Shown here: positions 1-64,000 of the stretch, in pieces
Layout of the letters: each line of letters starts with the position of its first letter
How positions within the stretch are numbered: position 1 is the first letter of the stretch
Origin: Firmicutes bacterium TM09-10
GTDB taxonomy: Bacteria; Bacillota; Clostridia; Lachnospirales; Lachnospiraceae
Length of the DNA: 64,000 bases
Direction of reading: 5' to 3'
Assembly: GCA_003481005.1 (NCBI GenBank)
Contig: QUKC01000017.1
Coordinates: 10,829-74,828 of the forward strand
Program-made: the position numbers and the translations under genes
Notes under the pieces: model-generated
The model's input: only the letters and a program-made list of their open reading frames with translations
Database searches by the model: none
Told to the model about the DNA's origin: nothing

Positions 1-575
1 AGACACTGCGTCATCTCGGTTCTTATTTGCAGGGACATCCCTGTCTGGATAAGATTCCGGGCGTAGATATGTCCACAGGCTCCCTTGGACAGGGTGTTTC
101 TGCCGCTGTCGGCATGGCATTGGGCGGAAAAATGACAGACGAAAAGTTCCGCGTATATTCGCTTCTGGGCGATGGCGAGATTCAGGAAGGTCAGGTTTGG
201 GAAGCTGCGATGTTTGCTGGCTTCCATAAGCTGGATAATCTCGTGCTTATTGTAGATAACAACGGTCTGCAGATCGATGGAAAGATCGAGGACGTATGCT
301 CCCCGTATCCGATCGACGAGAAGTTCCGCGCTTTCAATTTCCATGTAATTGACGTTGCAGACGGCAACGATATGGAACAGCTGCGTCAGGCGTTTGCAGA
401 AGCGCGCAGCACAAAGGGCATGCCGACTGCAATTATTGCCCATACGGTAAAGGGCAAGGGTGTTTCCTTTATGGAAGATCAGGCTGGCTGGCATGGTAAG
501 GCGCCCAACGATGAAGAGTATCAGATCGCAATGGCGGATCTGGAAAGGATCGGTGAAGCATTATGTCAGAAGTAA
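1..575 (+). CDS. Transketolase, N-terminal (TPP-binding) subunit, 5' truncated by window edge
   Basis: The reading frame is open from position 3 with no start in view, so the gene begins upstream. Residues before the first apparent start (RHLGSYLQGHP) already match transketolase. The protein shows the conserved PGVDMSTGSLGQG segment and the thiamine-diphosphate motif beginning GDGEIQEGQ and ending in DNNGLQIDG. It would transfer two-carbon units in the non-oxidative pentose phosphate pathway as half of a split transketolase; the other half follows, overlapping by 13 bases, which implies coupled translation. Family assignment is secure; substrate specificity is inferred. Confidence 0.95.
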   Translation, partial: TLRHLGSYLQGHPCLDKIPGVDMSTGSLGQGVSAAVGMALGGKMTDEKFRVYSLLGDGEIQEGQVWEAAMFAGFHKLDNLVLIVDNNGLQIDGKIEDVCSPYPIDEKFRAFNFHVIDVADGNDMEQLRQAFAEARSTKGMPTAIIAHTVKGKGVSFMEDQAGWHGKAPNDEEYQIAMADLERIGEALCQK

Positions 576-1507
576 AGAAGATTGCGACCAGAGAAGCCTT
601 CGGGGAAACTCTGGTAGAGTTGGGAAAGAAACATCCTGAGCTGGTAGTGCTGGACGCAGATTTGGCCGCAGCGACAAAGACCGCTGTATTTAAAAAGAGC
701 TTTCCTGACCGTCATTTTGACTGCGGTATCGCAGAGGCAAATATGATGGGCGTGGCAGCAGGACTTTCCCTCGTTGGGAAAATTCCGGTGGCGAGCTCCT
801 TTGCCATGTTTGCAACAGGCCGTGCTTACGAACAGATCCGTAACTCTATCGGCTATCCTCATTTGAACGTAAAAATCGGCGCAAGCCATGCCGGCATCAC
901 CGTCGGCGAGGATGGTGCGAGCCATCAGTGTAACGAAGATATCGCTCTGATGCGCTCCATTCCGGGTATGGTTGTCATGAACCCCTCTGATGCGGTTGAG
1001 GCGGCAGAGTGTGTCCGTGCTGCAATCGAATATGTTGGCCCTGTATATATGCGTTTCGGACGTTCTGCAGTGCCGGTAATCAATGACCGTCCCGGTTATC
1101 ATTTCGAGATGGGAAAAGGTATCGTGCTGCGTGAGGGTACGGATGTGACGATCGTTGCAACCGGTATTTTGGTAAGCTCCGCGCTGGAAGCGGCTGAAAA
1201 GCTGGCAGCAGAGGGCATCAGCGCAGAGGTTATCAATATTCACACGATCAAGCCTCTGGACAAAGAGCTGATCATCAACAGCGCAAAGAAGACCGGAAAA
1301 GTCGTGACGGCGGAAGAGCATTCCGTGATCGGCGGCCTTGGTTCTGCCGTTTGCGAGGCATTGTCTGAAGAGTGCCCGACAAAGGTATGCAGAATCGGCA
1401 TTCAGGATGTATTCGGCGAGTCCGGTTCTGCGGGCGAGCTTCTTGTAAAATATGGTCTTGACGGGAACGGTGTATACAATACCGTAAAGAATTTTGTGAC
1501 CCGTTAA
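563..1507 (+). CDS. Transketolase, C-terminal (pyrimidine-binding) subunit
   Basis: A 314-aa protein with the pyrimidine-binding fold of transketolase: DADLAAATKT near the start, FDCGIAEANMMGVAAGLS (the catalytic Glu of the pyrimidine domain) around residue 55, and a C-terminal transketolase domain with TGKVVTAEEHSVIGGLGS. It pairs with the preceding subunit to make a functional enzyme. The start overlaps the end of the first subunit, and rpe follows 12 bases after the stop, so all three genes form one pentose-phosphate operon. Split transketolases are common in Clostridia; members of this family are sometimes annotated as DXP-synthase-like, which the partner gene argues against. Confidence 0.95.
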   Translation: MSEVKKIATREAFGETLVELGKKHPELVVLDADLAAATKTAVFKKSFPDRHFDCGIAEANMMGVAAGLSLVGKIPVASSFAMFATGRAYEQIRNSIGYPHLNVKIGASHAGITVGEDGASHQCNEDIALMRSIPGMVVMNPSDAVEAAECVRAAIEYVGPVYMRFGRSAVPVINDRPGYHFEMGKGIVLREGTDVTIVATGILVSSALEAAEKLAAEGISAEVINIHTIKPLDKELIINSAKKTGKVVTAEEHSVIGGLGSAVCEALSEECPTKVCRIGIQDVFGESGSAGELLVKYGLDGNGVYNTVKNFVTR

Positions 1508-1519
1508 GTGGAGGAAAGT

Positions 1520-2179
1520 ATGGAAAAAATTCTGGCTCCGTCAATTCTGGCAGCCGATATTATGCGGCTTGGGGAGCAGATTGAAGCGGTAAAAAATGCT
1601 GGCGCGAAATATCTTCATATCGATGTGATGGACGGTATGTTCGTTCCGGCGCTGTCCTATGGCATGTGTGTTGTGGAGTCGATCCGCAAGTCCTGCGATA
1701 TGGTTCTGGACGTGCACCTGATGATCGTAGAACCGGGACGGCATGTGGAAGCGTTTGCAAAAGCAGGCGCAGATATTATTACGATCCATCTGGAAGCCTG
1801 TGCAGACGCGCATGAGGTCATCCGACAGATTCACAGCTGCGGCTGTAAGGCTGGTGTCAGCATCAAGCCCGGTACGCCGATAGAGGTGCTGGAGGAATAT
1901 CTGGATGAGGTCGAGCTGATTCTGATTATGAGTGTTGAGCCTGGCTTTGGCGGTCAGAAATATATTCCGGAGTCAACGGAACGCATCCGCCAGACCGCAG
2001 AGCTGATCCGGAAAAGCGGTCGTGAGATCGAGCTGGAGGTAGACGGCGGCGTTGGTGCAGGAAATGTCGAGCTGGTGCTGGAGGCCGGCGCGAATGTGAT
2101 TGTGGCAGGCTCCGCTGTTTTTAAGGATCCGGCAAAAAATGCAGCAGAAATGATGTCGATCCTCAAAAAGTGGGATTGA
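1520..2179 (+). CDS. rpe: Ribulose-phosphate 3-epimerase
   Basis: A 219-aa TIM-barrel enzyme interconverting ribulose-5-phosphate and xylulose-5-phosphate. Diagnostic segments are LAPSILAADIMRLGEQI at the start, HIDVMDGMFVP (metal-binding His and catalytic Asp), LDVHLMIVEP, SVEPGFGGQKY and VDGGVGAGN with phosphate-binding residues near the C-terminus. The ATG at 1520 is preferred over the in-frame GTG at 1508 because GGAGG (1510-1514) lies at a good distance before it. Xylulose-5-phosphate is a transketolase substrate, so the operon groups consecutive pathway steps. A terminator follows. Confidence 0.97.
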   Translation: MEKILAPSILAADIMRLGEQIEAVKNAGAKYLHIDVMDGMFVPALSYGMCVVESIRKSCDMVLDVHLMIVEPGRHVEAFAKAGADIITIHLEACADAHEVIRQIHSCGCKAGVSIKPGTPIEVLEEYLDEVELILIMSVEPGFGGQKYIPESTERIRQTAELIRKSGREIELEVDGGVGAGNVELVLEAGANVIVAGSAVFKDPAKNAAEMMSILKKWD

Positions 2180-2195
2180 ATCCGTTACACAGAAG

Positions 2196-2227
2196 CGCTC
2201 CGCAGGAAAACCTGTGGGGCGTTTTTT
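2196..2227 (+). terminator. Rho-independent terminator after rpe
   Basis: An 11-bp stem (arms 2196-2206 and 2211-2221, two G-U pairs) with an AAAA loop is followed by a run of six T. It closes the transketolase-rpe operon. Confidence 0.85.
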
Positions 2228-2327
2228 AGGGCTTAAAGGACACCATACGGCGGTCATCCGATCGTGCAGCGTGCACTTGACACAAACTCGGTATGCGCAA
2301 AAAGCGTGCGCGGAAATCAGAGGAAAC

Positions 2328-5066
2328 ATGGAATTTTCAGAACAATTAAAAATATATGCGGAAACACACTTTGAAAATAGAAAAAAATATTTTGCGCCGA
2401 TTATATCCGAAATCGAGGCAGGCTTGTCTTTGTGCAGCGAGGAAGAGGCCCTGCTGATAAAATTTTTTTACGGGACGATGCCGCTGCGGGATGCCGGGGA
2501 ATATCCGTTTGAAATATTTCTGAGTTATGTGCGCCATGCCCTCTGGCTGCGGAAAACGACAGACTGGTGCAAGAAGCTGCCGGAGGATCTGTTTGTCCAC
2601 GACGTACTGTATTATCGGATCAACTCGGAGGACATCAGCGATTGCCGCAGTTTTTTTTACGAGCAGTTAAAAGACCGAATTGTAGGACTGGACGAATATC
2701 AGGCAGCGGTGGAGATCAACTACTGGTGCGCAGAGCATGCAACGTATGAAATGGCGGATGACCGAACGGCGGGGCCGATGACGATGTACCGGAGCGGAAA
2801 AGGACGCTGCGGAGAAGAATCCACCTTTACGGTGACGGCATTGCGCAGTGTCGGGCTTGCAGCACGTCAGGTATACACGCCGCGTTGGGCGCACTGCGAC
2901 GATAACCATGCCTGGGTCGAGGTTTGGGTAAATGGAGAATGGCACTTTCTGGGGGCCTGCGAGCCGGAAGAAAAACTGGATCGCGGCTGGTTTACAGGAC
3001 CTGCCGGACAGGCGCTTTTGATTCACAGCCGCACATTCGGCGATTATGCGGCGGGAAAGCGGGAAGAGGTAATCGGCAGGGATGGCGCGGTTGTCTGCCA
3101 CAATGTCACCGCTTCCTATACAAAGACACGCAAGCTCCGGATTCAGGTGCGAAAACAGGACAACACCCCGGCAGCGCACGCACAAATTTCGGTGGAAATT
3201 CTGAACATGGCGGAATATTTTCCGGCAGCAGTGCTGGAAACCGACGAACAGGGCGAGACTTCGATCAGGCTTGGGCTGGGCGACATCCGGCTGCAGGCGC
3301 GGTCAGAGGGAAAGTTTGTGGAGCGTTATTGTAATCTGGCAGAGGACGGCGTCGGAGCGGCAGATGTAGATTGCGCTGTTACGCTTGTGCTGAAGGATTC
3401 GGAAGCGGGAATGAAAGATGCGCTTTCTGGCGTTTCTGCCTGCGAATGGCATTTGGAGAAGCTCTGCGCTCCGAAAGAAGTCGTTGTCCGGGAAAGTGTA
3501 TTGAGTGAGGAAGAAGTGTCGCGCGGCACGCGGAGACTGGCAGATGCAGTGAAGCTGCGGGAAGAACGCTTCGATCAGCTGACCCGGCACGCGATTGCAG
3601 TGCATCCGGAGGAGGAAGAGAGGATGCGCGTTGCGGGAGAGAATGCAGAGGAGCTGACAGCTTTTCTGGAAAAGGATGATAACCCGGATCGCAAAAAGCT
3701 GCTGGACAGTCTGACGAAAAAAGATAATAAAGATCTGCGGGCAGAAGTGCTGGAAGACCACTTGTCAGCAAAGCGCGGCAGCTGGCCGGAAGATATACAT
3801 GTACAGGATCTGCTGTGTCCCAGAATCTGGCTGGAAGAAATCGGCGCTTACAGAAGTTACATTTGCAGTGTGCTGACTGCTCAGGAGCAGGAAGCGTTTG
3901 CCTCCAATCCGGGGCTGATATGGAATTATGTAAACCAAAATATTACCGATATCCCGGAAGAAGAATATAATACCCTTTGTGCGTCGCCGATCGGCTGTCT
4001 GAAGCTGAAAATGGGCAGTGCAGTTTCCCGGACGATTTTGTTTATTGCGATTTGCAGAAGCCTGAATATCCCGGCGAGACTGGATAAAAGCCTGATGGTT
4101 CCGGAATACTGGGCGGACGGCGCATTCCATGTACCGGTCAGCAGGGCGCAGGCCTCGAAAGGAACGCTTCTGCTGCGAAATATTCCGGGAAAAGAATGGA
4201 TTTATGCGCAGCACTGGACGCTGGGGCGTCTGGAAAAGGATCATTTCGTGACGATGAATCATGCCGGACTGGTATTTGAAAAGGAAACGTTAGAGCTTTT
4301 ACTTCCGGTGGGAATTTATCGCTTGATTGCAGTAAAACGGCTATTGAACGGGGATCAGGAGGCAGCAGAGCTTTTGTTTGCGATCGAAAAGGAGAAACAG
4401 ACCGAGCTTTATATGCCGGATTTTGAAAAAACGGATGGTGTGATGCCGTGGGAAAAAAACAGTGTACCGGATGAAAGCCAGAGCTGCCGGAAGCTGCAAA
4501 ACAAAAACAACAGTCTCCGGGAGGAAATACAAAGCTGCCTGCTTCGGGACATCCTCTTACAGAGAGCAGATGGAACGCGTTGCAGTCTGGAAAAGCTGGT
4601 AAGCGGAAAACGCAGTATTCTGGCATTTCTGGAAATTGGGGCAGAGCCGACAGAGCATGTGCTGAATGAGGTTCTGGCACTGGAAAAGAGCGCAAAAGGA
4701 AATTCCAAAGGAATTGGCTGTCAGCTGCTTTTTGTTCTGCGGCAGGAAAAAGACCTGCAGCATAAAACGCTGCAGGAAGTGCTGGCGCTGGATGCGGGAT
4801 CTGAGATAGAAATTTTATACGATATATCTGGCGGCGCTTCGGATGCCAATGCCGCACCGCGCACCGCGACTGGTGACACAGCGTCCGGTACCCTCTGTGG
4901 CTGGAAGGAAACTGCGAAGAGAATGAGGCTTGCCGAAAAGCTCCCGGTTCTGGCAGCTGTCAGACCGGATGGCACTGGCATTTACGGAAGCTGCGGATAC
5001 CACGTCGGAAGTGTGGAGCTGATGGTGCGGATTCTGAAGGAAGCAGTCCGGACAGAAGCAGATTGA
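2328..5066 (+). CDS. Large multidomain transglutaminase-like protein
   Basis: A 912-aa protein without a signal peptide. Residues about 130-240 form a transglutaminase core: GRCGEE with candidate nucleophile Cys161, then DDNHAWVEVW with His194. Residues about 300-380 resemble a beta-sandwich (Ig or carboxypeptidase-regulatory) domain. Residues about 510-640 look like a second transglutaminase fold (GSAVSRTILFIAICRSLNIP) that lacks the nucleophilic Cys. The last ~160 residues resemble a thioredoxin/peroxiredoxin fold (RADGTRCSLEKLVSGKRSIL) without a CxxC pair. The start at 2328 has AGAGGAAA before it; an upstream in-frame extension overlaps the rpe terminator and is rejected. It may be a peptidase or amidase acting in the cytoplasm; the substrate is unknown. 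Confidence 0.85.
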   Translation: MEFSEQLKIYAETHFENRKKYFAPIISEIEAGLSLCSEEEALLIKFFYGTMPLRDAGEYPFEIFLSYVRHALWLRKTTDWCKKLPEDLFVHDVLYYRINSEDISDCRSFFYEQLKDRIVGLDEYQAAVEINYWCAEHATYEMADDRTAGPMTMYRSGKGRCGEESTFTVTALRSVGLAARQVYTPRWAHCDDNHAWVEVWVNGEWHFLGACEPEEKLDRGWFTGPAGQALLIHSRTFGDYAAGKREEVIGRDGAVVCHNVTASYTKTRKLRIQVRKQDNTPAAHAQISVEILNMAEYFPAAVLETDEQGETSIRLGLGDIRLQARSEGKFVERYCNLAEDGVGAADVDCAVTLVLKDSEAGMKDALSGVSACEWHLEKLCAPKEVVVRESVLSEEEVSRGTRRLADAVKLREERFDQLTRHAIAVHPEEEERMRVAGENAEELTAFLEKDDNPDRKKLLDSLTKKDNKDLRAEVLEDHLSAKRGSWPEDIHVQDLLCPRIWLEEIGAYRSYICSVLTAQEQEAFASNPGLIWNYVNQNITDIPEEEYNTLCASPIGCLKLKMGSAVSRTILFIAICRSLNIPARLDKSLMVPEYWADGAFHVPVSRAQASKGTLLLRNIPGKEWIYAQHWTLGRLEKDHFVTMNHAGLVFEKETLELLLPVGIYRLIAVKRLLNGDQEAAELLFAIEKEKQTELYMPDFEKTDGVMPWEKNSVPDESQSCRKLQNKNNSLREEIQSCLLRDILLQRADGTRCSLEKLVSGKRSILAFLEIGAEPTEHVLNEVLALEKSAKGNSKGIGCQLLFVLRQEKDLQHKTLQEVLALDAGSEIEILYDISGGASDANAAPRTATGDTASGTLCGWKETAKRMRLAEKLPVLAAVRPDGTGIYGSCGYHVGSVELMVRILKEAVRTEAD

Positions 5067-5072
5067 TAAAAA

Positions 5073-5107
5073 ACAATAGAATGCACGCTCTGCGAGCATT
5101 CTATTGT
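5073..5107. terminator. Perfect 12-bp inverted repeat between convergent genes
   Basis: Arms 5073-5084 and 5096-5107 are exact inverted copies (ACAATAGAATGC/GCATTCTATTGT). It sits between the convergent transglutaminase-like gene and the oleate hydratase gene, so it probably ends transcription from both sides, although there is no long T run. The same sequence recurs in degenerate form near 12.6 and 12.8 kb, so it may instead be a copy of a small palindromic repeat. Confidence 0.6.
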
Positions 5108-5167
5108 CATGAATCAGGGGCAGCGTCCGGGAAAATCCCCAGGCGCTGCCCCCTTTTGGAAATGGAA

Positions 5168-7192
5168 TTACATCATGCCTTCTTTGAGAATATTATGGTC
5201 GCGCAGAAGCTTTTCGATTACTGTACCGGAAATTGCTTTTAACAGAGGCTTCTTGAGCTTATTGAGCGGTCCGGGAAGTTCGATCTCCAGCGGAGACACG
5301 CCATCCATCAGCTTTACGGAGCTGTCGAGAAGTTCACGGATATCATAAACGCTGCCCCATACCTCCGGAACGCCACGGTCTACGCCAAGCAGTCCGTAAA
5401 CGGCTTCCATAGCAGTACGAACAGAATATTCTGTCGTGAAGATGGTGTCTCTGGGGGTTTCCGCAAACTGACCCAGGAATGCGAAGTTTACGCAGCCGTC
5501 CGGGATAACATCAGGGCGGTCACCCTTTGCTCTGGGCATGAAGAATGCGGTAATATAAGGCATCATGGTAGGAACGCAGACTGCACTGTGCTCTGCCAGC
5601 TCCGGAATTTCGTCTACCGGAACGCCGAGATGATACAGCCATTCTTCTGTAATTTCCTTACCGGTGCATTCTTTCATGGGCTTCTTGATATAATCGCCGG
5701 GAACGTCGGTGAACAGGCTGTATACCCATACACAAACCTGCTTCTTATCCTGTTCTTTGAACTGACCCTGACGGTTGATGGTCCAGCTTAACAGCCAGCT
5801 GGAATCCTGACAGCTTACGATACCGCCGGTAACGACTTTGCCGCTTCTGGGATCTCTCTGGCAGATTTTCTCAATATAAGGAATGATTTTATCATCCAGA
5901 GTGGTAACAGTTGCAGATTCCCAGTTGGTCTTTTCAATATCGGAGCAGAACTTCTCGGGATGACCAAAGGAAGGATCCTGACGGGCGATATTTTTCCACA
6001 GATCCCATACGCCGCTGCTGCGAACTTCTGCATCGCCCACCGGAGCGTGATTCTGATCTCCGTAGATCGTTCCCTCTGTGCAGCTGCCGTTTGTTACGAA
6101 TACCAGATCGTTTTCGGTTAAGGCAATCTTCTGCTCTTTCCCCTTTACCTTGCATTCGATGGTCTTTGCAACCTTTTTGCCGTCATGGAAATCAAAGATA
6201 ACGTTGGTAACCTCGGTATTGAACTGGAACTGTACGCCTGCGTCCTCCAGGTATTTCTTCATCGGAAGGATCAGGGATTCATACTGATTGTATTTGGTGA
6301 ATTTCAGTGCGCTGAAATCCGGAAGTCCGCCGATATGGTGGATGAAACGCTGGAAGTACAGCTTCATTTCCAGTGCGCTGTGCCAGTTCTCGAAAGCAAA
6401 CATGGTGCGCCAGTATAACCAGAAGGTGGAGTTGAATACCTCGTCATCGAATACGTCTTCGATGGTCTTGTCGTACAGGTCTTCATCTTTTGTCAGGAAC
6501 AGCTTCATGATTTCCATGCAGCCCTTCTGGCTTAAATTGAACTTGCCGTCCGTGTGTGCGTCTTCACCGCGGTTTACGGTTGCACGGCACAGGGAGTAGT
6601 TGGGATCGTGCTTATTTAACCAGTAATACTCGTCCAGTACGGATGCACCGGGCTTTTCCAGGGAAGGAATGCTGTGGAACAGATCCCACAGGCACTCGAA
6701 ATGATTTTCCATCTCACGTCCACCGCGCATTACATAGCCTCTGGAGGGATCAAAGATACCGTCACATGCGCCGCCTGCAACGTCCATTGCTTCCAGAATG
6801 TGGATGTGGGAGCCGGGCATCTGACCGTCTCTTACAAGGAAGCACGCTGCTGCGAGAGAAGCCAGTCCGCTGCCCACCAGATATGCATTTTTGTTGTCAA
6901 CGCCTTCCGGTTTTTCGGGACGGGCGAATGCTTCGTAGTTACCGTTGGTGTAGTAAATGCCCTTGCTGTTTTTCTCATATTTGCCCCGCTCTGTGTTGCG
7001 GTAGCTCGGGTCAGGAGCAGGCATTTTGATGGTTTTTTCTGCGGTCTTTGCGACTGCTTCTTTAATCTCACCGGACAAGGTCTGACCTTCCGCTGCAAGA
7101 TGGTCTGTATGTTTTTTTGCTGCAAATGCCGCTGCGCCGACGCCTGCTGCGAGGACGGCTGCCTTTGAAAGACCGGAATGTTTCTTTGCCAT
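5168..7192 (-). CDS. ohyA: Oleate hydratase (myosin-cross-reactive antigen family)
   Basis: A 674-aa FAD-dependent fatty-acid hydratase that adds water to the cis-9 double bond of oleate-type acids, giving 10-hydroxy fatty acids. Family segments seen include NAYLVGSGLASLAAACFLVR (FAD Rossmann motif), ILEAMDVAGGACDG, SRGYVMRGGREMENHFECLW, and PMMPYITAFFMPRAKGDRP near the end. The start at 7192 follows GGAGG by about nine bases; an earlier ATG overlaps that ribosome site. Compared with family members of roughly 570-590 residues it has about 80 extra N-terminal residues, including an Ala-rich hydrophobic stretch (residues ~9-26) that could be a membrane anchor. In gut bacteria the activity is linked to detoxifying unsaturated fatty acids. 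Confidence 0.93.
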   Translation of the reverse strand: MAKKHSGLSKAAVLAAGVGAAAFAAKKHTDHLAAEGQTLSGEIKEAVAKTAEKTIKMPAPDPSYRNTERGKYEKNSKGIYYTNGNYEAFARPEKPEGVDNKNAYLVGSGLASLAAACFLVRDGQMPGSHIHILEAMDVAGGACDGIFDPSRGYVMRGGREMENHFECLWDLFHSIPSLEKPGASVLDEYYWLNKHDPNYSLCRATVNRGEDAHTDGKFNLSQKGCMEIMKLFLTKDEDLYDKTIEDVFDDEVFNSTFWLYWRTMFAFENWHSALEMKLYFQRFIHHIGGLPDFSALKFTKYNQYESLILPMKKYLEDAGVQFQFNTEVTNVIFDFHDGKKVAKTIECKVKGKEQKIALTENDLVFVTNGSCTEGTIYGDQNHAPVGDAEVRSSGVWDLWKNIARQDPSFGHPEKFCSDIEKTNWESATVTTLDDKIIPYIEKICQRDPRSGKVVTGGIVSCQDSSWLLSWTINRQGQFKEQDKKQVCVWVYSLFTDVPGDYIKKPMKECTGKEITEEWLYHLGVPVDEIPELAEHSAVCVPTMMPYITAFFMPRAKGDRPDVIPDGCVNFAFLGQFAETPRDTIFTTEYSVRTAMEAVYGLLGVDRGVPEVWGSVYDIRELLDSSVKLMDGVSPLEIELPGPLNKLKKPLLKAISGTVIEKLLRDHNILKEGMM

Positions 7193-7325
7193 GATAAAAT
7201 CCTCCATTTTCGATTTTCAATACCAATTTGTCAGTAAAAGGATGCCCGAATTTTCGGGAAACAATGAGAAATTTTTTCCTCTGTTTGTTTTATAGCTGTA
7301 TCATATCGCAGGAAATGAGGTTCCT

Positions 7326-7340
7326 CAATTCACAGAATTG
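7326..7340. promoter_or_regulatory. Candidate operator upstream of oleate hydratase
   Basis: CAATTC-ACA-GAATTG is a perfect 6+3+6 inverted repeat about 135 bases upstream of the hydratase start and about 170 upstream of the divergent Nudix fusion gene. It could bind a fatty-acid-responsive repressor, but no regulator gene is adjacent. The rest of 7193-7507 holds a promoter for the rightward gene and nothing else recognisable. Confidence 0.3.
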
Positions 7341-7445
7341 AAAGAGTGTAGCAAAATTTCCCAGTTTTTGAAATGTGTCTAAGATATAGGAGAAAACAGA
7401 CGGACGGGTTGGCTTTCTATCCCGGACATGGAGCTTCACATAAGA

Positions 7446-7473
7446 TTGACACGGCGATAGATTCCGTTAAAAT
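7446..7473 (+). promoter_or_regulatory. Sigma-A type promoter of the Nudix/dehydrogenase gene
   Basis: TTGACA at 7446-7451 and TAAAAT at 7468-7473 with a 16-bp spacer, about 35 bases before the start codon at 7508. Confidence 0.7.
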
Positions 7474-7507
7474 AGAAAGAAAGAGACAAAAAACGGGGCA
7501 GTAGAGT

Positions 7508-9028
7508 ATGGAATATTTGGATATCGTAGATGAAAATGGAGTACCGACCGGGAAAATAGCAGAACGGACAGCTGCACATAAACAGGGACTGCGGCACCGT
7601 ACCTCTCATGTCTGGATCCTGCGGGAACGGGCAGGAAAAGTCGAGGTACTGCTGCAGAAAAGAAGTCAGAATAAAGATTCCTTTCCGGGCTGTTACGATA
7701 TTTCCAGCGCCGGACATATCCCTGCAGGGGTAGATTTCATTCCGTCTGCGCTGCGGGAGTTAAAGGAAGAACTGGGCTGCAGTGTTTCGGAAAATGAGTT
7801 AATTTATTGCGGACAGCGCAGATTTTCCTATGACGGCGTTTTTCATGGAAAGGAATTTCATGACAGGCAGGTCAGCAACGTTTATGCGCTATGGCTGGAT
7901 CGAAGGCCGGAGGATTTTGTCCTGCAGAAAGAAGAACTGGAGGAAGTGCGCTGGTTTGAATTTGAAAGCTGTCTGAGACTGGTTGAGAAGAACGAAATTC
8001 CGCATTGCATTTATTTGGAAGAGCTGCAGATGCTGCTTCCAGAGGTGCGGAAGCGGGAAAGGCTCTGTATTCTGGTCACGCCGCCAGTGACGGAGGAAGA
8101 AAAGCAACAGCTTTTGCAGGCTGCGCCGGGACAGAAGTTTTTCTTTACGGAAAAGCCGGAGGTGACAGAAGAACAGCTGCGGCGCGCGGACATTATCCTT
8201 GGCAATTTGCAGAGTCCTTTGCAGTTAAAAAAGTGTGAAAACCTCAAATGGATTCAGTTGAATAATGCCGGGACGGAAGGCTATTGTGAACCGGGGCTTC
8301 TGCCGGAGAGTGCACAGCTTGCGAATGCGACGGGTGCTTATGGAATGGCGATTTCGGAGCATATGATCGGTTGTCTGTTTGCCTTGCGGAAAAAATTGCT
8401 GCTGTATTGGGACAACCAGAAAGCACATTGCTGGCATCCGGAAGGGCATGTAAAAGTAATCGAAAGATCGAATGTACTGGTGATCGGCTGCGGTGATATC
8501 GGAATGACGTTCGGCAGAAAGATGAATGCACTTGGCTGTCGGGTGAGCGGAATCCGCAGAGGAGTTTCTAAAAAGAGCGACTGCCCGGAATGGATGGAGG
8601 GTATGTACGGCATGGACAGTCTGGAAGAACTGCTTCCAAAGGCGGATATCGTGGCGATGAGCCTGCCGGGCAATGCATCGACGTATCATGTGCTGAGCCG
8701 GGAGCGGATTGCGTTGTTGTCGGAAAATGCGGTTGTTTTAAACGTCGGACGCGGAACGGCGATCGATACGGATGCCCTTGCGGATGCGCTGTATGCGGGA
8801 AAAATCGCGGGGGCCGCGCTGGACGTCACAGATCCGGAGCCGCTTCCGGCAGACCATCAGCTCTGGAATGCGCCGAATCTCTTGATTACGCCGCATGTTT
8901 CCGGAGGTTTTTCCCTTCCGGAGACGCTGGAAAAGATCGTCGGACTGTTTGCAGACAATCTGGAACGGTATTTTGCAGGACAGCCGATTGAAAATCTTGT
9001 GAATCTGCAGACGGGGTATCGGGAGTAA
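7508..9028 (+). CDS. Nudix hydrolase fused to D-2-hydroxyacid dehydrogenase
   Basis: One uninterrupted 506-aa frame carries two enzymes. Residues 1 to about 165 form a Nudix hydrolase of the isopentenyl-isomerase-like branch (DENGVPTGKIAERTAAH; Nudix helix RELKEELG). The first Glu of the classical Nudix box is Val in GHIPAGVDF. Residues about 180-500 are a D-isomer-specific 2-hydroxyacid dehydrogenase: NAD motif VLVIGCGDIG, catalytic Arg in NVGRGTAID, Glu in LDVTDPEPLP and His in TPHVSGG. Start 7508 lies behind a good promoter. An AraC regulator follows. Substrates are unknown; one idea is that the Nudix part cleans up a nucleotide cofactor or activated metabolite related to the dehydrogenase reaction. 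Confidence 0.88.
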   Translation: MEYLDIVDENGVPTGKIAERTAAHKQGLRHRTSHVWILRERAGKVEVLLQKRSQNKDSFPGCYDISSAGHIPAGVDFIPSALRELKEELGCSVSENELIYCGQRRFSYDGVFHGKEFHDRQVSNVYALWLDRRPEDFVLQKEELEEVRWFEFESCLRLVEKNEIPHCIYLEELQMLLPEVRKRERLCILVTPPVTEEEKQQLLQAAPGQKFFFTEKPEVTEEQLRRADIILGNLQSPLQLKKCENLKWIQLNNAGTEGYCEPGLLPESAQLANATGAYGMAISEHMIGCLFALRKKLLLYWDNQKAHCWHPEGHVKVIERSNVLVIGCGDIGMTFGRKMNALGCRVSGIRRGVSKKSDCPEWMEGMYGMDSLEELLPKADIVAMSLPGNASTYHVLSRERIALLSENAVVLNVGRGTAIDTDALADALYAGKIAGAALDVTDPEPLPADHQLWNAPNLLITPHVSGGFSLPETLEKIVGLFADNLERYFAGQPIENLVNLQTGYRE

Positions 9029-9084
9029 AGTGCCTGTAAAGCAACTGTGGATTGCTGGCAGTTATGTACCGCAGGCGTGTAGAG

Positions 9085-9109
9085 TCCCAGTGAATTGTGT
9101 GGGATTTTT
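9085..9109 (+). terminator. Weak terminator after the fusion gene
   Basis: TCCCA (9085-9089) pairs with TGGGA (9100-9104), followed by five T. The stem is short, so read-through into the AraC gene is possible. Confidence 0.4.
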
Positions 9110-9140
9110 AGCGCAAAGCGCCTGCAAAATGGAGATCAGT

Positions 9141-10055
9141 ATGGAAAAAGCATATAAACTGGAATTTGGGGGACAGCCCGGCGGAGAGCTTTTCATGACT
9201 TGCTGCGGGTGCTCCCGAACAGAACCCCTGCACTGCTTCGGACCGGCGATGAAGCCGCATTATCTGATTCATTATGTACTAAACGGCAGGGGGATTTTCA
9301 AAATGGAGGGCGAGGAATATCCGCTGGAAGCAGGCTGCGGATTTTTGATTGAGCCGGGGCAGATGAGCTTTTATCAGGCGGATGAAAAAGATCCGTGGAT
9401 GTACATCTGGGTCGGCTTTGCGGGTGAGCGCGCGGAAGAATATGTCAAAAGCATGGGGATTTCCCCGCGGCACCCGGTGTTTCATTCGGAGCAGTCGGAC
9501 GAGCTTTACAGTATTGTCCGGGACATGATGGATCATAATACGGTCGGTGTTGCAAACGAGCTGCGCCGAAACGGTCTGCTGCATATTTTTCTGTCGGTTG
9601 TGGCGCAGAGTATGCCGGAGGAAAGGCGGGAGGAAACGGATCGGGCGAACCAGTATGTCCGCCGGGCAGTGGAATTTATTCAGCGTAACTACTGCAACCC
9701 GATCCGGGTGACGGACGTGGCGGATTATGTCTGTGTCAACCGCAGTTATCTATATACTCTGTTTCAGAAATCTCTCGGTATGTCCCCGCAGCAGTTTTTG
9801 GCGGCGTACCGGCTGACAAAGGCTGCGGAAATGCTGATGGTGCCGCATCTGCCGGTGGAAAGCATCGCATTGTCCTGCGGATATCAGGATCCGCTTGTGT
9901 TCAGCAAGGCGTTTCGGCAGATGAAGGGGGTTTCCCCGACGATGTATCGGAAGCAGATTCAGCAGGATGAAAACCGCGTCAACCGGGAGCATTTAAAACA
10001 GGTAGAGGAGTTTATCTCCAAAGTCGGCAGGCTCGAGCTGGGCGGGGAGCCGTGA
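9141..10055 (+). CDS. AraC-family transcriptional regulator
   Basis: A 304-aa regulator with an N-terminal cupin-like sensing domain (HYLIHYVLNGRGIF, WMYIWVGFAGERAEEYVKSM) and a C-terminal double helix-turn-helix. The DNA-binding part shows VTDVADYVCVNRSYLYTLF and the second helix pair VESIALSCGYQDPLVFSKAF with the AraC signature KGVSPTMYRK. The start at 9141 is preceded by GGAG (9131-9134). The cupin arrangement is typical of regulators of sugar or sugar-derivative use; the ligand is not evident. It may control the adjacent fusion gene. Confidence 0.92.
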   Translation: MEKAYKLEFGGQPGGELFMTCCGCSRTEPLHCFGPAMKPHYLIHYVLNGRGIFKMEGEEYPLEAGCGFLIEPGQMSFYQADEKDPWMYIWVGFAGERAEEYVKSMGISPRHPVFHSEQSDELYSIVRDMMDHNTVGVANELRRNGLLHIFLSVVAQSMPEERREETDRANQYVRRAVEFIQRNYCNPIRVTDVADYVCVNRSYLYTLFQKSLGMSPQQFLAAYRLTKAAEMLMVPHLPVESIALSCGYQDPLVFSKAFRQMKGVSPTMYRKQIQQDENRVNREHLKQVEEFISKVGRLELGGEP

Positions 10056-10162
10056 CGGCAGCGCTGCGCGGGTGTGTCGGGCATGATAAAACGTAGGATG
10101 TTGCGGACACGCAGACAGATCGCGCAGCACCGTGACACGCGGCACGGCATACCTCGTTGACT

Positions 10163-11107
10163 TTACTTCCGAATTCCGGCGAGCACCTCGTTAGGAATAA
10201 CAAATTCCGGGCAGCCCATGGACATCGGTGCAACATCGCCTTCGTTGAAGCAAACCACAACCTCGTTGTTCTGATTCAAGTAGAAGGAAGTGTTGTCTGT
10301 GATGGAGGTAAAATCCCATTCCGGCATATCGGAATCGAGCCAGTAGATTTTATTTTCATCTGCCGCCATCTGTTCTTTCATCTGCTGTTTGATATTGTCG
10401 CTGATAGTGGTTAAATAATCGCTGCCCTCCTGGAAAAGATCTGCAAGCTGCAGGCGTTTTCCGGTGGAAAGGTCAATGGTGTAGTAGTAGTTCCATTCCG
10501 CACCGCTTCCGGCAGACTGGAAGCAGATCAGTTTCAGGGTGAAATACTGATCGGTGGTCGCCAGAATTTCGGATTTGACGGTCATATTCTGGTAGCCTTC
10601 TTCGTTTTTCTTACTTTCTTCGAATTCTGCGATCAGGCGGTCTGTGATGGTCTGAATCTCTGTATTGATTTCCTCTGCTGTTTTCTTCGTCTGTTCGGAA
10701 ACGGCGGAGGATTTTTGTGTATCCGCGTCAGTGTCCGGTGCGACAGTTACCTCCGGAACCTGAATGTCTGCGCTGTTTCGGTCATCTTCGTAGTGATAGT
10801 CCCGGAAGGTAACGACTTCAACAAGCCTGGAGAGTACAGGAACCTGGCTCATTGCGTAGGCAACGGAAGCGGAGGTGTTCGGTAAGATGACCAGAGCGGC
10901 AGCGGCTGCAGCAGCGGCGATCCCGCAGCGGCGTGTGATGGAGCGTCTGTGGGAGACAGAGCTGTGGGCAGCATTGGAACCCTGCTGGCTGTTCTCCTGC
11001 TTTGCCTGAGAGATCTTTTGTTTCATTTGTAAAAGCTGTTCTTCGGACATGTGGATGTCCTGATATTCTTTTTTCAATTCCTGTAACTGTTTTTCACGAT
11101 TTTCCAT
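10163..11107 (-). CDS. rsiV: Anti-sigma factor RsiV-like, DUF4163/DUF3298 extracellular domain
   Basis: A 314-aa single-pass membrane protein: cytoplasmic sigma-binding N-terminus (QLQELKKEYQDIHMSEEQLL), an Ala-rich transmembrane helix around residues 66-90, then VAYAMSQVPVLSRLVEVVTF, which closely resembles Bacillus RsiV after its membrane segment. The extracellular part ends with IKQQMKEQM, KIYWLDSDM, FYLNQNNEVVVCF and PEFVIPNEV, hallmarks of DUF3298. In Bacillus, RsiV holds SigV inactive and is the receptor for C-type lysozyme, being cleaved when lysozyme binds. The start at 11107 has AAAGGA before it; an upstream in-frame extension is not needed. It is directly downstream of its sigma gene. 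Confidence 0.88.
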   Translation of the reverse strand: MENREKQLQELKKEYQDIHMSEEQLLQMKQKISQAKQENSQQGSNAAHSSVSHRRSITRRCGIAAAAAAAALVILPNTSASVAYAMSQVPVLSRLVEVVTFRDYHYEDDRNSADIQVPEVTVAPDTDADTQKSSAVSEQTKKTAEEINTEIQTITDRLIAEFEESKKNEEGYQNMTVKSEILATTDQYFTLKLICFQSAGSGAEWNYYYTIDLSTGKRLQLADLFQEGSDYLTTISDNIKQQMKEQMAADENKIYWLDSDMPEWDFTSITDNTSFYLNQNNEVVVCFNEGDVAPMSMGCPEFVIPNEVLAGIRK

Positions 11108-11217
11108 AATAAAAATCCTTTCTGAGAGTGATGGCGGGGCTGAGCCACCGCTTGAATGGTGTTGAACTTGCTGCACGCTGATGGGTCTCAAATGTGGTCG
11201 GCAGCTGTGTCGGGCGG

Positions 11218-11697
11218 TCAGTCCAGCGACAACCGGAGTTTTTTGAGACTGCGATATAGTCTGCTTTTGATGGTATTTGTGTTTTCTTCCATGATGGCTG
11301 CAATGTCTTCCAGCTTCATATCTTCAAAATATTTCAGCTCTACGATCATGCGGTCGCGGGGCGGCAGCAGCTCCAGCGCATGTTTCAGATCGAAATTCTC
11401 GTAAGCGTCTTCGTAGTGTGACTCGTCGTTTCCTTCTTCCAACGGCTCCGTTTTTTTCTGCTTACAGAAAGAAAAAATCTCGTTGAGCATGATTCGATAC
11501 AGCCAGGTGGCTGCATAACGGACCTCTTTTAAGTCAGAGCTGCTTCGGATAGCTTTATATGCGCCGTTCTGGACGATATCTCCTGCGTCTGCTTCGTTGT
11601 GGACGTAGCTGTAAGCGAGCCGGTAATATTGATCGTAATTTTGCAAAAGCAGATCTTCTACCGCTTTTTCTTTTGTTTTTCTGGATAATGATATCAC
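11218..11697 (-). CDS. sigV: ECF sigma factor, SigV-like
   Basis: A 159-aa extracytoplasmic-function sigma factor. Region 2 is LLLQNYDQYYRLAYSYVHNE with ADAGDIVQNGAYKAI and ATWLYRIMLNEIFSF; region 4 is LLPPRDRMIVELKYFEDMKL with DIAAIMEENTNTIKSRLYR as recognition helix. The start is GTG at 11697 behind GAAGGAGG. With the anti-sigma partner this forms a cell-envelope stress module; in Bacillus and Enterococcus SigV induces lysozyme-resistance genes. A matching ECF promoter lies directly upstream. Confidence 0.9.
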   Translation of the reverse strand: MISLSRKTKEKAVEDLLLQNYDQYYRLAYSYVHNEADAGDIVQNGAYKAIRSSSDLKEVRYAATWLYRIMLNEIFSFCKQKKTEPLEEGNDESHYEDAYENFDLKHALELLPPRDRMIVELKYFEDMKLEDIAAIMEENTNTIKSRLYRSLKKLRLSLD

Positions 11698-11734
11698 GAA
11701 GAAATTCGCCTCCTTCTTTTGTTGTTCTGAGGAT

Positions 11735-11763
11735 TAGACGTTGTAGGCGGGAAAAAAGTTTCA
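11735..11763 (-). promoter_or_regulatory. ECF-type autoregulatory promoter of sigV
   Basis: Read on the minus strand, TGAAAC (11758-11763) and CGTCTA (11735-11740) are separated by 17 bases, the arrangement recognised by SigV/SigM/SigX-class sigma factors. It lies about 38 bases before the GTG start, so the sigma factor probably drives its own operon. Confidence 0.8.
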
Positions 11764-11830
11764 GGGAGTTTTAAATTTACTCTACCATACCATTATTTTT
11801 AACAAATTTGGTTGAAAAATTTCCAAAAAT

Positions 11831-11860
11831 AGAACTAAAGGTTCTTGAGTAGAACTAAGG
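11831..11860. promoter_or_regulatory. Candidate operator upstream of XRE gene
   Basis: AGAACTAAAG at 11831 and AGAACTAAGG at 11851 are direct repeats 20 bp apart, with an inverted GTTCT half-site between them at 11840. Two-turn spacing on one DNA face suits a dimeric repressor, possibly the XRE regulator that follows. Confidence 0.35.
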
Positions 11861-11947
11861 GCTCGTGGAGCGGAACAGATAGGAAACCTATACTTTACCC
11901 ATACTATCAGTACGAGACTATAACGATAAGGGGAAGGGAAAAAGTAT

Positions 11948-12271
11948 ATGCTTGGGGAGCAGATTAAACGGTGCAGGGAGAAGCGCGGATTTACACAGGA
12001 GCAGCTTGCGGAAAAAATCGGAGTCAGCATAGAGACGATTTCCAGTATTGAACGGGGCATCAAAATGCCCAGACTGCAGAATTTTGTGGCGATCGCAAAT
12101 CAGCTTGGCGTTTCAGCAGATGAACTTCTGCAGGACGAACTGGATTTTGGATTTATCGCGGAAGCGAACGCTCTTTCCAAAAAGCTGGAGGAGTTGTCGA
12201 GGGCAGATCGGAAGCGGATTTTAGAGACCATGAACTTTCTGATTGTACAGGCTGGCGGAAAATCGGAATAA
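11948..12271 (+). CDS. XRE-family transcriptional regulator
   Basis: A 107-aa protein. Residues about 4-60 form a Cro/C1 helix-turn-helix: IKRCREKRGFTQEQLAEKIG, then VSIETISSIERGIKMP, then IANQLGVSADELL. The remaining ~45 residues are helical and charged (LSKKLEELSRADRKRILETM), probably for dimerisation. AAGGGA precedes the ATG. It lies upstream of an ABC transporter pair but 640 bases separate them, so control is only suggested. Confidence 0.9.
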   Translation: MLGEQIKRCREKRGFTQEQLAEKIGVSIETISSIERGIKMPRLQNFVAIANQLGVSADELLQDELDFGFIAEANALSKKLEELSRADRKRILETMNFLIVQAGGKSE

Positions 12272-12492
12272 GAGTTTCGTTTTTCAGTGGATAAGAAAAA
12301 TTGCATCGGACTGGAGAAACGACAGAAGCAGGCAGGAGCTGACGGGTATCTGAATCGGACGGAATAGGATAGGAAGCGTCGGCTCCGCTTGGCCTTGAGA
12401 AAAGGAGAAGTGATGTGCTTTTATAATTATCAATAATGATAGTGTATTATATGGTAGTAATAAGAATTGATAAAGCAAAGGTTCTGTGGTAG

Positions 12493-12606
12493 TGTGGAAC
12501 ACATATTTTATATGTAAATGGCGAATACCGCGGCGATTCGGATTTGGGCAAGCTGATGCACGATTTTAACTGTATGGATGCGGAAGAAATGTATTTTGAT
12601 TCATGA
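12493..12606 (+). pseudogene. C-terminal remnant of an Rpn-type (PD-(D/E)XK) nuclease/transposase
   Basis: The frame reads HILYVNGEYRGDS, then DLGKLMHDFNCMDAEEMYF and a stop. This matches the conserved LYVNG..LGKLMHDF..DP.DMYY segment of Rpn-family recombination-promoting nucleases, abundant in Lachnospiraceae. There is no start and a stop lies just upstream, so it is a decayed fragment of about 37 codons. Around it, 12272-12913 holds no intact gene; it contains two degenerate copies of a palindromic repeat (about 12597 and 12772). Confidence 0.65.
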
Positions 12607-12628
12607 CAATAGAATGTTCGCGGAACTC
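12597..12628. repeat. Degenerate copy of a small palindromic repeat
   Basis: TGATTCATGACAATAGAATG is the exact reverse complement of the sequence around 5096-5115 near the end of the transglutaminase-like gene. A further diverged copy starts near 12772 (TGATTGGTGACAACAGTACG followed by TCGCGCAGAGCGAG). Confidence 0.6.
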
Positions 12629-12771
12629 GCCCCCTATTTTTACCAATTTCTACGAGCAGGCTGCTAATTTCGACGAGATTATTTACCACCCCGAAAAGTA
12701 TGGTACAATCGATATAAGATATATTTTATGATGAACTGTGCGTGTGGGGAGGCAGATAATTCGCGCAGGCA

Positions 12772-12812
12772 GTTGATTGGTGACAACAGTACGTTCGCGC
12801 AGAGCGAGTTAT
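12772..12812. repeat. Third, more diverged palindromic-repeat copy
   Basis: TGATTGGTGACAACAGTACG followed by TTCGCGCAGAGCGAG matches the repeat at 5.1 and 12.6 kb with several substitutions. A right-arm-like GCATTCTATTGT occurs at about 12854. Confidence 0.45.
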
Positions 12813-12913
12813 AGATTGGAAGGGTGAGTATCAAAGCATCGGGAGTTTGTATTGCATTCTATTGTTTGAAAAAGAGAAATCTATCAACAGGGTAATAACA
12901 GGGGTAAACTACA

Positions 12914-14563
12914 ATGAAAAAGAAAATATTGAGTGACACATTATTGCAGATCTTTCGAACCAGGAAGCGGTTTGTTTTTGGCATTTTAATTTCGCTGATT
13001 TTGGAGACGGTGATCTCTTTGGGATTGCCGGGCATACTCAGCAAGATCATTGACGGATTGGGAAAGCAGACGGTTACATGGCTGGTTGCGTTTATTCTGT
13101 TTTTCCTGGCGATTGTGGTCGTAAAAGGATTTGCAACAGTTTTAAATTCTTATTTAAGCGAAAAGATGGGCAGAAGCGTATGCGATGAAATCCGGAAAGA
13201 GCTGTTGAAAAAATTATTCCAGTTTTCCGTCTCCCAGCATAAAATGTCGAAAACCGGAGACTTTTTTGAAAAGATCGAAGGCGACGTCAACGTTATGGTT
13301 GGATTCTTTTCCAATATGCTGATCGACATCATGAGCAGCTCATTTATGATAGTGGGAATCCTGGTTGTATTCCTGACAAAGTCGCTGATTCTCGGCGGAA
13401 TTTTTTGTGTGATAGCGGTTCTGATATTTGTCATTTTTATCGGAACCCAGAAGAGCCTTTCTGCATTATGGAACGATGCGCGAGTGAGTGAAACAAAGCT
13501 GTTTGGAGAGTTTTCCGAAGATGTGTATGCTGCGGCAGATGTAAAAGGAATTGGCAAAGAAGATTATATCCATGAGCGGTTCCATAAGGATTTTGCAGAG
13601 TTTGAGCAAAAACAGGTAAAGGCGTCCTTCTGGGGAAATTTGCCGGCGACGGTGTTTTTCTCCCTGCTAAATGTTGCGGAAGGCATTGCACTGCTGATCG
13701 GAGTCCAGCTGTTAAATCGTGGCAGATTGTCAATTGGAGAACTGTATTTGCTGACGAGTTATGTCGGCTTATTGAACATGCCGTTTTTTCATTTAAAATA
13801 TCAGTTTGCGCAGATGCCGATGTCGCTTGCTGCTCTAAAAAGAGTGAATTCCATATTTGAAATGGAATCCCAGGAGGCTAAAAATGAAGGAACTGCAGAA
13901 TTTAGCGGCAATGAAATTGAGTTTTCTGGCGTTTCTTTTGGCTACAATCAGTCGAGGGTTTTGTCAGATATATCGTTTACGATCGGCTCGAATGAAAATG
14001 TGCTGATCGAGGGAAGGACAGGCTGCGGAAAGAGCACTATTTTGCATCTGATTGCAGGACTGTATGTACCGGACTGCGGCAAAATTCTGATCGGTGGAAA
14101 AGAAATCCGGGAGTTTAACCGGAGAAAATATGTGGAAAATGTTTTCTATATTTCCCAGTTTTATCCGATTATCGAAGATACGCTGCTGAACAATCTGGTG
14201 CGGTTTTACGACAATTACGAGAAGCAGTCGGTTGAGTTGGCGCTGAAAATCACCCATATGGATCAGTGGATGGAAGAGACGAAAATCGGTCTGGAAGATA
14301 CCATCAAACCGGAAGATTTTACGGTAAATGAGGCGCAGATTTTGGCATGGACGGCAGCATTAATTGCAAAGCCCCGTATTTTGCTGGTCGATGAATTCGA
14401 CGCTTCCATAGACGATAAAATCCTCACGACGATTGACACGCTCCTTGAAAAGGAATTTACGGGTTCTACGATTATCATGGTGTCCCATAAAAACAGGAGT
14501 GCCTTGAAATTCCACAAAAAGATACATATGGAAGAAAGTCGGATACAGGTAGAAACCTGCTGA
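12914..14563 (+). CDS. ABC transporter, membrane-ATPase half (intact Walker A, degenerate signature)
   Basis: A 549-aa exporter half: six-helix membrane domain in residues about 1-310, nucleotide-binding domain after about 335. Walker A is GRTGCGKST (residues ~367-375) and Walker B with the catalytic Glu is ILLVDEFDAS (~493). The ABC signature, normally LSGGQ, is replaced by TVNEAQ (~470-475). The next gene has the reverse pattern, so the two would form a heterodimer with a single competent ATP site. The stop is 19 bases before the partner's start, implying one operon. The transported substrate is unknown. Confidence 0.9.
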   Translation: MKKKILSDTLLQIFRTRKRFVFGILISLILETVISLGLPGILSKIIDGLGKQTVTWLVAFILFFLAIVVVKGFATVLNSYLSEKMGRSVCDEIRKELLKKLFQFSVSQHKMSKTGDFFEKIEGDVNVMVGFFSNMLIDIMSSSFMIVGILVVFLTKSLILGGIFCVIAVLIFVIFIGTQKSLSALWNDARVSETKLFGEFSEDVYAAADVKGIGKEDYIHERFHKDFAEFEQKQVKASFWGNLPATVFFSLLNVAEGIALLIGVQLLNRGRLSIGELYLLTSYVGLLNMPFFHLKYQFAQMPMSLAALKRVNSIFEMESQEAKNEGTAEFSGNEIEFSGVSFGYNQSRVLSDISFTIGSNENVLIEGRTGCGKSTILHLIAGLYVPDCGKILIGGKEIREFNRRKYVENVFYISQFYPIIEDTLLNNLVRFYDNYEKQSVELALKITHMDQWMEETKIGLEDTIKPEDFTVNEAQILAWTAALIAKPRILLVDEFDASIDDKILTTIDTLLEKEFTGSTIIMVSHKNRSALKFHKKIHMEESRIQVETC

Positions 14564-14582
14564 GAATCGAGAGGGACAAATT

Positions 14583-16112
14583 ATGAAAATGAAAAAGAGA
14601 GAACTATATCGGGCTTTCACGAAAGACATAAAGGCTTTTGGACTACTTGTGATAGCGGTCGAAACGATCACTTATACGTTCAGTTTTTTAATGAGCGGTA
14701 TTGCAAAAAAAGACATTTTTAACGTGATTGAAGGAAAAGACGTCACACTTGGAATCTATTCCCTGAACATTTTAATCTTGATCAACGTGATGGTTCCACT
14801 GATCATCAATTGTGTAAAACAGGTCAATTCCGCTTTTGTGGAAAAATGGAAAACCAAGGCGAGATACAACGTAAAAAGTGTATTGTTAAACTATGTGTTG
14901 AGGGAATCGCTGAATCCGGCGCGGGAGACAGACGGCGCAGTTTTAAATTATTACCGGAATGAATGCGAGGACGTCGTAAATTTCTTTTTGGAATTTTATT
15001 ATCAGGTTCCCAAAATCGTATTATCCGTTTCGATATTAATCGTGATGTTTTTTATCAACCCGATCTTTGCGGCTGTAAGCCTGTTCCCGACCGTTTTGAC
15101 GGTTTTTCTGGTAAAAGTTCTTGGCAAGAAAATTTTCTTATACCGGACGAATTCCCGGAAAAACACAAAAGAAGTGACGAGTTTTCTGAATAACTTTTTT
15201 GAAAACACCGAGTATTTTTATATGATCGGAAACCGGAAACGGGTGATTTCCGCGTATGAGAGAAAATGTCAGGAGAGATCGAAAAGCGAGATTCGGGACA
15301 GAATTTTTGACAGCCTGCTGGGCAGTATTTCCGGCAATTCTTCGAATATGGCATTGGGCATTATTTTACTGATTGCATTGCCGTTTATGATGAACGGAAT
15401 CTTTTCGGTTGGCGAATTTGTCATGTTTGGCTATTACTATGCGTTTCTGGCATATCTGCCGGATGCAATTGGAAATCTGGTAAAAAGAAAGAAACAGACC
15501 AACGCATCGCTGGATCGCCTTGGATTTTTGCTTCAGGAAGCAGATTGTGCAGGCTCTGTCAGGGAAAAAGACGGATATGATTTTTCGATCGGTGCAGGCG
15601 GTGGAAAGAAAATGTTCCATGCGGCGGAAAAAGGAATCGTGATATTAAAAGGCGAAAAGAGCAGTGAAGCGCTGCGCACATTATTTTCCGTATGCGACAG
15701 AGAATTGAAGGATAAAAAATGCGTCTATGTACCGAGTGAGCCGGTTTTATTCGATGACTCTCTTTTGGAAAATATTTCTATGGGAGAGGGGATTGAGGAT
15801 GCAAAAATGAATGGCATTCTGGCGAAAACAGCTCTGGTCGAGGATGTGAAAACCTTTGAGGATGGACTGCTCAAGCGGTGTGGAAAAAAGGGAGAGAACC
15901 TGTCCGGTGGGCAGAGAAAAAGAGTCGGGATCGCACGGGGACTTTATCAGGATGCGGATGTGCTGTTTCTGGATGGTGTGGCGGATCGGGTGGATTCTGC
16001 AACGGCAAGATTTCTGGTGGAGCATGTTTTGGAAGAATTTCAGGGACTGGTGGTAATGGTGTTTGAGGATGGCTTTTCGCAGAAGTTGGACGGAATGGTT
16101 GTTGAGGTGTGA
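14583..16112 (+). CDS. ABC transporter, membrane-ATPase half (degenerate Walker A, intact signature)
   Basis: A 509-aa exporter half with an N-terminal membrane domain and a C-terminal nucleotide-binding domain. The Walker A position (residues ~357-364) reads GEKSSEAL, lacking the P-loop Lys-Ser/Thr. The signature ENLSGGQRKRVGIARGL (~438-454) is perfect, but Walker B ends in FLDG (~464), so the catalytic Glu is missing. It therefore supplies only the signature motif to the partner's ATP site. GAGAGGGA precedes the start. The C-terminus is short (FEDGFSQKLDG), lacking the usual H-loop histidine. Confidence 0.9.
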   Translation: MKMKKRELYRAFTKDIKAFGLLVIAVETITYTFSFLMSGIAKKDIFNVIEGKDVTLGIYSLNILILINVMVPLIINCVKQVNSAFVEKWKTKARYNVKSVLLNYVLRESLNPARETDGAVLNYYRNECEDVVNFFLEFYYQVPKIVLSVSILIVMFFINPIFAAVSLFPTVLTVFLVKVLGKKIFLYRTNSRKNTKEVTSFLNNFFENTEYFYMIGNRKRVISAYERKCQERSKSEIRDRIFDSLLGSISGNSSNMALGIILLIALPFMMNGIFSVGEFVMFGYYYAFLAYLPDAIGNLVKRKKQTNASLDRLGFLLQEADCAGSVREKDGYDFSIGAGGGKKMFHAAEKGIVILKGEKSSEALRTLFSVCDRELKDKKCVYVPSEPVLFDDSLLENISMGEGIEDAKMNGILAKTALVEDVKTFEDGLLKRCGKKGENLSGGQRKRVGIARGLYQDADVLFLDGVADRVDSATARFLVEHVLEEFQGLVVMVFEDGFSQKLDGMVVEV

Positions 16113-16157
16113 GCCTTAAATAAGTAAGTAGAGAATGTGCGGATGCCGGTATGATGC

Positions 16158-16400
16158 ATGAGGCTTCATGCCGCCATGATGGTCTGCACCGGAGATGCTT
16201 CTCCTATCACGATACTCACACTTTCTGAAGAGGAAGCACTTCATGCACAGAAAATCATCCGGGATGGAAGAGAGCTTCTTGTGATTTCGGAGATGGATCT
16301 GTATCAGAGGGAGAATGGGACAATTGCAGGTCTTCTTCGGACGAAAAAAAACACAATACCGGAAGTCAGGGTCTATCCTTCGCCAGATGAAGCACCATAG
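16158..16400 (+). CDS. Hypothetical 80-aa protein
   Basis: A short frame 46 bases after the ABC pair with no clear ribosome site. It begins hydrophobically and continues TILTLSEEEALHAQKIIRDG; no domain is recognised. It could be a small gene of the ABC operon or a decayed gene. It is followed by strong hairpins. Confidence 0.35.
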   Translation: MRLHAAMMVCTGDASPITILTLSEEEALHAQKIIRDGRELLVISEMDLYQRENGTIAGLLRTKKNTIPEVRVYPSPDEAP

Positions 16401-16462
16401 GGTTTGCAGGTTGGTAAATGCGCTTTTAGAGACTACTTCGTTTATAATTTTTTAGTCTAAAA

Positions 16463-16505
16463 GAGCGTGTAAAAAATGATTTCTCATTTTTTCACACGCC
16501 CTTTT
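16463..16505. terminator. Strong hairpin terminator between convergent genes
   Basis: GCGTGTAAAAAATGA pairs with TCATTTTTTCACACGC (15 pairs with one bulge), followed by CCTTTTT on the plus strand. The leftward membrane-protein gene ends inside this hairpin. A second stem-loop (AGACT/AGTCT type) lies just upstream at about 16420-16465. Confidence 0.8.
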
Positions 16506-16972
16506 TCAAGGTTATATTTTTGTATAGCAGCATAACTGGAAAATATGAAAGCACTAAAAGCGATAAGTAATTTTATTATTGTTTCATAACTAATATAATA
16601 GGGATATTTTTCAATTGCTAATTCAGGTAAAAGTGTTCCGGGGAAAAAACCACCGTACCAAAGGGGAGTGGAAAGGTCAAAGAGTTTTTTGATTAGTACA
16701 GGAAAGACACTCCCCCGCGAGAAAGCTCTATACAGAATTCGAAAAATACCAAGCAACCAATAAAAAGGGAAAAAATAAATTAGTTTACTGGATGCTTTTA
16801 TAGTGTGAAATAAAAGCGAAAGCTGTAAAGTACCGTAGATAATTGCAAATAGTATTTTGCAAAAGAGTGGGGTATGTAACCATATAAAAGTAAATTCAGC
16901 ATAAATGTAAGTCATTGCATTCATCAGTGAAATTAAAATGATATGCCATAAAATTTGTTTTGAATGATTCAT
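16484..16972 (-). CDS. Small integral membrane protein, paralogue A
   Basis: A 162-aa, very hydrophobic protein with about four predicted membrane helices (residues ~7-27, 35-58, 64-85, 125-150). No known family is recognised. It shares a pattern with the next upstream gene: SSK-IY-FPF-W near residue 62, a GG/GD-FFP motif near 107, then E-IIK and FS in the last helix. The region is AT-rich compared with neighbours, suggesting separate origin. The final codons lie in the terminator hairpin. Confidence 0.7.
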   Translation of the reverse strand: MNHSKQILWHIILISLMNAMTYIYAEFTFIWLHTPLFCKILFAIIYGTLQLSLLFHTIKASSKLIYFFPFYWLLGIFRILYRAFSRGSVFPVLIKKLFDLSTPLWYGGFFPGTLLPELAIEKYPYYISYETIIKLLIAFSAFIFSSYAAIQKYNLEKGRVKK

Positions 16973-17006
16973 TTTGTCTCCAATTGAACTGTTTCAAAAT
17001 AGTTGA

Positions 17007-17504
17007 TTATACAGCTGTTTCGAAGCAGTTTCTTTTTGTGTTTCTTTGCAGAATTGTCTGTATTGAGAATAGAATAGCTATCGCACAGATACATATTTTG
17101 ATGATCACTTCAAGGGTTAGATGTAAGGGAACCGGAGAATGAGGTATCAATATATAAGGAGTGTAGGTACAGGGAAAAAAGTCTCCCATCCAAACTAGTG
17201 AAGAAATTCTATAAAGTTTAGGAGGTTGAGTTACCGAGCAAAAACCAACATAGGCTAAATTGCGCCATAATTCAATCATCCAATGGAATGGAAAAATGTA
17301 TATGGCTTTACTGGATGATTTTGCAACATGGTATAAAAGGTAAAGTTGAAAGAAGTAAAAAAGAGCAGCGGATAATAATCTCAGTTGCAAATTGAAAGGT
17401 ATGCGTTGTTCGACTGATAAGGGAAGATAGGTACAAAGAAGAGTTGTTATATTTATTAAAGTGATTAGTACGCAGCTCAAAATAATTTTTCTTTTAGGAT
17501 TCAT
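17007..17504 (-). CDS. Small integral membrane protein, paralogue B
   Basis: A 165-aa protein with about four membrane helices. Shared residues with paralogue A include SSKAIYIFPFHW, SSLVWMGDFFP and LEVIIK, aligned without large gaps, so the two arose by tandem duplication. The start at 17504 is chosen because GGAGA lies before it; the frame stays open further upstream but without a ribosome site. Function unknown; a bacteriocin-immunity or sensor role is possible but not shown. Confidence 0.7.
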   Translation of the reverse strand: MNPKRKIILSCVLITLINITTLLCTYLPLSVEQRIPFNLQLRLLSAALFYFFQLYLLYHVAKSSSKAIYIFPFHWMIELWRNLAYVGFCSVTQPPKLYRISSLVWMGDFFPCTYTPYILIPHSPVPLHLTLEVIIKICICAIAILFSIQTILQRNTKRNCFETAV

Positions 17505-17721
17505 ATTTGTTCTCCAGTTGTTTCCGGTTTTGAATCCGGATTTTGTAATCAATAATAAATAACAGAAAAAAGTTATTTTCATGACGACTAACGGATAAAA
17601 GGTTTTCAAGCCATTATTACACATTATTAAATGCAAAACAAGAATTTTCATAATATATTAAAAACCGAAAGTTAGTTTACAAAAATTGGTTTTTCTTCTT
17701 TTTTTCTATAAAGGAAAGCCA

Positions 17722-17867
17722 ATGAGTCAATTAGGGGAGCTGACCTATCGGGTGAAGAACGGAGACGGAGTAAGTTTTGAAATATTCAACGGCAGGGAGT
17801 GAATATGCCGGGATTTTTGGAAAAATATCTGGATGAAATCCGGAATAAAATAGAAAAGAAAAAGTAA
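17722..17867 (+). other. Two very short overlapping-style reading frames
   Basis: 17722-17802 encodes 26 residues behind AAAGGA (starts MSQLGELTYRVKNGDG); 17805-17867 encodes 20 residues (starts MPGFLEKYLDEIRNK). They may be pieces of one decayed gene. No family is recognised. Confidence 0.25.
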
Positions 17868-17973
17868 TGGTTTGGGTGAGTGTGGGGATCATGTTTTGGA
17901 TGGCTGTTAAAAAAAATAGTGGATGAAAAGTCGTCATTCGGAAACGGGTGGCGATTTTTTATGCTCTAAAAGA

Positions 17974-18125
17974 GAGAGGCGATAGGTTGTGGCGGGAAAA
18001 CGTCAGGCGTTGCCTGACGGGGTGATGAAGGGCGGAGGGGGAAAAGGGGAGTGAGAGGCGATGGGATGTTGGCAGGAAGTACATCAGTCGTTGCCTGACG
18101 GGGCAGTGTAGGCAGGAAGGGAGTT
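17974..18125. repeat. Imperfect tandem repeat, two ~80-bp copies
   Basis: GAGAGGCGAT recurs at 17974 and 18053, and CGTTGCCTGACGGGG at 18008 and 18089, giving a period of 79-81 bp. The first copy contains TCAGGC-GTT-GCCTGA (18003-18017), a perfect small hairpin that is mutated in the second. Confidence 0.6.
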
Positions 18126-18162
18126 GGGAGGGCTTGGGGAGCGGGAAAGTCCGCAGCGCTGC

Positions 18163-18275
18163 AATCCGGTAAATGCTGCGCATTCACCGGATTGGCGGCA
18201 TTCGCCGCATCACCGGGAGGAAGTCGGCGTCTGCCGGTGAGCAAGCTTCCCGCATCCGTCGGTTTCCTCCCGGTG
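18163..18275. repeat. Nested inverted repeats
   Basis: AATCCGGTAAATG (18163-18175) pairs with 18181-18193 with one mismatch; CACCGGGAGGAA (18211-18222) pairs perfectly with 18264-18275. No gene is seen in 17868-18551. Confidence 0.6.
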
Positions 18276-18284
18276 GCACTGCTC

Positions 18285-18320
18285 ATTGTTATGCAACAAT
18301 TTGACTGTTCTTGTTAACAA
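18285..18320. promoter_or_regulatory. Palindromic sites upstream of galK
   Basis: ATTGTT-ATGC-AACAAT (18285-18300) and TTGTTAACAA (18311-18320) are two AT-rich palindromes flanking TTGACT (18301). They could be operator and -35 element for the gal operon; no convincing -10 is seen at the right distance. Confidence 0.3.
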
Positions 18321-18407
18321 TTGGGGGTGGCAGGACGGAGGGGGTATGGTATGATAATTACAGGAGGGGCGAGAGCCCTGTGTTTGAGATTATTTTATGG
18401 GAGGTCA

Positions 18408-18443
18408 GTTTGAAGAATAAGCGTGGTCGCTTATTCTTCAAAC
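18408..18443. repeat. 16-bp perfect hairpin in galK leader
   Basis: Arms 18408-18423 and 18428-18443 are exact inverted copies with a TGGT loop. Two further stem-loops follow before the start: CGGCTG/CAGCCG near 18444-18478 and AGAGCAGAA/TTCTGCTC near 18485-18509. Confidence 0.65.
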
Positions 18444-18551
18444 GGCTGTTTGTGCCGCAGGCGTCACAAAGCAGCCGTGATCGCAGAGCAGAACCGGATG
18501 TTCTGCTCGCGGTTCCTCCGGCGCGAAGCGCCTGCGGAATGGGAGGTTATG

Positions 18552-19715
18552 ATGAAAGAACAGCTTTTAGCAAAATTTGGAGAACTCTTTGGGGGAACAG
18601 ACGGTGCGAAGGTTTATTTTGCGCCGGGCAGAGTGAATCTGATCGGAGAACATACCGACTATAACGGCGGTCATGTTTTTCCGTGTGCACTGACCATCGG
18701 TACTTATGGTGTGGCACGCAGGCGTGAGGATAAGAAGCTGCGGTTTTATTCGATGAATTTCGAGCAGCTGGGTGTGATCGAGTCGAGCGTTGAGGGCTTG
18801 AAGCCGGAGAAGGAAGCGGATTGGACGAATTATCCCAAGGGCGTGATGTGGGCGTTTGGCGAGAAGGGGATGGAAGTGACAAATGGTATGGATTTGCTGC
18901 TGTTTGGTAATATTCCGAACGGCTCCGGGCTGTCTTCTTCCGCATCGGTCGAGGTTTTGACAGGCTACATCCTGCGTGATCAGTATGGCTTTGAGGTTTC
19001 CAATCAGGATCTGGCGCTGATCGGTCAGTTTTCCGAGAACAAATTTAACGGTGTAAACTGCGGCATTATGGATCAGTTCGCAATCGCGATGGGCAAAAAG
19101 GATCATGCGATTTTCCTGGATACTGCGACGATGGAATTTGAGTATGCGCCGATTCAGCTGGAGGGCGCGAAGCTTGTGATTTCCTGCAGCAACAAAAAGC
19201 GCGGTCTGGGGGATTCTAAATATAATGAAAGAAGAAGTGAGTGCGAAGCGGCTCTGGCAGAGCTGCAGCAGGTGATCGGCATCGAGTCGCTGGGGGATCT
19301 GTCGGAGGAGCAGTTTGAAACCTACAAGTCCGCCATCAAAGATCCCGTCAGAGTAAAGCGTGCGCGGCATGCGGTTTATGAGAATCAGCGTACGATCAAG
19401 GCAGTTGCAGCGCTGAAAGCAAACGATATCACAGAGTTTGGCAAGCTGATGAATGCGTCCCACGTTTCCCTGCGGGATGATTATGAAGTAACCGGCATTG
19501 AGCTGGATACGCTGGTAGAGGAAGCCTGGAAGGTAGACGGTGTCATCGGTTCCAGAATGACCGGCGCTGGCTTTGGCGGCTGTACGGTCAGCATCGTAAA
19601 GGATGAAGCAATCGAGGCTTTTCAGGAGCAGGTTGGAAAGGCTTATCTGGAAAAAATCGGTTACGCGGCAGATTTTTATGTGGTAGAGATCGGTGACGGT
19701 CCGGTAGTATTATAA
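18552..19715 (+). CDS. galK: Galactokinase
   Basis: A 387-aa GHMP kinase that phosphorylates galactose to galactose-1-phosphate in the Leloir pathway. The galactokinase signature GRVNLIGEHTDYNGGHVFP is near residue 25, the ATP-binding motif PNGSGLSSSASVEV near 120, and the C-terminal GHMP motif TGAGFGGCTVSIV near 345. Length fits the family (about 380-390). GGGAGG ends just before two consecutive ATG codons (18549, 18552); the second has better spacing. galT follows 21 bases after the stop. The long structured leader is discussed separately. Confidence 0.97.
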   Translation: MKEQLLAKFGELFGGTDGAKVYFAPGRVNLIGEHTDYNGGHVFPCALTIGTYGVARRREDKKLRFYSMNFEQLGVIESSVEGLKPEKEADWTNYPKGVMWAFGEKGMEVTNGMDLLLFGNIPNGSGLSSSASVEVLTGYILRDQYGFEVSNQDLALIGQFSENKFNGVNCGIMDQFAIAMGKKDHAIFLDTATMEFEYAPIQLEGAKLVISCSNKKRGLGDSKYNERRSECEAALAELQQVIGIESLGDLSEEQFETYKSAIKDPVRVKRARHAVYENQRTIKAVAALKANDITEFGKLMNASHVSLRDDYEVTGIELDTLVEEAWKVDGVIGSRMTGAGFGGCTVSIVKDEAIEAFQEQVGKAYLEKIGYAADFYVVEIGDGPVVL

Positions 19716-19736
19716 GAAAGGCAGGCAATCAGGGCA

Positions 19737-21257
19737 ATGATTCAGGATAAAATCCGTGAACTGGTGCAGTATGGACTTTTGACAGGTCTGGTATCTGCAG
19801 AGGATGAAATTTATACGACAAACCGGCTGCTGGAGCTGTTCCGGATAGAAGATTATCCCTATGGATTCGGGGAAAAGATAGAACAGACAGAAGAAGAGTC
19901 GGTCAAAAGACTGCCGGATCTTCTGACGGAAATGATGGATTACGCGGTGGAAAACGGGATCATGCAGGAGGATGGTATCGTTTATCGGGATCTGTTTGAC
20001 ACAAAGATCATGAGCTGTCTGGTAGGCCGCCCCAGTGAGATCATCCGCCGGTTTCATGAGGAATATGAAAAGTCTCCGGAAGCAGCGACGGATTTCTTTT
20101 ATAAATTCAGTCAGGACACGGACTATATTCGAAGATACCGTGTTTGCCGGGATGAAAAGTGGGTAACGCCAACGAAATACGGCGATCTGGATATTACGAT
20201 CAATCTGTCCAAGCCGGAAAAAGACCCCAAAGCGATTGCGGCGGCAAGGCTGGCAAAGCAGGGCGGTTATCCGAAATGTCTGCTTTGTGTGGAAAACGAG
20301 GGTTATGCAGGTCGTATCAATCATCCGGCACGTCAGAATCACCGGATCATTCCGTTGACGATCAACGGCAGCAGATGGGGATTTCAGTATTCTCCCTATG
20401 TGTATTATAATGAGCACTGCATCGTGTTTAACGGCCAGCACACGCCGATGAAAATCGAGCACAATACCTTTGTGAAGCTGTTTGACTTTGTAAAACAGTT
20501 TCCTCATTATATACTCGGCTCCAATGCGGATCTGCCCATCGTCGGCGGTTCGATTTTGAGCCATGATCATTTTCAGGGCGGCAGATATGAGTTCCCGATG
20601 GCAAAAGCACCGGTCGAAAAAAGCTTTACGGTCAAAGGCTTTGAAGATGTACAGGCAGGAATTGTAAACTGGCCGATGTCCGTAATCCGCATTTCCGGTC
20701 CGGATACAGAGCGGCTGATCGCTCTGGCGGATGTGATCTTGGATGCATGGCGCAGCTACAGTGATGAGGCCTCCTTTATCTTTGCAGAGACAGAGGGGGA
20801 GAAGCACAACACGATCACGCCTATCGCCAGAAAACGTGGCGATCATTATGAGCTGGATCTGGTTCTGCGCAATAATATCACCACGAAAGAGCATCCCCTT
20901 GGTGTGTTCCATCCCCATGCAAACCTGCACCACATCAAAAAGGAAAACATCGGTTTGATCGAAGTAATGGGACTTGCAGTGCTTCCTGCCCGCCTGAAAA
21001 AAGAAATGGCAGAGCTGGAAGAAGCGATCCTTTGCGGGGCTGATCTTCGGCAAAACGAGGTACTTGCAGCTCATGCGGACTGGGCGGAGGAATTTTTGAC
21101 CAGACACAGCGAGGTAAATGCCGAAAATATCCATGAAATTGTGCAGCAGGAGATCGGACTGGTGTTCATGCAGGTTCTGGAGGACGCAGGCGTTTATAAA
21201 TGCACGGAGGACGGAAGAAAAGGATTCGAACGGTTTATTGACCGCTTAAATGCATGA
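19737..21257 (+). CDS. galT: Galactose-1-phosphate uridylyltransferase (Firmicutes type)
   Basis: A 506-aa enzyme exchanging UMP between UDP-glucose and galactose-1-phosphate. It belongs to the long Firmicutes class (about 500 residues) rather than the ~350-aa E. coli class. Conserved parts include CLLCVENEGYAGRINHPARQ, HRIIPLTINGSRWGFQYSPY and LGSNADLPIVGGSILSHDHF (active-site histidines), and HPLGVFHPHANLHHIKKENI. It is co-transcribed with galK. A UDP-glucose 4-epimerase gene is not in the window. Confidence 0.96.
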   Translation: MIQDKIRELVQYGLLTGLVSAEDEIYTTNRLLELFRIEDYPYGFGEKIEQTEEESVKRLPDLLTEMMDYAVENGIMQEDGIVYRDLFDTKIMSCLVGRPSEIIRRFHEEYEKSPEAATDFFYKFSQDTDYIRRYRVCRDEKWVTPTKYGDLDITINLSKPEKDPKAIAAARLAKQGGYPKCLLCVENEGYAGRINHPARQNHRIIPLTINGSRWGFQYSPYVYYNEHCIVFNGQHTPMKIEHNTFVKLFDFVKQFPHYILGSNADLPIVGGSILSHDHFQGGRYEFPMAKAPVEKSFTVKGFEDVQAGIVNWPMSVIRISGPDTERLIALADVILDAWRSYSDEASFIFAETEGEKHNTITPIARKRGDHYELDLVLRNNITTKEHPLGVFHPHANLHHIKKENIGLIEVMGLAVLPARLKKEMAELEEAILCGADLRQNEVLAAHADWAEEFLTRHSEVNAENIHEIVQQEIGLVFMQVLEDAGVYKCTEDGRKGFERFIDRLNA

Positions 21258-21263
21258 CTTTGT

Positions 21264-21289
21264 GCACAAGTCTGCAAATGTGATATAAT
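21264..21289 (+). promoter_or_regulatory. Promoter just downstream of galT
   Basis: TTGTGC (about 21260-21265) and a perfect TATAAT (about 21284-21289) preceded by TGA, an extended -10, with about 18 bp spacing. It points into a 170-base stretch with no gene that ends in a terminator, suggesting a small RNA or a long leader. Confidence 0.5.
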
Positions 21290-21295
21290 GAGCGC

Positions 21296-21462
21296 AAGAG
21301 AGCGGGAACAGGCGAAGCCTGCTCATCGCGAACGGCGAAGCTATTGAGTGAGCTATGCTCACGATATATTGCTGTGCACTATATAGAAAGACCTGCAGCA
21401 GGTATAATAAACACAAGCGAAAGGAAAGGGCTGTCGTACTAACGTGCGGCAAGCCCTTTTTT
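21296..21462 (+). ncRNA. Candidate structured small RNA
   Basis: Between the extended -10 promoter and the terminator lie several compact hairpins: CAGGC-GAA-GCCTG near 21309, GTGAGC-TAT-GCTCAC near 21343, ACCTGC-A-GCAGGT near 21389, then the terminator. No open frame is convincing. It does not match 6S, SRP or tmRNA features that I can recognise. Alternatively it is an untranslated repeat region. Confidence 0.35.
21425..21462 (+). terminator. Terminator downstream of galT region
   Basis: AAAGGGCT (21425-21432) pairs with AGCCCTTT starting near 21452, ending in six T at 21457-21462. Confidence 0.75.
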
Positions 21463-21583
21463 CATGGGAACAGAATGCTTGCAGCGCGTGCATTTTGTTG
21501 TGGATGTTGATGCACAGCAAACGGATTTGTGGTATTATGTTTACCGAAATCAAACAGGCATTTGACGAAAGAAGGTTTTATAG

Positions 21584-23515
21584 ATGAAGTTTTTACTGGC
21601 GGCACTGAACGCAAAATATATTCATTCCAATCCGGCGCTTTACAGTCTGCGGGCCTATGCGGAAAAATACCATCCGGAGGCCGCGGCACAGGTGGAGCTT
21701 GCCGAGTATACGATCAATCAGACGGTGGAGGAAATCCTTGCCGATCTTTATGAGAGAAAGCCGGAGGCAGTGGCGTTTTCCTGTTATATCTGGAATTGGA
21801 AAATGATGCAGGAGGTCATTTCCGAGCTGCATCAGGTGCGTCCCGAGCTGCCCATCTGGCTGGGCGGTCCGGAGGTATCCTATCATGCGGAGGAGGTTCT
21901 GGAGCAATTCCCGTTTCTGACCGGCGTCATGGTTGGCGAGGGCGAGGTGACGTTTTCAGAACTTTTGACCTTTTACGAAAAAAAGAGCAGCGGACGGTAT
22001 TCGGAACAGCAGCAGCTGCAGATTGTGGCATTCTGGCCGGGCGCAATCAAACAGGCCGGGCTGGACAGTATTGCAGGTATTGTTTATCGAGATCCGATCA
22101 CCGGGGAGCTTGTACGGACAAAGGAGCGCTCCCTGACCAATATCAGTGAGATCCCGTTTTTTTATAAGGATATGAAGGATTTTGCCAATCGGATCGTTTA
22201 TTATGAATCCAGCCGCGGATGTCCGTTTCGGTGCGGTTACTGTCTGTCCTCGATTGACAAACGGGTACGCCTGAGAGATCTGGCACTGGTAAAAGAGGAG
22301 CTGAAGTTTTTCCTTGATCAAAAGGTTCCGCAGGTGAAATTTATTGACAGAACCTTCAACTGTAATCATCAGCACGCAATGGAAATCTGGAAATATATTC
22401 AAGAGCACGATAATGGAATTACGAATTTCCATTTTGAGATCTCGGCAGATCTGCTGAACGGAGAAGAGCTGGCGCTTCTGGCAAAAATGCGCCCCGGTCT
22501 GGTTCAGCTGGAAATCGGTGTGCAGTCCACGAATCTGCAAACCCTTGAAGCGGTCAGACGGCATACAAATCTGGATAAGCTGCGGCATGCAGTGGTACGG
22601 ATCCATTCCGAATATAATATTCATGTGCACCTGGATCTGATCGCAGGACTTCCTTATGAAGATATGGGAAGCTTTATCCGGTCCTTTAATGATGTATACA
22701 GCATGAGGCCACAGCAGCTGCAGCTCGGGTTTCTGAAGGTATTAAAAGGCTCCTATCTGGAAGAAATGGCACAGACCTATGGGATCGTGTACCAGAGCTG
22801 TCCGCCCTATGAGGTCTTGTATACAAAATGGCTGAGCTATGGGGATATCATCCGGTTAAAGCGGGTGGAGGAAATGGTGGAACTGTATTATAACAGCAAT
22901 CAGTTCACACATTTGATTCCGGTTCTGCAGAGCCGCTTTGAAAATCCCTTTGCAATGTATGATAAATTGGCTGATTTTTATCATGAAAAAGGATATTTTG
23001 TCCATACGCCTGCCAGAGCTTACCGCTACCAGGTGCTTTTGGAGTTTGCACAGCAGGAAGACCCGGATGGGATGGAGTTATACCGGGAGCTGGCGGTGTA
23101 TGATCTGTATCTGCGGGAAAATGCGAAGAGCCGCCCGGCATTTGCATTGGACGAAAAACCGTATCATGATCAGATCGTCGAGTTTTATCAGGAAGAAGAG
23201 AAAAACCGCGCATACCTGCCGGGGTATGAGGAATATCATGCCAGACAGTTGCAGCGCATGACCCATCTGGAGGTATTTTCCTGGCCGGTACAGAAAAAGG
23301 CGTGGGAGCTGATCAGTATGTTGAAAAGAGGCGAGGTTCCGGAGACGAAAACGGCAATTTTATTCGATTATCAAAACCGGGATCGCCTGACGGACAATGC
23401 GGGAACAGCGGTGGTAGAGCTGCCGACCGCTGCGGACGCAAAACCGACAGCCGGACAGGCGACCGCCGCGGACGCAGAAGCAGTCGCCGCGACAGGAAAG
23501 GGGGCAGCCGATTGA
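21584..23515 (+). CDS. B12-binding-domain radical SAM protein (DUF4080-type)
   Basis: A 643-aa protein. The N-terminal ~130 residues form a cobalamin-binding-like fold (FLLAALNAKYIHSNPALYSL, WLGGPEVSYHAEEV, GVMVGEGE). The radical SAM core has the cluster motif SSRGCPFRCGYCLSS (residues ~207-221) and VQLEIGVQSTN. The C-terminal third matches DUF4080-type extensions. It should use a 4Fe-4S cluster and S-adenosylmethionine for a radical reaction; the substrate is unknown. The last ~35 residues are Ala/Thr-rich low complexity and end on the start codon of nth, so the tail may be poorly constrained. Confidence 0.9.
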   Translation: MKFLLAALNAKYIHSNPALYSLRAYAEKYHPEAAAQVELAEYTINQTVEEILADLYERKPEAVAFSCYIWNWKMMQEVISELHQVRPELPIWLGGPEVSYHAEEVLEQFPFLTGVMVGEGEVTFSELLTFYEKKSSGRYSEQQQLQIVAFWPGAIKQAGLDSIAGIVYRDPITGELVRTKERSLTNISEIPFFYKDMKDFANRIVYYESSRGCPFRCGYCLSSIDKRVRLRDLALVKEELKFFLDQKVPQVKFIDRTFNCNHQHAMEIWKYIQEHDNGITNFHFEISADLLNGEELALLAKMRPGLVQLEIGVQSTNLQTLEAVRRHTNLDKLRHAVVRIHSEYNIHVHLDLIAGLPYEDMGSFIRSFNDVYSMRPQQLQLGFLKVLKGSYLEEMAQTYGIVYQSCPPYEVLYTKWLSYGDIIRLKRVEEMVELYYNSNQFTHLIPVLQSRFENPFAMYDKLADFYHEKGYFVHTPARAYRYQVLLEFAQQEDPDGMELYRELAVYDLYLRENAKSRPAFALDEKPYHDQIVEFYQEEEKNRAYLPGYEEYHARQLQRMTHLEVFSWPVQKKAWELISMLKRGEVPETKTAILFDYQNRDRLTDNAGTAVVELPTAADAKPTAGQATAADAEAVAATGKGAAD

Positions 23516-24168
23516 ACGCACACACGAAAGCCATTTTGGATCAGCTCGACACCCACTACGGGAGAGAATATATCTGCTACCTCAACCATGAAAACGCCTG
23601 GCAGCTTTTGATCGCGACGATGCTGAGCGCGCAGTGCACAGATGCCAGAGTCAATATTGTCACGAAAGATCTGTTTGTGAAATATCCGTCGGTTGAAGCC
23701 TTTGCGGAGGCGGATTTAAAAGAGCTGGAGCAGGATATCCGTCCGACCGGTTTTTATCATAATAAAGCGAAAAATATCATTGCCTGCTGTCAGAGGCTGA
23801 TGGCATTGCATGACGGCGAGGTCCCCTCCGGGCTGGAGGAGCTGACGGCGCTGCCGGGAGTCGGACGTAAGACGGCAAATGTTATCCGCGGCAATATTTT
23901 CCACGAGCCAAGCGTTGTGGTGGATACCCATGTGAAGCGGATTTCCAAAAAGCTGGGGCTGACAAAAGAGGACGACCCGGAAAAAGTGGAATATGAGCTG
24001 ATGAAGGTATTACCGAAGGATCATTGGATTTTGTACAATATTCAGATTATTACGCTGGGGCGGACCATCTGCAAGGCACCGACGCCGAAATGCGGGGAAT
24101 GTTTTCTGACGGAATGGTGTAAGGATTATCAGAACCGTCAAAAAAAGGAGAGCAGGAAAAAGAAGTGA
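23512..24168 (+). CDS. nth: Endonuclease III (DNA glycosylase/AP lyase)
   Basis: A 218-aa base-excision-repair enzyme removing oxidised pyrimidines. The helix-hairpin-helix is LTALPGVGRKTANVIRGNIF, with catalytic Lys in the GRKTAN segment and catalytic Asp in VVDTHVKRIS. The C-terminal 4Fe-4S motif C-x6-C-x2-C-x5-C is present (CKAPTPKCGECFLTEWC). The start is TTG at 23512, overlapping the stop of the radical SAM gene as TTGA, with GGAAAGGGGG before it. The stop overlaps the next gene's GTG, so three genes are translationally coupled. Confidence 0.96.
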   Translation: MNAHTKAILDQLDTHYGREYICYLNHENAWQLLIATMLSAQCTDARVNIVTKDLFVKYPSVEAFAEADLKELEQDIRPTGFYHNKAKNIIACCQRLMALHDGEVPSGLEELTALPGVGRKTANVIRGNIFHEPSVVVDTHVKRISKKLGLTKEDDPEKVEYELMKVLPKDHWILYNIQIITLGRTICKAPTPKCGECFLTEWCKDYQNRQKKESRKKK

Positions 24169-24878
24169 AAGAATATGTGAGCGTAGATGTGGAAACCACC
24201 GGGCTTGCGCCGAAGCAGGATAAAATTATAGAAATCGGGGCAGTGCGCGTCCGGGACGGACAGATTGTCGGAAGCTTTACATGCTTTGTCAATCCGGGGC
24301 GCATATTGCCTGCGCATATCACAGAGCTGACCGGGATTTTACAGGAGCAGGTAGATGAGGCAGAGACGATGGAAAGCGTTTTGCCTGCCTTTTTGGAGTT
24401 TGCCGGAGATCTGCCCCTTGTGGGACATCGGATTTTGTTCGATTATGGGTTTTTGAAGCGCGCGGCGGTGAATATGCGGCTGGATTTTGAACGGAGCGGC
24501 GTGGATACCCTGAAGCTTTCCAGACAGTTTTTGTCGGAGCTTCCGAGCAGAAGATTATCCGCCCTGTGCGAACATTTCGAAATTCCGATTCAGGCGCATC
24601 GGGCGCTGGAGGACGCGAGGGCAACGCATATTTTATATGAAAAACTGCTGGAGCTTTATGGAACAGACCCGGACCGGGCAAAGGCTTTTGAGCCGGTTCC
24701 GTTGATTTGCAAGGTAAAACGCGAATCGCCTGCGACAAAAGCTCAAAAGGAACGTCTGACAAAGCTTCTTGCGCTGCATCAGCTGACGCCGGATTACGAC
24801 GTTTCCATGCTGACGAAAAACGAGGCAAGCCGTCAGATCGACCGGATTCTTGCGGCATATGGAAGCTTGCAAAAGTGA
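24165..24878 (+). CDS. DnaQ-like 3'-5' exonuclease
   Basis: A 237-aa DEDDh exonuclease, similar to the proofreading epsilon domain: ExoI motif SVDVETTGLAP (Asp and Glu for metal binding), ExoII around LVGHRILFDYGFLKR, ExoIII HRALEDARATH with the His and Asp. After residue ~175 there is an extra ~60-residue helical tail (KAQKERLTKLLALHQLTPDY) not needed for catalysis. Start is GTG at 24165 with AAAGGAG upstream. Coupling to nth suggests a DNA repair role. Confidence 0.9.
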   Translation: MKEYVSVDVETTGLAPKQDKIIEIGAVRVRDGQIVGSFTCFVNPGRILPAHITELTGILQEQVDEAETMESVLPAFLEFAGDLPLVGHRILFDYGFLKRAAVNMRLDFERSGVDTLKLSRQFLSELPSRRLSALCEHFEIPIQAHRALEDARATHILYEKLLELYGTDPDRAKAFEPVPLICKVKRESPATKAQKERLTKLLALHQLTPDYDVSMLTKNEASRQIDRILAAYGSLQK

Positions 24879-24979
24879 GGGAAGTGCTTTATAATGTGTG
24901 GAAGCGCAGCCATGGAAGATGGTGCTTCAATGCTATTTGTCAGATGTTATAAGGCAGTTTGCGGATAAAGGAGCAGAGC

Positions 24980-25081
24980 ATGAATTTCAGAAAGAAAAAG
25001 ACACAGAAAATTATATCGTCGATCATCATCCTTATTCTGGTGCTGGCGATGATTGTTCCTACATTGCTGTCGTTTTTATAA
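24980..25081 (+). CDS. 33-aa single-pass membrane protein (Prli42/DUF4044-like)
   Basis: ATG at 24980 follows AAAGGAG by six bases. The product starts MNFRKKKTQKIISS, a basic N-terminus, followed by a hydrophobic helix (residues ~11-28, IIILILVLAMIVP). Charge pattern and size resemble the small stressosome-associated Prli42 family and related DUF4044 peptides of Firmicutes. It lies 23 bases before the VanW start codon. Membership is inferred from pattern only; function in Clostridia is not established. Confidence 0.65.
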   Translation: MNFRKKKTQKIISSIIILILVLAMIVPTLLSFL

Positions 25082-25104
25082 GCGGCATAGAAAGGAATTT
25101 TAAA

Positions 25105-26658
25105 ATGAATCGAATGAAAACCGTACTGATGACGGCAGCCATGCTGGTGTGTGTGTTTGCGTGCACGGCGGTGGCAGGAAAGACTGTATACGCAGCGCCG
25201 AACGATACCATCCAGACCGGGATTTCGGCAGATGGCATGGATCTTTCCGGAATGACACAGGAACAGGCACAGGGGGCGGTTCAGAGCTATGTGAACGAAC
25301 TCGGACAGGCACAGGTGCAGCTGCAGGCGCAGGATGGACAGAGTGTATCTATCAGCCTTTCTGAGTTGGGAATTTCCTGGAAAAACCCGGAGCTTGTTTC
25401 GGAAGCAGTGTCCCTTGGAAAAAAGGGAAATATTGTAGCGCGCTATAAGGCGGAAAAGGATCTGCAGAATAAAGGAAAGAATTACCCCGTTGTTCTGGAT
25501 TTTGATAAAGAAGCGATTCGTCAGGCTGTGACGGAGCGCTGCAGTAAATTTAATGTGGAAGCGATCGATGCGCACCTGACACGGGTTGACGGATCCTTTC
25601 AGATCGAAGATGGACAGACCGGATATGTGGTAGATGAAAATGCGTCCGTAGCTGCGATCTACGATTATCTTACGGGCTCCTGGGTCAAAGGGGAAAACGG
25701 AAGCGTTGCCCTCGTAATGGCAGTGGATGAGCCCAAGGGAAAAACAGAAGAGCTTGCGAAGGTAAAAGATGTGCTCGGAACATTTACGACAAGCTATTCG
25801 ACCTCCGGTGCGTCCCGCAGCAAAAATGTTGCAAATGGCTGCAGCCTGATCAACGGAACAACTTTGTATCCCGGCGATACGTTTTCTACCTATAATACAG
25901 TGAAGCCCTTCTCTACCGAAAACGGTTACGAGATGGCGGGTTCTTATCTGAACGGCAAGGTGGTAGACAGCATCGGCGGCGGTATCTGTCAGGTATCCAC
26001 AACGCTGTACAATGCGGTTCTGCGGGCAGAGCTGGAAGTGACAGAACGTCACAATCATTCCATGATCGTAACCTATGTAGATCCGTCTGCGGATGCGGCG
26101 ATTGCAGAATCCTCCGGCAAGGATTTTGTATTTGTGAATAATACGGATTATCCGATTTATATCGAAGGACATACGGCAGATAAAAAGATTACATTTACGA
26201 TCTATGGTGTAGAGACGAGAGCAAAAAACCGCACTGTAGCTTATGAGAGTGAAGTGATTGAGAAAAAGGTTCCGGAAGCGGATCAGATCATAGCGGACGC
26301 TTCCCAGCCTATCGGCGTCATCAGCGTCAGCAGCGCACATATCGGCTACAAGGCAAGACTCTGGAAGATTGTAAAGGAAAACGGTGTGGAAGTCAGCCGG
26401 GAGCAGGTCAACAGCAGCAACTACAAGATGAGCCCCAGAACGGCAACCGTCGGAATTGCTTCTCCGGATCCGAATGCGACCAGCCAGATGCAGGCGGCCA
26501 TTGCGACCAGCAGCATTGATACGGTCAAAGCGACCATTTCCAATATCAAAGCGCAGCAGGCAGCAGCGGCGGCATTGACACCGGAGCAGCTGCAGGCGAT
26601 CGCAGAGGCTCAGGCGCAGGCTGCACAGGCGCAGCAGGACGCAGCGGCGGGAAACTAA
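25105..26658 (+). CDS. VanW-family exported protein
   Basis: A 517-aa secreted or membrane-anchored protein. A signal peptide covers residues ~1-30 (VLMTAAMLVCVFACTAVAG, cleavage after VYA). Residues ~40-200 are a peptidoglycan-binding-4 type domain (GISADGMDLSGMTQEQAQ), and ~210-380 the VanW domain: FSTYNTVKPFSTENGYEMAG, SIGGGICQVSTTLYNAV, ERHNHSMIVTYV. The last ~60 residues are Ala/Gln-rich. The start at 25105 has AAAGGAA before it. VanW domains occur in vancomycin clusters and sporulation or wall proteins, but their activity is not established. Confidence 0.92.
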   Translation: MNRMKTVLMTAAMLVCVFACTAVAGKTVYAAPNDTIQTGISADGMDLSGMTQEQAQGAVQSYVNELGQAQVQLQAQDGQSVSISLSELGISWKNPELVSEAVSLGKKGNIVARYKAEKDLQNKGKNYPVVLDFDKEAIRQAVTERCSKFNVEAIDAHLTRVDGSFQIEDGQTGYVVDENASVAAIYDYLTGSWVKGENGSVALVMAVDEPKGKTEELAKVKDVLGTFTTSYSTSGASRSKNVANGCSLINGTTLYPGDTFSTYNTVKPFSTENGYEMAGSYLNGKVVDSIGGGICQVSTTLYNAVLRAELEVTERHNHSMIVTYVDPSADAAIAESSGKDFVFVNNTDYPIYIEGHTADKKITFTIYGVETRAKNRTVAYESEVIEKKVPEADQIIADASQPIGVISVSSAHIGYKARLWKIVKENGVEVSREQVNSSNYKMSPRTATVGIASPDPNATSQMQAAIATSSIDTVKATISNIKAQQAAAAALTPEQLQAIAEAQAQAAQAQQDAAAGN

Positions 26659-26684
26659 GCACCGGATTATAAAGCAGAGCGGAT

Positions 26685-26725
26685 GGCAGAGCCGGGCTGG
26701 AGGTCCGGCTCTGCCATGCTTTGAT
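26685..26725 (+). terminator. Terminator after VanW gene
   Basis: A perfect 11-bp stem (26685-26695 with 26705-26715, GGCAGAGCCGG/CCGGCTCTGCC), followed only by a weak T stretch. Confidence 0.6.
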
Positions 26726-26754
26726 ACGATGGTATTCGGAATGGAGAAAAGCTT

Positions 26755-27774
26755 ATGAAAACAGGGAACGTAACGGGAAACGTTTATAAACGCAGCGTTC
26801 ATCGAAAAATAGAAACAAACGGCATAGGGGTGAAAGGCGCAGAGTATGGGGAAGGCTGCGCCTTTCTCACGTCTGAGAATGTGGATAAAGCGCCGGAAAA
26901 AGCGAAGCAGCTGTGGATTACGGCGCAGAGTCTGTCTGTCTGGTCCGGAGCAGAGGGAGCCAAACTTTGCGTTTATGAGGCAGTAAACCGCGCAGCAGCG
27001 ACAGCAGTGGGAAAAGGAGAAGCAAAGGTGCGCATGGTGTCCATGCAGCTGATGCTTCCGGCAGACTGTCAAGAGCAGGAGCTGCAGAAGATGACTGCCG
27101 CAGCGCAGGAAGCAGCGCAGAAACTGCAGGTTACGCTCGCGGATGTGAAAGTGCATGTGTCCGGTGCAGTCATTGCGCCTGTTGCGACAGCAGAGGCGCT
27201 TGCAGAAGTGTGGACTGCGCCTGCAGGCGCTGCGCTGTCGGCGCGCGCCGGTCAGCAGATTGTAATGACGAAATGGGCGGGACTGGCAGGAACTGTCCGC
27301 CTGGAAAAAACATACCGGGAAGCCCTTTTGAAGCGCTATCCTGCGCAGCTTCTGGACGACGTAGCACAGCTGGAGCAGCACTTTTCGATTTTACCGGAGG
27401 CTGCAGTCGCCGGTAAGTCCGGCGTCGGACTTGCCTGTGCAGTATCGGAAGGCGGTGTATTCCATGCACTCTGGACACTGGCAGAGCAGGCCGGGACCGG
27501 ACTGGAGGTATCTTTAAAGAAGATTCCCATCCGACAGGAAACAGTAGAAATCTGTAATGAGCTGGACATCAATCCCTATGAGCTGTCCGGAAACGGCAGT
27601 CTGCTGTTTGTGACCGATCAGGGCGAGATGCTGGCAGAGCAGCTGCAGCAGCAGAAAATCCCGGCGGCGGTGATCGGATTTTTGTCGGCGGACAACGATC
27701 GCGTGATTGTCAACGGAGAGGAACGAAGATTTTTAGAACCGGCGAATACGGATGCGATTTATCGGATGGAGTAG
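26755..27774 (+). CDS. PurM/HypE-like (AIR synthase-related) protein
   Basis: A 339-aa protein resembling the hydrogenase-maturation HypE and AIR synthase superfamily. The C-terminal half matches the AIR-synthase-related C domain: GVGLACAVSEGGVFHALWTL, IRQETVEICNELDINPYELS, NGSLLFVTDQGEMLAEQL. The N-terminal ATP-binding half is divergent and lacks the usual glycine-rich and Asp-rich metal motifs that I would expect. GGAGA precedes the ATG. Nearby Lrp regulator and aminotransferase genes suggest an operon, but no hydrogenase genes are present, so a HypE role is unlikely. Confidence 0.8.
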   Translation: MKTGNVTGNVYKRSVHRKIETNGIGVKGAEYGEGCAFLTSENVDKAPEKAKQLWITAQSLSVWSGAEGAKLCVYEAVNRAAATAVGKGEAKVRMVSMQLMLPADCQEQELQKMTAAAQEAAQKLQVTLADVKVHVSGAVIAPVATAEALAEVWTAPAGAALSARAGQQIVMTKWAGLAGTVRLEKTYREALLKRYPAQLLDDVAQLEQHFSILPEAAVAGKSGVGLACAVSEGGVFHALWTLAEQAGTGLEVSLKKIPIRQETVEICNELDINPYELSGNGSLLFVTDQGEMLAEQLQQQKIPAAVIGFLSADNDRVIVNGEERRFLEPANTDAIYRME

Positions 27775-27815
27775 TAGAACAGTTGCCGGATACCCGGCAG
27801 GAACGGAAGAAAAAA

Positions 27816-28298
27816 ATGAGAGAAGAATTATTAAAAATTATTGAGAAAAACAGCCGGATCGATTTAAAAGAGCTGGCAGTCATCCTCGGCGTAGAGGAAA
27901 TTGACGTGGTAAACGAAATGGCAGCGATGGAAGCAGAGGGCATTATCTGCGGCTATCATACACTGATTGATTGGGAAAAAACAAGCATCGAAAAGGTTTC
28001 CGCGCTGATTGAGGTTCGCGTAACACCCCAGCGCGGTCAGGGCTTTGACAGCATCGCGGAGCGGATTTACAAATACCCGGAGGTGCATGCAGTGTACCTG
28101 ATTTCCGGCGGCTTCGATCTGCTCGTAACACTGGAGGGGAAATCCCTGAAAGAGGTTTCTGCGTTTGTTTCGGATAAGCTTTCCACGCTGGACAGTATTT
28201 TGAGCACAGCGACCCATTTTATCCTGAAAAAGTATAAGGATCACGGAACGATCCTGACCCGCAAATACGAGGACCAGAGGGAGATGATTACGCCATGA
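27816..28298 (+). CDS. Lrp/AsnC-family regulator
   Basis: A 160-aa regulator: N-terminal winged helix-turn-helix (LKELAVILGVEEIDVVNEMA, MEAEGIICGYHTLIDW) and C-terminal RAM ligand-binding domain (SALIEVRVTPQRGQGFDSIA, AVYLISGGFDLLVTLEG). The ATG at 27816 is preferred over an upstream in-frame start. Its stop overlaps the next start as ATGA, so it is coupled to the aminotransferase, a common pairing in which the regulator responds to an amino acid handled by the enzyme. Confidence 0.93.
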   Translation: MREELLKIIEKNSRIDLKELAVILGVEEIDVVNEMAAMEAEGIICGYHTLIDWEKTSIEKVSALIEVRVTPQRGQGFDSIAERIYKYPEVHAVYLISGGFDLLVTLEGKSLKEVSAFVSDKLSTLDSILSTATHFILKKYKDHGTILTRKYEDQREMITP

Positions 28299-29467
28299 GA
28301 AATCCCCTTTCTGATACAATCGTTACGATTAAACCGTCCGGAATCCGGAAATTTTTCGATATCGTCAGCGAAATGGAGGATGCGATTTCTCTGGGTGTTG
28401 GCGAGCCGGACTTCGATACTCCCTGGCACATCCGCGACGAGGGCATTTATTCTCTGGAAAAGGGACGTACCTTTTACACCTCCAATGCCGGCTTGAAGCA
28501 GCTGCGGGAGGAAATTGCGCATTATTTGAGACGCCGCTATCAGGTGTCCTATGATCCGCTGCATGAAATCATGATTACAGTCGGCGGCTCCGAGGCCATC
28601 GATATTGCACTGCGTGCGATGGTAAATCCGGGAGACGAGGTGCTGATTCCGCAGCCGTCCTATGTTTCCTATGAGCCGTGCGCCGTGCTTGCAGGTGCGA
28701 AGCCGGTCATCATCCCGTTGAAAGCGGAAAACGAGTTCCGCCTGACGGCACAGGAGCTTCTGGATGCAATCACGGAAAAGACGAAAATTCTGATTTTACC
28801 CTATCCGAACAATCCGACCGGTGCGATCATGGAACGGGAAGATCTGGAAGCGATCGCAAAGATCGTGGAAGAAAAAGATCTGTTTGTGATATCGGATGAA
28901 ATTTACAGTGAGCTGACCTATAAAGGCAATCCGGTTTCCATCACACAGATTCCGGGGATGCGGGAGCGGACGGTTCTGATCAACGGATTTTCCAAGGCAT
29001 ATGCAATGACCGGCTGGCGTCTGGGCTATGCCTGCGGACCGGAAGTGATTTTAAAACAGATGCTCAAAATCCATCAGTTTGCGATCATGTGTGCTCCTAC
29101 GACGAGCCAGTATGCGGCGGTAGAGGCGCTGAAAAACGGCGATGACGATGTAGCGGAAATGCGCGAACAGTACAATCAGCGCAGACGCTATCTGCTGCAT
29201 GCCTTTGCAGAAATGGGGCTGCCCTGCTTCGAGCCTTACGGCGCGTTTTATGTGTTCCCCTGTATCAGGGAATTCGGCATGACCAGCGATGAGTTTGCGA
29301 CGCGTTTTCTGCAGGAAGAAAAGGTTGCAGTCGTGCCGGGCACGGCGTTTGGGGACAGCGGCGAGGGCTACATCCGTATTTCCTACGCTTATTCCCTGGA
29401 AAATCTGAAAGTTGCGATCGGACGGCTGTCGCATTTTGTAAAAAAACTGAAAGCGGAAAAGGAATGA
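28295..29467 (+). CDS. PLP-dependent class I/II aminotransferase
   Basis: A 390-aa fold-type I aminotransferase. Conserved features are SLGVGEPDFDTPWHIRDEG, YTSNAGLKQLREEIAHYL, TVGGSEAIDIALRAMV, LPYPNNPTGAIMERE, SDEIYSELTY, and the PLP lysine in NGFSKAYAMTGWRLGYA. It resembles the aspartate/aromatic (PatA-type) group, but substrate cannot be assigned from sequence alone. Overlaps the Lrp gene by four bases and is eight bases before trmL. Confidence 0.94.
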   Translation: MRNPLSDTIVTIKPSGIRKFFDIVSEMEDAISLGVGEPDFDTPWHIRDEGIYSLEKGRTFYTSNAGLKQLREEIAHYLRRRYQVSYDPLHEIMITVGGSEAIDIALRAMVNPGDEVLIPQPSYVSYEPCAVLAGAKPVIIPLKAENEFRLTAQELLDAITEKTKILILPYPNNPTGAIMEREDLEAIAKIVEEKDLFVISDEIYSELTYKGNPVSITQIPGMRERTVLINGFSKAYAMTGWRLGYACGPEVILKQMLKIHQFAIMCAPTTSQYAAVEALKNGDDDVAEMREQYNQRRRYLLHAFAEMGLPCFEPYGAFYVFPCIREFGMTSDEFATRFLQEEKVAVVPGTAFGDSGEGYIRISYAYSLENLKVAIGRLSHFVKKLKAEKE

Positions 29468-29474
29468 TAAAGAT

Positions 29475-29996
29475 ATGTTAAACATCGTATTGCATCAGCC
29501 GGAAATCCCGGCGAATACGGGAAATATCGGAAGAACCTGCGTCGCGACCGGGACGGTTCTGCATCTGATTGAGCCGCTGGGCTTTTCTTTGAGTGAAAAA
29601 CAGTTAAAGCGCGCAGGTATGGATTACTGGAATCTGCTGGATGTGCGCCGCTACATCAATTTTGCGGACTTTCTGGAAAAAAATCCGACGCTTGTAAGCG
29701 GCGAGCCGGATGCGCCGAAGATCTGGATGGCGACGACGAAAGCGCATCAGGTTTACAGCGATGTAAAGATCGGACCGGACGATTATATTATGTTCGGCAA
29801 GGAGAGTGCCGGAATTCCGGAGGAAATCCTTGTGGAGTATGAAAAGAGCTGTATCCGCATTCCGATGGGACAGGATATCCGTTCCCTGAACCTGTCAAAC
29901 TCCGTGGCCATCGTTTTGTATGAAGCGCTGCGCCAGAATCATTTTGCTGGGTTACAGGAAAGCGGAGAGCTGCATCGGCTGCACTGGAAAGCGTAG
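29475..29996 (+). CDS. trmL: tRNA (cytidine/uridine-34-2'-O)-methyltransferase
   Basis: A 173-aa SPOUT methyltransferase that methylates the wobble ribose in tRNA-Leu anticodons. Motifs: LHQPEIPANTGNIGRTC at the start, MFGKESAGIPEEIL, and the knot motif IRIPMGQDIRSLNLSNSVAI binding S-adenosylmethionine. The length is only slightly above the usual ~155-160. It ends an operon with the Lrp regulator and aminotransferase; the stop codon lies in a hairpin. Confidence 0.96.
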   Translation: MLNIVLHQPEIPANTGNIGRTCVATGTVLHLIEPLGFSLSEKQLKRAGMDYWNLLDVRRYINFADFLEKNPTLVSGEPDAPKIWMATTKAHQVYSDVKIGPDDYIMFGKESAGIPEEILVEYEKSCIRIPMGQDIRSLNLSNSVAIVLYEALRQNHFAGLQESGELHRLHWKA

Positions 29997-30015
29997 GGCA
30001 TTCTACCCTACGCTT
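29989..30015. terminator. Hairpin shared by convergent genes
   Basis: GCGTAGGG (29991-29998) and CCCTACGC (30006-30013) pair perfectly, extended by A-T pairs. It spans the trmL stop and the kinase stop on the other strand, so it may stop transcription both ways; T runs are weak. Confidence 0.5.
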
Positions 30016-31426
30016 CGTTGTCCTGCACGGGCAGGGAGAAGATAAACTCGCTCCCGACGCCCTCGGTGCTGATGACGTTGATATTTTCGTTGTGGGCCTG
30101 GATAATTTCTTTTGTAATGGAAAGTCCCAGCCCGGTTCCCTTTTTATCTTTGCCACGGGAAAGGTCGGTTTTGTAGAAACGGTCGAAGATCAGCCGCAGG
30201 CTGTCCTTCGGGATTCCGATACCACTGTCCTTGACGGAGATAAAAACCTTTCCGTGCTTTTCATTGGTCTCGATGCGAATCGCAGAGTCAGGGTGGGAAA
30301 ATTTAATCGCGTTGTCGAGCAGGTTGTATAAGACCTGCTCGATTTTGCTTTTGTCGGCGAGAACGGGCATACGGTCGCCGGTTAAAAGCAGCTCGATGCC
30401 GATATGCTTCTGCTGGCAGGTTCCTTCGAAGGAAGCAGCGGTAGAGCGAATGACCGAATTTAAATCGAAAACAGATTTTTCCAGAATCATGCCCTTCATA
30501 TTCAGGTTGTTTAAGGTCAGCAGGCTGTTGGTCAGCTTTGTCAGGCGTTCCGTTTCGTTTAAGACGATGCCAAGATATTTTTCGTGAAGCTCTGGTGGGA
30601 TCGTTCCATCCAGCATCGCCTCCAGATACCCTTTGATTGAAGTCAGCGGAGAGCGGAAGTCGTGAGAAACGTTGGCGATGAATTTTTTCTGGTTATCCTC
30701 GGCGCGTGCGATCTCACTTGCCATGAGAGACAGGGAGGCAGCCAGATAACCGATCTCATCCTCACTGTCTACCTGAAATTCATAATGCAGATTGCCTGCC
30801 GCGTACTGCTCGGTGGCTGCCGTGATCTTGCGCAGCGGCAGATAGACCATTTCTGTAAAGAAAATCAGAATGATCAGCGACAGGAGGAAAAAAATCACGA
30901 GCATAATATAGGAAATATTCAGCAGGCTTTCGCTGGAAGCCCGAATATTTGCCATGGGGATATGGATGACAACATAGCCCTGCACTTTAAAATTGGAAGT
31001 GATGGGCGCAAATACACTGAGCATTTCCTCCTGGAAGCAGCCGAAAAAGTCACCAACCGTATAAAAGGAACCGGCGGTGATGGTCGAGTCAAAATTTTCC
31101 ACGCGAGACTCATGCTCCACATCCAGCGGTGTTTCAGTTGTCATGATAATACGTCCGGATGGATTAATGATCCAGATTTGGGAGGACAGGTAGGTGCTGA
31201 GTGCATCCAGCTGTTTTTTGACCTCCTCGAGGGAAACATTGCTGCTGTATAAGTCGGAAGCGTAGGTATTTGCGATCAGAGTAGCTTCTTTATAAAGGGA
31301 GTCCGCCTTTTCCCGTTTCAGATGCTCCAGCGTCATACTGGAAACGAACGTTGCTACGACTAAAAATCCGAAAAATCCGAAGATCAGGTAGCCGAGTACA
31401 AATTTCAGATACAGGGTTTTGCGCAT
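30008..31426 (-). CDS. Sensor histidine kinase, HAMP type
   Basis: A 472-aa membrane kinase: a first helix at residues ~8-30, an extracellular sensor region (~30-165), a second helix (~168-190), then HAMP, then HisKA with phospho-acceptor His in FIANVSHDFRSPLTSIKGYL, and HATPase with N-box LYNLLDNAIKF, G1 VKDSGIGIP, F-box IFDRFYK and G2 GTGLGLSI. It is one base from the response regulator's end, so they are cognate. The extracellular signal is unknown. Confidence 0.95.
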   Translation of the reverse strand: MRKTLYLKFVLGYLIFGFFGFLVVATFVSSMTLEHLKREKADSLYKEATLIANTYASDLYSSNVSLEEVKKQLDALSTYLSSQIWIINPSGRIIMTTETPLDVEHESRVENFDSTITAGSFYTVGDFFGCFQEEMLSVFAPITSNFKVQGYVVIHIPMANIRASSESLLNISYIMLVIFFLLSLIILIFFTEMVYLPLRKITAATEQYAAGNLHYEFQVDSEDEIGYLAASLSLMASEIARAEDNQKKFIANVSHDFRSPLTSIKGYLEAMLDGTIPPELHEKYLGIVLNETERLTKLTNSLLTLNNLNMKGMILEKSVFDLNSVIRSTAASFEGTCQQKHIGIELLLTGDRMPVLADKSKIEQVLYNLLDNAIKFSHPDSAIRIETNEKHGKVFISVKDSGIGIPKDSLRLIFDRFYKTDLSRGKDKKGTGLGLSITKEIIQAHNENINVISTEGVGSEFIFSLPVQDNEA

Positions 31427-31427
31427 G

Positions 31428-32126
31428 TCATCTTACCTCGAATTTGTAGCCGATTCCCCAGATCGTGGCGATTTTCCAGTTTGCATGATCCTTGATCTTT
31501 TCGCGCAGACGCTTGATGTGTACGTCTACCGTGCGGGTGTCGCCAATATATTCATAGCCCCAGATCTGATCCAGAAGCTGTTCTCTGGAAAAAACGTGGT
31601 TGGGCGAAGCTGCCAGAAAATAGAGAAGCTCCAGCTCCTTTGGCGGCATATCGACATTTTTTCCCATATACATAACGGAATAATTGGTTTTATTGATGGT
31701 CAGATCGGGATATTCGACACATTCCACAGCAGGCTTTGCCGGAACGGCAGCAGCTGGCTTGTAGCGGCGCAGCACCGCCTTGACTCTTGCGACAAGCTCC
31801 TTGGAGTCGAAGGGCTTTTCCATGTAATCATCTGCACCAAGCTCCAGGCCGAGCACCTTGTCAAAAATTTCGCCTTTGGCGGACAGCATGATGATGGGAA
31901 CAGAGGAACTGCTGCGGACTTCACGGCAGACCTGATAGCCGTCGATGCCGGGAAGCATCAGATCGAGCAGAATCAGGTTCGGCGCGAAGGTATCCACAGC
32001 GCGGAGGGCGGATTCCCCGTCCTCCACGATCATCGTATCAAAGCATTCCTTGGTCAGGTACAGCGAAATGAGTTCGGCGATATTGGCATCGTCGTCAACA
32101 ATCAGAATTTTCTGTTTATTTACCAT
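31428..32126 (-). CDS. OmpR/PhoB-family response regulator
   Basis: A 232-aa regulator: receiver domain with acidic pocket ILIVDDDANIAEL, phosphorylated Asp in LILLDLMLPGIDGYQV and Lys in DYMEKPFDSKELV; C-terminal winged helix with LELLYFLAASPNHVFSREQL and TRTVDVHIKRLREKI. The start at 32126 has GAGGTG upstream. It lies 55 bases after mutS2 on the same strand, so the three genes may be co-transcribed. Confidence 0.95.
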   Translation of the reverse strand: MVNKQKILIVDDDANIAELISLYLTKECFDTMIVEDGESALRAVDTFAPNLILLDLMLPGIDGYQVCREVRSSSSVPIIMLSAKGEIFDKVLGLELGADDYMEKPFDSKELVARVKAVLRRYKPAAAVPAKPAVECVEYPDLTINKTNYSVMYMGKNVDMPPKELELLYFLAASPNHVFSREQLLDQIWGYEYIGDTRTVDVHIKRLREKIKDHANWKIATIWGIGYKFEVR

Positions 32127-32181
32127 AATGCACCTCGTTATTTGTTTTTGCAAAGGCGGCAGAGGGTTGCTGCCCTGCGGA

Positions 32182-34560
32182 TCATTTTTTAAATTCTACA
32201 ATCGTTACACCGGCATCGCCTTCGCCGTATTCGCCCTGTCGGAAGGATTTGACATATTTGATACGCTTTAAATGCTGCTGGATGGCCTTGCGCAGGGCAC
32301 CGGTACCCTTGCCGTGTACGACGCGGACGTTTTCCAGATGTGCCAGATAAGCGTCGTCCAGATATTTATCGAGGGCGGCGAGGGCCTCGTCTACCGTTTT
32401 GCCCAGCAGATTGATCTCAGGGGAAACGGAGAAGGACTTGGACATCCGGAGCTTGCCGGTATTTGTTTTGGACATCGTAGGCGTGGTAATCGTCGTTTCC
32501 TCGATGCGGACAAGGTCTTTTATGTTCGTGGAGGTGCGCATGATGCCGCACTGCACGAAGAGGTTGCCCTTTGCATCCGGCAGGCTGCTGACCGTACCCT
32601 TGAGCCCCATGGAAACAATGCGCACGGCATCGCCTTTTTTGAGCTGTTCGGGCTTTAATGCCGGAGCTTTGGGCTTGTCCTTTGCAGCGACGGAAAGCTT
32701 GCTGTTTTTGTCGTCGATGTTGCTGCGCAGCTTCTGACGCGCCTGTTCCAGATCCTTCATGGAAGCGCCGGGACCGGCTTTCTGGAAAATGCGGATCGTT
32801 TCGTCTGCGGTGTCCTTTGCTTCACGCAGAATATCCCGCGCTTTTTCATTCGCTTCGCGCAGGATACGGTCCCGCGTCTGGTCGATTTTGTCGTTTTTCT
32901 CCTGCAGCTTATGCCGGAGGGCTTCGATTTCTTTTTTGTAATCTTCGATTTCGCGGCGTTCTTTTTCAATTGTAACGCGGCTCTTTTCCAGATCGGAAAT
33001 AACGTCTTCAAAGCTGACGTCCTGTTCGTCGATCTGCTCCTTGGCGGCTTCGATGATTTCGTCGGAAAGACCGAGCTTTTTGGAAATTGCAAAGGCGTTA
33101 CTTTTTCCGGGAATGCCGATCAGCAGCCGGTAGGTAGGGCGCAGCGTTTCCACATCGAATTCACAGCAGGCGTTTTCAACAAAGTTCGTGGAAAGGGCGT
33201 AGATTTTCAGCTCGCTGTAATGTGTGGTCGCCATTGTGCGGATGCCGCGGTCATGCAGATAGTTCAAAATTGCAATCGCCAGCGCCGCACCCTCAGTCGG
33301 GTCAGTCCCGGCCCCCAGCTCGTCGAACAGGCACAGGGAATCTGTATCTGCTTTTGCCAGGATGGAGACGATGGAGGTCATGTGGGAGGAAAAGGTACTC
33401 AAGCTCTGCTCAATGCTCTGTTCGTCACCGATATCTGCGAAAACCTCTGTAAAAACGGACAGCTGCGAGCGGTCCAGGGCAGGAATGTGCAGACCTGCCT
33501 GCCCCATCAGCGTGAACAGTCCGACGGTTTTTAAACATACGGTTTTACCGCCGGTGTTGGGACCGGTGATGACGAGAAGGTCGAAATTTTTGCCAAGCTC
33601 GACGTCGATCGGAACGACTTTTTTGCGGTCAAGCAACGGATGTCGTCCCTGACGGATACGAACGATATGCTCATCGTTGAAAAGCGGACGGGAAGCATTT
33701 TGATCCATGGCAAGGGAAGCCTTTGCAAAGATGAAATCGAGCTGTGTCATAATCCGCTGGTTTTCTGCGATCTCAAGGGTGTGTGCACCTGCCTCGGCGC
33801 TCAAATTCGCCAGAATAACGGCGATTTCCTTTTGCTCCTCGATTTCCAGCTCACGCAGCTGATTGTTTAAGCTGACAACGGCTGCGGGCTCGATGAAAAA
33901 GGTGGAGCCGGTGGAGGACTGGTCGTGCACCATGCCGGGCACCTGACCTTTATATTCCGCCTTGACGGGGATACAGTAGCGCCCGTCGCGGGTGGTAATC
34001 ACGGCATCCTGCAGATAGTTTCTGACGGAACCGTTTACCATGCTGTTTAACTGGTTGTGAATCTTTTCCCCGGTTAATACCATGCTCCGCCGGATTTTTT
34101 TGAGGGCAGGGCTGGCGTCGTCCGCGATTTCGTCCACATCGATGATGCAGCGGCGAATTTCTTTGGAAAGGGGTGCGAGGGGTTCGAGACAGTGAAAATA
34201 TTCTGTCAGGGAATCCTGCTGTTCTTCGTCCTTGTCAGAGCGTCCGAAGTTTTTGACACGGGCGGTGTTTTCCAAAAGACCGGCGATGCGCAGCAGCTCC
34301 TCAGAGGAGAGGGTGCTGCCGATTTCCAGGGAGCGCAGGCACATGCCGAGGGGCTTATTGCTGCCGAAATTCAGGCTGCCCTTCTGGAAAATCCGGGTCA
34401 GGGCATCTGCAGTTTCGGTCTGAGCCTGTTCGATCTGCGCAAGATCGATCATGGGCACGAGATCCCGGCAAAGCTGTCGTCCAGGATCCGAGGTTGCTTT
34501 TTGTTCCAGCATATGAATGACTTTATCATATTCCAATACGCGTAAAACTTTCGCGTTCAT
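32182..34560 (-). CDS. mutS2: Endonuclease MutS2
   Basis: A 792-aa ATPase/nuclease. Walker A is GPNTGGKTVCLKTVGL, followed by DIGDEQSIEQSLSTFSSHMT and LFDELGAGTDPTEGAAL; a coiled coil covers about 510-640 (YKKEIEALRHKLQEKNDKI). The C-terminal Smr nuclease domain has INLLGKTVDEALAALDKYL and RVVHGKGTGALRKAI. Full length for the family (about 780-790). In Bacillus it acts on stalled or collided ribosomes; in Helicobacter it suppresses recombination. AAAGGA precedes the ATG. Confidence 0.97.
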   Translation of the reverse strand: MNAKVLRVLEYDKVIHMLEQKATSDPGRQLCRDLVPMIDLAQIEQAQTETADALTRIFQKGSLNFGSNKPLGMCLRSLEIGSTLSSEELLRIAGLLENTARVKNFGRSDKDEEQQDSLTEYFHCLEPLAPLSKEIRRCIIDVDEIADDASPALKKIRRSMVLTGEKIHNQLNSMVNGSVRNYLQDAVITTRDGRYCIPVKAEYKGQVPGMVHDQSSTGSTFFIEPAAVVSLNNQLRELEIEEQKEIAVILANLSAEAGAHTLEIAENQRIMTQLDFIFAKASLAMDQNASRPLFNDEHIVRIRQGRHPLLDRKKVVPIDVELGKNFDLLVITGPNTGGKTVCLKTVGLFTLMGQAGLHIPALDRSQLSVFTEVFADIGDEQSIEQSLSTFSSHMTSIVSILAKADTDSLCLFDELGAGTDPTEGAALAIAILNYLHDRGIRTMATTHYSELKIYALSTNFVENACCEFDVETLRPTYRLLIGIPGKSNAFAISKKLGLSDEIIEAAKEQIDEQDVSFEDVISDLEKSRVTIEKERREIEDYKKEIEALRHKLQEKNDKIDQTRDRILREANEKARDILREAKDTADETIRIFQKAGPGASMKDLEQARQKLRSNIDDKNSKLSVAAKDKPKAPALKPEQLKKGDAVRIVSMGLKGTVSSLPDAKGNLFVQCGIMRTSTNIKDLVRIEETTITTPTMSKTNTGKLRMSKSFSVSPEINLLGKTVDEALAALDKYLDDAYLAHLENVRVVHGKGTGALRKAIQQHLKRIKYVKSFRQGEYGEGDAGVTIVEFKK

Positions 34561-34750
34561 AGTAGTTCCTTTCGTTTTTCAAAACACAGTGCCAAAAGGC
34601 ACCTATATTTGTTCCATAAAATGCTGCACAGCAGAATCATTACACAGGATTGATGCTGCTGTCTTGTGGTACAGGCGGCTACTCCTATCATACCATATAG
34701 AGAGAGAAACCGGGGAAAAATTTTGCGCCCGGAAAAAGTCTTTCCGGCAC

Positions 34751-34780
34751 TTGTGTGCAGGCGGGCAGATGAGGTATACT
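34751..34780 (+). promoter_or_regulatory. Possible promoter of the HtrA-like gene
   Basis: TATACT at 34775-34780 with TTGTGT at 34751-34756 (18-bp spacing, poor -35). The rest of 34561-34817 has only a small GTGCC/GGCAC hairpin near 34591. Confidence 0.35.
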
Positions 34781-34817
34781 GAAAAGTACCCAAACGGGCA
34801 GAAAGGAACCGATACTT

Positions 34818-36116
34818 ATGGAGGATAACAGACCGAATCAGGATCTGACGAATCAGGATATCGAGTTTATCAAAGAAAAGGTAAAAGAACGACCGCTGAA
34901 CCGCCGAAAACTGTTCAAAAAAACGTTGCTGACGGCGAGCATGGCAGCAATTTTCGGGCTGATCGCCTGTGTGACCTTCCTTGTGCTGGAACCGGTATTT
35001 TCCAATCTGCTGTACCCGGAGGAAGAGCCGCAGCAGGTGGAGCTGAAGGAAGAAAATATCGAGGACGAGATGCGCCCGGAGGATATGATTCTGGAAGAAG
35101 AGACGGAAACGGAGACAACGACAGAGCTGCAGACCGTTGTGGAAAAGGTTGCGCTGGAAATCGGGGATTATCAGAAGCTGTACCGGAATATGTATACGGT
35201 GGCGAAGACATTTGCAGATCATTCGATGGTAACCGTGACCGGTGTGGTGTCGGATGTGGACTGGTTTGATAACACGTATGAAAACCAGGGACAGACGGCA
35301 GGGCTGATCGTTGCGGACAACGGTAAGGAGCTGCTGATTCTTGTGGACGATGCAGCCATCAGTCAGGCGGAGGAACTGGAGGTTTCCTTTTACAGCGGAC
35401 GGAGTGTGTCCGCTTCGCTGAAGGGAAAGGATAAGGAAACGGGACTCGCTATTTTGAGTGTGGCGCTGGAGGATATTTCGGATGATATCCGGAAAAATGT
35501 CGGACCGGCAACGATGGGCAGCTCCGGCAGTAATGTACAGGCCGTGCCGGTGATTGCAATCGGCCGTCCGAAGGGTTCGGAAACGATAATTTTCGGAATG
35601 GTAACTTCTGTGGATTATTATCAAAATCTTACGGATCATAATGTCCGCCTGTTAAAGACAGATATGACGGGGCTGCAGGGAACCGGAGGCGTTTTAATCA
35701 ATCTTTCCGGAAAGGTACTCGGCATCGTGCACGCCGGGGAAGCGGAGAGTTCCGATGTGCTCAGCGCATATGGTATTTCCGATCTGCTGACGACGGTGGG
35801 CAAGCTGTCGAATGGTCAGAAAATCGCCCACATGGGCATTACCGGGACGGATGTACCGGATGAAATCCATCTGGAAAAGCATGTGCCGGTGGGTGCATAT
35901 GTGACGGGAATTATAATGGATTCTCCCGCGATGAAAGCGGGAATCCAGAGCGGTGACGTAATTGTTGGCATGAAAGGAGAAGAGATCACTTCGTTTGCAG
36001 ACTATCATGCGGCGCTTCTTTCCTGTGAGCCGGACACGACGGTGACAGTCACTGTGATGCGGCAGGGACAGGAAGAATATCAGGAAATGGAGATTGAGGT
36101 GCTTTTGCAGGAGTAA
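34818..36116 (+). CDS. HtrA/DegP-like membrane protein with PDZ domain, catalytic triad apparently lost
   Basis: A 432-aa protein: cytoplasmic N-terminus, one membrane helix (~34-56), an acidic linker (EEETETETTTE), a trypsin-like domain (~125-320) and a PDZ domain (~335-430; VPVGAYVTGIIMDSPAMKAG, IQSGDVIVGMKGEEI). At the positions of the HtrA triad, His of TN-HV is replaced in LLILVDDAAIS, Asp of DLA is replaced in KETGLAILSV, and Ser of GNSGG is Thr in LQGTGGVLIN. It is probably a non-proteolytic scaffold or sensor. GAAAGGA precedes the ATG. Confidence 0.85.
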   Translation: MEDNRPNQDLTNQDIEFIKEKVKERPLNRRKLFKKTLLTASMAAIFGLIACVTFLVLEPVFSNLLYPEEEPQQVELKEENIEDEMRPEDMILEEETETETTTELQTVVEKVALEIGDYQKLYRNMYTVAKTFADHSMVTVTGVVSDVDWFDNTYENQGQTAGLIVADNGKELLILVDDAAISQAEELEVSFYSGRSVSASLKGKDKETGLAILSVALEDISDDIRKNVGPATMGSSGSNVQAVPVIAIGRPKGSETIIFGMVTSVDYYQNLTDHNVRLLKTDMTGLQGTGGVLINLSGKVLGIVHAGEAESSDVLSAYGISDLLTTVGKLSNGQKIAHMGITGTDVPDEIHLEKHVPVGAYVTGIIMDSPAMKAGIQSGDVIVGMKGEEITSFADYHAALLSCEPDTTVTVTVMRQGQEEYQEMEIEVLLQE

Positions 36117-36217
36117 GGCGTAGAGGATAGCGAAAGGCTTTTGATGCAGCACTGCCGTTTTCGGTTTTGCGCAGCATTGTCAACAGAATAGAGAATTTTG
36201 GAAAAGAGGAAAAGAAA

Positions 36218-37162
36218 ATGAAATTTATTAAGGATTATAAAGAAGGCGACAGAGTATTCGATATTTATCTGTGCAAGCATAAACAGTCTGCTGTGACGAA
36301 GAATGGTAAGCCGTATGAAACCGTCATCCTGCAGGATAAGACCGGCACGGTAGACGGCAAAATCTGGGATCCTAACAGTGCGGGCATCGATGATTTCGAC
36401 AGCCTGGATTATATTGAGGTCTATGGCGATGTAACCTGTTTTCAGGGCGCAAACCAGATCAATATCAAACGAATCCGTTTGTGCCGCGAGGGCGAATACG
36501 AACCTGCCAACTATCTTCCGGTCAGCAAAAAGGACATTTCCGTGATGTATCAGGAGCTGCTTTCCTATATCAACAGCATGGAAAACGAATGGCTCAAAAA
36601 GCTGATGGAGGCGTTCTTTGTAAAAGACGAGGCGTTTCTTACAAACTTCAAAAAATCTTCCGCAGCAAAAAGCGTACATCATGGATTTGTAGGCGGTCTG
36701 CTGGAGCACACCCTTGGCGTTGTGAAGCTGTGCGATTATTTTGCAAAATCCTATCCGATGTTAAAAAGGGATCTGCTTTTGGCTGCCGCGATGTGTCATG
36801 ATATCGGCAAGACAAAAGAAATTTCCCTTTTCCCGCAGAACGATTACACGGACGATGGACAGCTGCTTGGTCATATCGTAATCGGAACGGAGATGGTCAG
36901 CGACAAAATTCGGATGATCCCGGGCTTTCCGACTGTGCTTGCTTCGGAATTGAAACACTGCATTTTGGCGCACCACGGAGAATATGAATACGGTTCTCCC
37001 AAAAAGCCTGCCCTCATGGAAGCCATGGCGCTGAACCTGGCGGATAATGCAGATGCAAAGCTGGAAACCTTTACGGAGATTCTGGAGGGAACTTCTGAAA
37101 CCGGATGGCTGGGTTACAACCGGTTCTTTGAATCCAATCTGCGCATGACGCGGATGGACTAA
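36218..37162 (+). CDS. yhaM: 3'-5' exoribonuclease YhaM family
   Basis: A 314-aa protein with an N-terminal OB-fold (residues ~12-90, VFDIYLCKHKQSAVTKNGKP) and an HD domain: HGFVGGLLEHTLGVVKLCDY and AAMCHDIGKTKEIS hold the His/Asp metal ligands, followed by HCILAHHGEYEYGSP. YhaM/CbfA enzymes degrade RNA and ssDNA from the 3' end and need Mn. Start at 36218 has GAGG upstream. Length matches the family. Confidence 0.94.
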   Translation: MKFIKDYKEGDRVFDIYLCKHKQSAVTKNGKPYETVILQDKTGTVDGKIWDPNSAGIDDFDSLDYIEVYGDVTCFQGANQINIKRIRLCREGEYEPANYLPVSKKDISVMYQELLSYINSMENEWLKKLMEAFFVKDEAFLTNFKKSSAAKSVHHGFVGGLLEHTLGVVKLCDYFAKSYPMLKRDLLLAAAMCHDIGKTKEISLFPQNDYTDDGQLLGHIVIGTEMVSDKIRMIPGFPTVLASELKHCILAHHGEYEYGSPKKPALMEAMALNLADNADAKLETFTEILEGTSETGWLGYNRFFESNLRMTRMD

Positions 37163-37191
37163 GACGGCTCGGCCGAAGCATGGAGGATGAC

Positions 37192-38871
37192 GTGAATATA
37201 CAGAAAAATCAGATTTTTACAGTGAAAATTACAGATATGGGAACTGACGGAGAGGGCATCGGACATCTGGAGGATTCCGGTGCCCTTTCAGGCAATGGTT
37301 ATACGCTGTTTGTCAAGGACGCGGTTCTGGGCGATACGGTGCGTGCAAAAGTCGTAAAACCGAAAAAGGGATATGCCTTTGCGCGTCTGGAAGAAGTGCT
37401 GGAACCGTCGCCCGACCGCGTGGAGCCGGTCTGTGCGTATGCGAGACAGTGTGGCGGCTGTCAGCTGCAGGCGGTTTCTTATGAAAAGCAGCTCGCCTTT
37501 AAGGACCGCAAGGTCAAAAACAACCTGATCCGGATCGGCGGCTTTGCCCCGGATTTTGTAGAGGAAATTATGGAAGCTCCGATCGGGATGGAGCATCCGT
37601 TCCATTATCGCAACAAGGCACAGTTTCCGGTCGGAACGGACAAAAATGGTCGTTTGATTGCGGGCTTTTATGCCGGACGGACACACACGATTATAGAAAA
37701 CAGGGACTGTGCGCTCGGCGTTGCGGAAAACAAAATCGTTTTGGATATCGTGCTGGATTTTTGTACGGAAAAGAAAATTCCAGCATACGATGAAACGACA
37801 GGAAAGGGATTGCTGCGCCATGTCCTGATCCGTAAAGGTTTTTCAACAGGACAGATTATGGTTTGCCTGATTCTCAACGGCAGTTCGTTTGCGGCAGAGC
37901 AGGAGCTTGCGGACAGGCTGTTTGAAAAGGTGCCCGGAATGACCAGCTTTTCGGTCAATTCCAATACAGAGCGGACAAATGTGATTATGGGCAGTAAAAC
38001 CCGGACGATCCGCGGAAAAGACCGCATTGAGGACACGATCGGCGGGCTTGTTTTCACAATTTCGCCCCAGTCCTTTTATCAGGTCAATCCGGTTCAGACG
38101 GAAAATATTTACAGTCAGGCGCTTTCTTATGCAGGACTGACCGGAAATGAGACAGTCTGGGATCTTTACTGTGGAATCGGCACGATTTCCCTGTTCCTGG
38201 CGCGCCAGGCGAAGCAGGTCTACGGCGTGGAAATCGTCCCGCAGGCAATCGATGATGCGCGCCAGAATGCAGTGCGCAACGGCATCGACAATGCGAAATT
38301 TTATGTCGGAAAAGCGGAGGAGGTGCTGCCGCACTTATACGAAACAGAAGGAATTTTTGCGGACGTTATCGTTGTTGATCCTCCGCGCAAGGGCTGTGAC
38401 GAAGAGTGCCTCAATACCATTTTAAAAATGCGCCCGAAACGCCTGGTTTACGTCAGCTGCGATTCCGCAACGCTCGCCCGCGACTTAAAATATCTCTGCA
38501 GCCAGGGCTATGAGTTAAAATGCGGCAGGGCGTTTGACAATTTCCCGATGGGGGGACATGTGGAGACGGTAGTCTTGCTTTCCAAGGGTGAGGTCGACTC
38601 GAAAAAGATTCGGGTTGAGTTCTCTTTGGAAGATATGGATATGTCCGAATTTCAGGATGGGGCAACCTATCCGCAGATCAAGGAGTATGTGTTGGAGCAT
38701 ACCGGGTTAAAGGTGTCCAACCTCTATATCTCACAGATTAAACGAAAATGTGGGATTGGGGTTGGTAAGAACTATAATCTGCCGAAGTCCGAGGATTCCA
38801 GACAGCCCCAGTGTCCGCCGGAAAAAGAGAAAGCAATCCGAGAAGCATTCAAATATTTTGGGATGATCTAA
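37192..38871 (+). CDS. rlmD: 23S rRNA uracil-5-methyltransferase (RlmD/RlmCD type) with mobile-element C-terminal tail
   Basis: A 559-aa enzyme: N-terminal TRAM domain (FTVKITDMGTDGEGIGHL), 4Fe-4S cysteines in CAYARQCGGCQLQAVSY, and an S-adenosylmethionine methyltransferase core (TVWDLYCGIGTISLFLA, VVDPPRKGCDEECLN with the catalytic Cys in YVSCDSATLARDL). The usual length is about 455-460; here the core ends at VETVVLLS (residue ~457-464) and about 95 further residues follow (ATYPQIKEYVLEHTGLKVSN, SEDSRQPQCPPEKEKAIREA). I recognise this tail from Clostridial integrative elements inserted in this gene. The GTG at 37192 is chosen because GGAGG precedes it. Confidence 0.93.
   Translation: MNIQKNQIFTVKITDMGTDGEGIGHLEDSGALSGNGYTLFVKDAVLGDTVRAKVVKPKKGYAFARLEEVLEPSPDRVEPVCAYARQCGGCQLQAVSYEKQLAFKDRKVKNNLIRIGGFAPDFVEEIMEAPIGMEHPFHYRNKAQFPVGTDKNGRLIAGFYAGRTHTIIENRDCALGVAENKIVLDIVLDFCTEKKIPAYDETTGKGLLRHVLIRKGFSTGQIMVCLILNGSSFAAEQELADRLFEKVPGMTSFSVNSNTERTNVIMGSKTRTIRGKDRIEDTIGGLVFTISPQSFYQVNPVQTENIYSQALSYAGLTGNETVWDLYCGIGTISLFLARQAKQVYGVEIVPQAIDDARQNAVRNGIDNAKFYVGKAEEVLPHLYETEGIFADVIVVDPPRKGCDEECLNTILKMRPKRLVYVSCDSATLARDLKYLCSQGYELKCGRAFDNFPMGGHVETVVLLSKGEVDSKKIRVEFSLEDMDMSEFQDGATYPQIKEYVLEHTGLKVSNLYISQIKRKCGIGVGKNYNLPKSEDSRQPQCPPEKEKAIREAFKYFGMI
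38556..38582. other. Putative attL at the rlmD 3' end
   Basis: CATGTGGAGACGGTAGTCTT encodes HVETVV. The segment TGT-S-GAGAC-R-GT is shared with the end of the recombinase gene (about 53212-53223), differing at two of twelve positions. The RlmD tail begins immediately after. Short shared cores are typical for large serine recombinases. Confidence 0.5.
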
Positions 38872-38895
38872 CATCCAGCAAAGTGGAGGTTTCTT

Positions 38896-39141
38896 ATGGA
38901 TAGGTTGATTTCTTGTGAGTTCAACATGGATAATGCCTGTGTGGAACTGAAATTCTTAGATGGCAGTATGATTGCTATTGATACAATAGCCGTGGAGAAT
39001 GAGGTTTCCGACAATCTGTATCAGCGGTCAGAGCTGGACTATCTGATTTACAATGACCCGGTTGGATATGCAGACTTGATCTTGAACGGTGATCCCGAAA
39101 TTTATCTAAAAACTGTAACTGAATGTAAACCCTTAGATTAA
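38896..39141 (+). CDS. DUF6061-type small protein
   Basis: An 81-aa acidic protein (CEFNMDNACVELKFLDGSMI, YQRSELDYLIYNDPVGYADL) behind GGAGG. Proteins with this pattern occur right after the modified rlmD in Clostridial mobile elements. Function unknown. A strong terminator follows. Confidence 0.75.
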   Translation: MDRLISCEFNMDNACVELKFLDGSMIAIDTIAVENEVSDNLYQRSELDYLIYNDPVGYADLILNGDPEIYLKTVTECKPLD

Positions 39142-39147
39142 AACTCA

Positions 39148-39183
39148 GCCCTCTGCCTTTTCCTTGGCAGAGGGCCGTTTTTT
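39148..39183 (+). terminator. Strong terminator after DUF6061 gene
   Basis: A perfect 10-bp stem GCCCTCTGCC/GGCAGAGGGC (39148-39157, 39166-39175) followed by CG and six T. Confidence 0.92.
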
Positions 39184-39192
39184 GCTTAACAG

Positions 39193-41838
39193 TTATTGAG
39201 CATCCCTTAATTGCTCTACAACACTGCATTTCGCTGCGTTGTCATACATCATGCAGGGGATCAGCCACCCCAGCAGAAGAAATACCGGAATTGTCAGCAG
39301 GACAGGCAGAATGGTGAATCGATACTCAAAGAACCAGAACATACTTCCCAGCATTTTTCCTGCAAGAGGTCCCACCGCCAGCGACAGAATAAAGGCCGCC
39401 GATACGGAGGACATTGCGTAAAACAATCCCTCGTAGATCAGCATGGTTTTGAGCTGCCGGTTCGTCATTCCTACAGCCTGAAGCACAGCAAATTCACGGC
39501 GGCGGGAAAGAATACTGGTCATCATGGCGTTGAAGAAATTTAAGAGTCCCACCAGCCCGATGATAGCACAGAGGATACCACCTACCAGAAGGAACATCTG
39601 CCGGAACTGAGCAAACTCAGAGCGAGCCGTGGCCTTGCTTTCATACATCAAGGGTGAAAACTCACCGGCAGTGAGCTTCGATAGATATTGCTCTGCTTCG
39701 GCCTCGTCTGCGTCGTCTGCTGTGTCGAACAGGTAGAGCATCGGAATGGCCGCACCGCCGCTGTCCCTCTGTGCGGTATCCACAGACAAAACTGTCTCAT
39801 ATCCAATACCGCCATAACGATAACTCATGGAATACGGAAGCTCTACCAAGGCGCAGACCGTGTACTCTACATCTCTGGCTCCATACAGTTTTTCCTGAAA
39901 GTACTCCTCCGGTGTATCTTCGGTGCGGAGTTCCCCGGTGCGGCTGTCGATATATTTCACATCGTCCGCATAGGTGGCGGTGATCGTGTCTCCCACCTTG
40001 GGGTAGTATTCAGGATTGGGCAGATTACCGTAGTCATCTAAGGAAACCGCAATGGCAATAGCGTTATTGTTTGGCTCCAGCATAGGAGAAATATCTCCGT
40101 CGAACACTTGCAGCTTGTCAAACAGGCTGTTATCCAGAGCCTCGATTCTGGTATCTCCCATCACCATATCGCCCCGGTGCTCCATGCGGCTCATATGGCT
40201 GTCCAACTGCTCAGCACTTTCGTACCTTGCATAGTCCTGCCGCAGAGCATCCTCCGTCATCCAAAGATATACGGGTTTTCGCACAGCATATCCCGTGCCG
40301 GAAAGACTGGACTTTGTGTTTGCTGCGATCTCTTCGATCTGTTCCGGCGTGATGAATTCATCTGCCGGGTTGTAACGGAAATAGTCGGGCGTGCTGACGA
40401 TAAAATCGGCGCAGGTCATGAAGGATACATACTTCTCCATGCTGAAGCCGCCCACAAAGGCACACAGTGCATTGAACAGCGTCACCGACAGTGCCAGAGA
40501 CACCACCACCAGCACCGTCTTTTTTTTGTTTCGTCCCAGATTGGCAAAGGCCATCTGATGGAGCTTCGCTCCCCGGGTGCTGCGCTGTTTTTTCTTGGTC
40601 TGCATCGCATCTGTATATTTGGTAGCCTCCACCGGAGAAACCCTGGCTGCCATTTTCCCGGGCTTGGAGCAGGACAAAAGCACCGTCAGCAGGGCAAACA
40701 GCACGGAGCCAACAAAGATCACAGGCGAAGTGCTGATGGTGGTGATGCCTGCATCCAACTGGGTGGAGCGCAAGACAACAGGCACCAGAACAGCGCCAAT
40801 GCCATAGCCCAACAGCAGCCCTGCCGGAATGCCGATCAGACAAAGCAGAAGTGCCTGCTGGCGAATGATGCGTTTGAGCTGCCGGGGCGTTGTGCCAATG
40901 GTTTTCAGAAGCCCGTAAAACCGGATATCCCCCGCAACAGAGATCTGGAAAATGTTATAGATGATAAGATACCCGGTGAAAATCACCAGCAGCAAAAAAG
41001 CTGCTATGGCGATCACAAGTTCCGGATCGAGCTGCGACTCCAACTGGGATGAGGTATATCCCCAGTTGACGCCGATCCGGACGCTGTTGGGATCGGTATA
41101 GCTGTCCCATGTGTAGCCGAGATCGGTATCCACCTGCTCCATCTGCCCTTGAATGTTTGTACTGGAAGCCATCATGACATTCAGGTCAGTGCGGAAGGGC
41201 TGTAAACCTGTTTTCACTGCCTGCGCTTCGATATCATCTGCGTAATCACGGCTGATGTTGATGTAATGAACAGGCATTAGTTCATCATAGTCCCAATAGC
41301 CCACCAGCGTAAAGGTATCTGTTACAGTAAAGGCGGTTTGATCCTTGTCCGTGATGGAATAGGAAATCGTGACCTCTGCGCCCAGTTCCGGCGTCACGCC
41401 AAGCAGCTGCAACGCTGCCGTATCCATGGTCACCTCTTTGCCGCTTTCGGGCATCCGTCCGGTAGTAGGGGTGGCATAGCTCCATTTGGTGCAGTTGGCA
41501 TCCATGTAGCTGATCTCTGCCGGCGTTTTGGAAAAGACACCATCCGCAGTGATGCCGATCACCTTCCGTGCCCCCGCAGACTTTACCTTCGGGTGGGCGG
41601 CGATACGTTCCGCCTGCTCGGGGGAAACATCCTTAAAGGTGCCGTGTGCATAGCCGCCTACCTGCCGAAACTGGTAGGTTTCATAGCTGGCGTTCAACGA
41701 CAAGACAATGGTGAACATGGACGTAAATAGCAGCGTTGTTAGCGCAATGGCAAAAATGGCGATCAGATTGCGGCGGCGGTTCGCATAAAGAGATTTTAAG
41801 CTGAGCTTCCGAATACATTTTCTGTTTTTGACATTCAT
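39193..41838 (-). CDS. FtsX/MacB-type ABC transporter permease
   Basis: An 881-aa permease with an N-terminal helix (~26-48), a large extracellular domain, three-helix FtsX module (~285-415; VIAIAAFLLLVIFTGYLIIY), a second N-terminal-like helix (~440-465), another extracellular domain and a final FtsX module (~755-865; LLVGGILCAIIGLVGLLNFF). GGAGG lies eight bases before the ATG at 41838. With the next ATPase it forms a type VII ABC system, commonly exporting or removing antimicrobial peptides and lipids rather than acting as a classical transporter. Confidence 0.93.
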   Translation of the reverse strand: MNVKNRKCIRKLSLKSLYANRRRNLIAIFAIALTTLLFTSMFTIVLSLNASYETYQFRQVGGYAHGTFKDVSPEQAERIAAHPKVKSAGARKVIGITADGVFSKTPAEISYMDANCTKWSYATPTTGRMPESGKEVTMDTAALQLLGVTPELGAEVTISYSITDKDQTAFTVTDTFTLVGYWDYDELMPVHYINISRDYADDIEAQAVKTGLQPFRTDLNVMMASSTNIQGQMEQVDTDLGYTWDSYTDPNSVRIGVNWGYTSSQLESQLDPELVIAIAAFLLLVIFTGYLIIYNIFQISVAGDIRFYGLLKTIGTTPRQLKRIIRQQALLLCLIGIPAGLLLGYGIGAVLVPVVLRSTQLDAGITTISTSPVIFVGSVLFALLTVLLSCSKPGKMAARVSPVEATKYTDAMQTKKKQRSTRGAKLHQMAFANLGRNKKKTVLVVVSLALSVTLFNALCAFVGGFSMEKYVSFMTCADFIVSTPDYFRYNPADEFITPEQIEEIAANTKSSLSGTGYAVRKPVYLWMTEDALRQDYARYESAEQLDSHMSRMEHRGDMVMGDTRIEALDNSLFDKLQVFDGDISPMLEPNNNAIAIAVSLDDYGNLPNPEYYPKVGDTITATYADDVKYIDSRTGELRTEDTPEEYFQEKLYGARDVEYTVCALVELPYSMSYRYGGIGYETVLSVDTAQRDSGGAAIPMLYLFDTADDADEAEAEQYLSKLTAGEFSPLMYESKATARSEFAQFRQMFLLVGGILCAIIGLVGLLNFFNAMMTSILSRRREFAVLQAVGMTNRQLKTMLIYEGLFYAMSSVSAAFILSLAVGPLAGKMLGSMFWFFEYRFTILPVLLTIPVFLLLGWLIPCMMYDNAAKCSVVEQLRDAQ

Positions 41839-41853
41839 CGTAGCCACCTCCCG

Positions 41854-42525
41854 TTAGTTCTGGGAGACGATCCGACCATCTTCGATACGGATAATGCGGT
41901 CTGCCATCTGCGCAATTTCTTCGTTGTGAGTGATCATTACGATTGTCTGGGCGAACTTTTGACTGGTGACTTTCAAAAGGCTCAATACATCCTGGCTGGT
42001 TTTGGAATCCAGATTGCCGGTGGGTTCATCTGCCAGAATGATAGCGGGTGCTGCCGCCAGCGCACGGGCAATGGCTACTCGCTGCTGTTGACCGCCTGAG
42101 AGCTGATTGGGCAGCGCATCCAGACGATCATCCAGCCCAAGTGTCTGTACAATCTGCTGTACGAAATCCTTGTTGACCTTGCCACCGTCCAGCTCAATGG
42201 GTAGAACGATATTTTCATACACATTCAGCACCGGAACAAGATTATATGCTTGGAACACAAAGCCGATTTTCCTGCGGCGGAAGATGGTCAGCGCTTCCTC
42301 CTTCAGGGAGAAAATATCCTGTCCGTCCACCATGACCGTGCCACTTGTAGGGCGATCCAGCCCGCCCAGCATGTGCAGCAGCGTGGATTTGCCGGAGCCG
42401 GATGTGCCGACAATTGCAACAAATTCGCCCTTCTTTACACTTAAATCAACTCCATCCAACGCATGAACTGCGTTATTGCCGGAGCCATAAATCTTTTTCA
42501 GGTCTTTTGCCTGTAAAACATCCAT
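41854..42525 (-). CDS. ABC transporter ATPase (MacB/LolD type)
   Basis: A 223-aa ATPase with [20 protein letters not shown] (Walker A), Q-loop in [18 protein letters not shown], signature [18 protein letters not shown], Walker [13 protein letters not shown] and H-loop [15 protein letters not shown]. The start at 42525 has GGAGG before it; an in-frame upstream extension reaches into the hairpin region and is rejected. The permease starts 15 bases downstream. Confidence 0.95.
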
Positions 42526-42550
42526 AAATGAGTACCTCCATGAAAAAATC

Positions 42551-42589
42551 TGTATGTATGAAAGGAAATCATCCTTTGATACATACAGA
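42551..42589 (-). promoter_or_regulatory. Long palindrome between kinase and ABC genes
   Basis: CTGTATGTAT (42551-42560) pairs perfectly with ATACATACAG (42580-42589), and the inner GAAAGGA/TCCTTTG pair nearly perfectly, giving a 17-bp stem. On the minus strand the hairpin is followed by ATTTTTTC and then the GGAGG site of the ATPase, so it could be a terminator/attenuator or an operator for the adjacent response regulator. Confidence 0.6.
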
Positions 42590-42660
42590 TTATCGCATAG
42601 GAATCTTTCCACATTCTTTCCGGCGGAAAATGAAATCTAACAGTTTTGATAGAATTGTTG

Positions 42661-43560
42661 TTATTTCGGCAGAAATATGGAAAACGTACTTCCTTTTCCC
42701 GGAACGGAAGCAATCTTGATATAACCTCCCTCGCCGGATATGATCTGTCGGGCAAGGTATAAGCCGATGCCGACCCCTTCCTGCTCCTGAACCGCCTTTG
42801 AGCGGTAAAAGCGAGCAAATATCTTCGCTTGCTCAGTTTCCGGTATGCCTGAACCGGTATCCGATATATCGATCCTTGCAAACATTTCGTAACTTACGGC
42901 AGAAATCCTGATTGTGCCATGCTCTGTATATTTGATGGCATTGTCTACGATATTCGCCAGCGCTTCCGCTGTCCATTTGAAGTCGAATACAGCAAAAGCA
43001 TCGGTATCCTGCAGTCGCAAAGACAATCCTTTTTCAGAAGCCTTGGCGGCATATTGTTCTACTACGCTTTCAAGCAGCGGCTGTAGCGCTGCTTGCTGAG
43101 GGGTGAGTGAAATGATCCCATTTTCCAGTCTGGAAAGCTTTACGAGAGAATCGATCAAAAATCGCAGCTTTTCCGATTGTTTGTACAGCGCCTCCACATT
43201 TGCCTTCGCCGATGCAGGCAGAGTTTCCTCCTTCAGAAGCTCGCTGTATAACAGCAGGTTTGCAATCGGCGTTTTTGTCTGGTGCGAGATGTCCGCAATC
43301 AAGGTTTTGATTTTGTCTTTTTCCTGCGCTACATTTCGAGAAGATGCTTCTGCTGCGGAAAGATAGTGTGCAAACTTTGTTTCCAAAGCAGACAGCCGGC
43401 TTTCGTCAAAATTGGTTTCAGAAAAGGAGCCGGTCATGGCAGCGTCCAGCATCCTTTCGATTTCTTCCATCGTTTTTCTGGTCTTTCTCCGCTCCCATAA
43501 CACAATAGCTGCCGCCGCCAGAAAACACAGCAGTATGATCACAATACCGGTTTTATTCAT
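42661..43560 (-). CDS. Sensor histidine kinase of the ABC transporter locus
   Basis: A 299-aa kinase with a single N-terminal helix (~4-20) and a very short extracellular part, typical of intramembrane-type kinases that sense through an ABC transporter. HisKA holds LIADISHQTKTPIANLLLYS (phospho-His) and the ATPase domain has NIVDNAIKYTEHGT, ISDTGSGIPE, FARFYRSK and GVGIGLYLARQI. Its start overlaps the response regulator's end by eight bases. Confidence 0.93.
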   Translation of the reverse strand: MNKTGIVIILLCFLAAAAIVLWERRKTRKTMEEIERMLDAAMTGSFSETNFDESRLSALETKFAHYLSAAEASSRNVAQEKDKIKTLIADISHQTKTPIANLLLYSELLKEETLPASAKANVEALYKQSEKLRFLIDSLVKLSRLENGIISLTPQQAALQPLLESVVEQYAAKASEKGLSLRLQDTDAFAVFDFKWTAEALANIVDNAIKYTEHGTIRISAVSYEMFARIDISDTGSGIPETEQAKIFARFYRSKAVQEQEGVGIGLYLARQIISGEGGYIKIASVPGKGSTFSIFLPK

Positions 43561-44230
43561 CTTTTGTCACCCAGCTATAACCGATTCCATAGACGGTTTT
43601 AATGTATTTCTGTGCACCAAGCTTATCCCTCAGACGCTTGATCGTAACAGACAAAGCATTTTTATCCACATATTCTGCGCCATCTGTCCAGATCCGGTCG
43701 ACAAGGTCTCCACGGGTCATGGTTCGACCACGATTTTCAACAAGCAGACGCAGTAATTTTTGTTCTGTTTTGCTCAATTCCACTTTTGAATCTCCCACAT
43801 AAAAGGTCATAGCCTCAAAGTCAAAGTGAAATAGATCCATATGGAACGGCGCATTTTTATGGTTTGACGCTTGCTTTCGCAGTTGGGTATTCACCCTTGC
43901 CCGCAAAACCGAAAGAGAAAAGGGCTTGGTAATGTAATCATCAGCGCCCCTCTCCAGTCCGTCTACGATGTCCAGATCGGTGTCATTGGCAGTCAGCAGA
44001 ATAACAGGAATATAGGGTGTGTTTTCCTTGACCTCCCGGAGCAGCTCGAGCCCGCTGCCATCCGGCAGATTGATATCCAGCAGGATCAGGGATACACTCC
44101 CGCAAAGCAATTGTTCTCTTGCCGCTTTTAGATCATGGCAGGATATAATCTGACGGCCATCTGCTTTCAGCGCTTTGCATAAGCCTTGATTCAAACCGAT
44201 ATCATCTTCAATAATCAATAATTGTTCCAT
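43553..44230 (-). CDS. OmpR-family response regulator of the ABC transporter locus
   Basis: A 225-aa regulator: LLIIEDDIGLNQGLCKAL, phospho-Asp in LILLDINLPDGSGLEL, Lys in DYITKPFSLSVLRARV; winged helix with SKTEQKLLRLLVENRGRTMT and NALSVTIKRLRDKLG. AAGGAG precedes the ATG at 44230. It likely controls the adjacent ABC genes in response to a peptide or antibiotic. Confidence 0.94.
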   Translation of the reverse strand: MEQLLIIEDDIGLNQGLCKALKADGRQIISCHDLKAAREQLLCGSVSLILLDINLPDGSGLELLREVKENTPYIPVILLTANDTDLDIVDGLERGADDYITKPFSLSVLRARVNTQLRKQASNHKNAPFHMDLFHFDFEAMTFYVGDSKVELSKTEQKLLRLLVENRGRTMTRGDLVDRIWTDGAEYVDKNALSVTIKRLRDKLGAQKYIKTVYGIGYSWVTKDE

Positions 44231-44246
44231 GTATCTCACTCCTTCG

Positions 44247-45419
44247 TTATTCAAATGCCACCATCGTTTCCTTGGGCAATTTTTCGTTCTCACAGTTCAG
44301 AAGATAGGCTACGGCCTTGTTCGCAAAGCGGTTGGTTTTTATCGTATCCCAATCGGCAAGGCGAATAATCTCTGCCGTACCATTCTCAAAATCAAATGAA
44401 ATCTCGCCCCATTCGCCGTCGCAGTCTGCCTGATATTCGTAGATTGCGGCGGCGATTTTCTTTTTTCGCTTGATCTTGGATTTCTGTTTTAGCCGGACTG
44501 CATGGATTGCGCCCTCGGCAACCAACAATTCCGTCAACTTGTCCACTGCTTTTCGGTAGGCTCGTTCTGCACCGCTGGCTGTACTGCCCTCAAACATAAC
44601 CGCCAGTTCTTCAAAGGTGGGGCGGTTCTTCCATGAGCCAACTCGCCCACAGGTCATGCAAATTGCTAACCGTTTTTCGAGCAAGGTCTGTTCCCGGTAA
44701 TTCAGTTTCTCAAATGCCCGCTGCACCTTTTCTGCCTGTATGCCGTTCCAGAGGATATCGGTATAGTTCCAGCTATCGTCAAGGGCTACATCCTCGCCTG
44801 TTTCTTCGCCGTCCTCGTCTGTGACATAGAAAGGCTGCTGATTGCGGATTCCACGGACAACTTTCAGATATTCTTCCGCAAGGGCAAGATCGCAGTTGTA
44901 TTTCTTGGAAAATTCGTTGACCGCATCCTTGGTATTGTGGTACAGCCAAGCCATTGACCGCACCATTTTGTAATTGGTCAGAGAGGACACCGACCATTTT
45001 TCTTCGCCCATGCGAAAACGGAGCATAGCATCCCGGATGAACGGGAAAATGTATGTAGCATACTCTGCACCCTTGGCAAGGTCATAGTCCATCAGCTTTT
45101 GGAGCATTTGCTCCCGGCAGGAGAGCTTTATATCTATAAATCGGTCTGTGTCATACAGATCGCCGCCATCCACACCGAGAAAGTCTTTGATGCGCTTGTT
45201 AAGCTGCGGCTCGTAGTGGTGTAGGAAGAATGAGAAATATATCAAATTCTTTTCCTGCAAGGCAGACAGGATATATTCGTTCAGATTGCCCACCGCTGGA
45301 GGCTCCGGTTCCAGTTGAAAGATGCGCTCTGCCGCATAAGGAATGATGCCGTCACCGTGCGGATTGACAGCGTGTTTTGGTATGTATCCGGTCATGTCCC
45401 ATGAAAAATCACTCAGCAT
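44247..45419 (-). CDS. Sigma-70-like/HTH accessory protein of mobile elements
   Basis: A 390-aa protein with a region (~230-310) resembling sigma factor region 4: YREQTLLEKRLAICMTCGRV, PTFEELAVMFEGSTASGAER, AYRKAVDKLTELLV. The rest has no recognised domain. Proteins of this kind occur in Clostridial mobilisable elements. GGGAGG precedes the ATG. It could regulate element genes. Confidence 0.65.
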   Translation of the reverse strand: MLSDFSWDMTGYIPKHAVNPHGDGIIPYAAERIFQLEPEPPAVGNLNEYILSALQEKNLIYFSFFLHHYEPQLNKRIKDFLGVDGGDLYDTDRFIDIKLSCREQMLQKLMDYDLAKGAEYATYIFPFIRDAMLRFRMGEEKWSVSSLTNYKMVRSMAWLYHNTKDAVNEFSKKYNCDLALAEEYLKVVRGIRNQQPFYVTDEDGEETGEDVALDDSWNYTDILWNGIQAEKVQRAFEKLNYREQTLLEKRLAICMTCGRVGSWKNRPTFEELAVMFEGSTASGAERAYRKAVDKLTELLVAEGAIHAVRLKQKSKIKRKKKIAAAIYEYQADCDGEWGEISFDFENGTAEIIRLADWDTIKTNRFANKAVAYLLNCENEKLPKETMVAFE

Positions 45420-45453
45420 AGCGCACCTCCCTTCTCATTTCTATAAGAATCCC

Positions 45454-46080
45454 TTAAGACATTCTTTCATAAAAAGCATGAAGTATTTCTGCCAATTCCT
45501 GCGGTGATTCAATATTAACTTCATGTCCGGCACCAATAATCGTTTTTAATTCCACGTTCTTAAGCAATTCTGCCAATTCAATAGAAGCATTTTTATTCGC
45601 AGTATCTTTCTCGCCATATAACAATAGTGTAGGGCATGATATTTTGTGCAGAGAGTTGTTAAAGTCCAACTCCATCATGGTTTCGCATAGAAGTAAGAAA
45701 TCAGCTTTTCTAAATCCCATTTGTTGAAACATGGATTTAGGCATAAATCTAAAGAGAAGATTTTGAAATTTCAGAAGCTTCTTGGGCATTTTATATTGTG
45801 TGGCGATAAGCACCAAGGAGCGAACTTTTTTCGGATATTGTATAGCATAGTTCAGAGCTAATACGCCCCCAAGCGATAAACCGCACAAATCAATAGGCTC
45901 ATCATATTGATTGCAGTAATCTGAAAATGCAGCATATAGATTATCATAGGTCACTTCTTTGCTATGAACTAAATCAGGAAGATTCGGACACAAGCTGTAA
46001 TCAGTAGTTTGCAAAATATCTATTGTTTTTGTCCAACTGTCAGATGTTTGTCCTAATCCATGCACATATATTTGTTTCAT
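45454..46080 (-). CDS. Alpha/beta hydrolase
   Basis: A 208-aa hydrolase. Oxyanion region VHGLGQTSDSWTKTI at the start; nucleophile elbow LCGLSLGGVLALNYA (Ser), acid in LLYGEKDTANK and His in IGAGHEVNIESPQEL. A lipase, esterase or peptide hydrolase; substrate unknown. It appears to be cargo within the element. Confidence 0.92.
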   Translation of the reverse strand: MKQIYVHGLGQTSDSWTKTIDILQTTDYSLCPNLPDLVHSKEVTYDNLYAAFSDYCNQYDEPIDLCGLSLGGVLALNYAIQYPKKVRSLVLIATQYKMPKKLLKFQNLLFRFMPKSMFQQMGFRKADFLLLCETMMELDFNNSLHKISCPTLLLYGEKDTANKNASIELAELLKNVELKTIIGAGHEVNIESPQELAEILHAFYERMS

Positions 46081-46092
46081 ATTGTTCCCCCA

Positions 46093-47196
46093 CTAAATAT
46101 GTATCTTAGCTTCTGCAAGCAAAGCAGCCTGTTCCATTTCTTTTTCATAAGCTCCTTTGGCATAAGCAACATCACTTTTTGCCCGGAGTTCTTTATCTTT
46201 TGCCAGTTTCTTCATGACCTCCGCAAGGTCAGCGTCCAGAGTACCACGCTTTACATAGCGATTTATGGTGTTCAGCCTCTTTTCATATATCTGGATAATC
46301 GGATGATCGTCTGCAAGCTCTCGCTGTTCTCTGCCTTTTAGATTGCCGATTTGCCGGCAAGTGCGGTGCAGCTTGTCCCCCGGTGCATAGCCGCCGCAGT
46401 ATTTGGTGTGCCTTGCGTTGGTGGTGAGGAACCACTTGCCGCAGATTTTGCATTTTTTCGGGGCATGACCAACACATAAGCCCTCAAAAAGATCAGACCG
46501 GAACATCCCTACAAAGGATACATAGTGCATCCGCTTGACCAGCTTCGCAACTTTTTCGCCGGGACGGATGACGGATACATACTGAACGGAATTGTTCAGG
46601 GTAGACATCCAGGCATTGCCTTCCGTGATGGAAAACTCCGGCGGGAAATAGCTGCCGAACATTTTTGCAAAACCCTCTGCGGTGCGGTCTGCTTCGTTGC
46701 CGTCTGTTTTTTCTGCAAAATCAAGCATGGCCGTTTGGTATTCCCCAAGGGAGTATGCCAGATGCCCGAAAACTGCGGTATAGCGTTGGAGCATCATCGC
46801 ATCGGTAAAGTTCTGGATTTCTTCAAATTGCAAAGAATTGGTTGCGGCTTTTATGGCAAACTCCACATATTTCAGCGCATTGTCCACAGTAAAGACTTTT
46901 TCAATCCGTTCTCTGTGCTTTGAGATATTCATATAGGAGAACGGCGGTGTTTGACTGAGAATATCGAGCATCGTCAGAGCAGCTTCCTTTGCAATAGGAC
47001 AGAGTGCAGAAGCATCCTGTCCGGCGTTTAATATTCCAAGCAGCAGATTGATTTTCTCGCATTGCTCGTTTATTTTTGCAATGGTATTCACAGGAACATT
47101 CAGTGCATCACAGGCAAGCGTACCGACAGGAAATGCTTTGCTCTCATATATGACCGTATCCTGCCAGAAATCCAATGTCATCAATTCTTGATTCAT
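46093..47196 (-). CDS. DUF6076-type protein with zinc ribbon
   Basis: A 367-aa protein. The C-terminal part has paired cysteines KKCKICGKWFLTTNARHTKY and C-GG...HRTCRQIG (residues ~260-295), a likely zinc ribbon, then a helical tail. The N-terminal ~250 residues are helical with no known fold. GGAGG precedes the ATG at 47196. Such proteins recur in Clostridial mobile elements near replication genes; function unknown. Confidence 0.65.
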   Translation of the reverse strand: MNQELMTLDFWQDTVIYESKAFPVGTLACDALNVPVNTIAKINEQCEKINLLLGILNAGQDASALCPIAKEAALTMLDILSQTPPFSYMNISKHRERIEKVFTVDNALKYVEFAIKAATNSLQFEEIQNFTDAMMLQRYTAVFGHLAYSLGEYQTAMLDFAEKTDGNEADRTAEGFAKMFGSYFPPEFSITEGNAWMSTLNNSVQYVSVIRPGEKVAKLVKRMHYVSFVGMFRSDLFEGLCVGHAPKKCKICGKWFLTTNARHTKYCGGYAPGDKLHRTCRQIGNLKGREQRELADDHPIIQIYEKRLNTINRYVKRGTLDADLAEVMKKLAKDKELRAKSDVAYAKGAYEKEMEQAALLAEAKIHI

Positions 47197-47208
47197 GCTT
47201 GCCCTCCT

Positions 47209-47325
47209 GTCCTGTTTTTTCATTTTTCTAATTATATCATGTAAATGTGAAGAAATCTACGTCCTCAGATAAGTTGTCCTGTTTTTTGAAACAGGATTGT
47301 CCTGTCATTAGCCTGTTTTTTGAAA
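47209..47325. repeat. Direct repeats in the divergent promoter region
   Basis: CCTGTTTTTTGAAA occurs exactly at 47278-47291 and 47312-47325, and a shorter relative (TCCTGTTTTTT) near 47209. They could be regulator sites or replication iterons next to the primase. A hairpin, GCGAAGCACC/GGTGCTTCG, lies at about 47353-47388. Confidence 0.4.
47231..47236 (-). promoter_or_regulatory. Extended -10 promoter for leftward genes
   Basis: On the minus strand, TGA-TATAAT forms an extended -10 about 35 bases before the zinc-ribbon gene. No good -35 is evident. Confidence 0.4.
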
Positions 47326-47418
47326 AATCCGTCATAACCATAATAGAAGGAGCGAAGCACCTGCCAATCACGGCGGGTGCTTCGTGCTTTCCAGAATATT
47401 ATGAACGGAGGGTTTTCT

Positions 47419-48039
47419 ATGACAATCTATGAAACCATCAAGGCGGCAATCAGCGTCAAGCAAGCCGCCGAACATTACGGGCTGAAAGTGAGCCACAACG
47501 GCATGGCTTGCTGCCCGTTCCACAACGACAGGCATCCGAGCTTGAAGCTGAATGAGGACTATTTTTTCTGCTTCGGCTGCGGAGCCAAAGGGGATGTGAT
47601 CGACCTTGTGGCAAGGCTGTTCAATCTGAGCAGTTATGAAGCAGCGCAAAAGCTGGCTTTGGACTTCGGGCTTGACCCGAAACCGCCCACTGCCGCAGCT
47701 ATGGTCAAGCCGAAGCGTCCCTATATCCGTCAGTTCCGGGAGGATGAAATGCTGTGCTTCCGGGTGCTGACGGATTATTTGCATCTGTTGGAAGATTGGA
47801 AAGTGCGCTATGCTCCCAAGACACCGGAAGATGCTCTGGATGACCGTTTTGTGGAAGCCTGCCAGATGCACTGCCATATCGAATATATGGCAGATGTGCT
47901 GACGGTGGGTGATCTGGAAGAACGGGTGGCATTGGTGGACAAGCTGATGCAGGACGGCAAAATTGCTTTTCTGCAAGAGTATACCGCACGAAAGAAAAAG
48001 GAGGTGGCGCACCATGGCGAAGAACCGGAAAACGCCTGA
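47419..48039 (+). CDS. CHC2 zinc-finger DNA primase-like protein
   Basis: A 206-aa protein with the N-terminal zinc-binding domain of DnaG-type primases: AISVKQAAEHYGLKVSHNGM, CCPFHNDRHPSLKLN, FFCFGCGAKGDVIDLVARL (CHC2 cysteines and His). It lacks the catalytic TOPRIM core. GGAGG precedes the ATG at 47419. It overlaps the next gene by 26 bases and likely supplies primer recognition for element replication. Confidence 0.9.
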   Translation: MTIYETIKAAISVKQAAEHYGLKVSHNGMACCPFHNDRHPSLKLNEDYFFCFGCGAKGDVIDLVARLFNLSSYEAAQKLALDFGLDPKPPTAAAMVKPKRPYIRQFREDEMLCFRVLTDYLHLLEDWKVRYAPKTPEDALDDRFVEACQMHCHIEYMADVLTVGDLEERVALVDKLMQDGKIAFLQEYTARKKKEVAHHGEEPENA

Positions 48040-49405
48040 TATGAACTTGCCCATGTGGTTTGACGGGCAGAACATCAACGAAGCTCTGTTTTGTGAAGAA
48101 TTTCTGCATGAGCGCAGGATCATCTTCGCAAACGGAGCTTTTTTCACGCCCGATGGTCGAGTGACGGACGATCTTCCTCTGCGTGGGGAGATTTACGACA
48201 AGCTGAAATTCTGTGCCGTAAACAATATCCCCCGGAAGATCACCAACATTCTGGAAGTGCTGAAACTGGAAGCGCAAGTGCCGGACTTTCCACCGGAGCA
48301 GGATCGGATTCATTTGTCCAACGGTACGCTGCTATTGAACGGCACATTTACCGAGGGCAGACCGGCTATCGTGCGGAGCCGTTTGCCGGTTGCTTACAAT
48401 CCCGATGCTACTGCGCCGGTGATCTGGCTGAACTTTCTGGATGGGTTGCTTTACGCCGAGGACATTCCAACTTTGCAGGAGTTTATCGGCTATTGCCTGA
48501 TTCCCTCCAACAAGGGGCAGCGCATGATGGTGATTAAAGGCAACGGCGGCGAGGGTAAATCTCAAATCGGTGCGGTACTGTCTACCATCTTCGGCACGAA
48601 TATGAAAGACGGCAGCATCGGCAAGATTTCTGAAAACCGCTTCGCCCGTGCCGATTTGGAACACATTCTCCTGTGCGTGGATGATGATATGCGGATGGAA
48701 GCTCTGCGCCAGACCAACTATGTAAAATCCATTGTCACCGCACAGGGCAAGATGGATTTGGAACGCAAAGGCAAGCAGAGTTATCAGGGTTGGATGTTCG
48801 CCCGATTGCTGGCATTCAGCAACGGTGATCTGCAAGCCTTGTATGACCGCAGTGACGGATTTTATCGCAGACAGCTTGTGCTGACCACCAAGGAAAAGCC
48901 AGTGGACAGAGCTGACGATCCCGACCTTGCGGAGAAGATGAAAGCTGAAGCCGAGGGTATCTTCCTGTGGGCATTTGAAGGCTTACAGCGGCTTGTTGCC
49001 AACAACTTTAAGTTTACGGAGAGTGAGCGTATCCGGGAAAACCGGGAAGCGGTCAAGCGTGACAACAACAATGTCTTTGATTTCATGGATTCCGAGGGAT
49101 ACATCCAGCGTAAAGCGGATGCGTCCATCAGTTCCAAGGATTTCTATGAAATCTACCGGATGTGGTGCGAAGAAAATTCCCTTGCACCGCTGAAAGCCCG
49201 CAGCTTCAGCGACGCCATGATTGCCAATGCCGGGAGATTCAATCTGGAACATTGCAACAATATCACCAACTCTGCCGGACGGCGGGTTTGGGGATTCATG
49301 GGAGTGGAAGCCATTGCACGACCTCATATAAATGGGTTTTACGGAGATTCGCCGTGTACGTACGTACCGGAGGACATTCCAGAGGAATGGCGGCAGGTCG
49401 AGTAA
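48014..49405 (+). CDS. P4/D5-type phage/plasmid helicase-primase
   Basis: A 463-aa superfamily 3 helicase. Walker A is MVIKGNGGEGKSQIGAVLST (~residue 175), followed by Walker B LLCVDDDMRME, sensor region LAFSNGDLQALYDRSDGFYR and a winged-helix C-terminus (SSKDFYEIYRMWCEEN). It should unwind element DNA during replication of the mobilised or circular form, working with the CHC2 protein. AAGGAGG precedes the start. Confidence 0.9.
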   Translation: MAKNRKTPDMNLPMWFDGQNINEALFCEEFLHERRIIFANGAFFTPDGRVTDDLPLRGEIYDKLKFCAVNNIPRKITNILEVLKLEAQVPDFPPEQDRIHLSNGTLLLNGTFTEGRPAIVRSRLPVAYNPDATAPVIWLNFLDGLLYAEDIPTLQEFIGYCLIPSNKGQRMMVIKGNGGEGKSQIGAVLSTIFGTNMKDGSIGKISENRFARADLEHILLCVDDDMRMEALRQTNYVKSIVTAQGKMDLERKGKQSYQGWMFARLLAFSNGDLQALYDRSDGFYRRQLVLTTKEKPVDRADDPDLAEKMKAEAEGIFLWAFEGLQRLVANNFKFTESERIRENREAVKRDNNNVFDFMDSEGYIQRKADASISSKDFYEIYRMWCEENSLAPLKARSFSDAMIANAGRFNLEHCNNITNSAGRRVWGFMGVEAIARPHINGFYGDSPCTYVPEDIPEEWRQVE

Positions 49406-49456
49406 ATCCCATTGCTGGTACGTATGTACGCAGCAAAAGAGCGTGAAACGCTCGTT

Positions 49457-49530
49457 ATAGAAACAGCACACATCCTCTCGTTCGGGCTGTTTCTATGTCC
49501 ACAGGCTTTTGAAAAAGTGTCTGTGGACAT
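49457..49530. repeat. Two adjacent perfect inverted repeats
   Basis: ATAGAAACAG (49457-49466) pairs with 49487-49496, and ATGTCCACAG (49495-49504) pairs with 49521-49530, both with 10 perfect pairs; the arms share two bases. They occupy the gap between the helicase and relaxase genes and could fold in single-stranded DNA. Confidence 0.6.
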
Positions 49531-49696
49531 CGGCTGCAAGAGGAAGTTGACACAGAACAGCTTCATGCAGACGGGGCTGACCATGGGAAAAGGCGCAGAC
49601 ATTTTCGCCTTGGTCAGCAGAGGTCACCGCAGTGACCGCATTCCCCCTCGGGAGAGCCCTCGGAGAGCCCACGGCACTTTGCAGCCAGTATGGATG

Positions 49697-49724
49697 AAAG
49701 TGTCATAGTGGGTTATTACACTTT
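49697..49724 (+). other. oriT: Origin of transfer (oriT), MobV type
   Basis: AAAGTGT (49697-49703) and ACACTTT (49718-49724) are perfect inverted arms around CATAGTGGGTTATT. The centre TAGTGGG/TTAT resembles the pMV158-family nick site TAGTGTG/TTAT. It lies about 60 bases before the MobV relaxase start. Confidence 0.75.
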
Positions 49725-49783
49725 GAAAAAGTGCCTCTCCGTAGTTCTCCGCTGTCTGCAAATCTCAAAGAAAGGAAACGCCA

Positions 49784-51073
49784 ATGGCAAGAAACGATGG
49801 AATAGACCGTACCGTAGCCAGAAATCAGGACTTGGGAAACCCGGCAGATGTGGCAAAGGTACAGGAACACAATGAGCGTGAAAAGGACAGCTACAGCAAT
49901 CAGGACATCGTGCCGGAACGCACTTCTCTGAACGTCCATTTCAAAGCACCCACGGACGATTATGTAAAAATGTTTGAGCAGATGGAACAAGACGGCGTGA
50001 TCTCCACCAGAGGTCTGAAACCGGATGCCGTCAAATACGGTGAGTTGGTATTTGATGTGAATTCCGCTTATTTCTACAATCATGGCGGCTATGAATTTGC
50101 GAAACAGTTTTATGCCGATGCCTACAAAGCTGCTGCGGAGATCGTAGGTGGTGAGCAGTATATCCTCTCCGCTGTGATGCACGCCGATGAGCGCAACCGA
50201 GCAATGTCCGAAGCTTTGGGCGAAGATGTGTACCACTACCACCTTCATGTGGTTTATATCCCGGTGGTGGAAAAGCAGATACTTTGGTCGAAGCGATGCA
50301 AGGATGAAGACCTCCGGGGAACCGTTAAGGAGGTCATCACACAGGTCAGCCGCAGTAAGAAATGGGAGTCCAAGCCGGTGCTTGACGAGGACGGTAATCC
50401 AATGTTGAACGCAAGAGGAAAAAAGATTTTGAGGTCATCCTACAGTGTGTTGCAGGATGACTTTTTTCATTTCATGCGAGTTGCCGGATATACCGATCTG
50501 GAGCGTGGAGAACGTGGAAGCACCGAGGAACATCTGACTGTGACCCAGTTCAAGGTGCAGGCAGAACAGCAGCGGCTGGAAACTGTGGCCGGGCAGGTAG
50601 CACAGGCAGAGCAGAGTTTGGAGGATGCCAAAGCTGCCACAGCAAAACAGAAAAAGAAACTGGAATCTTTGCAAAAGGAAACCAAGGCGGCAAAGACCAT
50701 TGCGCTGACAGTGCAGGACATTGAAGCAATGGGCAAAAAAGCCACATTCGGAAACAATATCACGCTGACACCGGATGAATGCGACACACTCAAACGCTAT
50801 GCGGTCAATGGCATTATCGCCAATGTTGACAACAAGCGTCTGAAAGAAAAACTGGCTTCCGCAGAAAAGACGGTTTCCATCTGGAAGCAGCGGTATGAAG
50901 TGGTAAACGAAAAATATATGGAACTCAAACAGAAAGCCCAACCCTTTCTGGATGCACTGGAAATCGCATCCGAGAAGGTTCAGGCTTTTATCAATTCTAT
51001 CCTCATCAGAGGAAAGCAAACACAGGAACACGAACACCCTGCCCGGAAGCGTGGACAGGATATGGAACTTTGA
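49784..51073 (+). CDS. MobV-family relaxase (Mob/Pre)
   Basis: A 429-aa relaxase nicking oriT to start conjugative mobilisation. The N-terminal domain (~1-210) includes RTSLNVHFKAPTDDYVKMFE and the metal-binding HxH in DVYHYHLHVVYIPVV; a long coiled coil follows (VAGQVAQAEQSLEDAKAATA). It needs a helper conjugation system in the same cell, because no type IV secretion genes were seen nearby. AAAGGAA precedes the ATG. Confidence 0.93.
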   Translation: MARNDGIDRTVARNQDLGNPADVAKVQEHNEREKDSYSNQDIVPERTSLNVHFKAPTDDYVKMFEQMEQDGVISTRGLKPDAVKYGELVFDVNSAYFYNHGGYEFAKQFYADAYKAAAEIVGGEQYILSAVMHADERNRAMSEALGEDVYHYHLHVVYIPVVEKQILWSKRCKDEDLRGTVKEVITQVSRSKKWESKPVLDEDGNPMLNARGKKILRSSYSVLQDDFFHFMRVAGYTDLERGERGSTEEHLTVTQFKVQAEQQRLETVAGQVAQAEQSLEDAKAATAKQKKKLESLQKETKAAKTIALTVQDIEAMGKKATFGNNITLTPDECDTLKRYAVNGIIANVDNKRLKEKLASAEKTVSIWKQRYEVVNEKYMELKQKAQPFLDALEIASEKVQAFINSILIRGKQTQEHEHPARKRGQDMEL

Positions 51074-51088
51074 TGGAGGAATCGCCTA

Positions 51089-51274
51089 TTGAAGAAATAT
51101 TATGAGGAAGCGAAATATAATGCGGCATTTGACCGCTGTGTGGATGTTATGAGCCAGATGCTCCAGAAATATGGACATCAGGTTTTGGATAAATTGGAAC
51201 AGGACGCACCGCAGGGAGTGGAGCATTCCGAGGAAAGTAATCAAGCGCAGCTTCTGACGGATAAGGCTGCGTAA
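51089..51274 (+). CDS. Conserved small protein of mobilisable elements (DUF6103-like)
   Basis: A 61-aa helical protein starting with TTG (51089) behind TGGAGG: KKYYEEAKYNAAFDRCVDVM, then QKYGHQVLDKLEQDA. Such short proteins often sit between mob and recombinase genes. Function unknown. Confidence 0.65.
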   Translation: MKKYYEEAKYNAAFDRCVDVMSQMLQKYGHQVLDKLEQDAPQGVEHSEESNQAQLLTDKAA

Positions 51275-51286
51275 AATTTGCAATTT

Positions 51287-51335
51287 ACACGTTGCGTATT
51301 CGCTATGGCTATGCTATAATGATTACGCAACGTGT
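51287..51335 (+). promoter_or_regulatory. Operator-promoter with perfect 12-bp inverted arms
   Basis: ACACGTTGCGTA (51287-51298) and TACGCAACGTGT (51324-51335) are exact inverted repeats. Between and overlapping them is a promoter: TTGCGT (51292-51297), 17 bp, TATAAT (51315-51320). Binding of a repressor to the arms would block transcription of the HTH and recombinase genes. Confidence 0.85.
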
Positions 51336-51363
51336 ATTTTTGGCTTTTGTGGAGAAAAGACGG

Positions 51364-51594
51364 ATGGATTGTAAAAACAGAATTATAAAGTTGCGTGAAA
51401 GCACAGGACTGAATCGGAAAGATTTTTGCAAGCTCGTCCATATTCCTTACCGGACTATGACTGAATGGGAATTGGACAACCGCCATGCACCGGATTATGT
51501 GCTGTGGCTTTTGGAGTATTATATCCGCAACGAGGGACTTATGGTAAAAGGAAGGAATGAGGGAGGTGGAGATTCTGAAAAAGAAACAACTTAA
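51364..51594 (+). CDS. Small HTH regulator
   Basis: A 76-aa protein with an XRE-like helix-turn-helix: IIKLRESTGLNRKDFCKLVH, IPYRTMTEWELDNRHAPDYV, LWLLEYYIRNEG. GGAG precedes the ATG at 51364; an earlier start lies inside the operator. It probably binds the inverted arms just upstream and controls its own gene and the recombinase, whose start it overlaps. Confidence 0.75.
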   Translation: MDCKNRIIKLRESTGLNRKDFCKLVHIPYRTMTEWELDNRHAPDYVLWLLEYYIRNEGLMVKGRNEGGGDSEKETT

Positions 51595-53260
51595 ATGCTA
51601 TCTTTATACAAGAGTGTCCACCTCGATGCAGGTTGACGGATACAGCTTGGATGCCCAGCGTGACAAGCTGCGGAAGTATGCGGCATACGAGGATATGATC
51701 GTTGCCGGGGAGTATTCTGACGAGGGCTTTTCCGGAAAGAACATTCAAGGGCGGCAGGAGTTTCAACGGATGCTGAATGACATCCAGGACGGCAAAGATG
51801 ATGTTTCTTATGTGTTGGTCTTTAAGCTGTCCCGATTTGGCAGAAATGCAGCGGACGTTCTGAACTCTTTGCAACTCATGCAGGATTTCGGTGTCAATCT
51901 GATCTGCGTGGAGGATGGCATTGACAGCTCCAAGGATGCAGGAAAGCTGATGATCTCTGTGCTGTCTGCGGTGGCAGAGATTGAGCGAGAAAATATCCGC
52001 ACACAGACAATGGCAGGACGGGAGCAAAAGGCTCGTGAAGGCAAATGGAACGGCGGTTTCGCTCCCTATGGATACAAACTGGAAAACGGAAACCTTGTCA
52101 TTGCAGAGGATGAAGTGGAAGTTATCCGAGTAATCTATGATCGTTATATTCATACAAACGAGGGTGTTGCAGGAGTTGCAAAATATCTGAACCGCAATGG
52201 TTATGTAAAGAAACTAAGACAGAATAATACCATTCCGGGATTTTCAAGAGATTTTGTGAAAAATGTATTGTACAATCCTGTTTATATGGGAAAGATTGCT
52301 TACGGCAGACGAAGAACTGAAAAGAAACAGGGTACAAGAAACGAGATGCACGTGGTTGAGCAGTCGGAGTTTCCGGTTTATGAAGGACAGCACGAAGCTA
52401 TCATTTCTGAAGAGGATTGGTATCTGGCACAGGAAAAGCGCAAGATCAATTCCTTTAAGCGGGAAAAGGTCAACAATCCAGACCACGCACACATCCTGTC
52501 CGGTATCTTGAAATGCCCATGCTGCGGCAAGAGTATGTACGGCAATATCGCCAAGGCACACAGCAAGGACAAGAAAACACGGTATTATTACTACTGCAAA
52601 AATACGGTTACACCCACAGGGCATGAGTGTAGCTTCCGGCTCAATATCGAGCAGACGGAAATCAATAAATTTGTGGCAAAGATCATTTCCGCTATGGTCA
52701 ATAATCCCCGATTTGTAGAAGCAATTCAAGCGAAAATCGGAACGGCGGTTGATACAGAGGATATGGAAAAGCAGATCGCCGTTCTGCAAGGACAGCTAAA
52801 GCAAGCCTTTGGAACGAAAAGCCGCTTGGAGCGTCAGATGGATACCTTGGACATCAACGATGCCCACTATGACAGAAAAATTTTGGATTTGCAGCGCCGA
52901 TATGATGAACAGTATGATACGATAGAGGAAATCGAAGTTCAGATTGGCGAATTGCAAAGTCAGATACGCAGCATCCAGCAGGAGAAAATCTCCGGCGATA
53001 ACATTTATCGGCTCTTACTGGCATTTGATGAAGTCTACCATTCCGCAACGGAAGCAGAACAGAAAGAGTTTATGAAAGCCTTTATCGAGCGAATTGAGAT
53101 GTTCCCGGAAAAGAGAAAAGACGGAAGCTGGATAAAGAAGATTGTATTCAATTTCCCTGTGCCTATTGATGGCGAGGAAGTGAAAGAACTTCCCTTGGAA
53201 ACTGAAACAACTGTCGAGACAGTGATAATGATGACGTATTGTGGTGATAAGGGGAAATAG
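51557..53260 (+). CDS. Large serine recombinase
   Basis: A 567-aa site-specific recombinase for integration and excision. The resolvase domain has catalytic Ser21 in CYLYTRVSTSMQVDGYSLDA and KLSRFGRNAADVLNSLQ with the catalytic Args. Then a recombinase domain (~170-270) and a zinc ribbon (CPCCGKSMYGN with C-KN...HEC, ~315-355), then a coiled coil (~395-475). It ends in TTVETVIMMTYCGDKGK; VETV matches the RlmD attachment motif in frame, suggesting the last codons come from the chromosome. ATG at 51557 has only a tightly spaced site; a downstream CTG at 51575 behind GGGAGG is an alternative. Confidence 0.92.
   Translation: MREVEILKKKQLKCYLYTRVSTSMQVDGYSLDAQRDKLRKYAAYEDMIVAGEYSDEGFSGKNIQGRQEFQRMLNDIQDGKDDVSYVLVFKLSRFGRNAADVLNSLQLMQDFGVNLICVEDGIDSSKDAGKLMISVLSAVAEIERENIRTQTMAGREQKAREGKWNGGFAPYGYKLENGNLVIAEDEVEVIRVIYDRYIHTNEGVAGVAKYLNRNGYVKKLRQNNTIPGFSRDFVKNVLYNPVYMGKIAYGRRRTEKKQGTRNEMHVVEQSEFPVYEGQHEAIISEEDWYLAQEKRKINSFKREKVNNPDHAHILSGILKCPCCGKSMYGNIAKAHSKDKKTRYYYYCKNTVTPTGHECSFRLNIEQTEINKFVAKIISAMVNNPRFVEAIQAKIGTAVDTEDMEKQIAVLQGQLKQAFGTKSRLERQMDTLDINDAHYDRKILDLQRRYDEQYDTIEEIEVQIGELQSQIRSIQQEKISGDNIYRLLLAFDEVYHSATEAEQKEFMKAFIERIEMFPEKRKDGSWIKKIVFNFPVPIDGEEVKELPLETETTVETVIMMTYCGDKGK
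53207..53234. other. Putative attR at the recombinase 3' end
   Basis: CTGTCGAGACAGTGATAATG encodes TVETVIM, matching the rlmD segment at about 38559-38570 (TGT-S-GAGAC-R-GT). If correct, excision would restore an rlmD ending VETVIMMTYCGDKGK. Confidence 0.5.
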
Positions 53261-53306
53261 GGTTGTATAACTACAAGATATTGTGGTTTGAAACTGAAAA
53301 ATGAAC

Positions 53307-53349
53307 AAAAATCGAGGCGGAAATGGACGGTTTTCGACCTCGATTTTTT
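53307..53349 (+). terminator. Terminator after the recombinase
   Basis: AAAATCGAGG pairs with CCTCGATTTT, with GGAAA/TTTTC extending the stem inside, followed by TT. Confidence 0.8.
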
Positions 53350-53432
53350 GAGCTTTTGACAGATGACATCGGAGAAAGGAAGGGAGAAAATAGATGACAA
53401 TGGAGTAACTTGTGAATTTATAAGCAAATTAT

Positions 53433-53810
53433 TTAGTGGGGGGAGATAGAAGAATTTGTCAATATAGTATTTTCCTGAATATTTTCAAGTTGCTCAAGCA
53501 TATTTAGCATTGCATCTTGCATCAGTGGGTTAAGACGCTGATATCTCTGTAAAAAATCATGAAATTGCTCAAATTCATTCATTGCCTGAAGCTGACGGGT
53601 TGAATCTCTTTTATTATCTGAGAGGCAGAGGACATAATCTGTAGTCACATTAAAAAATTCAGAAATTTTTATGAGCATCTCTGACGAAATATTTCCAGTC
53701 CCGTTTTCTATGCGGCTGATTGCTTGCTGGGAGGAGTGGAGAATTTTAGCAAACTGAATTTGGGATATCCCCTGGCTTTTTCGCAATTCTTTTAAACGGT
53801 TTGCGGGCAT
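53433..53810 (-). CDS. XRE-family regulator
   Basis: A 125-aa regulator with RLKELRKSQGISQIQFAKIL, HSSQQAISRIENGTGNIS, LIKISEFFNVTTDYVLCL as the helix-turn-helix. The C-terminal ~60 residues are helical (RYQRLNPLMQDAMLNMLEQL). AAGGGA precedes the ATG. It lies outside the proposed element and could regulate the accessory genes to the right. 53811-54235 upstream of it holds no recognisable gene. Confidence 0.9.
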   Translation of the reverse strand: MPANRLKELRKSQGISQIQFAKILHSSQQAISRIENGTGNISSEMLIKISEFFNVTTDYVLCLSDNKRDSTRQLQAMNEFEQFHDFLQRYQRLNPLMQDAMLNMLEQLENIQENTILTNSSISPH

Positions 53811-54235
53811 AATGATATTCCCTTCACTAAAAAATACTGTTTCTTATAATATTTTATCAGAATTAGACTATATTTATACCCGATTAAGCGTTTATGGAAA
53901 ATACATAAATAATGAGTAAAATGGGTGTGAGAAGAAAAAATTACAGATAAGGTACCTGAAAATGACAAGTTGAAGGATAAGATGAAATATCTGATATGAT
54001 TATAAACAATGTTAGTTTAATACTTTTTTATGCCACAATAAAATATGCGTTTCCGGGCACACTGTCAGATTGATGCTGAAATTGTACTGTTTCGTCAGTT
54101 TTATACTATGTGTGCCAGTTTGTAAGAATAGTTGGATTGTATGTTTTATGAGTTAAAGTATTAGGGGTTAAGGTTTATAACATTTAATGATGTGGCAAGG
54201 GCGGATAATAAAAATGAAGATAAGGAGTGTGTTAA

Positions 54236-54392
54236 ATGAAAGAATCCCCGATTTCAAGGTTCGACGCGACAGCTAGATAATATCTTGAAAAGAAATGGAT
54301 TGCCATCAATATTTGATTATAATTATCGGGCTTTTACAGGAAAAGAACTACCAGAGGTGAGTGTGGAGTGGAATAAATCTGTTGTGAATTGA
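54236..54392 (+). pseudogene. Frameshifted remnant of a small gene
   Basis: ATG at 54236 follows AAGGAG, but its frame stops after 14 codons; shifting one base gives a continuous frame FQGSTRQLDNILKRNG and LPSIFDYNYRAFTGKELPEV to a stop at 54392. This is best read as a small protein gene (about 50 codons) with a frameshift near 54247, or the tail of a lost gene. No family recognised. Confidence 0.45.
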
Positions 54393-54442
54393 AAGATAAG
54401 TTCAATGATAAATAATGACAGAACTTAATATTGGGAGGAAAC

Positions 54443-56086
54443 ATGTTAATTCTTGATATTAATAAGGTGAGTAAAGATTTTGGCTTTGGCCCAATATTTG
54501 AAGATTTATCCTTTTCCTTAAATGAGGGAGAGAAGATTTCCATTATAGGATCTAACGGCGGTGGCAAATCGACGCTTTTAAAAATGATTGCGCAAATCGA
54601 AAAATGTGATGGCGGAACGATTAGCATTAAAAAAAATGCAAGAGTGGCTTATCTGGACCAGACTTCTCCGGATCAGCAGGACGATCGAATAGTGGAAGAA
54701 ATTTTAAGGGATGGCTTTGCTGGATTACTTAAGATTGAAAATGAGATAAACCGCATCTATGAAAACATGGCGACTATATCAGATATTGAAGAGTGTAACC
54801 GTATGGCGAACAGGGTCAGCATGTTGCAACAAAAATTTCAGGATGACGGAGGATATGAAATTGATACGGAAATCAATATGGTATGTAGCGGTTTATTAAT
54901 TCGGGAAGAGATGCGTTATCAGAATTACAACAGCCTGAGCGGGGGAGAAAAAACGTTGGTCCATCTGGCAAAAGGTTTGCTTGGAAAACCGGATTTGTTT
55001 TTATTGGATGAGCCGACCAATCATCTTGATCTCAAAAGAATAGAGTGGTTGGAAAATTATATTAAGACGTTTAAGGGGGCAGTTGTGGTGGTATCCCATG
55101 ACCGAAAATTTCTGGATCATGTGAGCAGCAAACTTTTGGAAATCGATAATGGAGAGGCAACGGTTTACAATACAAATTATTCAGGATATTTGATAGAAAA
55201 AGAAAGACGTTATAATTTGCTGATGGAAAACTGGGCGGAACAGCAGGCATATTTCAAGCGTTTGGAAGATAGAGCTAAGCGTATGGCACAGGCTGGGATG
55301 GCAACGAACAGTAAGGTTATGACGAGGAAAGCAGGGGTCATGTTTGCCCGTATTGAAAGAGAAAAGGAAAAGATGTCCTTAAAAAGGCCCTATAAGGCGA
55401 GGAAGTTTAATATAGACTTTCGTGAGCAGGATAAGGGCGGAAAAAATGCCATAGAAGTCAGCCATCTTAAAATCTGTACAGAGAACGGTAGGATGATTGT
55501 TGACGATGCCAGCTTTTCTGTTGGCGTGGGCGAACGTGTTTTTATGATAGGGAATAATGGCAGCGGAAAAACATCAATCCTGAAAATTATTTTAGGAGAA
55601 CAGGAGCTATCTTATCAGGGTGATATTATTGTTTCGCCAAATGTCCAGCTCGGTTATCTTCCTCAGATTATTAATTTTAGGAATAACAAGCAACAGGTAT
55701 TAGATTATTTCCAGCATGAAGTTGGTATTGGTGAAGAAAGGGCACGTTCAATTCTGTTTCGTTTTCATTTTGATCAGGAAAATGTAAAGAAAAGTGTTGG
55801 GAATTTATCGGGTGGAGAAAGAATCCGATTACGGCTTGCTGTTTTGATGCAGCAGTCGATGAATACATTGGTCTTCGATGAGCCGACAAACCATATCGAT
55901 ATACCAACTAGAGAAGCATTGGAAGAAGCAATAGAAAATTTTAATGGTACATTGTTAGTCATTTCCCATGATCGTTTTTTCATTGATAGATTTGCAGATA
56001 AAATCATTGAGATTGTAAATGGAAAAGCCACTACATATATTGGAAATTATGAAGATTATCAAACAAAGAAAAGCGGAAATATGTAA
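54443..56086 (+). CDS. ABC-F ATPase
   Basis: A 547-aa protein with two ATPase domains and no membrane helices. Walker A: SIIGSNGGGKSTLLKMI and FMIGNNGSGKTSILKII; signatures SLSGGEKTLVHLAKGLL and NLSGGERIRLRLAVLMQ; Walker B LFLLDEPTNHLDLKRIEW and LVFDEPTNHIDIPTREAL. ABC-F proteins act on ribosomes; several confer resistance to macrolides, lincosamides, streptogramins or pleuromutilins, but the linker does not allow a class assignment here. GGGAGG precedes the ATG at 54443. Two exporters follow. Confidence 0.93.
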   Translation: MLILDINKVSKDFGFGPIFEDLSFSLNEGEKISIIGSNGGGKSTLLKMIAQIEKCDGGTISIKKNARVAYLDQTSPDQQDDRIVEEILRDGFAGLLKIENEINRIYENMATISDIEECNRMANRVSMLQQKFQDDGGYEIDTEINMVCSGLLIREEMRYQNYNSLSGGEKTLVHLAKGLLGKPDLFLLDEPTNHLDLKRIEWLENYIKTFKGAVVVVSHDRKFLDHVSSKLLEIDNGEATVYNTNYSGYLIEKERRYNLLMENWAEQQAYFKRLEDRAKRMAQAGMATNSKVMTRKAGVMFARIEREKEKMSLKRPYKARKFNIDFREQDKGGKNAIEVSHLKICTENGRMIVDDASFSVGVGERVFMIGNNGSGKTSILKIILGEQELSYQGDIIVSPNVQLGYLPQIINFRNNKQQVLDYFQHEVGIGEERARSILFRFHFDQENVKKSVGNLSGGERIRLRLAVLMQQSMNTLVFDEPTNHIDIPTREALEEAIENFNGTLLVISHDRFFIDRFADKIIEIVNGKATTYIGNYEDYQTKKSGNM

Positions 56087-56103
56087 GAGAGGAGGCACCG
56101 GCA

Positions 56104-57909
56104 TTGGAACAGAAAACATCAAAATACGGAATCAGGCAGGTGCTGTCAAATAATCTGTTTTTGTTAAAGCAGATAGGAAGGGTTTCTCCGTGGAGGATAC
56201 CGGCAATTATGGTCGATGCGATGGCGGATTGGTCAAAGGGATTGATATTCCGGGTATTTGTGGTGGGATATGTGCTCAATCAGATACAGTCCGACACACC
56301 CCTTAAAAGGATTTTTTTTGTTGTGGGACTTTTGTCACTTCTTTCCTTTGCATGTCATCTGGTGAATATTTTTCTGAAGAATTGTTTTTTCCCCCGGTCA
56401 GACTTAAAGATACAGTCTCATTTCATGAAACTGGCTTTCGGCAAAGCGCGGGAGGCAGATTTGGAATGCTATGAGAATACGGAATATTATGAGAAATATA
56501 TCAGGGCATTGAATGCGCTGAAAAGTCGTCCAAGGATGGTCCTTGATTCCGTAGAAATGCTTTTCGGGGCGCTCTTTGGCTTTTTTGCATTATCCGGGAC
56601 AGCCCTTTCCATGGACGGATTTATGATTTTTTTCATCGTGCTCCAGATTGTGGCCAACTTTGTGTTTGCGCGGAAGGAAAATTGTGAACGCCGCGCTTAT
56701 GAGGTGGAGCTGGCTGAGGCTGACCGTCAGGCTGACTATATACGGCGGGTACATTATCTTCCTGAATATGCAAAGGAGCTGAGGACCACAAATATCAGCG
56801 ATGTGCTCTTTAAGCGTTTTATTGCGGCAACACAAAACGGGGTTAGGGTAATTAAGGAGCATGGATTAAAATGTGCGGTATACCGGCTGTTCGTGGATGC
56901 GGTATGTACACGGATGGGATATTATCTGGTCATCCTGTTTGCTGCTTTCCGTATTTTGGTGCTTAAAAATATGATGGTCGGTGACGGGCTTATGGTAGTC
57001 ATGGCGATGTTCAGCGTGACGGAAGCGCTGCTGGAGCAGGAGAACAGCTTTTTCCAGCTGCACGAGCACGCCATGTACATTGGCGACCTCAGGGAATTTC
57101 TGGAACATAAGCCCAAAATAAAGGAGAACAGCAAGGGAGCTGTCCCTACAGGACAGGTAAAGGAGCTTCGGGTAGAGAATCTGTCCTTTTCCTATTTTGG
57201 TTCTGAACGTAAGGTAATCGATGATGTCAGCTTTACCATCAAAGGCGGGCAGACAGTGGCGATCGTCGGGCATAACGGGGCAGGCAAGAGCACGTTGGTG
57301 AAGCTGCTCATGCGTCTGTATGAGCCGACTTCCGGTGCGATTTATCTGAATGAGAAAGAGATTGGGGAATATCAGCTCCATGCCTATCGGGATAGCTTTT
57401 CTGCTGTTTTTCAGGATTTCAAAGTGTTTTCCCTGACAGTGGGCGAAAATATCCTGCTGCGGCGTACTGCTGACGGCGACAAGGGGTTGCTGGAAGAATC
57501 CCTGCGGGCGAGCGGGATGGCTGAACGGATTTCAGCACTCCCGTATGGCACGGATACGATGATGACGCGGGAATTTGATGAGGAAGGAGTCTCCCTTTCC
57601 GGGGGACAGGCACAGAAGATCGCACTGTCCAGATTATATGCAAAGAACGCGCCTATCGCGATTCTGGATGAACCGTCCAGCGCGCTGGACCCTATCGCGG
57701 AATATGAGCTGTTTGAAAATATGAAGCGCATTTGCGAAGGGAGGACGGTAATCTTTATCTCGCACCGGCTTTCCAGCGCGATGTCGGCAGACGTAATCTT
57801 CATGATGGAGCATGGAAGAATTATTGAGCGGGGCAATCATGAAAGTCTGATGCGGCAAAACGGAAAATATGCGGAAATGTTCAGAAAGCAGGCAGAAAAA
57901 TATGAGTAA
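56104..57909 (+). CDS. ABC exporter half-transporter A
   Basis: A 601-aa protein: membrane domain (~1-340) and ATPase with Walker A VAIVGHNGAGKSTLVKLL (~389-397), Q-loop FQDFKVFSLTVGENI, signature SLSGGQAQKIALSRLYA and Walker B IAILDEPSSALDPIAEYE. Start is TTG at 56104 behind GAGGAGG. Overlaps the next gene by eight bases; the two are homologous and likely form a heterodimer. Substrate unknown; peptide export is plausible. Confidence 0.92.
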   Translation: MEQKTSKYGIRQVLSNNLFLLKQIGRVSPWRIPAIMVDAMADWSKGLIFRVFVVGYVLNQIQSDTPLKRIFFVVGLLSLLSFACHLVNIFLKNCFFPRSDLKIQSHFMKLAFGKAREADLECYENTEYYEKYIRALNALKSRPRMVLDSVEMLFGALFGFFALSGTALSMDGFMIFFIVLQIVANFVFARKENCERRAYEVELAEADRQADYIRRVHYLPEYAKELRTTNISDVLFKRFIAATQNGVRVIKEHGLKCAVYRLFVDAVCTRMGYYLVILFAAFRILVLKNMMVGDGLMVVMAMFSVTEALLEQENSFFQLHEHAMYIGDLREFLEHKPKIKENSKGAVPTGQVKELRVENLSFSYFGSERKVIDDVSFTIKGGQTVAIVGHNGAGKSTLVKLLMRLYEPTSGAIYLNEKEIGEYQLHAYRDSFSAVFQDFKVFSLTVGENILLRRTADGDKGLLEESLRASGMAERISALPYGTDTMMTREFDEEGVSLSGGQAQKIALSRLYAKNAPIAILDEPSSALDPIAEYELFENMKRICEGRTVIFISHRLSSAMSADVIFMMEHGRIIERGNHESLMRQNGKYAEMFRKQAEKYE

Positions 57910-59710
57910 GGAAAAAGAAAATACCGGGGAAAAGGCGAAGCTTTCTGCCGGGATAAAAAATACGGCATATCTGGTGCGCTATGTACGCCAGCATGTGCCG
58001 GCGCTGTTTTATACGAATATCATGACAGGTATCTTATGGGGATACCTGAATATAGCTTCCTCCGTGCTGGTGATAAAGGTCGTATTTGATATGCTCGGGG
58101 AGGGGCGTCCTTTTACAGACGTATGTAAATTCCTTCTGATGATGAGCGTGATCCTGCTTTTTGCTCTTGGAGTCATTTATTTTTGTGAGAAAAGGCTGTG
58201 GCCTGTCCAGAAGCTGAAATTGGGGAAATCCCTTCATGCGGAGCTGTTTTTAAAGGCGCAGAAAGCGGACCTTCGCTGTTATGACGATACAAAATTTTAT
58301 ACGGATTTTATCTGGACCGTTCAGAAAGCGGAAGAGGAGGTATATACGGCTGTCGGGAATCTGGGGAGCGTCCTGCTCCATGTACTGGCCTGCATCGGCG
58401 TTATCGCGGTCATGCTGGAGGTCGACCCGTTCCTTCTGGTGCTTACCGCAGCTTCTATGGCTTGTCAGTTCGTATTCCGGCTGCTGAAGACTAAAATGAA
58501 CTTTTACCGGGAGCTGAGTCTGAGACCCCTCGTAAAAAAATATGAATATATAAGCCGGGTCTTCTATATGCCGGACTATGCGAAGGAGTTGAGGATGAGC
58601 CGGGTCGACCGGCTGCTGACAGAGGAATTTGACGGCTGCATATCCAAAATGGATGCCGTATATAAAAAGCTGCAGTTTCGTCTGACGGCATTGGAAACCG
58701 GAGAGCAGATATGCAATGTCTTTTTGACGAATATGCTGTTGATTTTTGTACTGGTGTATAAAATCTTTATTGTAGGGTCTGTTTCAATCGGTGATCTGTC
58801 GGTATCCATTGCTGCAGTCGGGAAATTGAATTCCATGTACAGCGGTCTGCTGGAATCCCTTTCCCAGTTTGTACAGAGCGGGATGTTTGCCGATAAGCTG
58901 CGGACATTTCTTGACATAGAGCAAACGGTTGCTTCACCGGAAAATCCCGCCAGTTTACCGATAGTGCCCGGTGATATTGAATTTCGTGATGTTTCCTTCC
59001 GGTATGGTGACGGCGGATGGGTACTGCGGCATATCAATATGAAGATAAAAGCGCAGACAAAAGCTGCTGTCGTAGGGTATAACGGCGCGGGGAAATCCAC
59101 TCTTGTGAAGCTGCTGATGCGTTTTTATGATCCGACCGAGGGTGAGATACTGCTGAACGGTAAAAATATTAAAGAGTATGACCTGGATGAATACCGTCAT
59201 TCCTTTGGAACCCTGTTTCAGGATTTTCAGATATACGCTGCCAGTCTGGGAGAAAATGTAAAAATGGGACTGGTTGAAAGCAGGGATGAGGCGATGATAA
59301 AGAAGGCGCTCATGACGGCGGGGGTTGCTGACAACCTTCGTGACCTTTCCGTCCCGCTGCTTCGGGAATATGATAAAAACGGACGTCTGGTATCCGGCGG
59401 GGAAGCCCAGAAGATAGCGATAGCCAGAGCTTTCCTGAAAAATCCGCACACCTATATTTTAGATGAGCCGTCCAGTGCGCTGGACCCTATCTCCGAATAC
59501 AACCTTAACCGGACTCTGTTTGAGCTGTCAAAGGACAAAACGGTTATTTTCATATCACACCGCCTGTCCACGACCCGTATGGCGGAACAGATATATATGA
59601 TGGAACAGGGAAGGGTCATAGAAGAAGGAAACCATGAGGAACTGTTAGCCAGGGGAGGAAGGTATGCGGAAATGTTTGAAAAGCAGGCAGAGAAGTATCG
59701 GGAAACATAA
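57902..59710 (+). CDS. ABC exporter half-transporter B
   Basis: A 602-aa protein related to half A. Membrane domain ~25-345; Walker A AVVGYNGAGKSTLVKLLMRF (~392-400), signature LVSGGEAQKIAIARAFL (Gln of LSGGQ replaced by Glu), Walker B TYILDEPSSALDPISEYN and H-loop VIFISHRLSTTRMAEQI. All catalytic motifs are present in both halves, unlike the exporter at 12.9-16.1 kb. Confidence 0.92.
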   Translation: MSKEKENTGEKAKLSAGIKNTAYLVRYVRQHVPALFYTNIMTGILWGYLNIASSVLVIKVVFDMLGEGRPFTDVCKFLLMMSVILLFALGVIYFCEKRLWPVQKLKLGKSLHAELFLKAQKADLRCYDDTKFYTDFIWTVQKAEEEVYTAVGNLGSVLLHVLACIGVIAVMLEVDPFLLVLTAASMACQFVFRLLKTKMNFYRELSLRPLVKKYEYISRVFYMPDYAKELRMSRVDRLLTEEFDGCISKMDAVYKKLQFRLTALETGEQICNVFLTNMLLIFVLVYKIFIVGSVSIGDLSVSIAAVGKLNSMYSGLLESLSQFVQSGMFADKLRTFLDIEQTVASPENPASLPIVPGDIEFRDVSFRYGDGGWVLRHINMKIKAQTKAAVVGYNGAGKSTLVKLLMRFYDPTEGEILLNGKNIKEYDLDEYRHSFGTLFQDFQIYAASLGENVKMGLVESRDEAMIKKALMTAGVADNLRDLSVPLLREYDKNGRLVSGGEAQKIAIARAFLKNPHTYILDEPSSALDPISEYNLNRTLFELSKDKTVIFISHRLSTTRMAEQIYMMEQGRVIEEGNHEELLARGGRYAEMFEKQAEKYRET

Positions 59711-59786
59711 GTTTATGGGATACATAAATCTTTTACACGATAATTTGTATAAAATGGCTTAAAGGTATTATGTGCTGTGGAAAGGT

Positions 59787-61040
59787 ATGGATATCATTAT
59801 GAAAAAAATTTATAAAGGGTGGAGAAGTCTACACCTTTTTACTCGAACATTGATTGGATTCGGTATTGGTGTTACCTTGGGGGTGATATTAGGACCTCAA
59901 GCATCCATTTTTGAGTTTTTAGGGACAATTTTATTACGCCTAATTAATATGGTTGTTGCACCACTTGTGCTTTGTTTGCTGATTAGTGCGGCTGCTGATA
60001 TTAATGATTACAGGACATTAGGTAAAATTGGTGTGAAAACAATTGCGGTATTTATGGTAACAACAATATTTGCTGTCATTGTAGGTATGTTTTTTGCGCT
60101 TACTTTTAAAGTAGGTAAGGGAGTGGCTATTACTAATGAAGGGCTTGAGGCTACGACTGACGTAATTGTTCCTTCTATTGTAGATACTTTGATTAATATT
60201 ATTCCGAATAATATTTTTGAAGCATTAAGTGAATCAAATTTACTTCAAATAATTTTTTTCGCTCTTATTTTTGGGCTTGCGCTTAGCAAGTTGAAGGAAA
60301 AGGGAATTTTAGTAAACAAAGTTATTTATGGTTGCCGTGACGCTATGCTGAATATTACGAATATGGTATTAGAAATTACACCTCTTGGGGTGATGGGGAT
60401 TATGGCGAACGTAGTAGGAAAATACGGAATAAAAATTCTTTTACCATACGGAAAGGTAATCATTGTAACATTTTTAGCGTGTATATTTTTTTCACTATTG
60501 ATACATGGTCTGATTATGGCTCATTTTATAGGAAAGCTAAATGTAAGACATTTTTTCTTTGAAATGAAAGATGCCATTTTATTTGTTATTTCTACTTGTA
60601 GTAGTCTGGCGACGATTCCATTAACCCTTGCAGGAACTAAATGATTAGGAGTTGATGATAAAGTTTCTAATTTTGTAATTCCGTTTGGCGCAGTTGTAAA
60701 TATGGATGGGACAGCAATTTATGAAGCAATTGCTGTAATATTTGCAGCACAAATTTATGGAATTGAGTTAAGTATAACGCAGCTATTGCTCATATTATTA
60801 TCTGCTACTATAGCATCTATTGGTACAGCTGGTATACCGGGTTCTGGGCTTGTTATGCTGGTTATTGTTCTTAATGCAGCAGGACTACCTATAGAGGCGG
60901 TCGGTTTGTTGGCTGGAATTGATCGAATTCTTAATATGGCCCGCGTTGGTACCAATATAATAGGAGATGCTGCGACTGCAGTTGTTGTGGCAAAAACAAG
61001 AGGGGAAATGAGAGAAGCTGTAGAGTTGTATAAGTCTTAA
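59787..61040 (+). pseudogene. Dicarboxylate/amino acid:cation symporter (DAACS) with in-frame stop
   Basis: The frame from about 59787 encodes a sodium-dependent symporter (LGVILGPQASIFEFLGTILL, VVAPLVLCLLISAAADINDY, SLATIPLTLAGTK) and stops at TGA 60642-60644. The very next codons in the same frame continue the family (LGVDDKVSNFVIPFGAVVNM, DGTAIYEAIAVIFAAQIYG, GIPGSGLVMLVIVLNAAGLP) to 61040. One nonsense change therefore splits the gene. The start could also be 59799. Confidence 0.85.
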
Positions 61041-61200
61041 ATACCTCAATCTTCATAGAGAAAAAAATGTGTTTTTTTATAATCAATTATTGACCGCGTT
61101 TGAATGATGAATTTTAGCATCTGTTATTATTCCATATTTTTAAATAAGTAGATTTCAATAGTTACTATTTATATCTTGACTAACCGTTGGACGCTAAATA

Positions 61201-61243
61201 GTTCGTACAGTAAACGGGGGATATGTCCCGTTTATTGTACGAA
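61201..61243. repeat. Long hairpin in the intergenic region
   Basis: TTCGTACAGTAAACGGG pairs with CCCGTTTATTGTACGAA across an 8-base loop, with one G-U pair. No T run follows. 61041-61651 holds no recognisable gene. Confidence 0.6.
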
Positions 61244-61651
61244 TAGAATTCACTAATATTGTATTAAAATTCTTTTTCATATCTTTATAAAGGTAGTAAT
61301 TTTGTTATTTTTATTGTAACATTAGCCTTTTATATAATGTTGGACTACAGTATACTACAGCGCTGTCTCTTCATTCGAGAAATGTTTAAATATTTTCGCT
61401 TTGGTTTTATTTTTTGTGTTCTTTTGTCTGTATTATAATACTTACGGTAGTATTTCTTGATTGATAAAATGTGAGGATTTCATGAATATGATAGAAAAAG
61501 AGATATAGGGATGGGGAGAAAAAGTATTAAAACAAACAGAATAGTATCGATACAGCCTACCAATTAGGTTATTTTCATTGTATAATATATCTTTCCTTGT
61601 AATAGAGTTAGTAGAATGTCCAGAGTAGGAAAAGGAAGGAAATAAGAGCAA

Positions 61652-62389
61652 ATGATAAAAGCGGCAATATGCGATGATGATAAGTTATTTACAGGGCAGT
61701 TAGAGAGGCACCTTCACCTTGTAGCAGAAGATATTTCAATACCATTAGAAACAGAGATTTTTTTTGATGGAGCAGGATTTTTAGAAGAACTAAATAGAGG
61801 GACAAGGTATGACATTATTTTCATGGATATTGAAATGACACAGATGGATGGTATCTCGGCGGCAAAACAGCTTCGGCATCTTGATCCAACAGCATTGCTG
61901 GTATACATTTCGGGCTATGATCAATACTTTAGGCAACTGTTTGAAGTAGGTGTTTTTAGATTTCTTGATAAGCCGGTGAATACAGAGCAGCTGTCAGAAT
62001 GTTTTGTGGATGCCTGTAGGCAGATTTCTGATAGAAATGCTTGTTTTGAATATACATGTAAACGCGGTTTTTTCAGAATCCCGTTTCGAGAGATTGCATA
62101 TTTTGAAAGTGACCGAAGGGTTATACGTCTGTATCTTTGGAATGGGGAGCATAGAGAGTTTTATGGAAAATTAAATCGGATTGAAGAAGGAATGAAGGCA
62201 GGAGGAAGATTTTTCTTGCGAATCCATCAGTCATATTTGCTAAATTATGATTATGTTCGCCGGATGGATGGGACATCTGTAACACTCGCAATAAATGGAA
62301 AAGAAATCCAATTGCCAATTAGTTCTGACCGGCAGTATGAAATGTCTAAGCAGTTATGTGAATTGAAGAAAGGAAAATGGAATATATGA
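61652..62389 (+). CDS. LytTR response regulator, AgrA-like
   Basis: A 245-aa regulator: receiver domain (AAICDDDKLFTGQLERHL, phospho-Asp in YDIIFMDIEMTQMDG, Lys in FLDKPVNTEQLSE) and a LytTR DNA-binding domain (IAYFESDRRVIRLYLW, RFFLRIHQSYLLNYDYVR, EIQLPISSDRQYE). It pairs with the overlapping kinase; together with the downstream AgrD-like peptide it forms an agr-type quorum-sensing module. Its stop lies in the kinase start. Confidence 0.92.
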   Translation: MIKAAICDDDKLFTGQLERHLHLVAEDISIPLETEIFFDGAGFLEELNRGTRYDIIFMDIEMTQMDGISAAKQLRHLDPTALLVYISGYDQYFRQLFEVGVFRFLDKPVNTEQLSECFVDACRQISDRNACFEYTCKRGFFRIPFREIAYFESDRRVIRLYLWNGEHREFYGKLNRIEEGMKAGGRFFLRIHQSYLLNYDYVRRMDGTSVTLAINGKEIQLPISSDRQYEMSKQLCELKKGKWNI

Positions 62390-63699
62390 TGGAGTTGTTC
62401 ATCTTTGTGGTTTCAAAAGTTTTATTGTCTGCATTTTATCTGTTTACGGTTTATCAATACATGAAGATTTTTCTGGGAGAAGCGAGAAAAGGGTGGTTGA
62501 AAACCATTTTGTGGAGTACTTATTTTATTTTTCAGGTAGTATATAAATTTATACAGTTTTTATCTCCACAGTTTTTTTGGGTAATTACAACGATAAGTTT
62601 AATGATTTTGGCATATTTTTCCTTTCATGATAGCCAAAAGAAGAGTTTTCTTTTTTCGGTTATCATTAATGTAGTATGGATGATTGCGGAAGTAATAGTT
62701 ATGTTGTTTTTAAAGTATAGTGGTATGTCGGAACGGGTTTTAATTGATGCTTGTGGATTTTTAGCAACGATGATGATGCTCTTTATTTTGCAGATTTTAA
62801 AGCGGAGAGCAGAGAGCGGAGAGATATTGGGAAGACTTTCGACGTGGAGATTTATAGTTTTGATGTTAGTACCGTTATTTAGCGCATTATTGATTCATGT
62901 ATTATTCTGCATTGCAGATAAATATTTGGAATTTAGTGGAACTGCGGTAATGACAGGTCTTGTACTATTAGTGATTAATTATATGATTTTTGGTATATAT
63001 GAATGGTTGGTGCAAAGTGCGGGAATGAAAGAACAGATGCTTTTATATGAACGACAGTTGGAACTATATCAGAGGCAGACTCAGGAAAGAGAGAAGAGGG
63101 TAACGGAACAGAGGCAACTTCGTCATGATATGAAGCATCACTTGATAGCAATCCTTGGGGTGGCAAAGCATGAAAATAGTGTGCGGACATCAAGCTATAT
63201 TAAAGCACTTTTGGAGGAATGGAGTTCGTCTGAGCGGGAGAGCAGGATTAGTGGGAACAGTGTGGTAGATTCCTTACTGGGATACTATAGAGAGCAGGCG
63301 GAGGAATATAATATTCGGTTTGAATGTGAGGCGAAGCTGCCGGAAGATTTACCTTTTGAAGCGGGACGTCTAACTGTTATTTTTGGAAACCTGTTGGATA
63401 ATGCTTTAGAGGGGAGTCGGAAAACAGAGGACGCTTGGATATTGATCAAGGTATCTTATGAAAAGGGTGTGCTGTTTTTAAATATACGAAATATTTGTGA
63501 TTCAAAGCAGTTAAAGTTTTCAGATGGAAAATATATAACAACAAAACAGGAGCCGGAAAACCATGGTTATGGGCTGAAATCCGTGAAACAGGCTGTAGAG
63601 GCGTATAGTGGGAGCATGGAAGTGGAGTGTAAAGATAATGTTTTTGATGTTGCATTGGTTCTTTTTCCAAAATCTGACATGCAGATGGGATTTTTATGA
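62377..63699 (+). CDS. GHKL sensor histidine kinase, AgrC-like
   Basis: A 440-aa kinase with about six N-terminal membrane helices (residues 1-215), a coiled linker (LYQRQTQEREKRVTEQ), phospho-His in LRHDMKHHLIAILGV, and a GHKL ATPase domain (IFGNLLDNALEGSRKT, NHGYGLKSVKQAVEAY). The multi-helix input domain is typical for binding a peptide lactone. The start overlaps the regulator end by 13 bases. Confidence 0.92.
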   Translation: MEYMMELFIFVVSKVLLSAFYLFTVYQYMKIFLGEARKGWLKTILWSTYFIFQVVYKFIQFLSPQFFWVITTISLMILAYFSFHDSQKKSFLFSVIINVVWMIAEVIVMLFLKYSGMSERVLIDACGFLATMMMLFILQILKRRAESGEILGRLSTWRFIVLMLVPLFSALLIHVLFCIADKYLEFSGTAVMTGLVLLVINYMIFGIYEWLVQSAGMKEQMLLYERQLELYQRQTQEREKRVTEQRQLRHDMKHHLIAILGVAKHENSVRTSSYIKALLEEWSSSERESRISGNSVVDSLLGYYREQAEEYNIRFECEAKLPEDLPFEAGRLTVIFGNLLDNALEGSRKTEDAWILIKVSYEKGVLFLNIRNICDSKQLKFSDGKYITTKQEPENHGYGLKSVKQAVEAYSGSMEVECKDNVFDVALVLFPKSDMQMGFL

Positions 63700-63766
63700 C
63701 ATGAATAGGAATGGAAGATGAAAAAGTGGTAAAGTGTTAGTATAAAAATATGAGGAGGCAGGAATA

Positions 63767-63898
63767 ATGAAAAAGCAGTTGGCGATCCTGTTAAAAAGGG
63801 CTGCAGAAAAATCAGCAAAAGTTTGTGTTAATACAAGATGTTCATATCTTTCGTATCAGCCCAAACAGCCCAAGGACCTGAAAAAAATTGTAAAATAA
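63767..63898 (+). CDS. AgrD-like cyclic lactone autoinducer prepeptide
   Basis: A 43-aa peptide behind GAGGAGG: amphipathic basic leader MKKQLAILLKRAAEKSAK, core with Cys (NTRCSYLSY) and acidic/proline-rich tail QPKQPKDLKKI. It aligns with known AgrD peptides, where the sequence Cys plus four residues precedes xQPxxPKxL; a lactone ring over CSYLS is predicted. A second Cys (residue 20) precedes it. No agrB peptidase gene is in the window. Confidence 0.85.
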   Translation: MKKQLAILLKRAAEKSAKVCVNTRCSYLSYQPKQPKDLKKIVK

Positions 63899-63903
63899 TG
63901 ATG

Positions 63904-63940
63904 CAGCCATCTGGTGCAGCTTGCATTGGATGGCTGTTTT
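63904..63940 (+). terminator. Terminator after the AgrD-like gene
   Basis: CAGCCATC (63904-63911) pairs with GATGGCTG (63929-63936), followed by TTTT. Confidence 0.8.
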
Positions 63941-63945
63941 CATAT

Positions 63946-64000
63946 TTAATTATTTTTAACGTAAACGTCAAATCCTGCGCCTACCCTTAAATTTAACGCC
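63946..64000 (-). CDS. Possible 3' end of a leftward gene
   Basis: On the minus strand an open frame enters from the right edge and stops at 63946, ending VGAGFDVYVKNN. Too short to identify. Confidence 0.25.
   Translation of the reverse strand, partial: ALNLRVGAGFDVYVKNN

Follow-up and report, generated by a model that had tools for sequence, protein, structure and literature searches.

The window analyzed here, a 64,000-nucleotide stretch of DNA, contains an rlmD gene (37180-38871, forward strand) whose 563-aa product runs past the recognizable methyltransferase into a tail. RlmD models and solved relatives aligned only to about residues 462-473, the best solved relatives reaching residues 466-473. 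The host part of the gene, codons 1-461 (37180..38562), encodes a 23S rRNA (uracil-C5) methyltransferase (TIGR00479, 443.6 bits over residues 37-462). The original prediction held that a mobile element had inserted into rlmD, with an attachment site inside coding sequence at both ends. The analysis confirmed this: rlmD carries a 14,653-bp (14.7-kb) mobilizable element between two in-phase GAG codons, and three other elements are delimited by these ends as well. The span first proposed, 37192..53260, holds the element but also takes in the host part of rlmD, and the element proper was placed at 38563-53216.

The element encodes a MobV-type relaxase, primases, ABC and two-component cargo and, at one end, a large serine recombinase. 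A DUF6061 protein (38896..39141, forward; PF19537, 3.8e-41) lies near the left end. The cargo, on the reverse strand, consists of an FtsX-type ABC permease (39193-41847; PF02687), an ABC ATPase (41854-42612; PF00005), a histidine kinase (42661-43560; PF00512/PF02518) and a response regulator (43553-44293; PF00072/PF00486). The same strand carries a 390-aa protein with no Pfam or NCBIfam match (44247..45419), an alpha/beta hydrolase (45454..46080; PF00561) and a DUF6076 protein (46093..47223; PF19553, 1.2e-56). The hydrolase lies inside the stretch that was not aligned in the relatives examined, and element positions 6916 to 7601 gave no alignment in L198, L126, L127, L191 and L197. On the forward strand follow a CHC2 zinc-finger primase (47377-48039; PF01807), a P4-type primase/helicase (47963-49405; TIGR01613, 124.4 bits), the relaxase (49784..51073; PF01076, 1.6e-32; NF041497 at 50.9 bits, under its cut-off of 100) and the recombinase gene (51557-53260, 567 aa). 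The recombinase body, codons 1-553 (51557..53215), matched PF00239, PF07508 and PF13408 and had relatives up to 99% identical. No Pfam match to a conjugation pore was obtained for the 14 element ORFs of at least 60 aa, nine of which were also compared with NCBIfam, both being general collections of family models. A search for near-identical element copies in phage and plasmid records gave nothing beyond partial matches, in 6 phage records and 1 plasmid record, and an Rfam scan of 34-64 kb of the window gave no match. We consider it very probable that this is an integrative and mobilizable element that uses a large serine recombinase, with a GA crossover and an in-frame exchange of ends with rlmD.

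Both GAG codons are in phase 0, one being rlmD codon 462 (38563) and the other recombinase codon 554 (53216), and computation indicated that neither joint shifts the reading frame. The left and right element ends have GAGAC in common as a short direct repeat. Ten right ends from nine loci were alike through GTnGA (window 53213-53217) and then diverged. Because the right-end DNA of the relatives was alike only this far, the core was taken as GA, which occupies the first two bases of rlmD codon 462 at attL (38563..38564, forward) and of recombinase codon 554 at attR (53216..53217, forward); at attL, the sequence shared by the relatives begins within a few bases. An E or D codon (GA) ended the shared body in 114 of the 120 recombinase homologues listed (112 by pattern and 2 more by alignment), and the other 6 of those listed broke off before the joint. 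The crossover had been placed at the VETV codons, and this location stood but was refined to the GA dinucleotide. Since the core is finer than VETV, TVVLLS also comes from the element, and the foreign tail on RlmD, first estimated at about 95 residues, measures about 101 (TVVLLSKGEVDSKK...FGMI; 38565..38868, forward). At the other joint, the recombinase reads VETV-IMMTYCGDKGK, so that the 11 residues counted after VETVIMM are in fact those after VETV. For mobile elements of a widespread group, this locates both ends to within a base or two.

In the proposed mechanism, the large serine recombinase would join a site in its own gene to one close to the rlmD 3' end, with a GA crossover in GTnGA. 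Because both sites have the same codon phase, integration would give RlmD the element tail and the recombinase the short RlmD end, and the first residues of the tail, TVVLL, would take the place of the final conserved methyltransferase segment. Excision would give TVIMMTYCGDKGK, the displaced rlmD 3' end that now lies with its stop codon at 53218..53260 (forward), back to RlmD, and would bring the recombinase with its tail to about 655 aa. We infer that the element copy in the window can be excised and that the tailed RlmD stays active.

RlmDs with the ending expected of an empty site were found among 45 RlmDs with near-identical cores: 6 ended in VETVIMMTYCGDKG(K/E), 4 had other short ends and 35 carried long tails of 13 kinds (13 clusters), all attached to this core at one and the same joint. 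The predicted element-free ending, VETVIMMTYCGDKGK, occurred exactly in 4 of these records and with a final E in 2 more. All of these are known as predicted proteins rather than as flanked DNA, and chimeras may occur among metagenome proteins. An empty-site rlmD with the same tail, or element ends lying elsewhere, had been named beforehand as contrary outcomes, and neither was seen. The element-free endings, the tailed recombinases described below and the same ends in relatives supported the prediction that insertion swaps the C-termini of a chromosomal and a mobile gene.

The restored rlmD end may not be ancestral, because G+C content drops from 50.5% in the left flank to 39.8% in the right one, and the first ~150 bp of the right flank recur (72-78% identity) behind RlmD-family genes in L060, L171, L172 and L173. 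Of six places fetched for this match, three lay behind an RlmD-family gene and three did not. One alternative is that TYCGDKGK, instead of being the original rlmD 3' end, marks the left boundary of an older island lying to the right, in which case excision would restore an earlier occupied state. The flank composition and the recurrent match, followed in L060 by genes that look element-like by reading, favor it; against it, the TVIMMTYCGDKGK-type end is the commonest short end behind the RlmD core (6/10), no second recombinase was recognized on reading the ORFs of at least 110 aa to 64 kb, and the genes behind the match in L172 and L173 look chromosomal by reading. We regard this alternative as possible but rather unlikely. 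Given the recurrent match behind it, TYCGDKGK may itself be an older acquired end. The older-island alternative is compatible with the end exchange proposed above and bears on the ancestral state only. Viral contigs contained no match to a nucleotide pattern for the TYCGDKxK end. Taking TYCGDKGK as the left end of a second element, as the main reading, was dropped, as same-core RlmDs end that way.

In three other elements (L191+L192, L198+L126 and L197+L127), the left and right ends each coincided with those of the window element to within a few bases, and the DNA similarity of the relatives started and stopped at the two joints. The L191+L192 element follows another uracil-methyltransferase-like gene, which shares 34.8% identity with the RlmD core. 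It had also been predicted that excision extends the recombinase by the RlmD tail. Recombinases with an RlmD-type tail do exist, but the circle junction itself, the element's recombinase followed by its own GEVDSKK tail, was not seen among the homologues read. The fusions read joined other recombinases to a GEVDSKK-type tail, the element's recombinase type to other tails, or other recombinases to other tails; recombinases that were 96-99% identical had different tails behind them. Such mismatched fusions are what tandem arrays would give. None of 13 loci had the exact terminal repeats that would point to a circular contig, and probing viral contigs with the acetyltransferase portion of a recombinase fusion yielded no confirmed relative. 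The different tails behind near-identical recombinases, together with a real tandem arrangement on the contig of L197/L127 and L199, would also fit a left end (tail and DUF6061) and a right end (recombinase) derived from two elements and merged by tandem accretion and decay. This is highly improbable, as in each of the three other elements a left tail of this type is again matched by a recombinase of this type, at distances of 13.5, 13.5 and 15.3 kb.

The tail itself is a conserved domain under purifying selection. Of the 120 matches listed for residues 471-563, all 99-100% identical, 110 were on RlmDs and 10 on recombinases, and the median dN/dS of the tail family was 0.10 (42 of 496 pairs, with dS 0.1-1.5), with 41 of the 42 below 0.5 and a maximum of 0.53. 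In viral contigs, 11 of 23 tail loci belonged to ORFs whose N-terminus is that of a recombinase, and in one of these the tail frame was broken. A reading in which the tail is native to Lachnospiraceae RlmD as a variable C-terminal domain, the recombinase end motif being similar by chance, would agree with its wide distribution (7,973 of 7,989 scored candidates passed the tail-search threshold) and with an intact family tail at 15 of 80 RlmD loci, but can be dismissed almost entirely: 47 of these loci end short, the tailless same-core RlmDs already contradict it, the same core carries many kinds of tail, divergent RlmDs as well as recombinases carry near-identical tails, and the similarity among relatives is bounded by the two joints. 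With the tail assigned to the element, the C-terminal tail on many database RlmDs is explained, and tail versus short end provides a simple marker of site occupancy.

Comparisons of the tail with known families gave 28 of 29 family members matching phrog_27283, of unknown function, in PHROGs. The window tail had no match in Pfam, where other family members gave weak and scattered hits (best E 0.011); PDB sequences gave a best E of 0.025, which was not convincing, and Foldseek with a mediocre tail model (pLDDT 68) gave no match (best E 2.4). The predicted structure of the tailed recombinase was poor (pTM 0.30). Conservation, purifying selection and the in-frame joint suggest that the tail may serve the excised recombinase in the circular form. 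More tentatively, and with well under even probability, the tail could be a portable recombinase C-terminal domain: the circle would encode a tailed, integrating recombinase and the integrated element a tailless one, with the tail held apart on RlmD, so that the attachment joint would act as a built-in direction switch that keeps RlmD working, and tailed RlmDs would mark present or past occupancy. Should the tail indeed act on the recombinase, it would offer a natural means of tying direction to the protein end that the recombinase has.

The reciprocal end exchange itself is not new. In the portions of the reports available to us, streptococcal ICEs in rumA/rlmD exchange 3' ends with the integrase gene (PMC4701971), and a RumA hybrid is described for CTn5 of Clostridioides difficile (PMC4320837). 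The window element resembles the streptococcal ICEs in target gene, single serine integrase, reciprocal exchange and altered C-termini, with the two repeats lying in rumA and in the integrase gene, respectively (here, codons 462 and 554); their direct repeats of 2-21 bp accommodate GAGAC and the GA core (PMC4701971). The exchange there changes the frame of both proteins, whereas here both proteins stay in frame, a difference of detail rather than mechanism; and those elements are ICEs, whereas the present one has a relaxase without a recognized conjugation pore and a tail that is a conserved domain. IME_SpnAP200_rumA and other serine-integrase IMEs (PMC5704250, PMC5357655) are likewise mobilizable with an internal rumA site, but are streptococcal, and the available text of these reports does not describe a shared tail domain. 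The literature searched, as far as its text was available, gave no account of a conserved tail domain under purifying selection joined in frame. In the Mx8 prophage, with attP in the integrase gene, integration also alters the integrase C-terminus, but Mx8 is a phage with a tyrosine integrase, and its altered integrase is reported to be less active (as told in PMC4701971). Insertion of CTn5 similarly fuses rumA to an element-borne ORF (CD1844A) to give a hybrid protein (PMC4320837); unlike the window element, CTn5 is conjugative and belongs to the Tn1549 family (as told in PMC4701971). CTn5 lies directly downstream of CTn7, and PCR still gives a faint band for intact rumA (PMC4320837).

We analyzed the ends of the 14,653-bp mobilizable element (38563-53216) that is inserted in rlmD (37180-38871, 563 aa). 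Similarity of the RlmD protein to RlmD models and solved relatives stopped at approximately residues 462-473, and the remaining C-terminus was the element-coded tail. The left end GTGGAGACGG and the right end GTCGAGACAG had GAGAC in common. The GAG codons 462 of rlmD and 554 of the large serine recombinase gene (51557-53260) were each in phase 0 in their own gene and were spaced 14,653 bp apart, which bore out the original prediction of an element with a coding attachment site at both ends. The recombinase protein terminated in frame with VETVIMMTYCGDKGK. The genes before 51.5 kb were of the mobilizable-element type, encoding DUF6061, an ABC transporter with a two-component system, an alpha/beta hydrolase, DUF6076, a CHC2 primase, a P4-type primase and a MobV-type relaxase.

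The position of the joint was examined in homologues (L numbers denote DNA loci and P numbers predicted proteins). GTnGA was the last matching stretch of 10 right ends from nine related loci, after which the sequences diverged, and the matches of two phage-collection records ended at 53217 and 53218. The recombinase search listed 120 of 7,988 passing homologues; a pattern anchored 112 of these, and in all 112 the next residue was E or D, so the codon at the joint begins with GA. Among the eight missed by the pattern, two had E at the joint and six broke earlier (P0145, P0151, P0173, P0175, P0188, and P0202); thus 114 of the 120 listed homologues fit the joint and six do not.

Judged from the sequences, the left and right ends are parts of one element, since both ends of three other elements coincided with these to within a few bases. 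The first (L191 and L192, 13.5 kb) lay behind a different uracil-methyltransferase-like gene, with 34.8% identity to the window RlmD core, in a genome that also contains locus L052, recorded as Fusicatenibacter saccharivorans. The second (L198 and L126, 15.3 kb) was on one viral contig, with 93-96% identity across the aligned parts, and the RlmD reading frame was absent from its left flank. The third (L197 and L127, 13.5 kb) was on another viral contig, in tandem behind a different recombinase. The cargo varied: the ABC/two-component stretch aligned in L198 and was without an aligned match in L191 and L197.

The predicted restored RlmD ending was searched for among 45 of 120 listed proteins that had at least 96% identity to the RlmD core and reached the joint. 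Six of the 45, known as predicted proteins only, ended with ETVIMMTYCGDKG(K/E), four had other short ends, and 35 carried long tails, representing 27 versions in 13 clusters at 80% identity; the exact window tail was present in P0263 and P0276. P0279, one of the four, diverged already before the joint and may be from another species or a chimera. The identity suggested that these RlmDs belong to one species, and, if so, its site is used by many elements. In named genomes, the best 80 of 181 RlmD loci comprised 47 short ends (two with tail remnants directly behind them), 15 intact family tails, three damaged tails, nine other longer ends, and six loci cut by a contig end; the closest RlmD, from a Lachnospiraceae metagenome bin, had 79% identity. 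A second ending of approximately 30 residues with a DMEDYYRIKD-like motif was observed in RlmD loci L001, L007, L008, and L019 and in recombinases P0177, L181, and L187, and may be the left end of a different family of elements.

The exchange was also visible on recombinases. In the tail search, where scoring was limited to candidates sharing most words and 7,973 of 7,989 scored candidates passed, the 120 matches listed had 99-100% identity over tail residues 471-563 and consisted of 110 RlmDs and 10 recombinases. Of the 23 tail loci on viral contigs, 11 belonged to ORFs whose N-terminus was that of a recombinase, and the tail frame was broken in one of these (L205). Recombinases with 96-99% identity to the window recombinase continued variously into short RlmD-like ends, tails, or pieces of unrelated genes, including an acetyltransferase, a carbamoyl-phosphate-synthase-like protein, and an rRNA methyltransferase (names read from the sequences and listed Pfam accessions). 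The recombinase search was free of length bias and listed cluster representatives only; of its 112 anchored proteins (among 120 listed), 21 had short ends and 24 had tails, and the remaining 67 formed a class in which intermediate and damaged tails were also counted. This variety is consistent with insertion at other GTnGA-containing coding sites, and non-gene reading frames may be among the sites joined. None of the homologues compared showed the window recombinase joined to its own tail. A same-looking acetyltransferase was fused at the same joint in two recombinase subfamilies (P0135, P0137, P0148-P0149, P0152-P0154, P0156, and P0162; P0215, P0219, and P0236), suggesting that either a preferred second site or a different type of tail is involved; a viral-contig probe with the acetyltransferase part confirmed no relative.

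The original prediction was right on its facts and, as far as can be read from sequence, on its mechanism. This kind of exchange is already known. One study describes that C. difficile CTn5 moved into rumA and gave a hybrid RumA, with a faint intact-rumA band remaining (PMC4320837); others report IMEs inserted in rumA (PMC5704250, PMC5357655) and term the rumA 3' end an established site (PMC11578063). A published account of a conserved in-frame tail domain was not found in the literature searched, a weak and largely title-level negative.

The tail was a conserved domain, with a mean column identity of 53% over 29 tails and, by a simple count method, a median dN/dS of 0.10 (below 0.5 in 41 of 42 usable pairs). 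It matched a PHROG without an assigned function, and no convincing relatives were found in Pfam and PDB. Structural models suggested, with modest confidence, a flexible linker at the joint followed by a small helical domain (pLDDT 68 for the window tail; pLDDT 59.8 and pTM 0.30 for the tailed relative L123), and a fold search with the tail model gave no match. The end HVETVALLSKLDVD of PDB chain 5xj1_A, the solved methyltransferase SP_1029, resembled the L203 tail start HIETVALLSKLDVD; this chain may represent an occupied rumA-type gene shortened for crystallization.

The G+C content was 50.5% on the left, 48.0% in the element, and 39.8% in the right flank (53261-64000). The approximately 150 bp after the short TYCGDKxK end (53214-53372) contained a terminator-like stretch and recurred at 72-78% identity in four genomes, where it followed RlmD-family genes that included paralogues (L060 11444-11591; L171, L172, and L173); three further matches (L174, L175, and L176) had no RlmD-family gene in front. 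Owing to the low right-flank G+C and this recurring stretch, the end restored by excision may differ from the first rlmD end. The right flank itself encoded an HTH regulator, an ABC-F-like protein, and more ABC transporter-like ORFs, and may constitute a second island in this hotspot.
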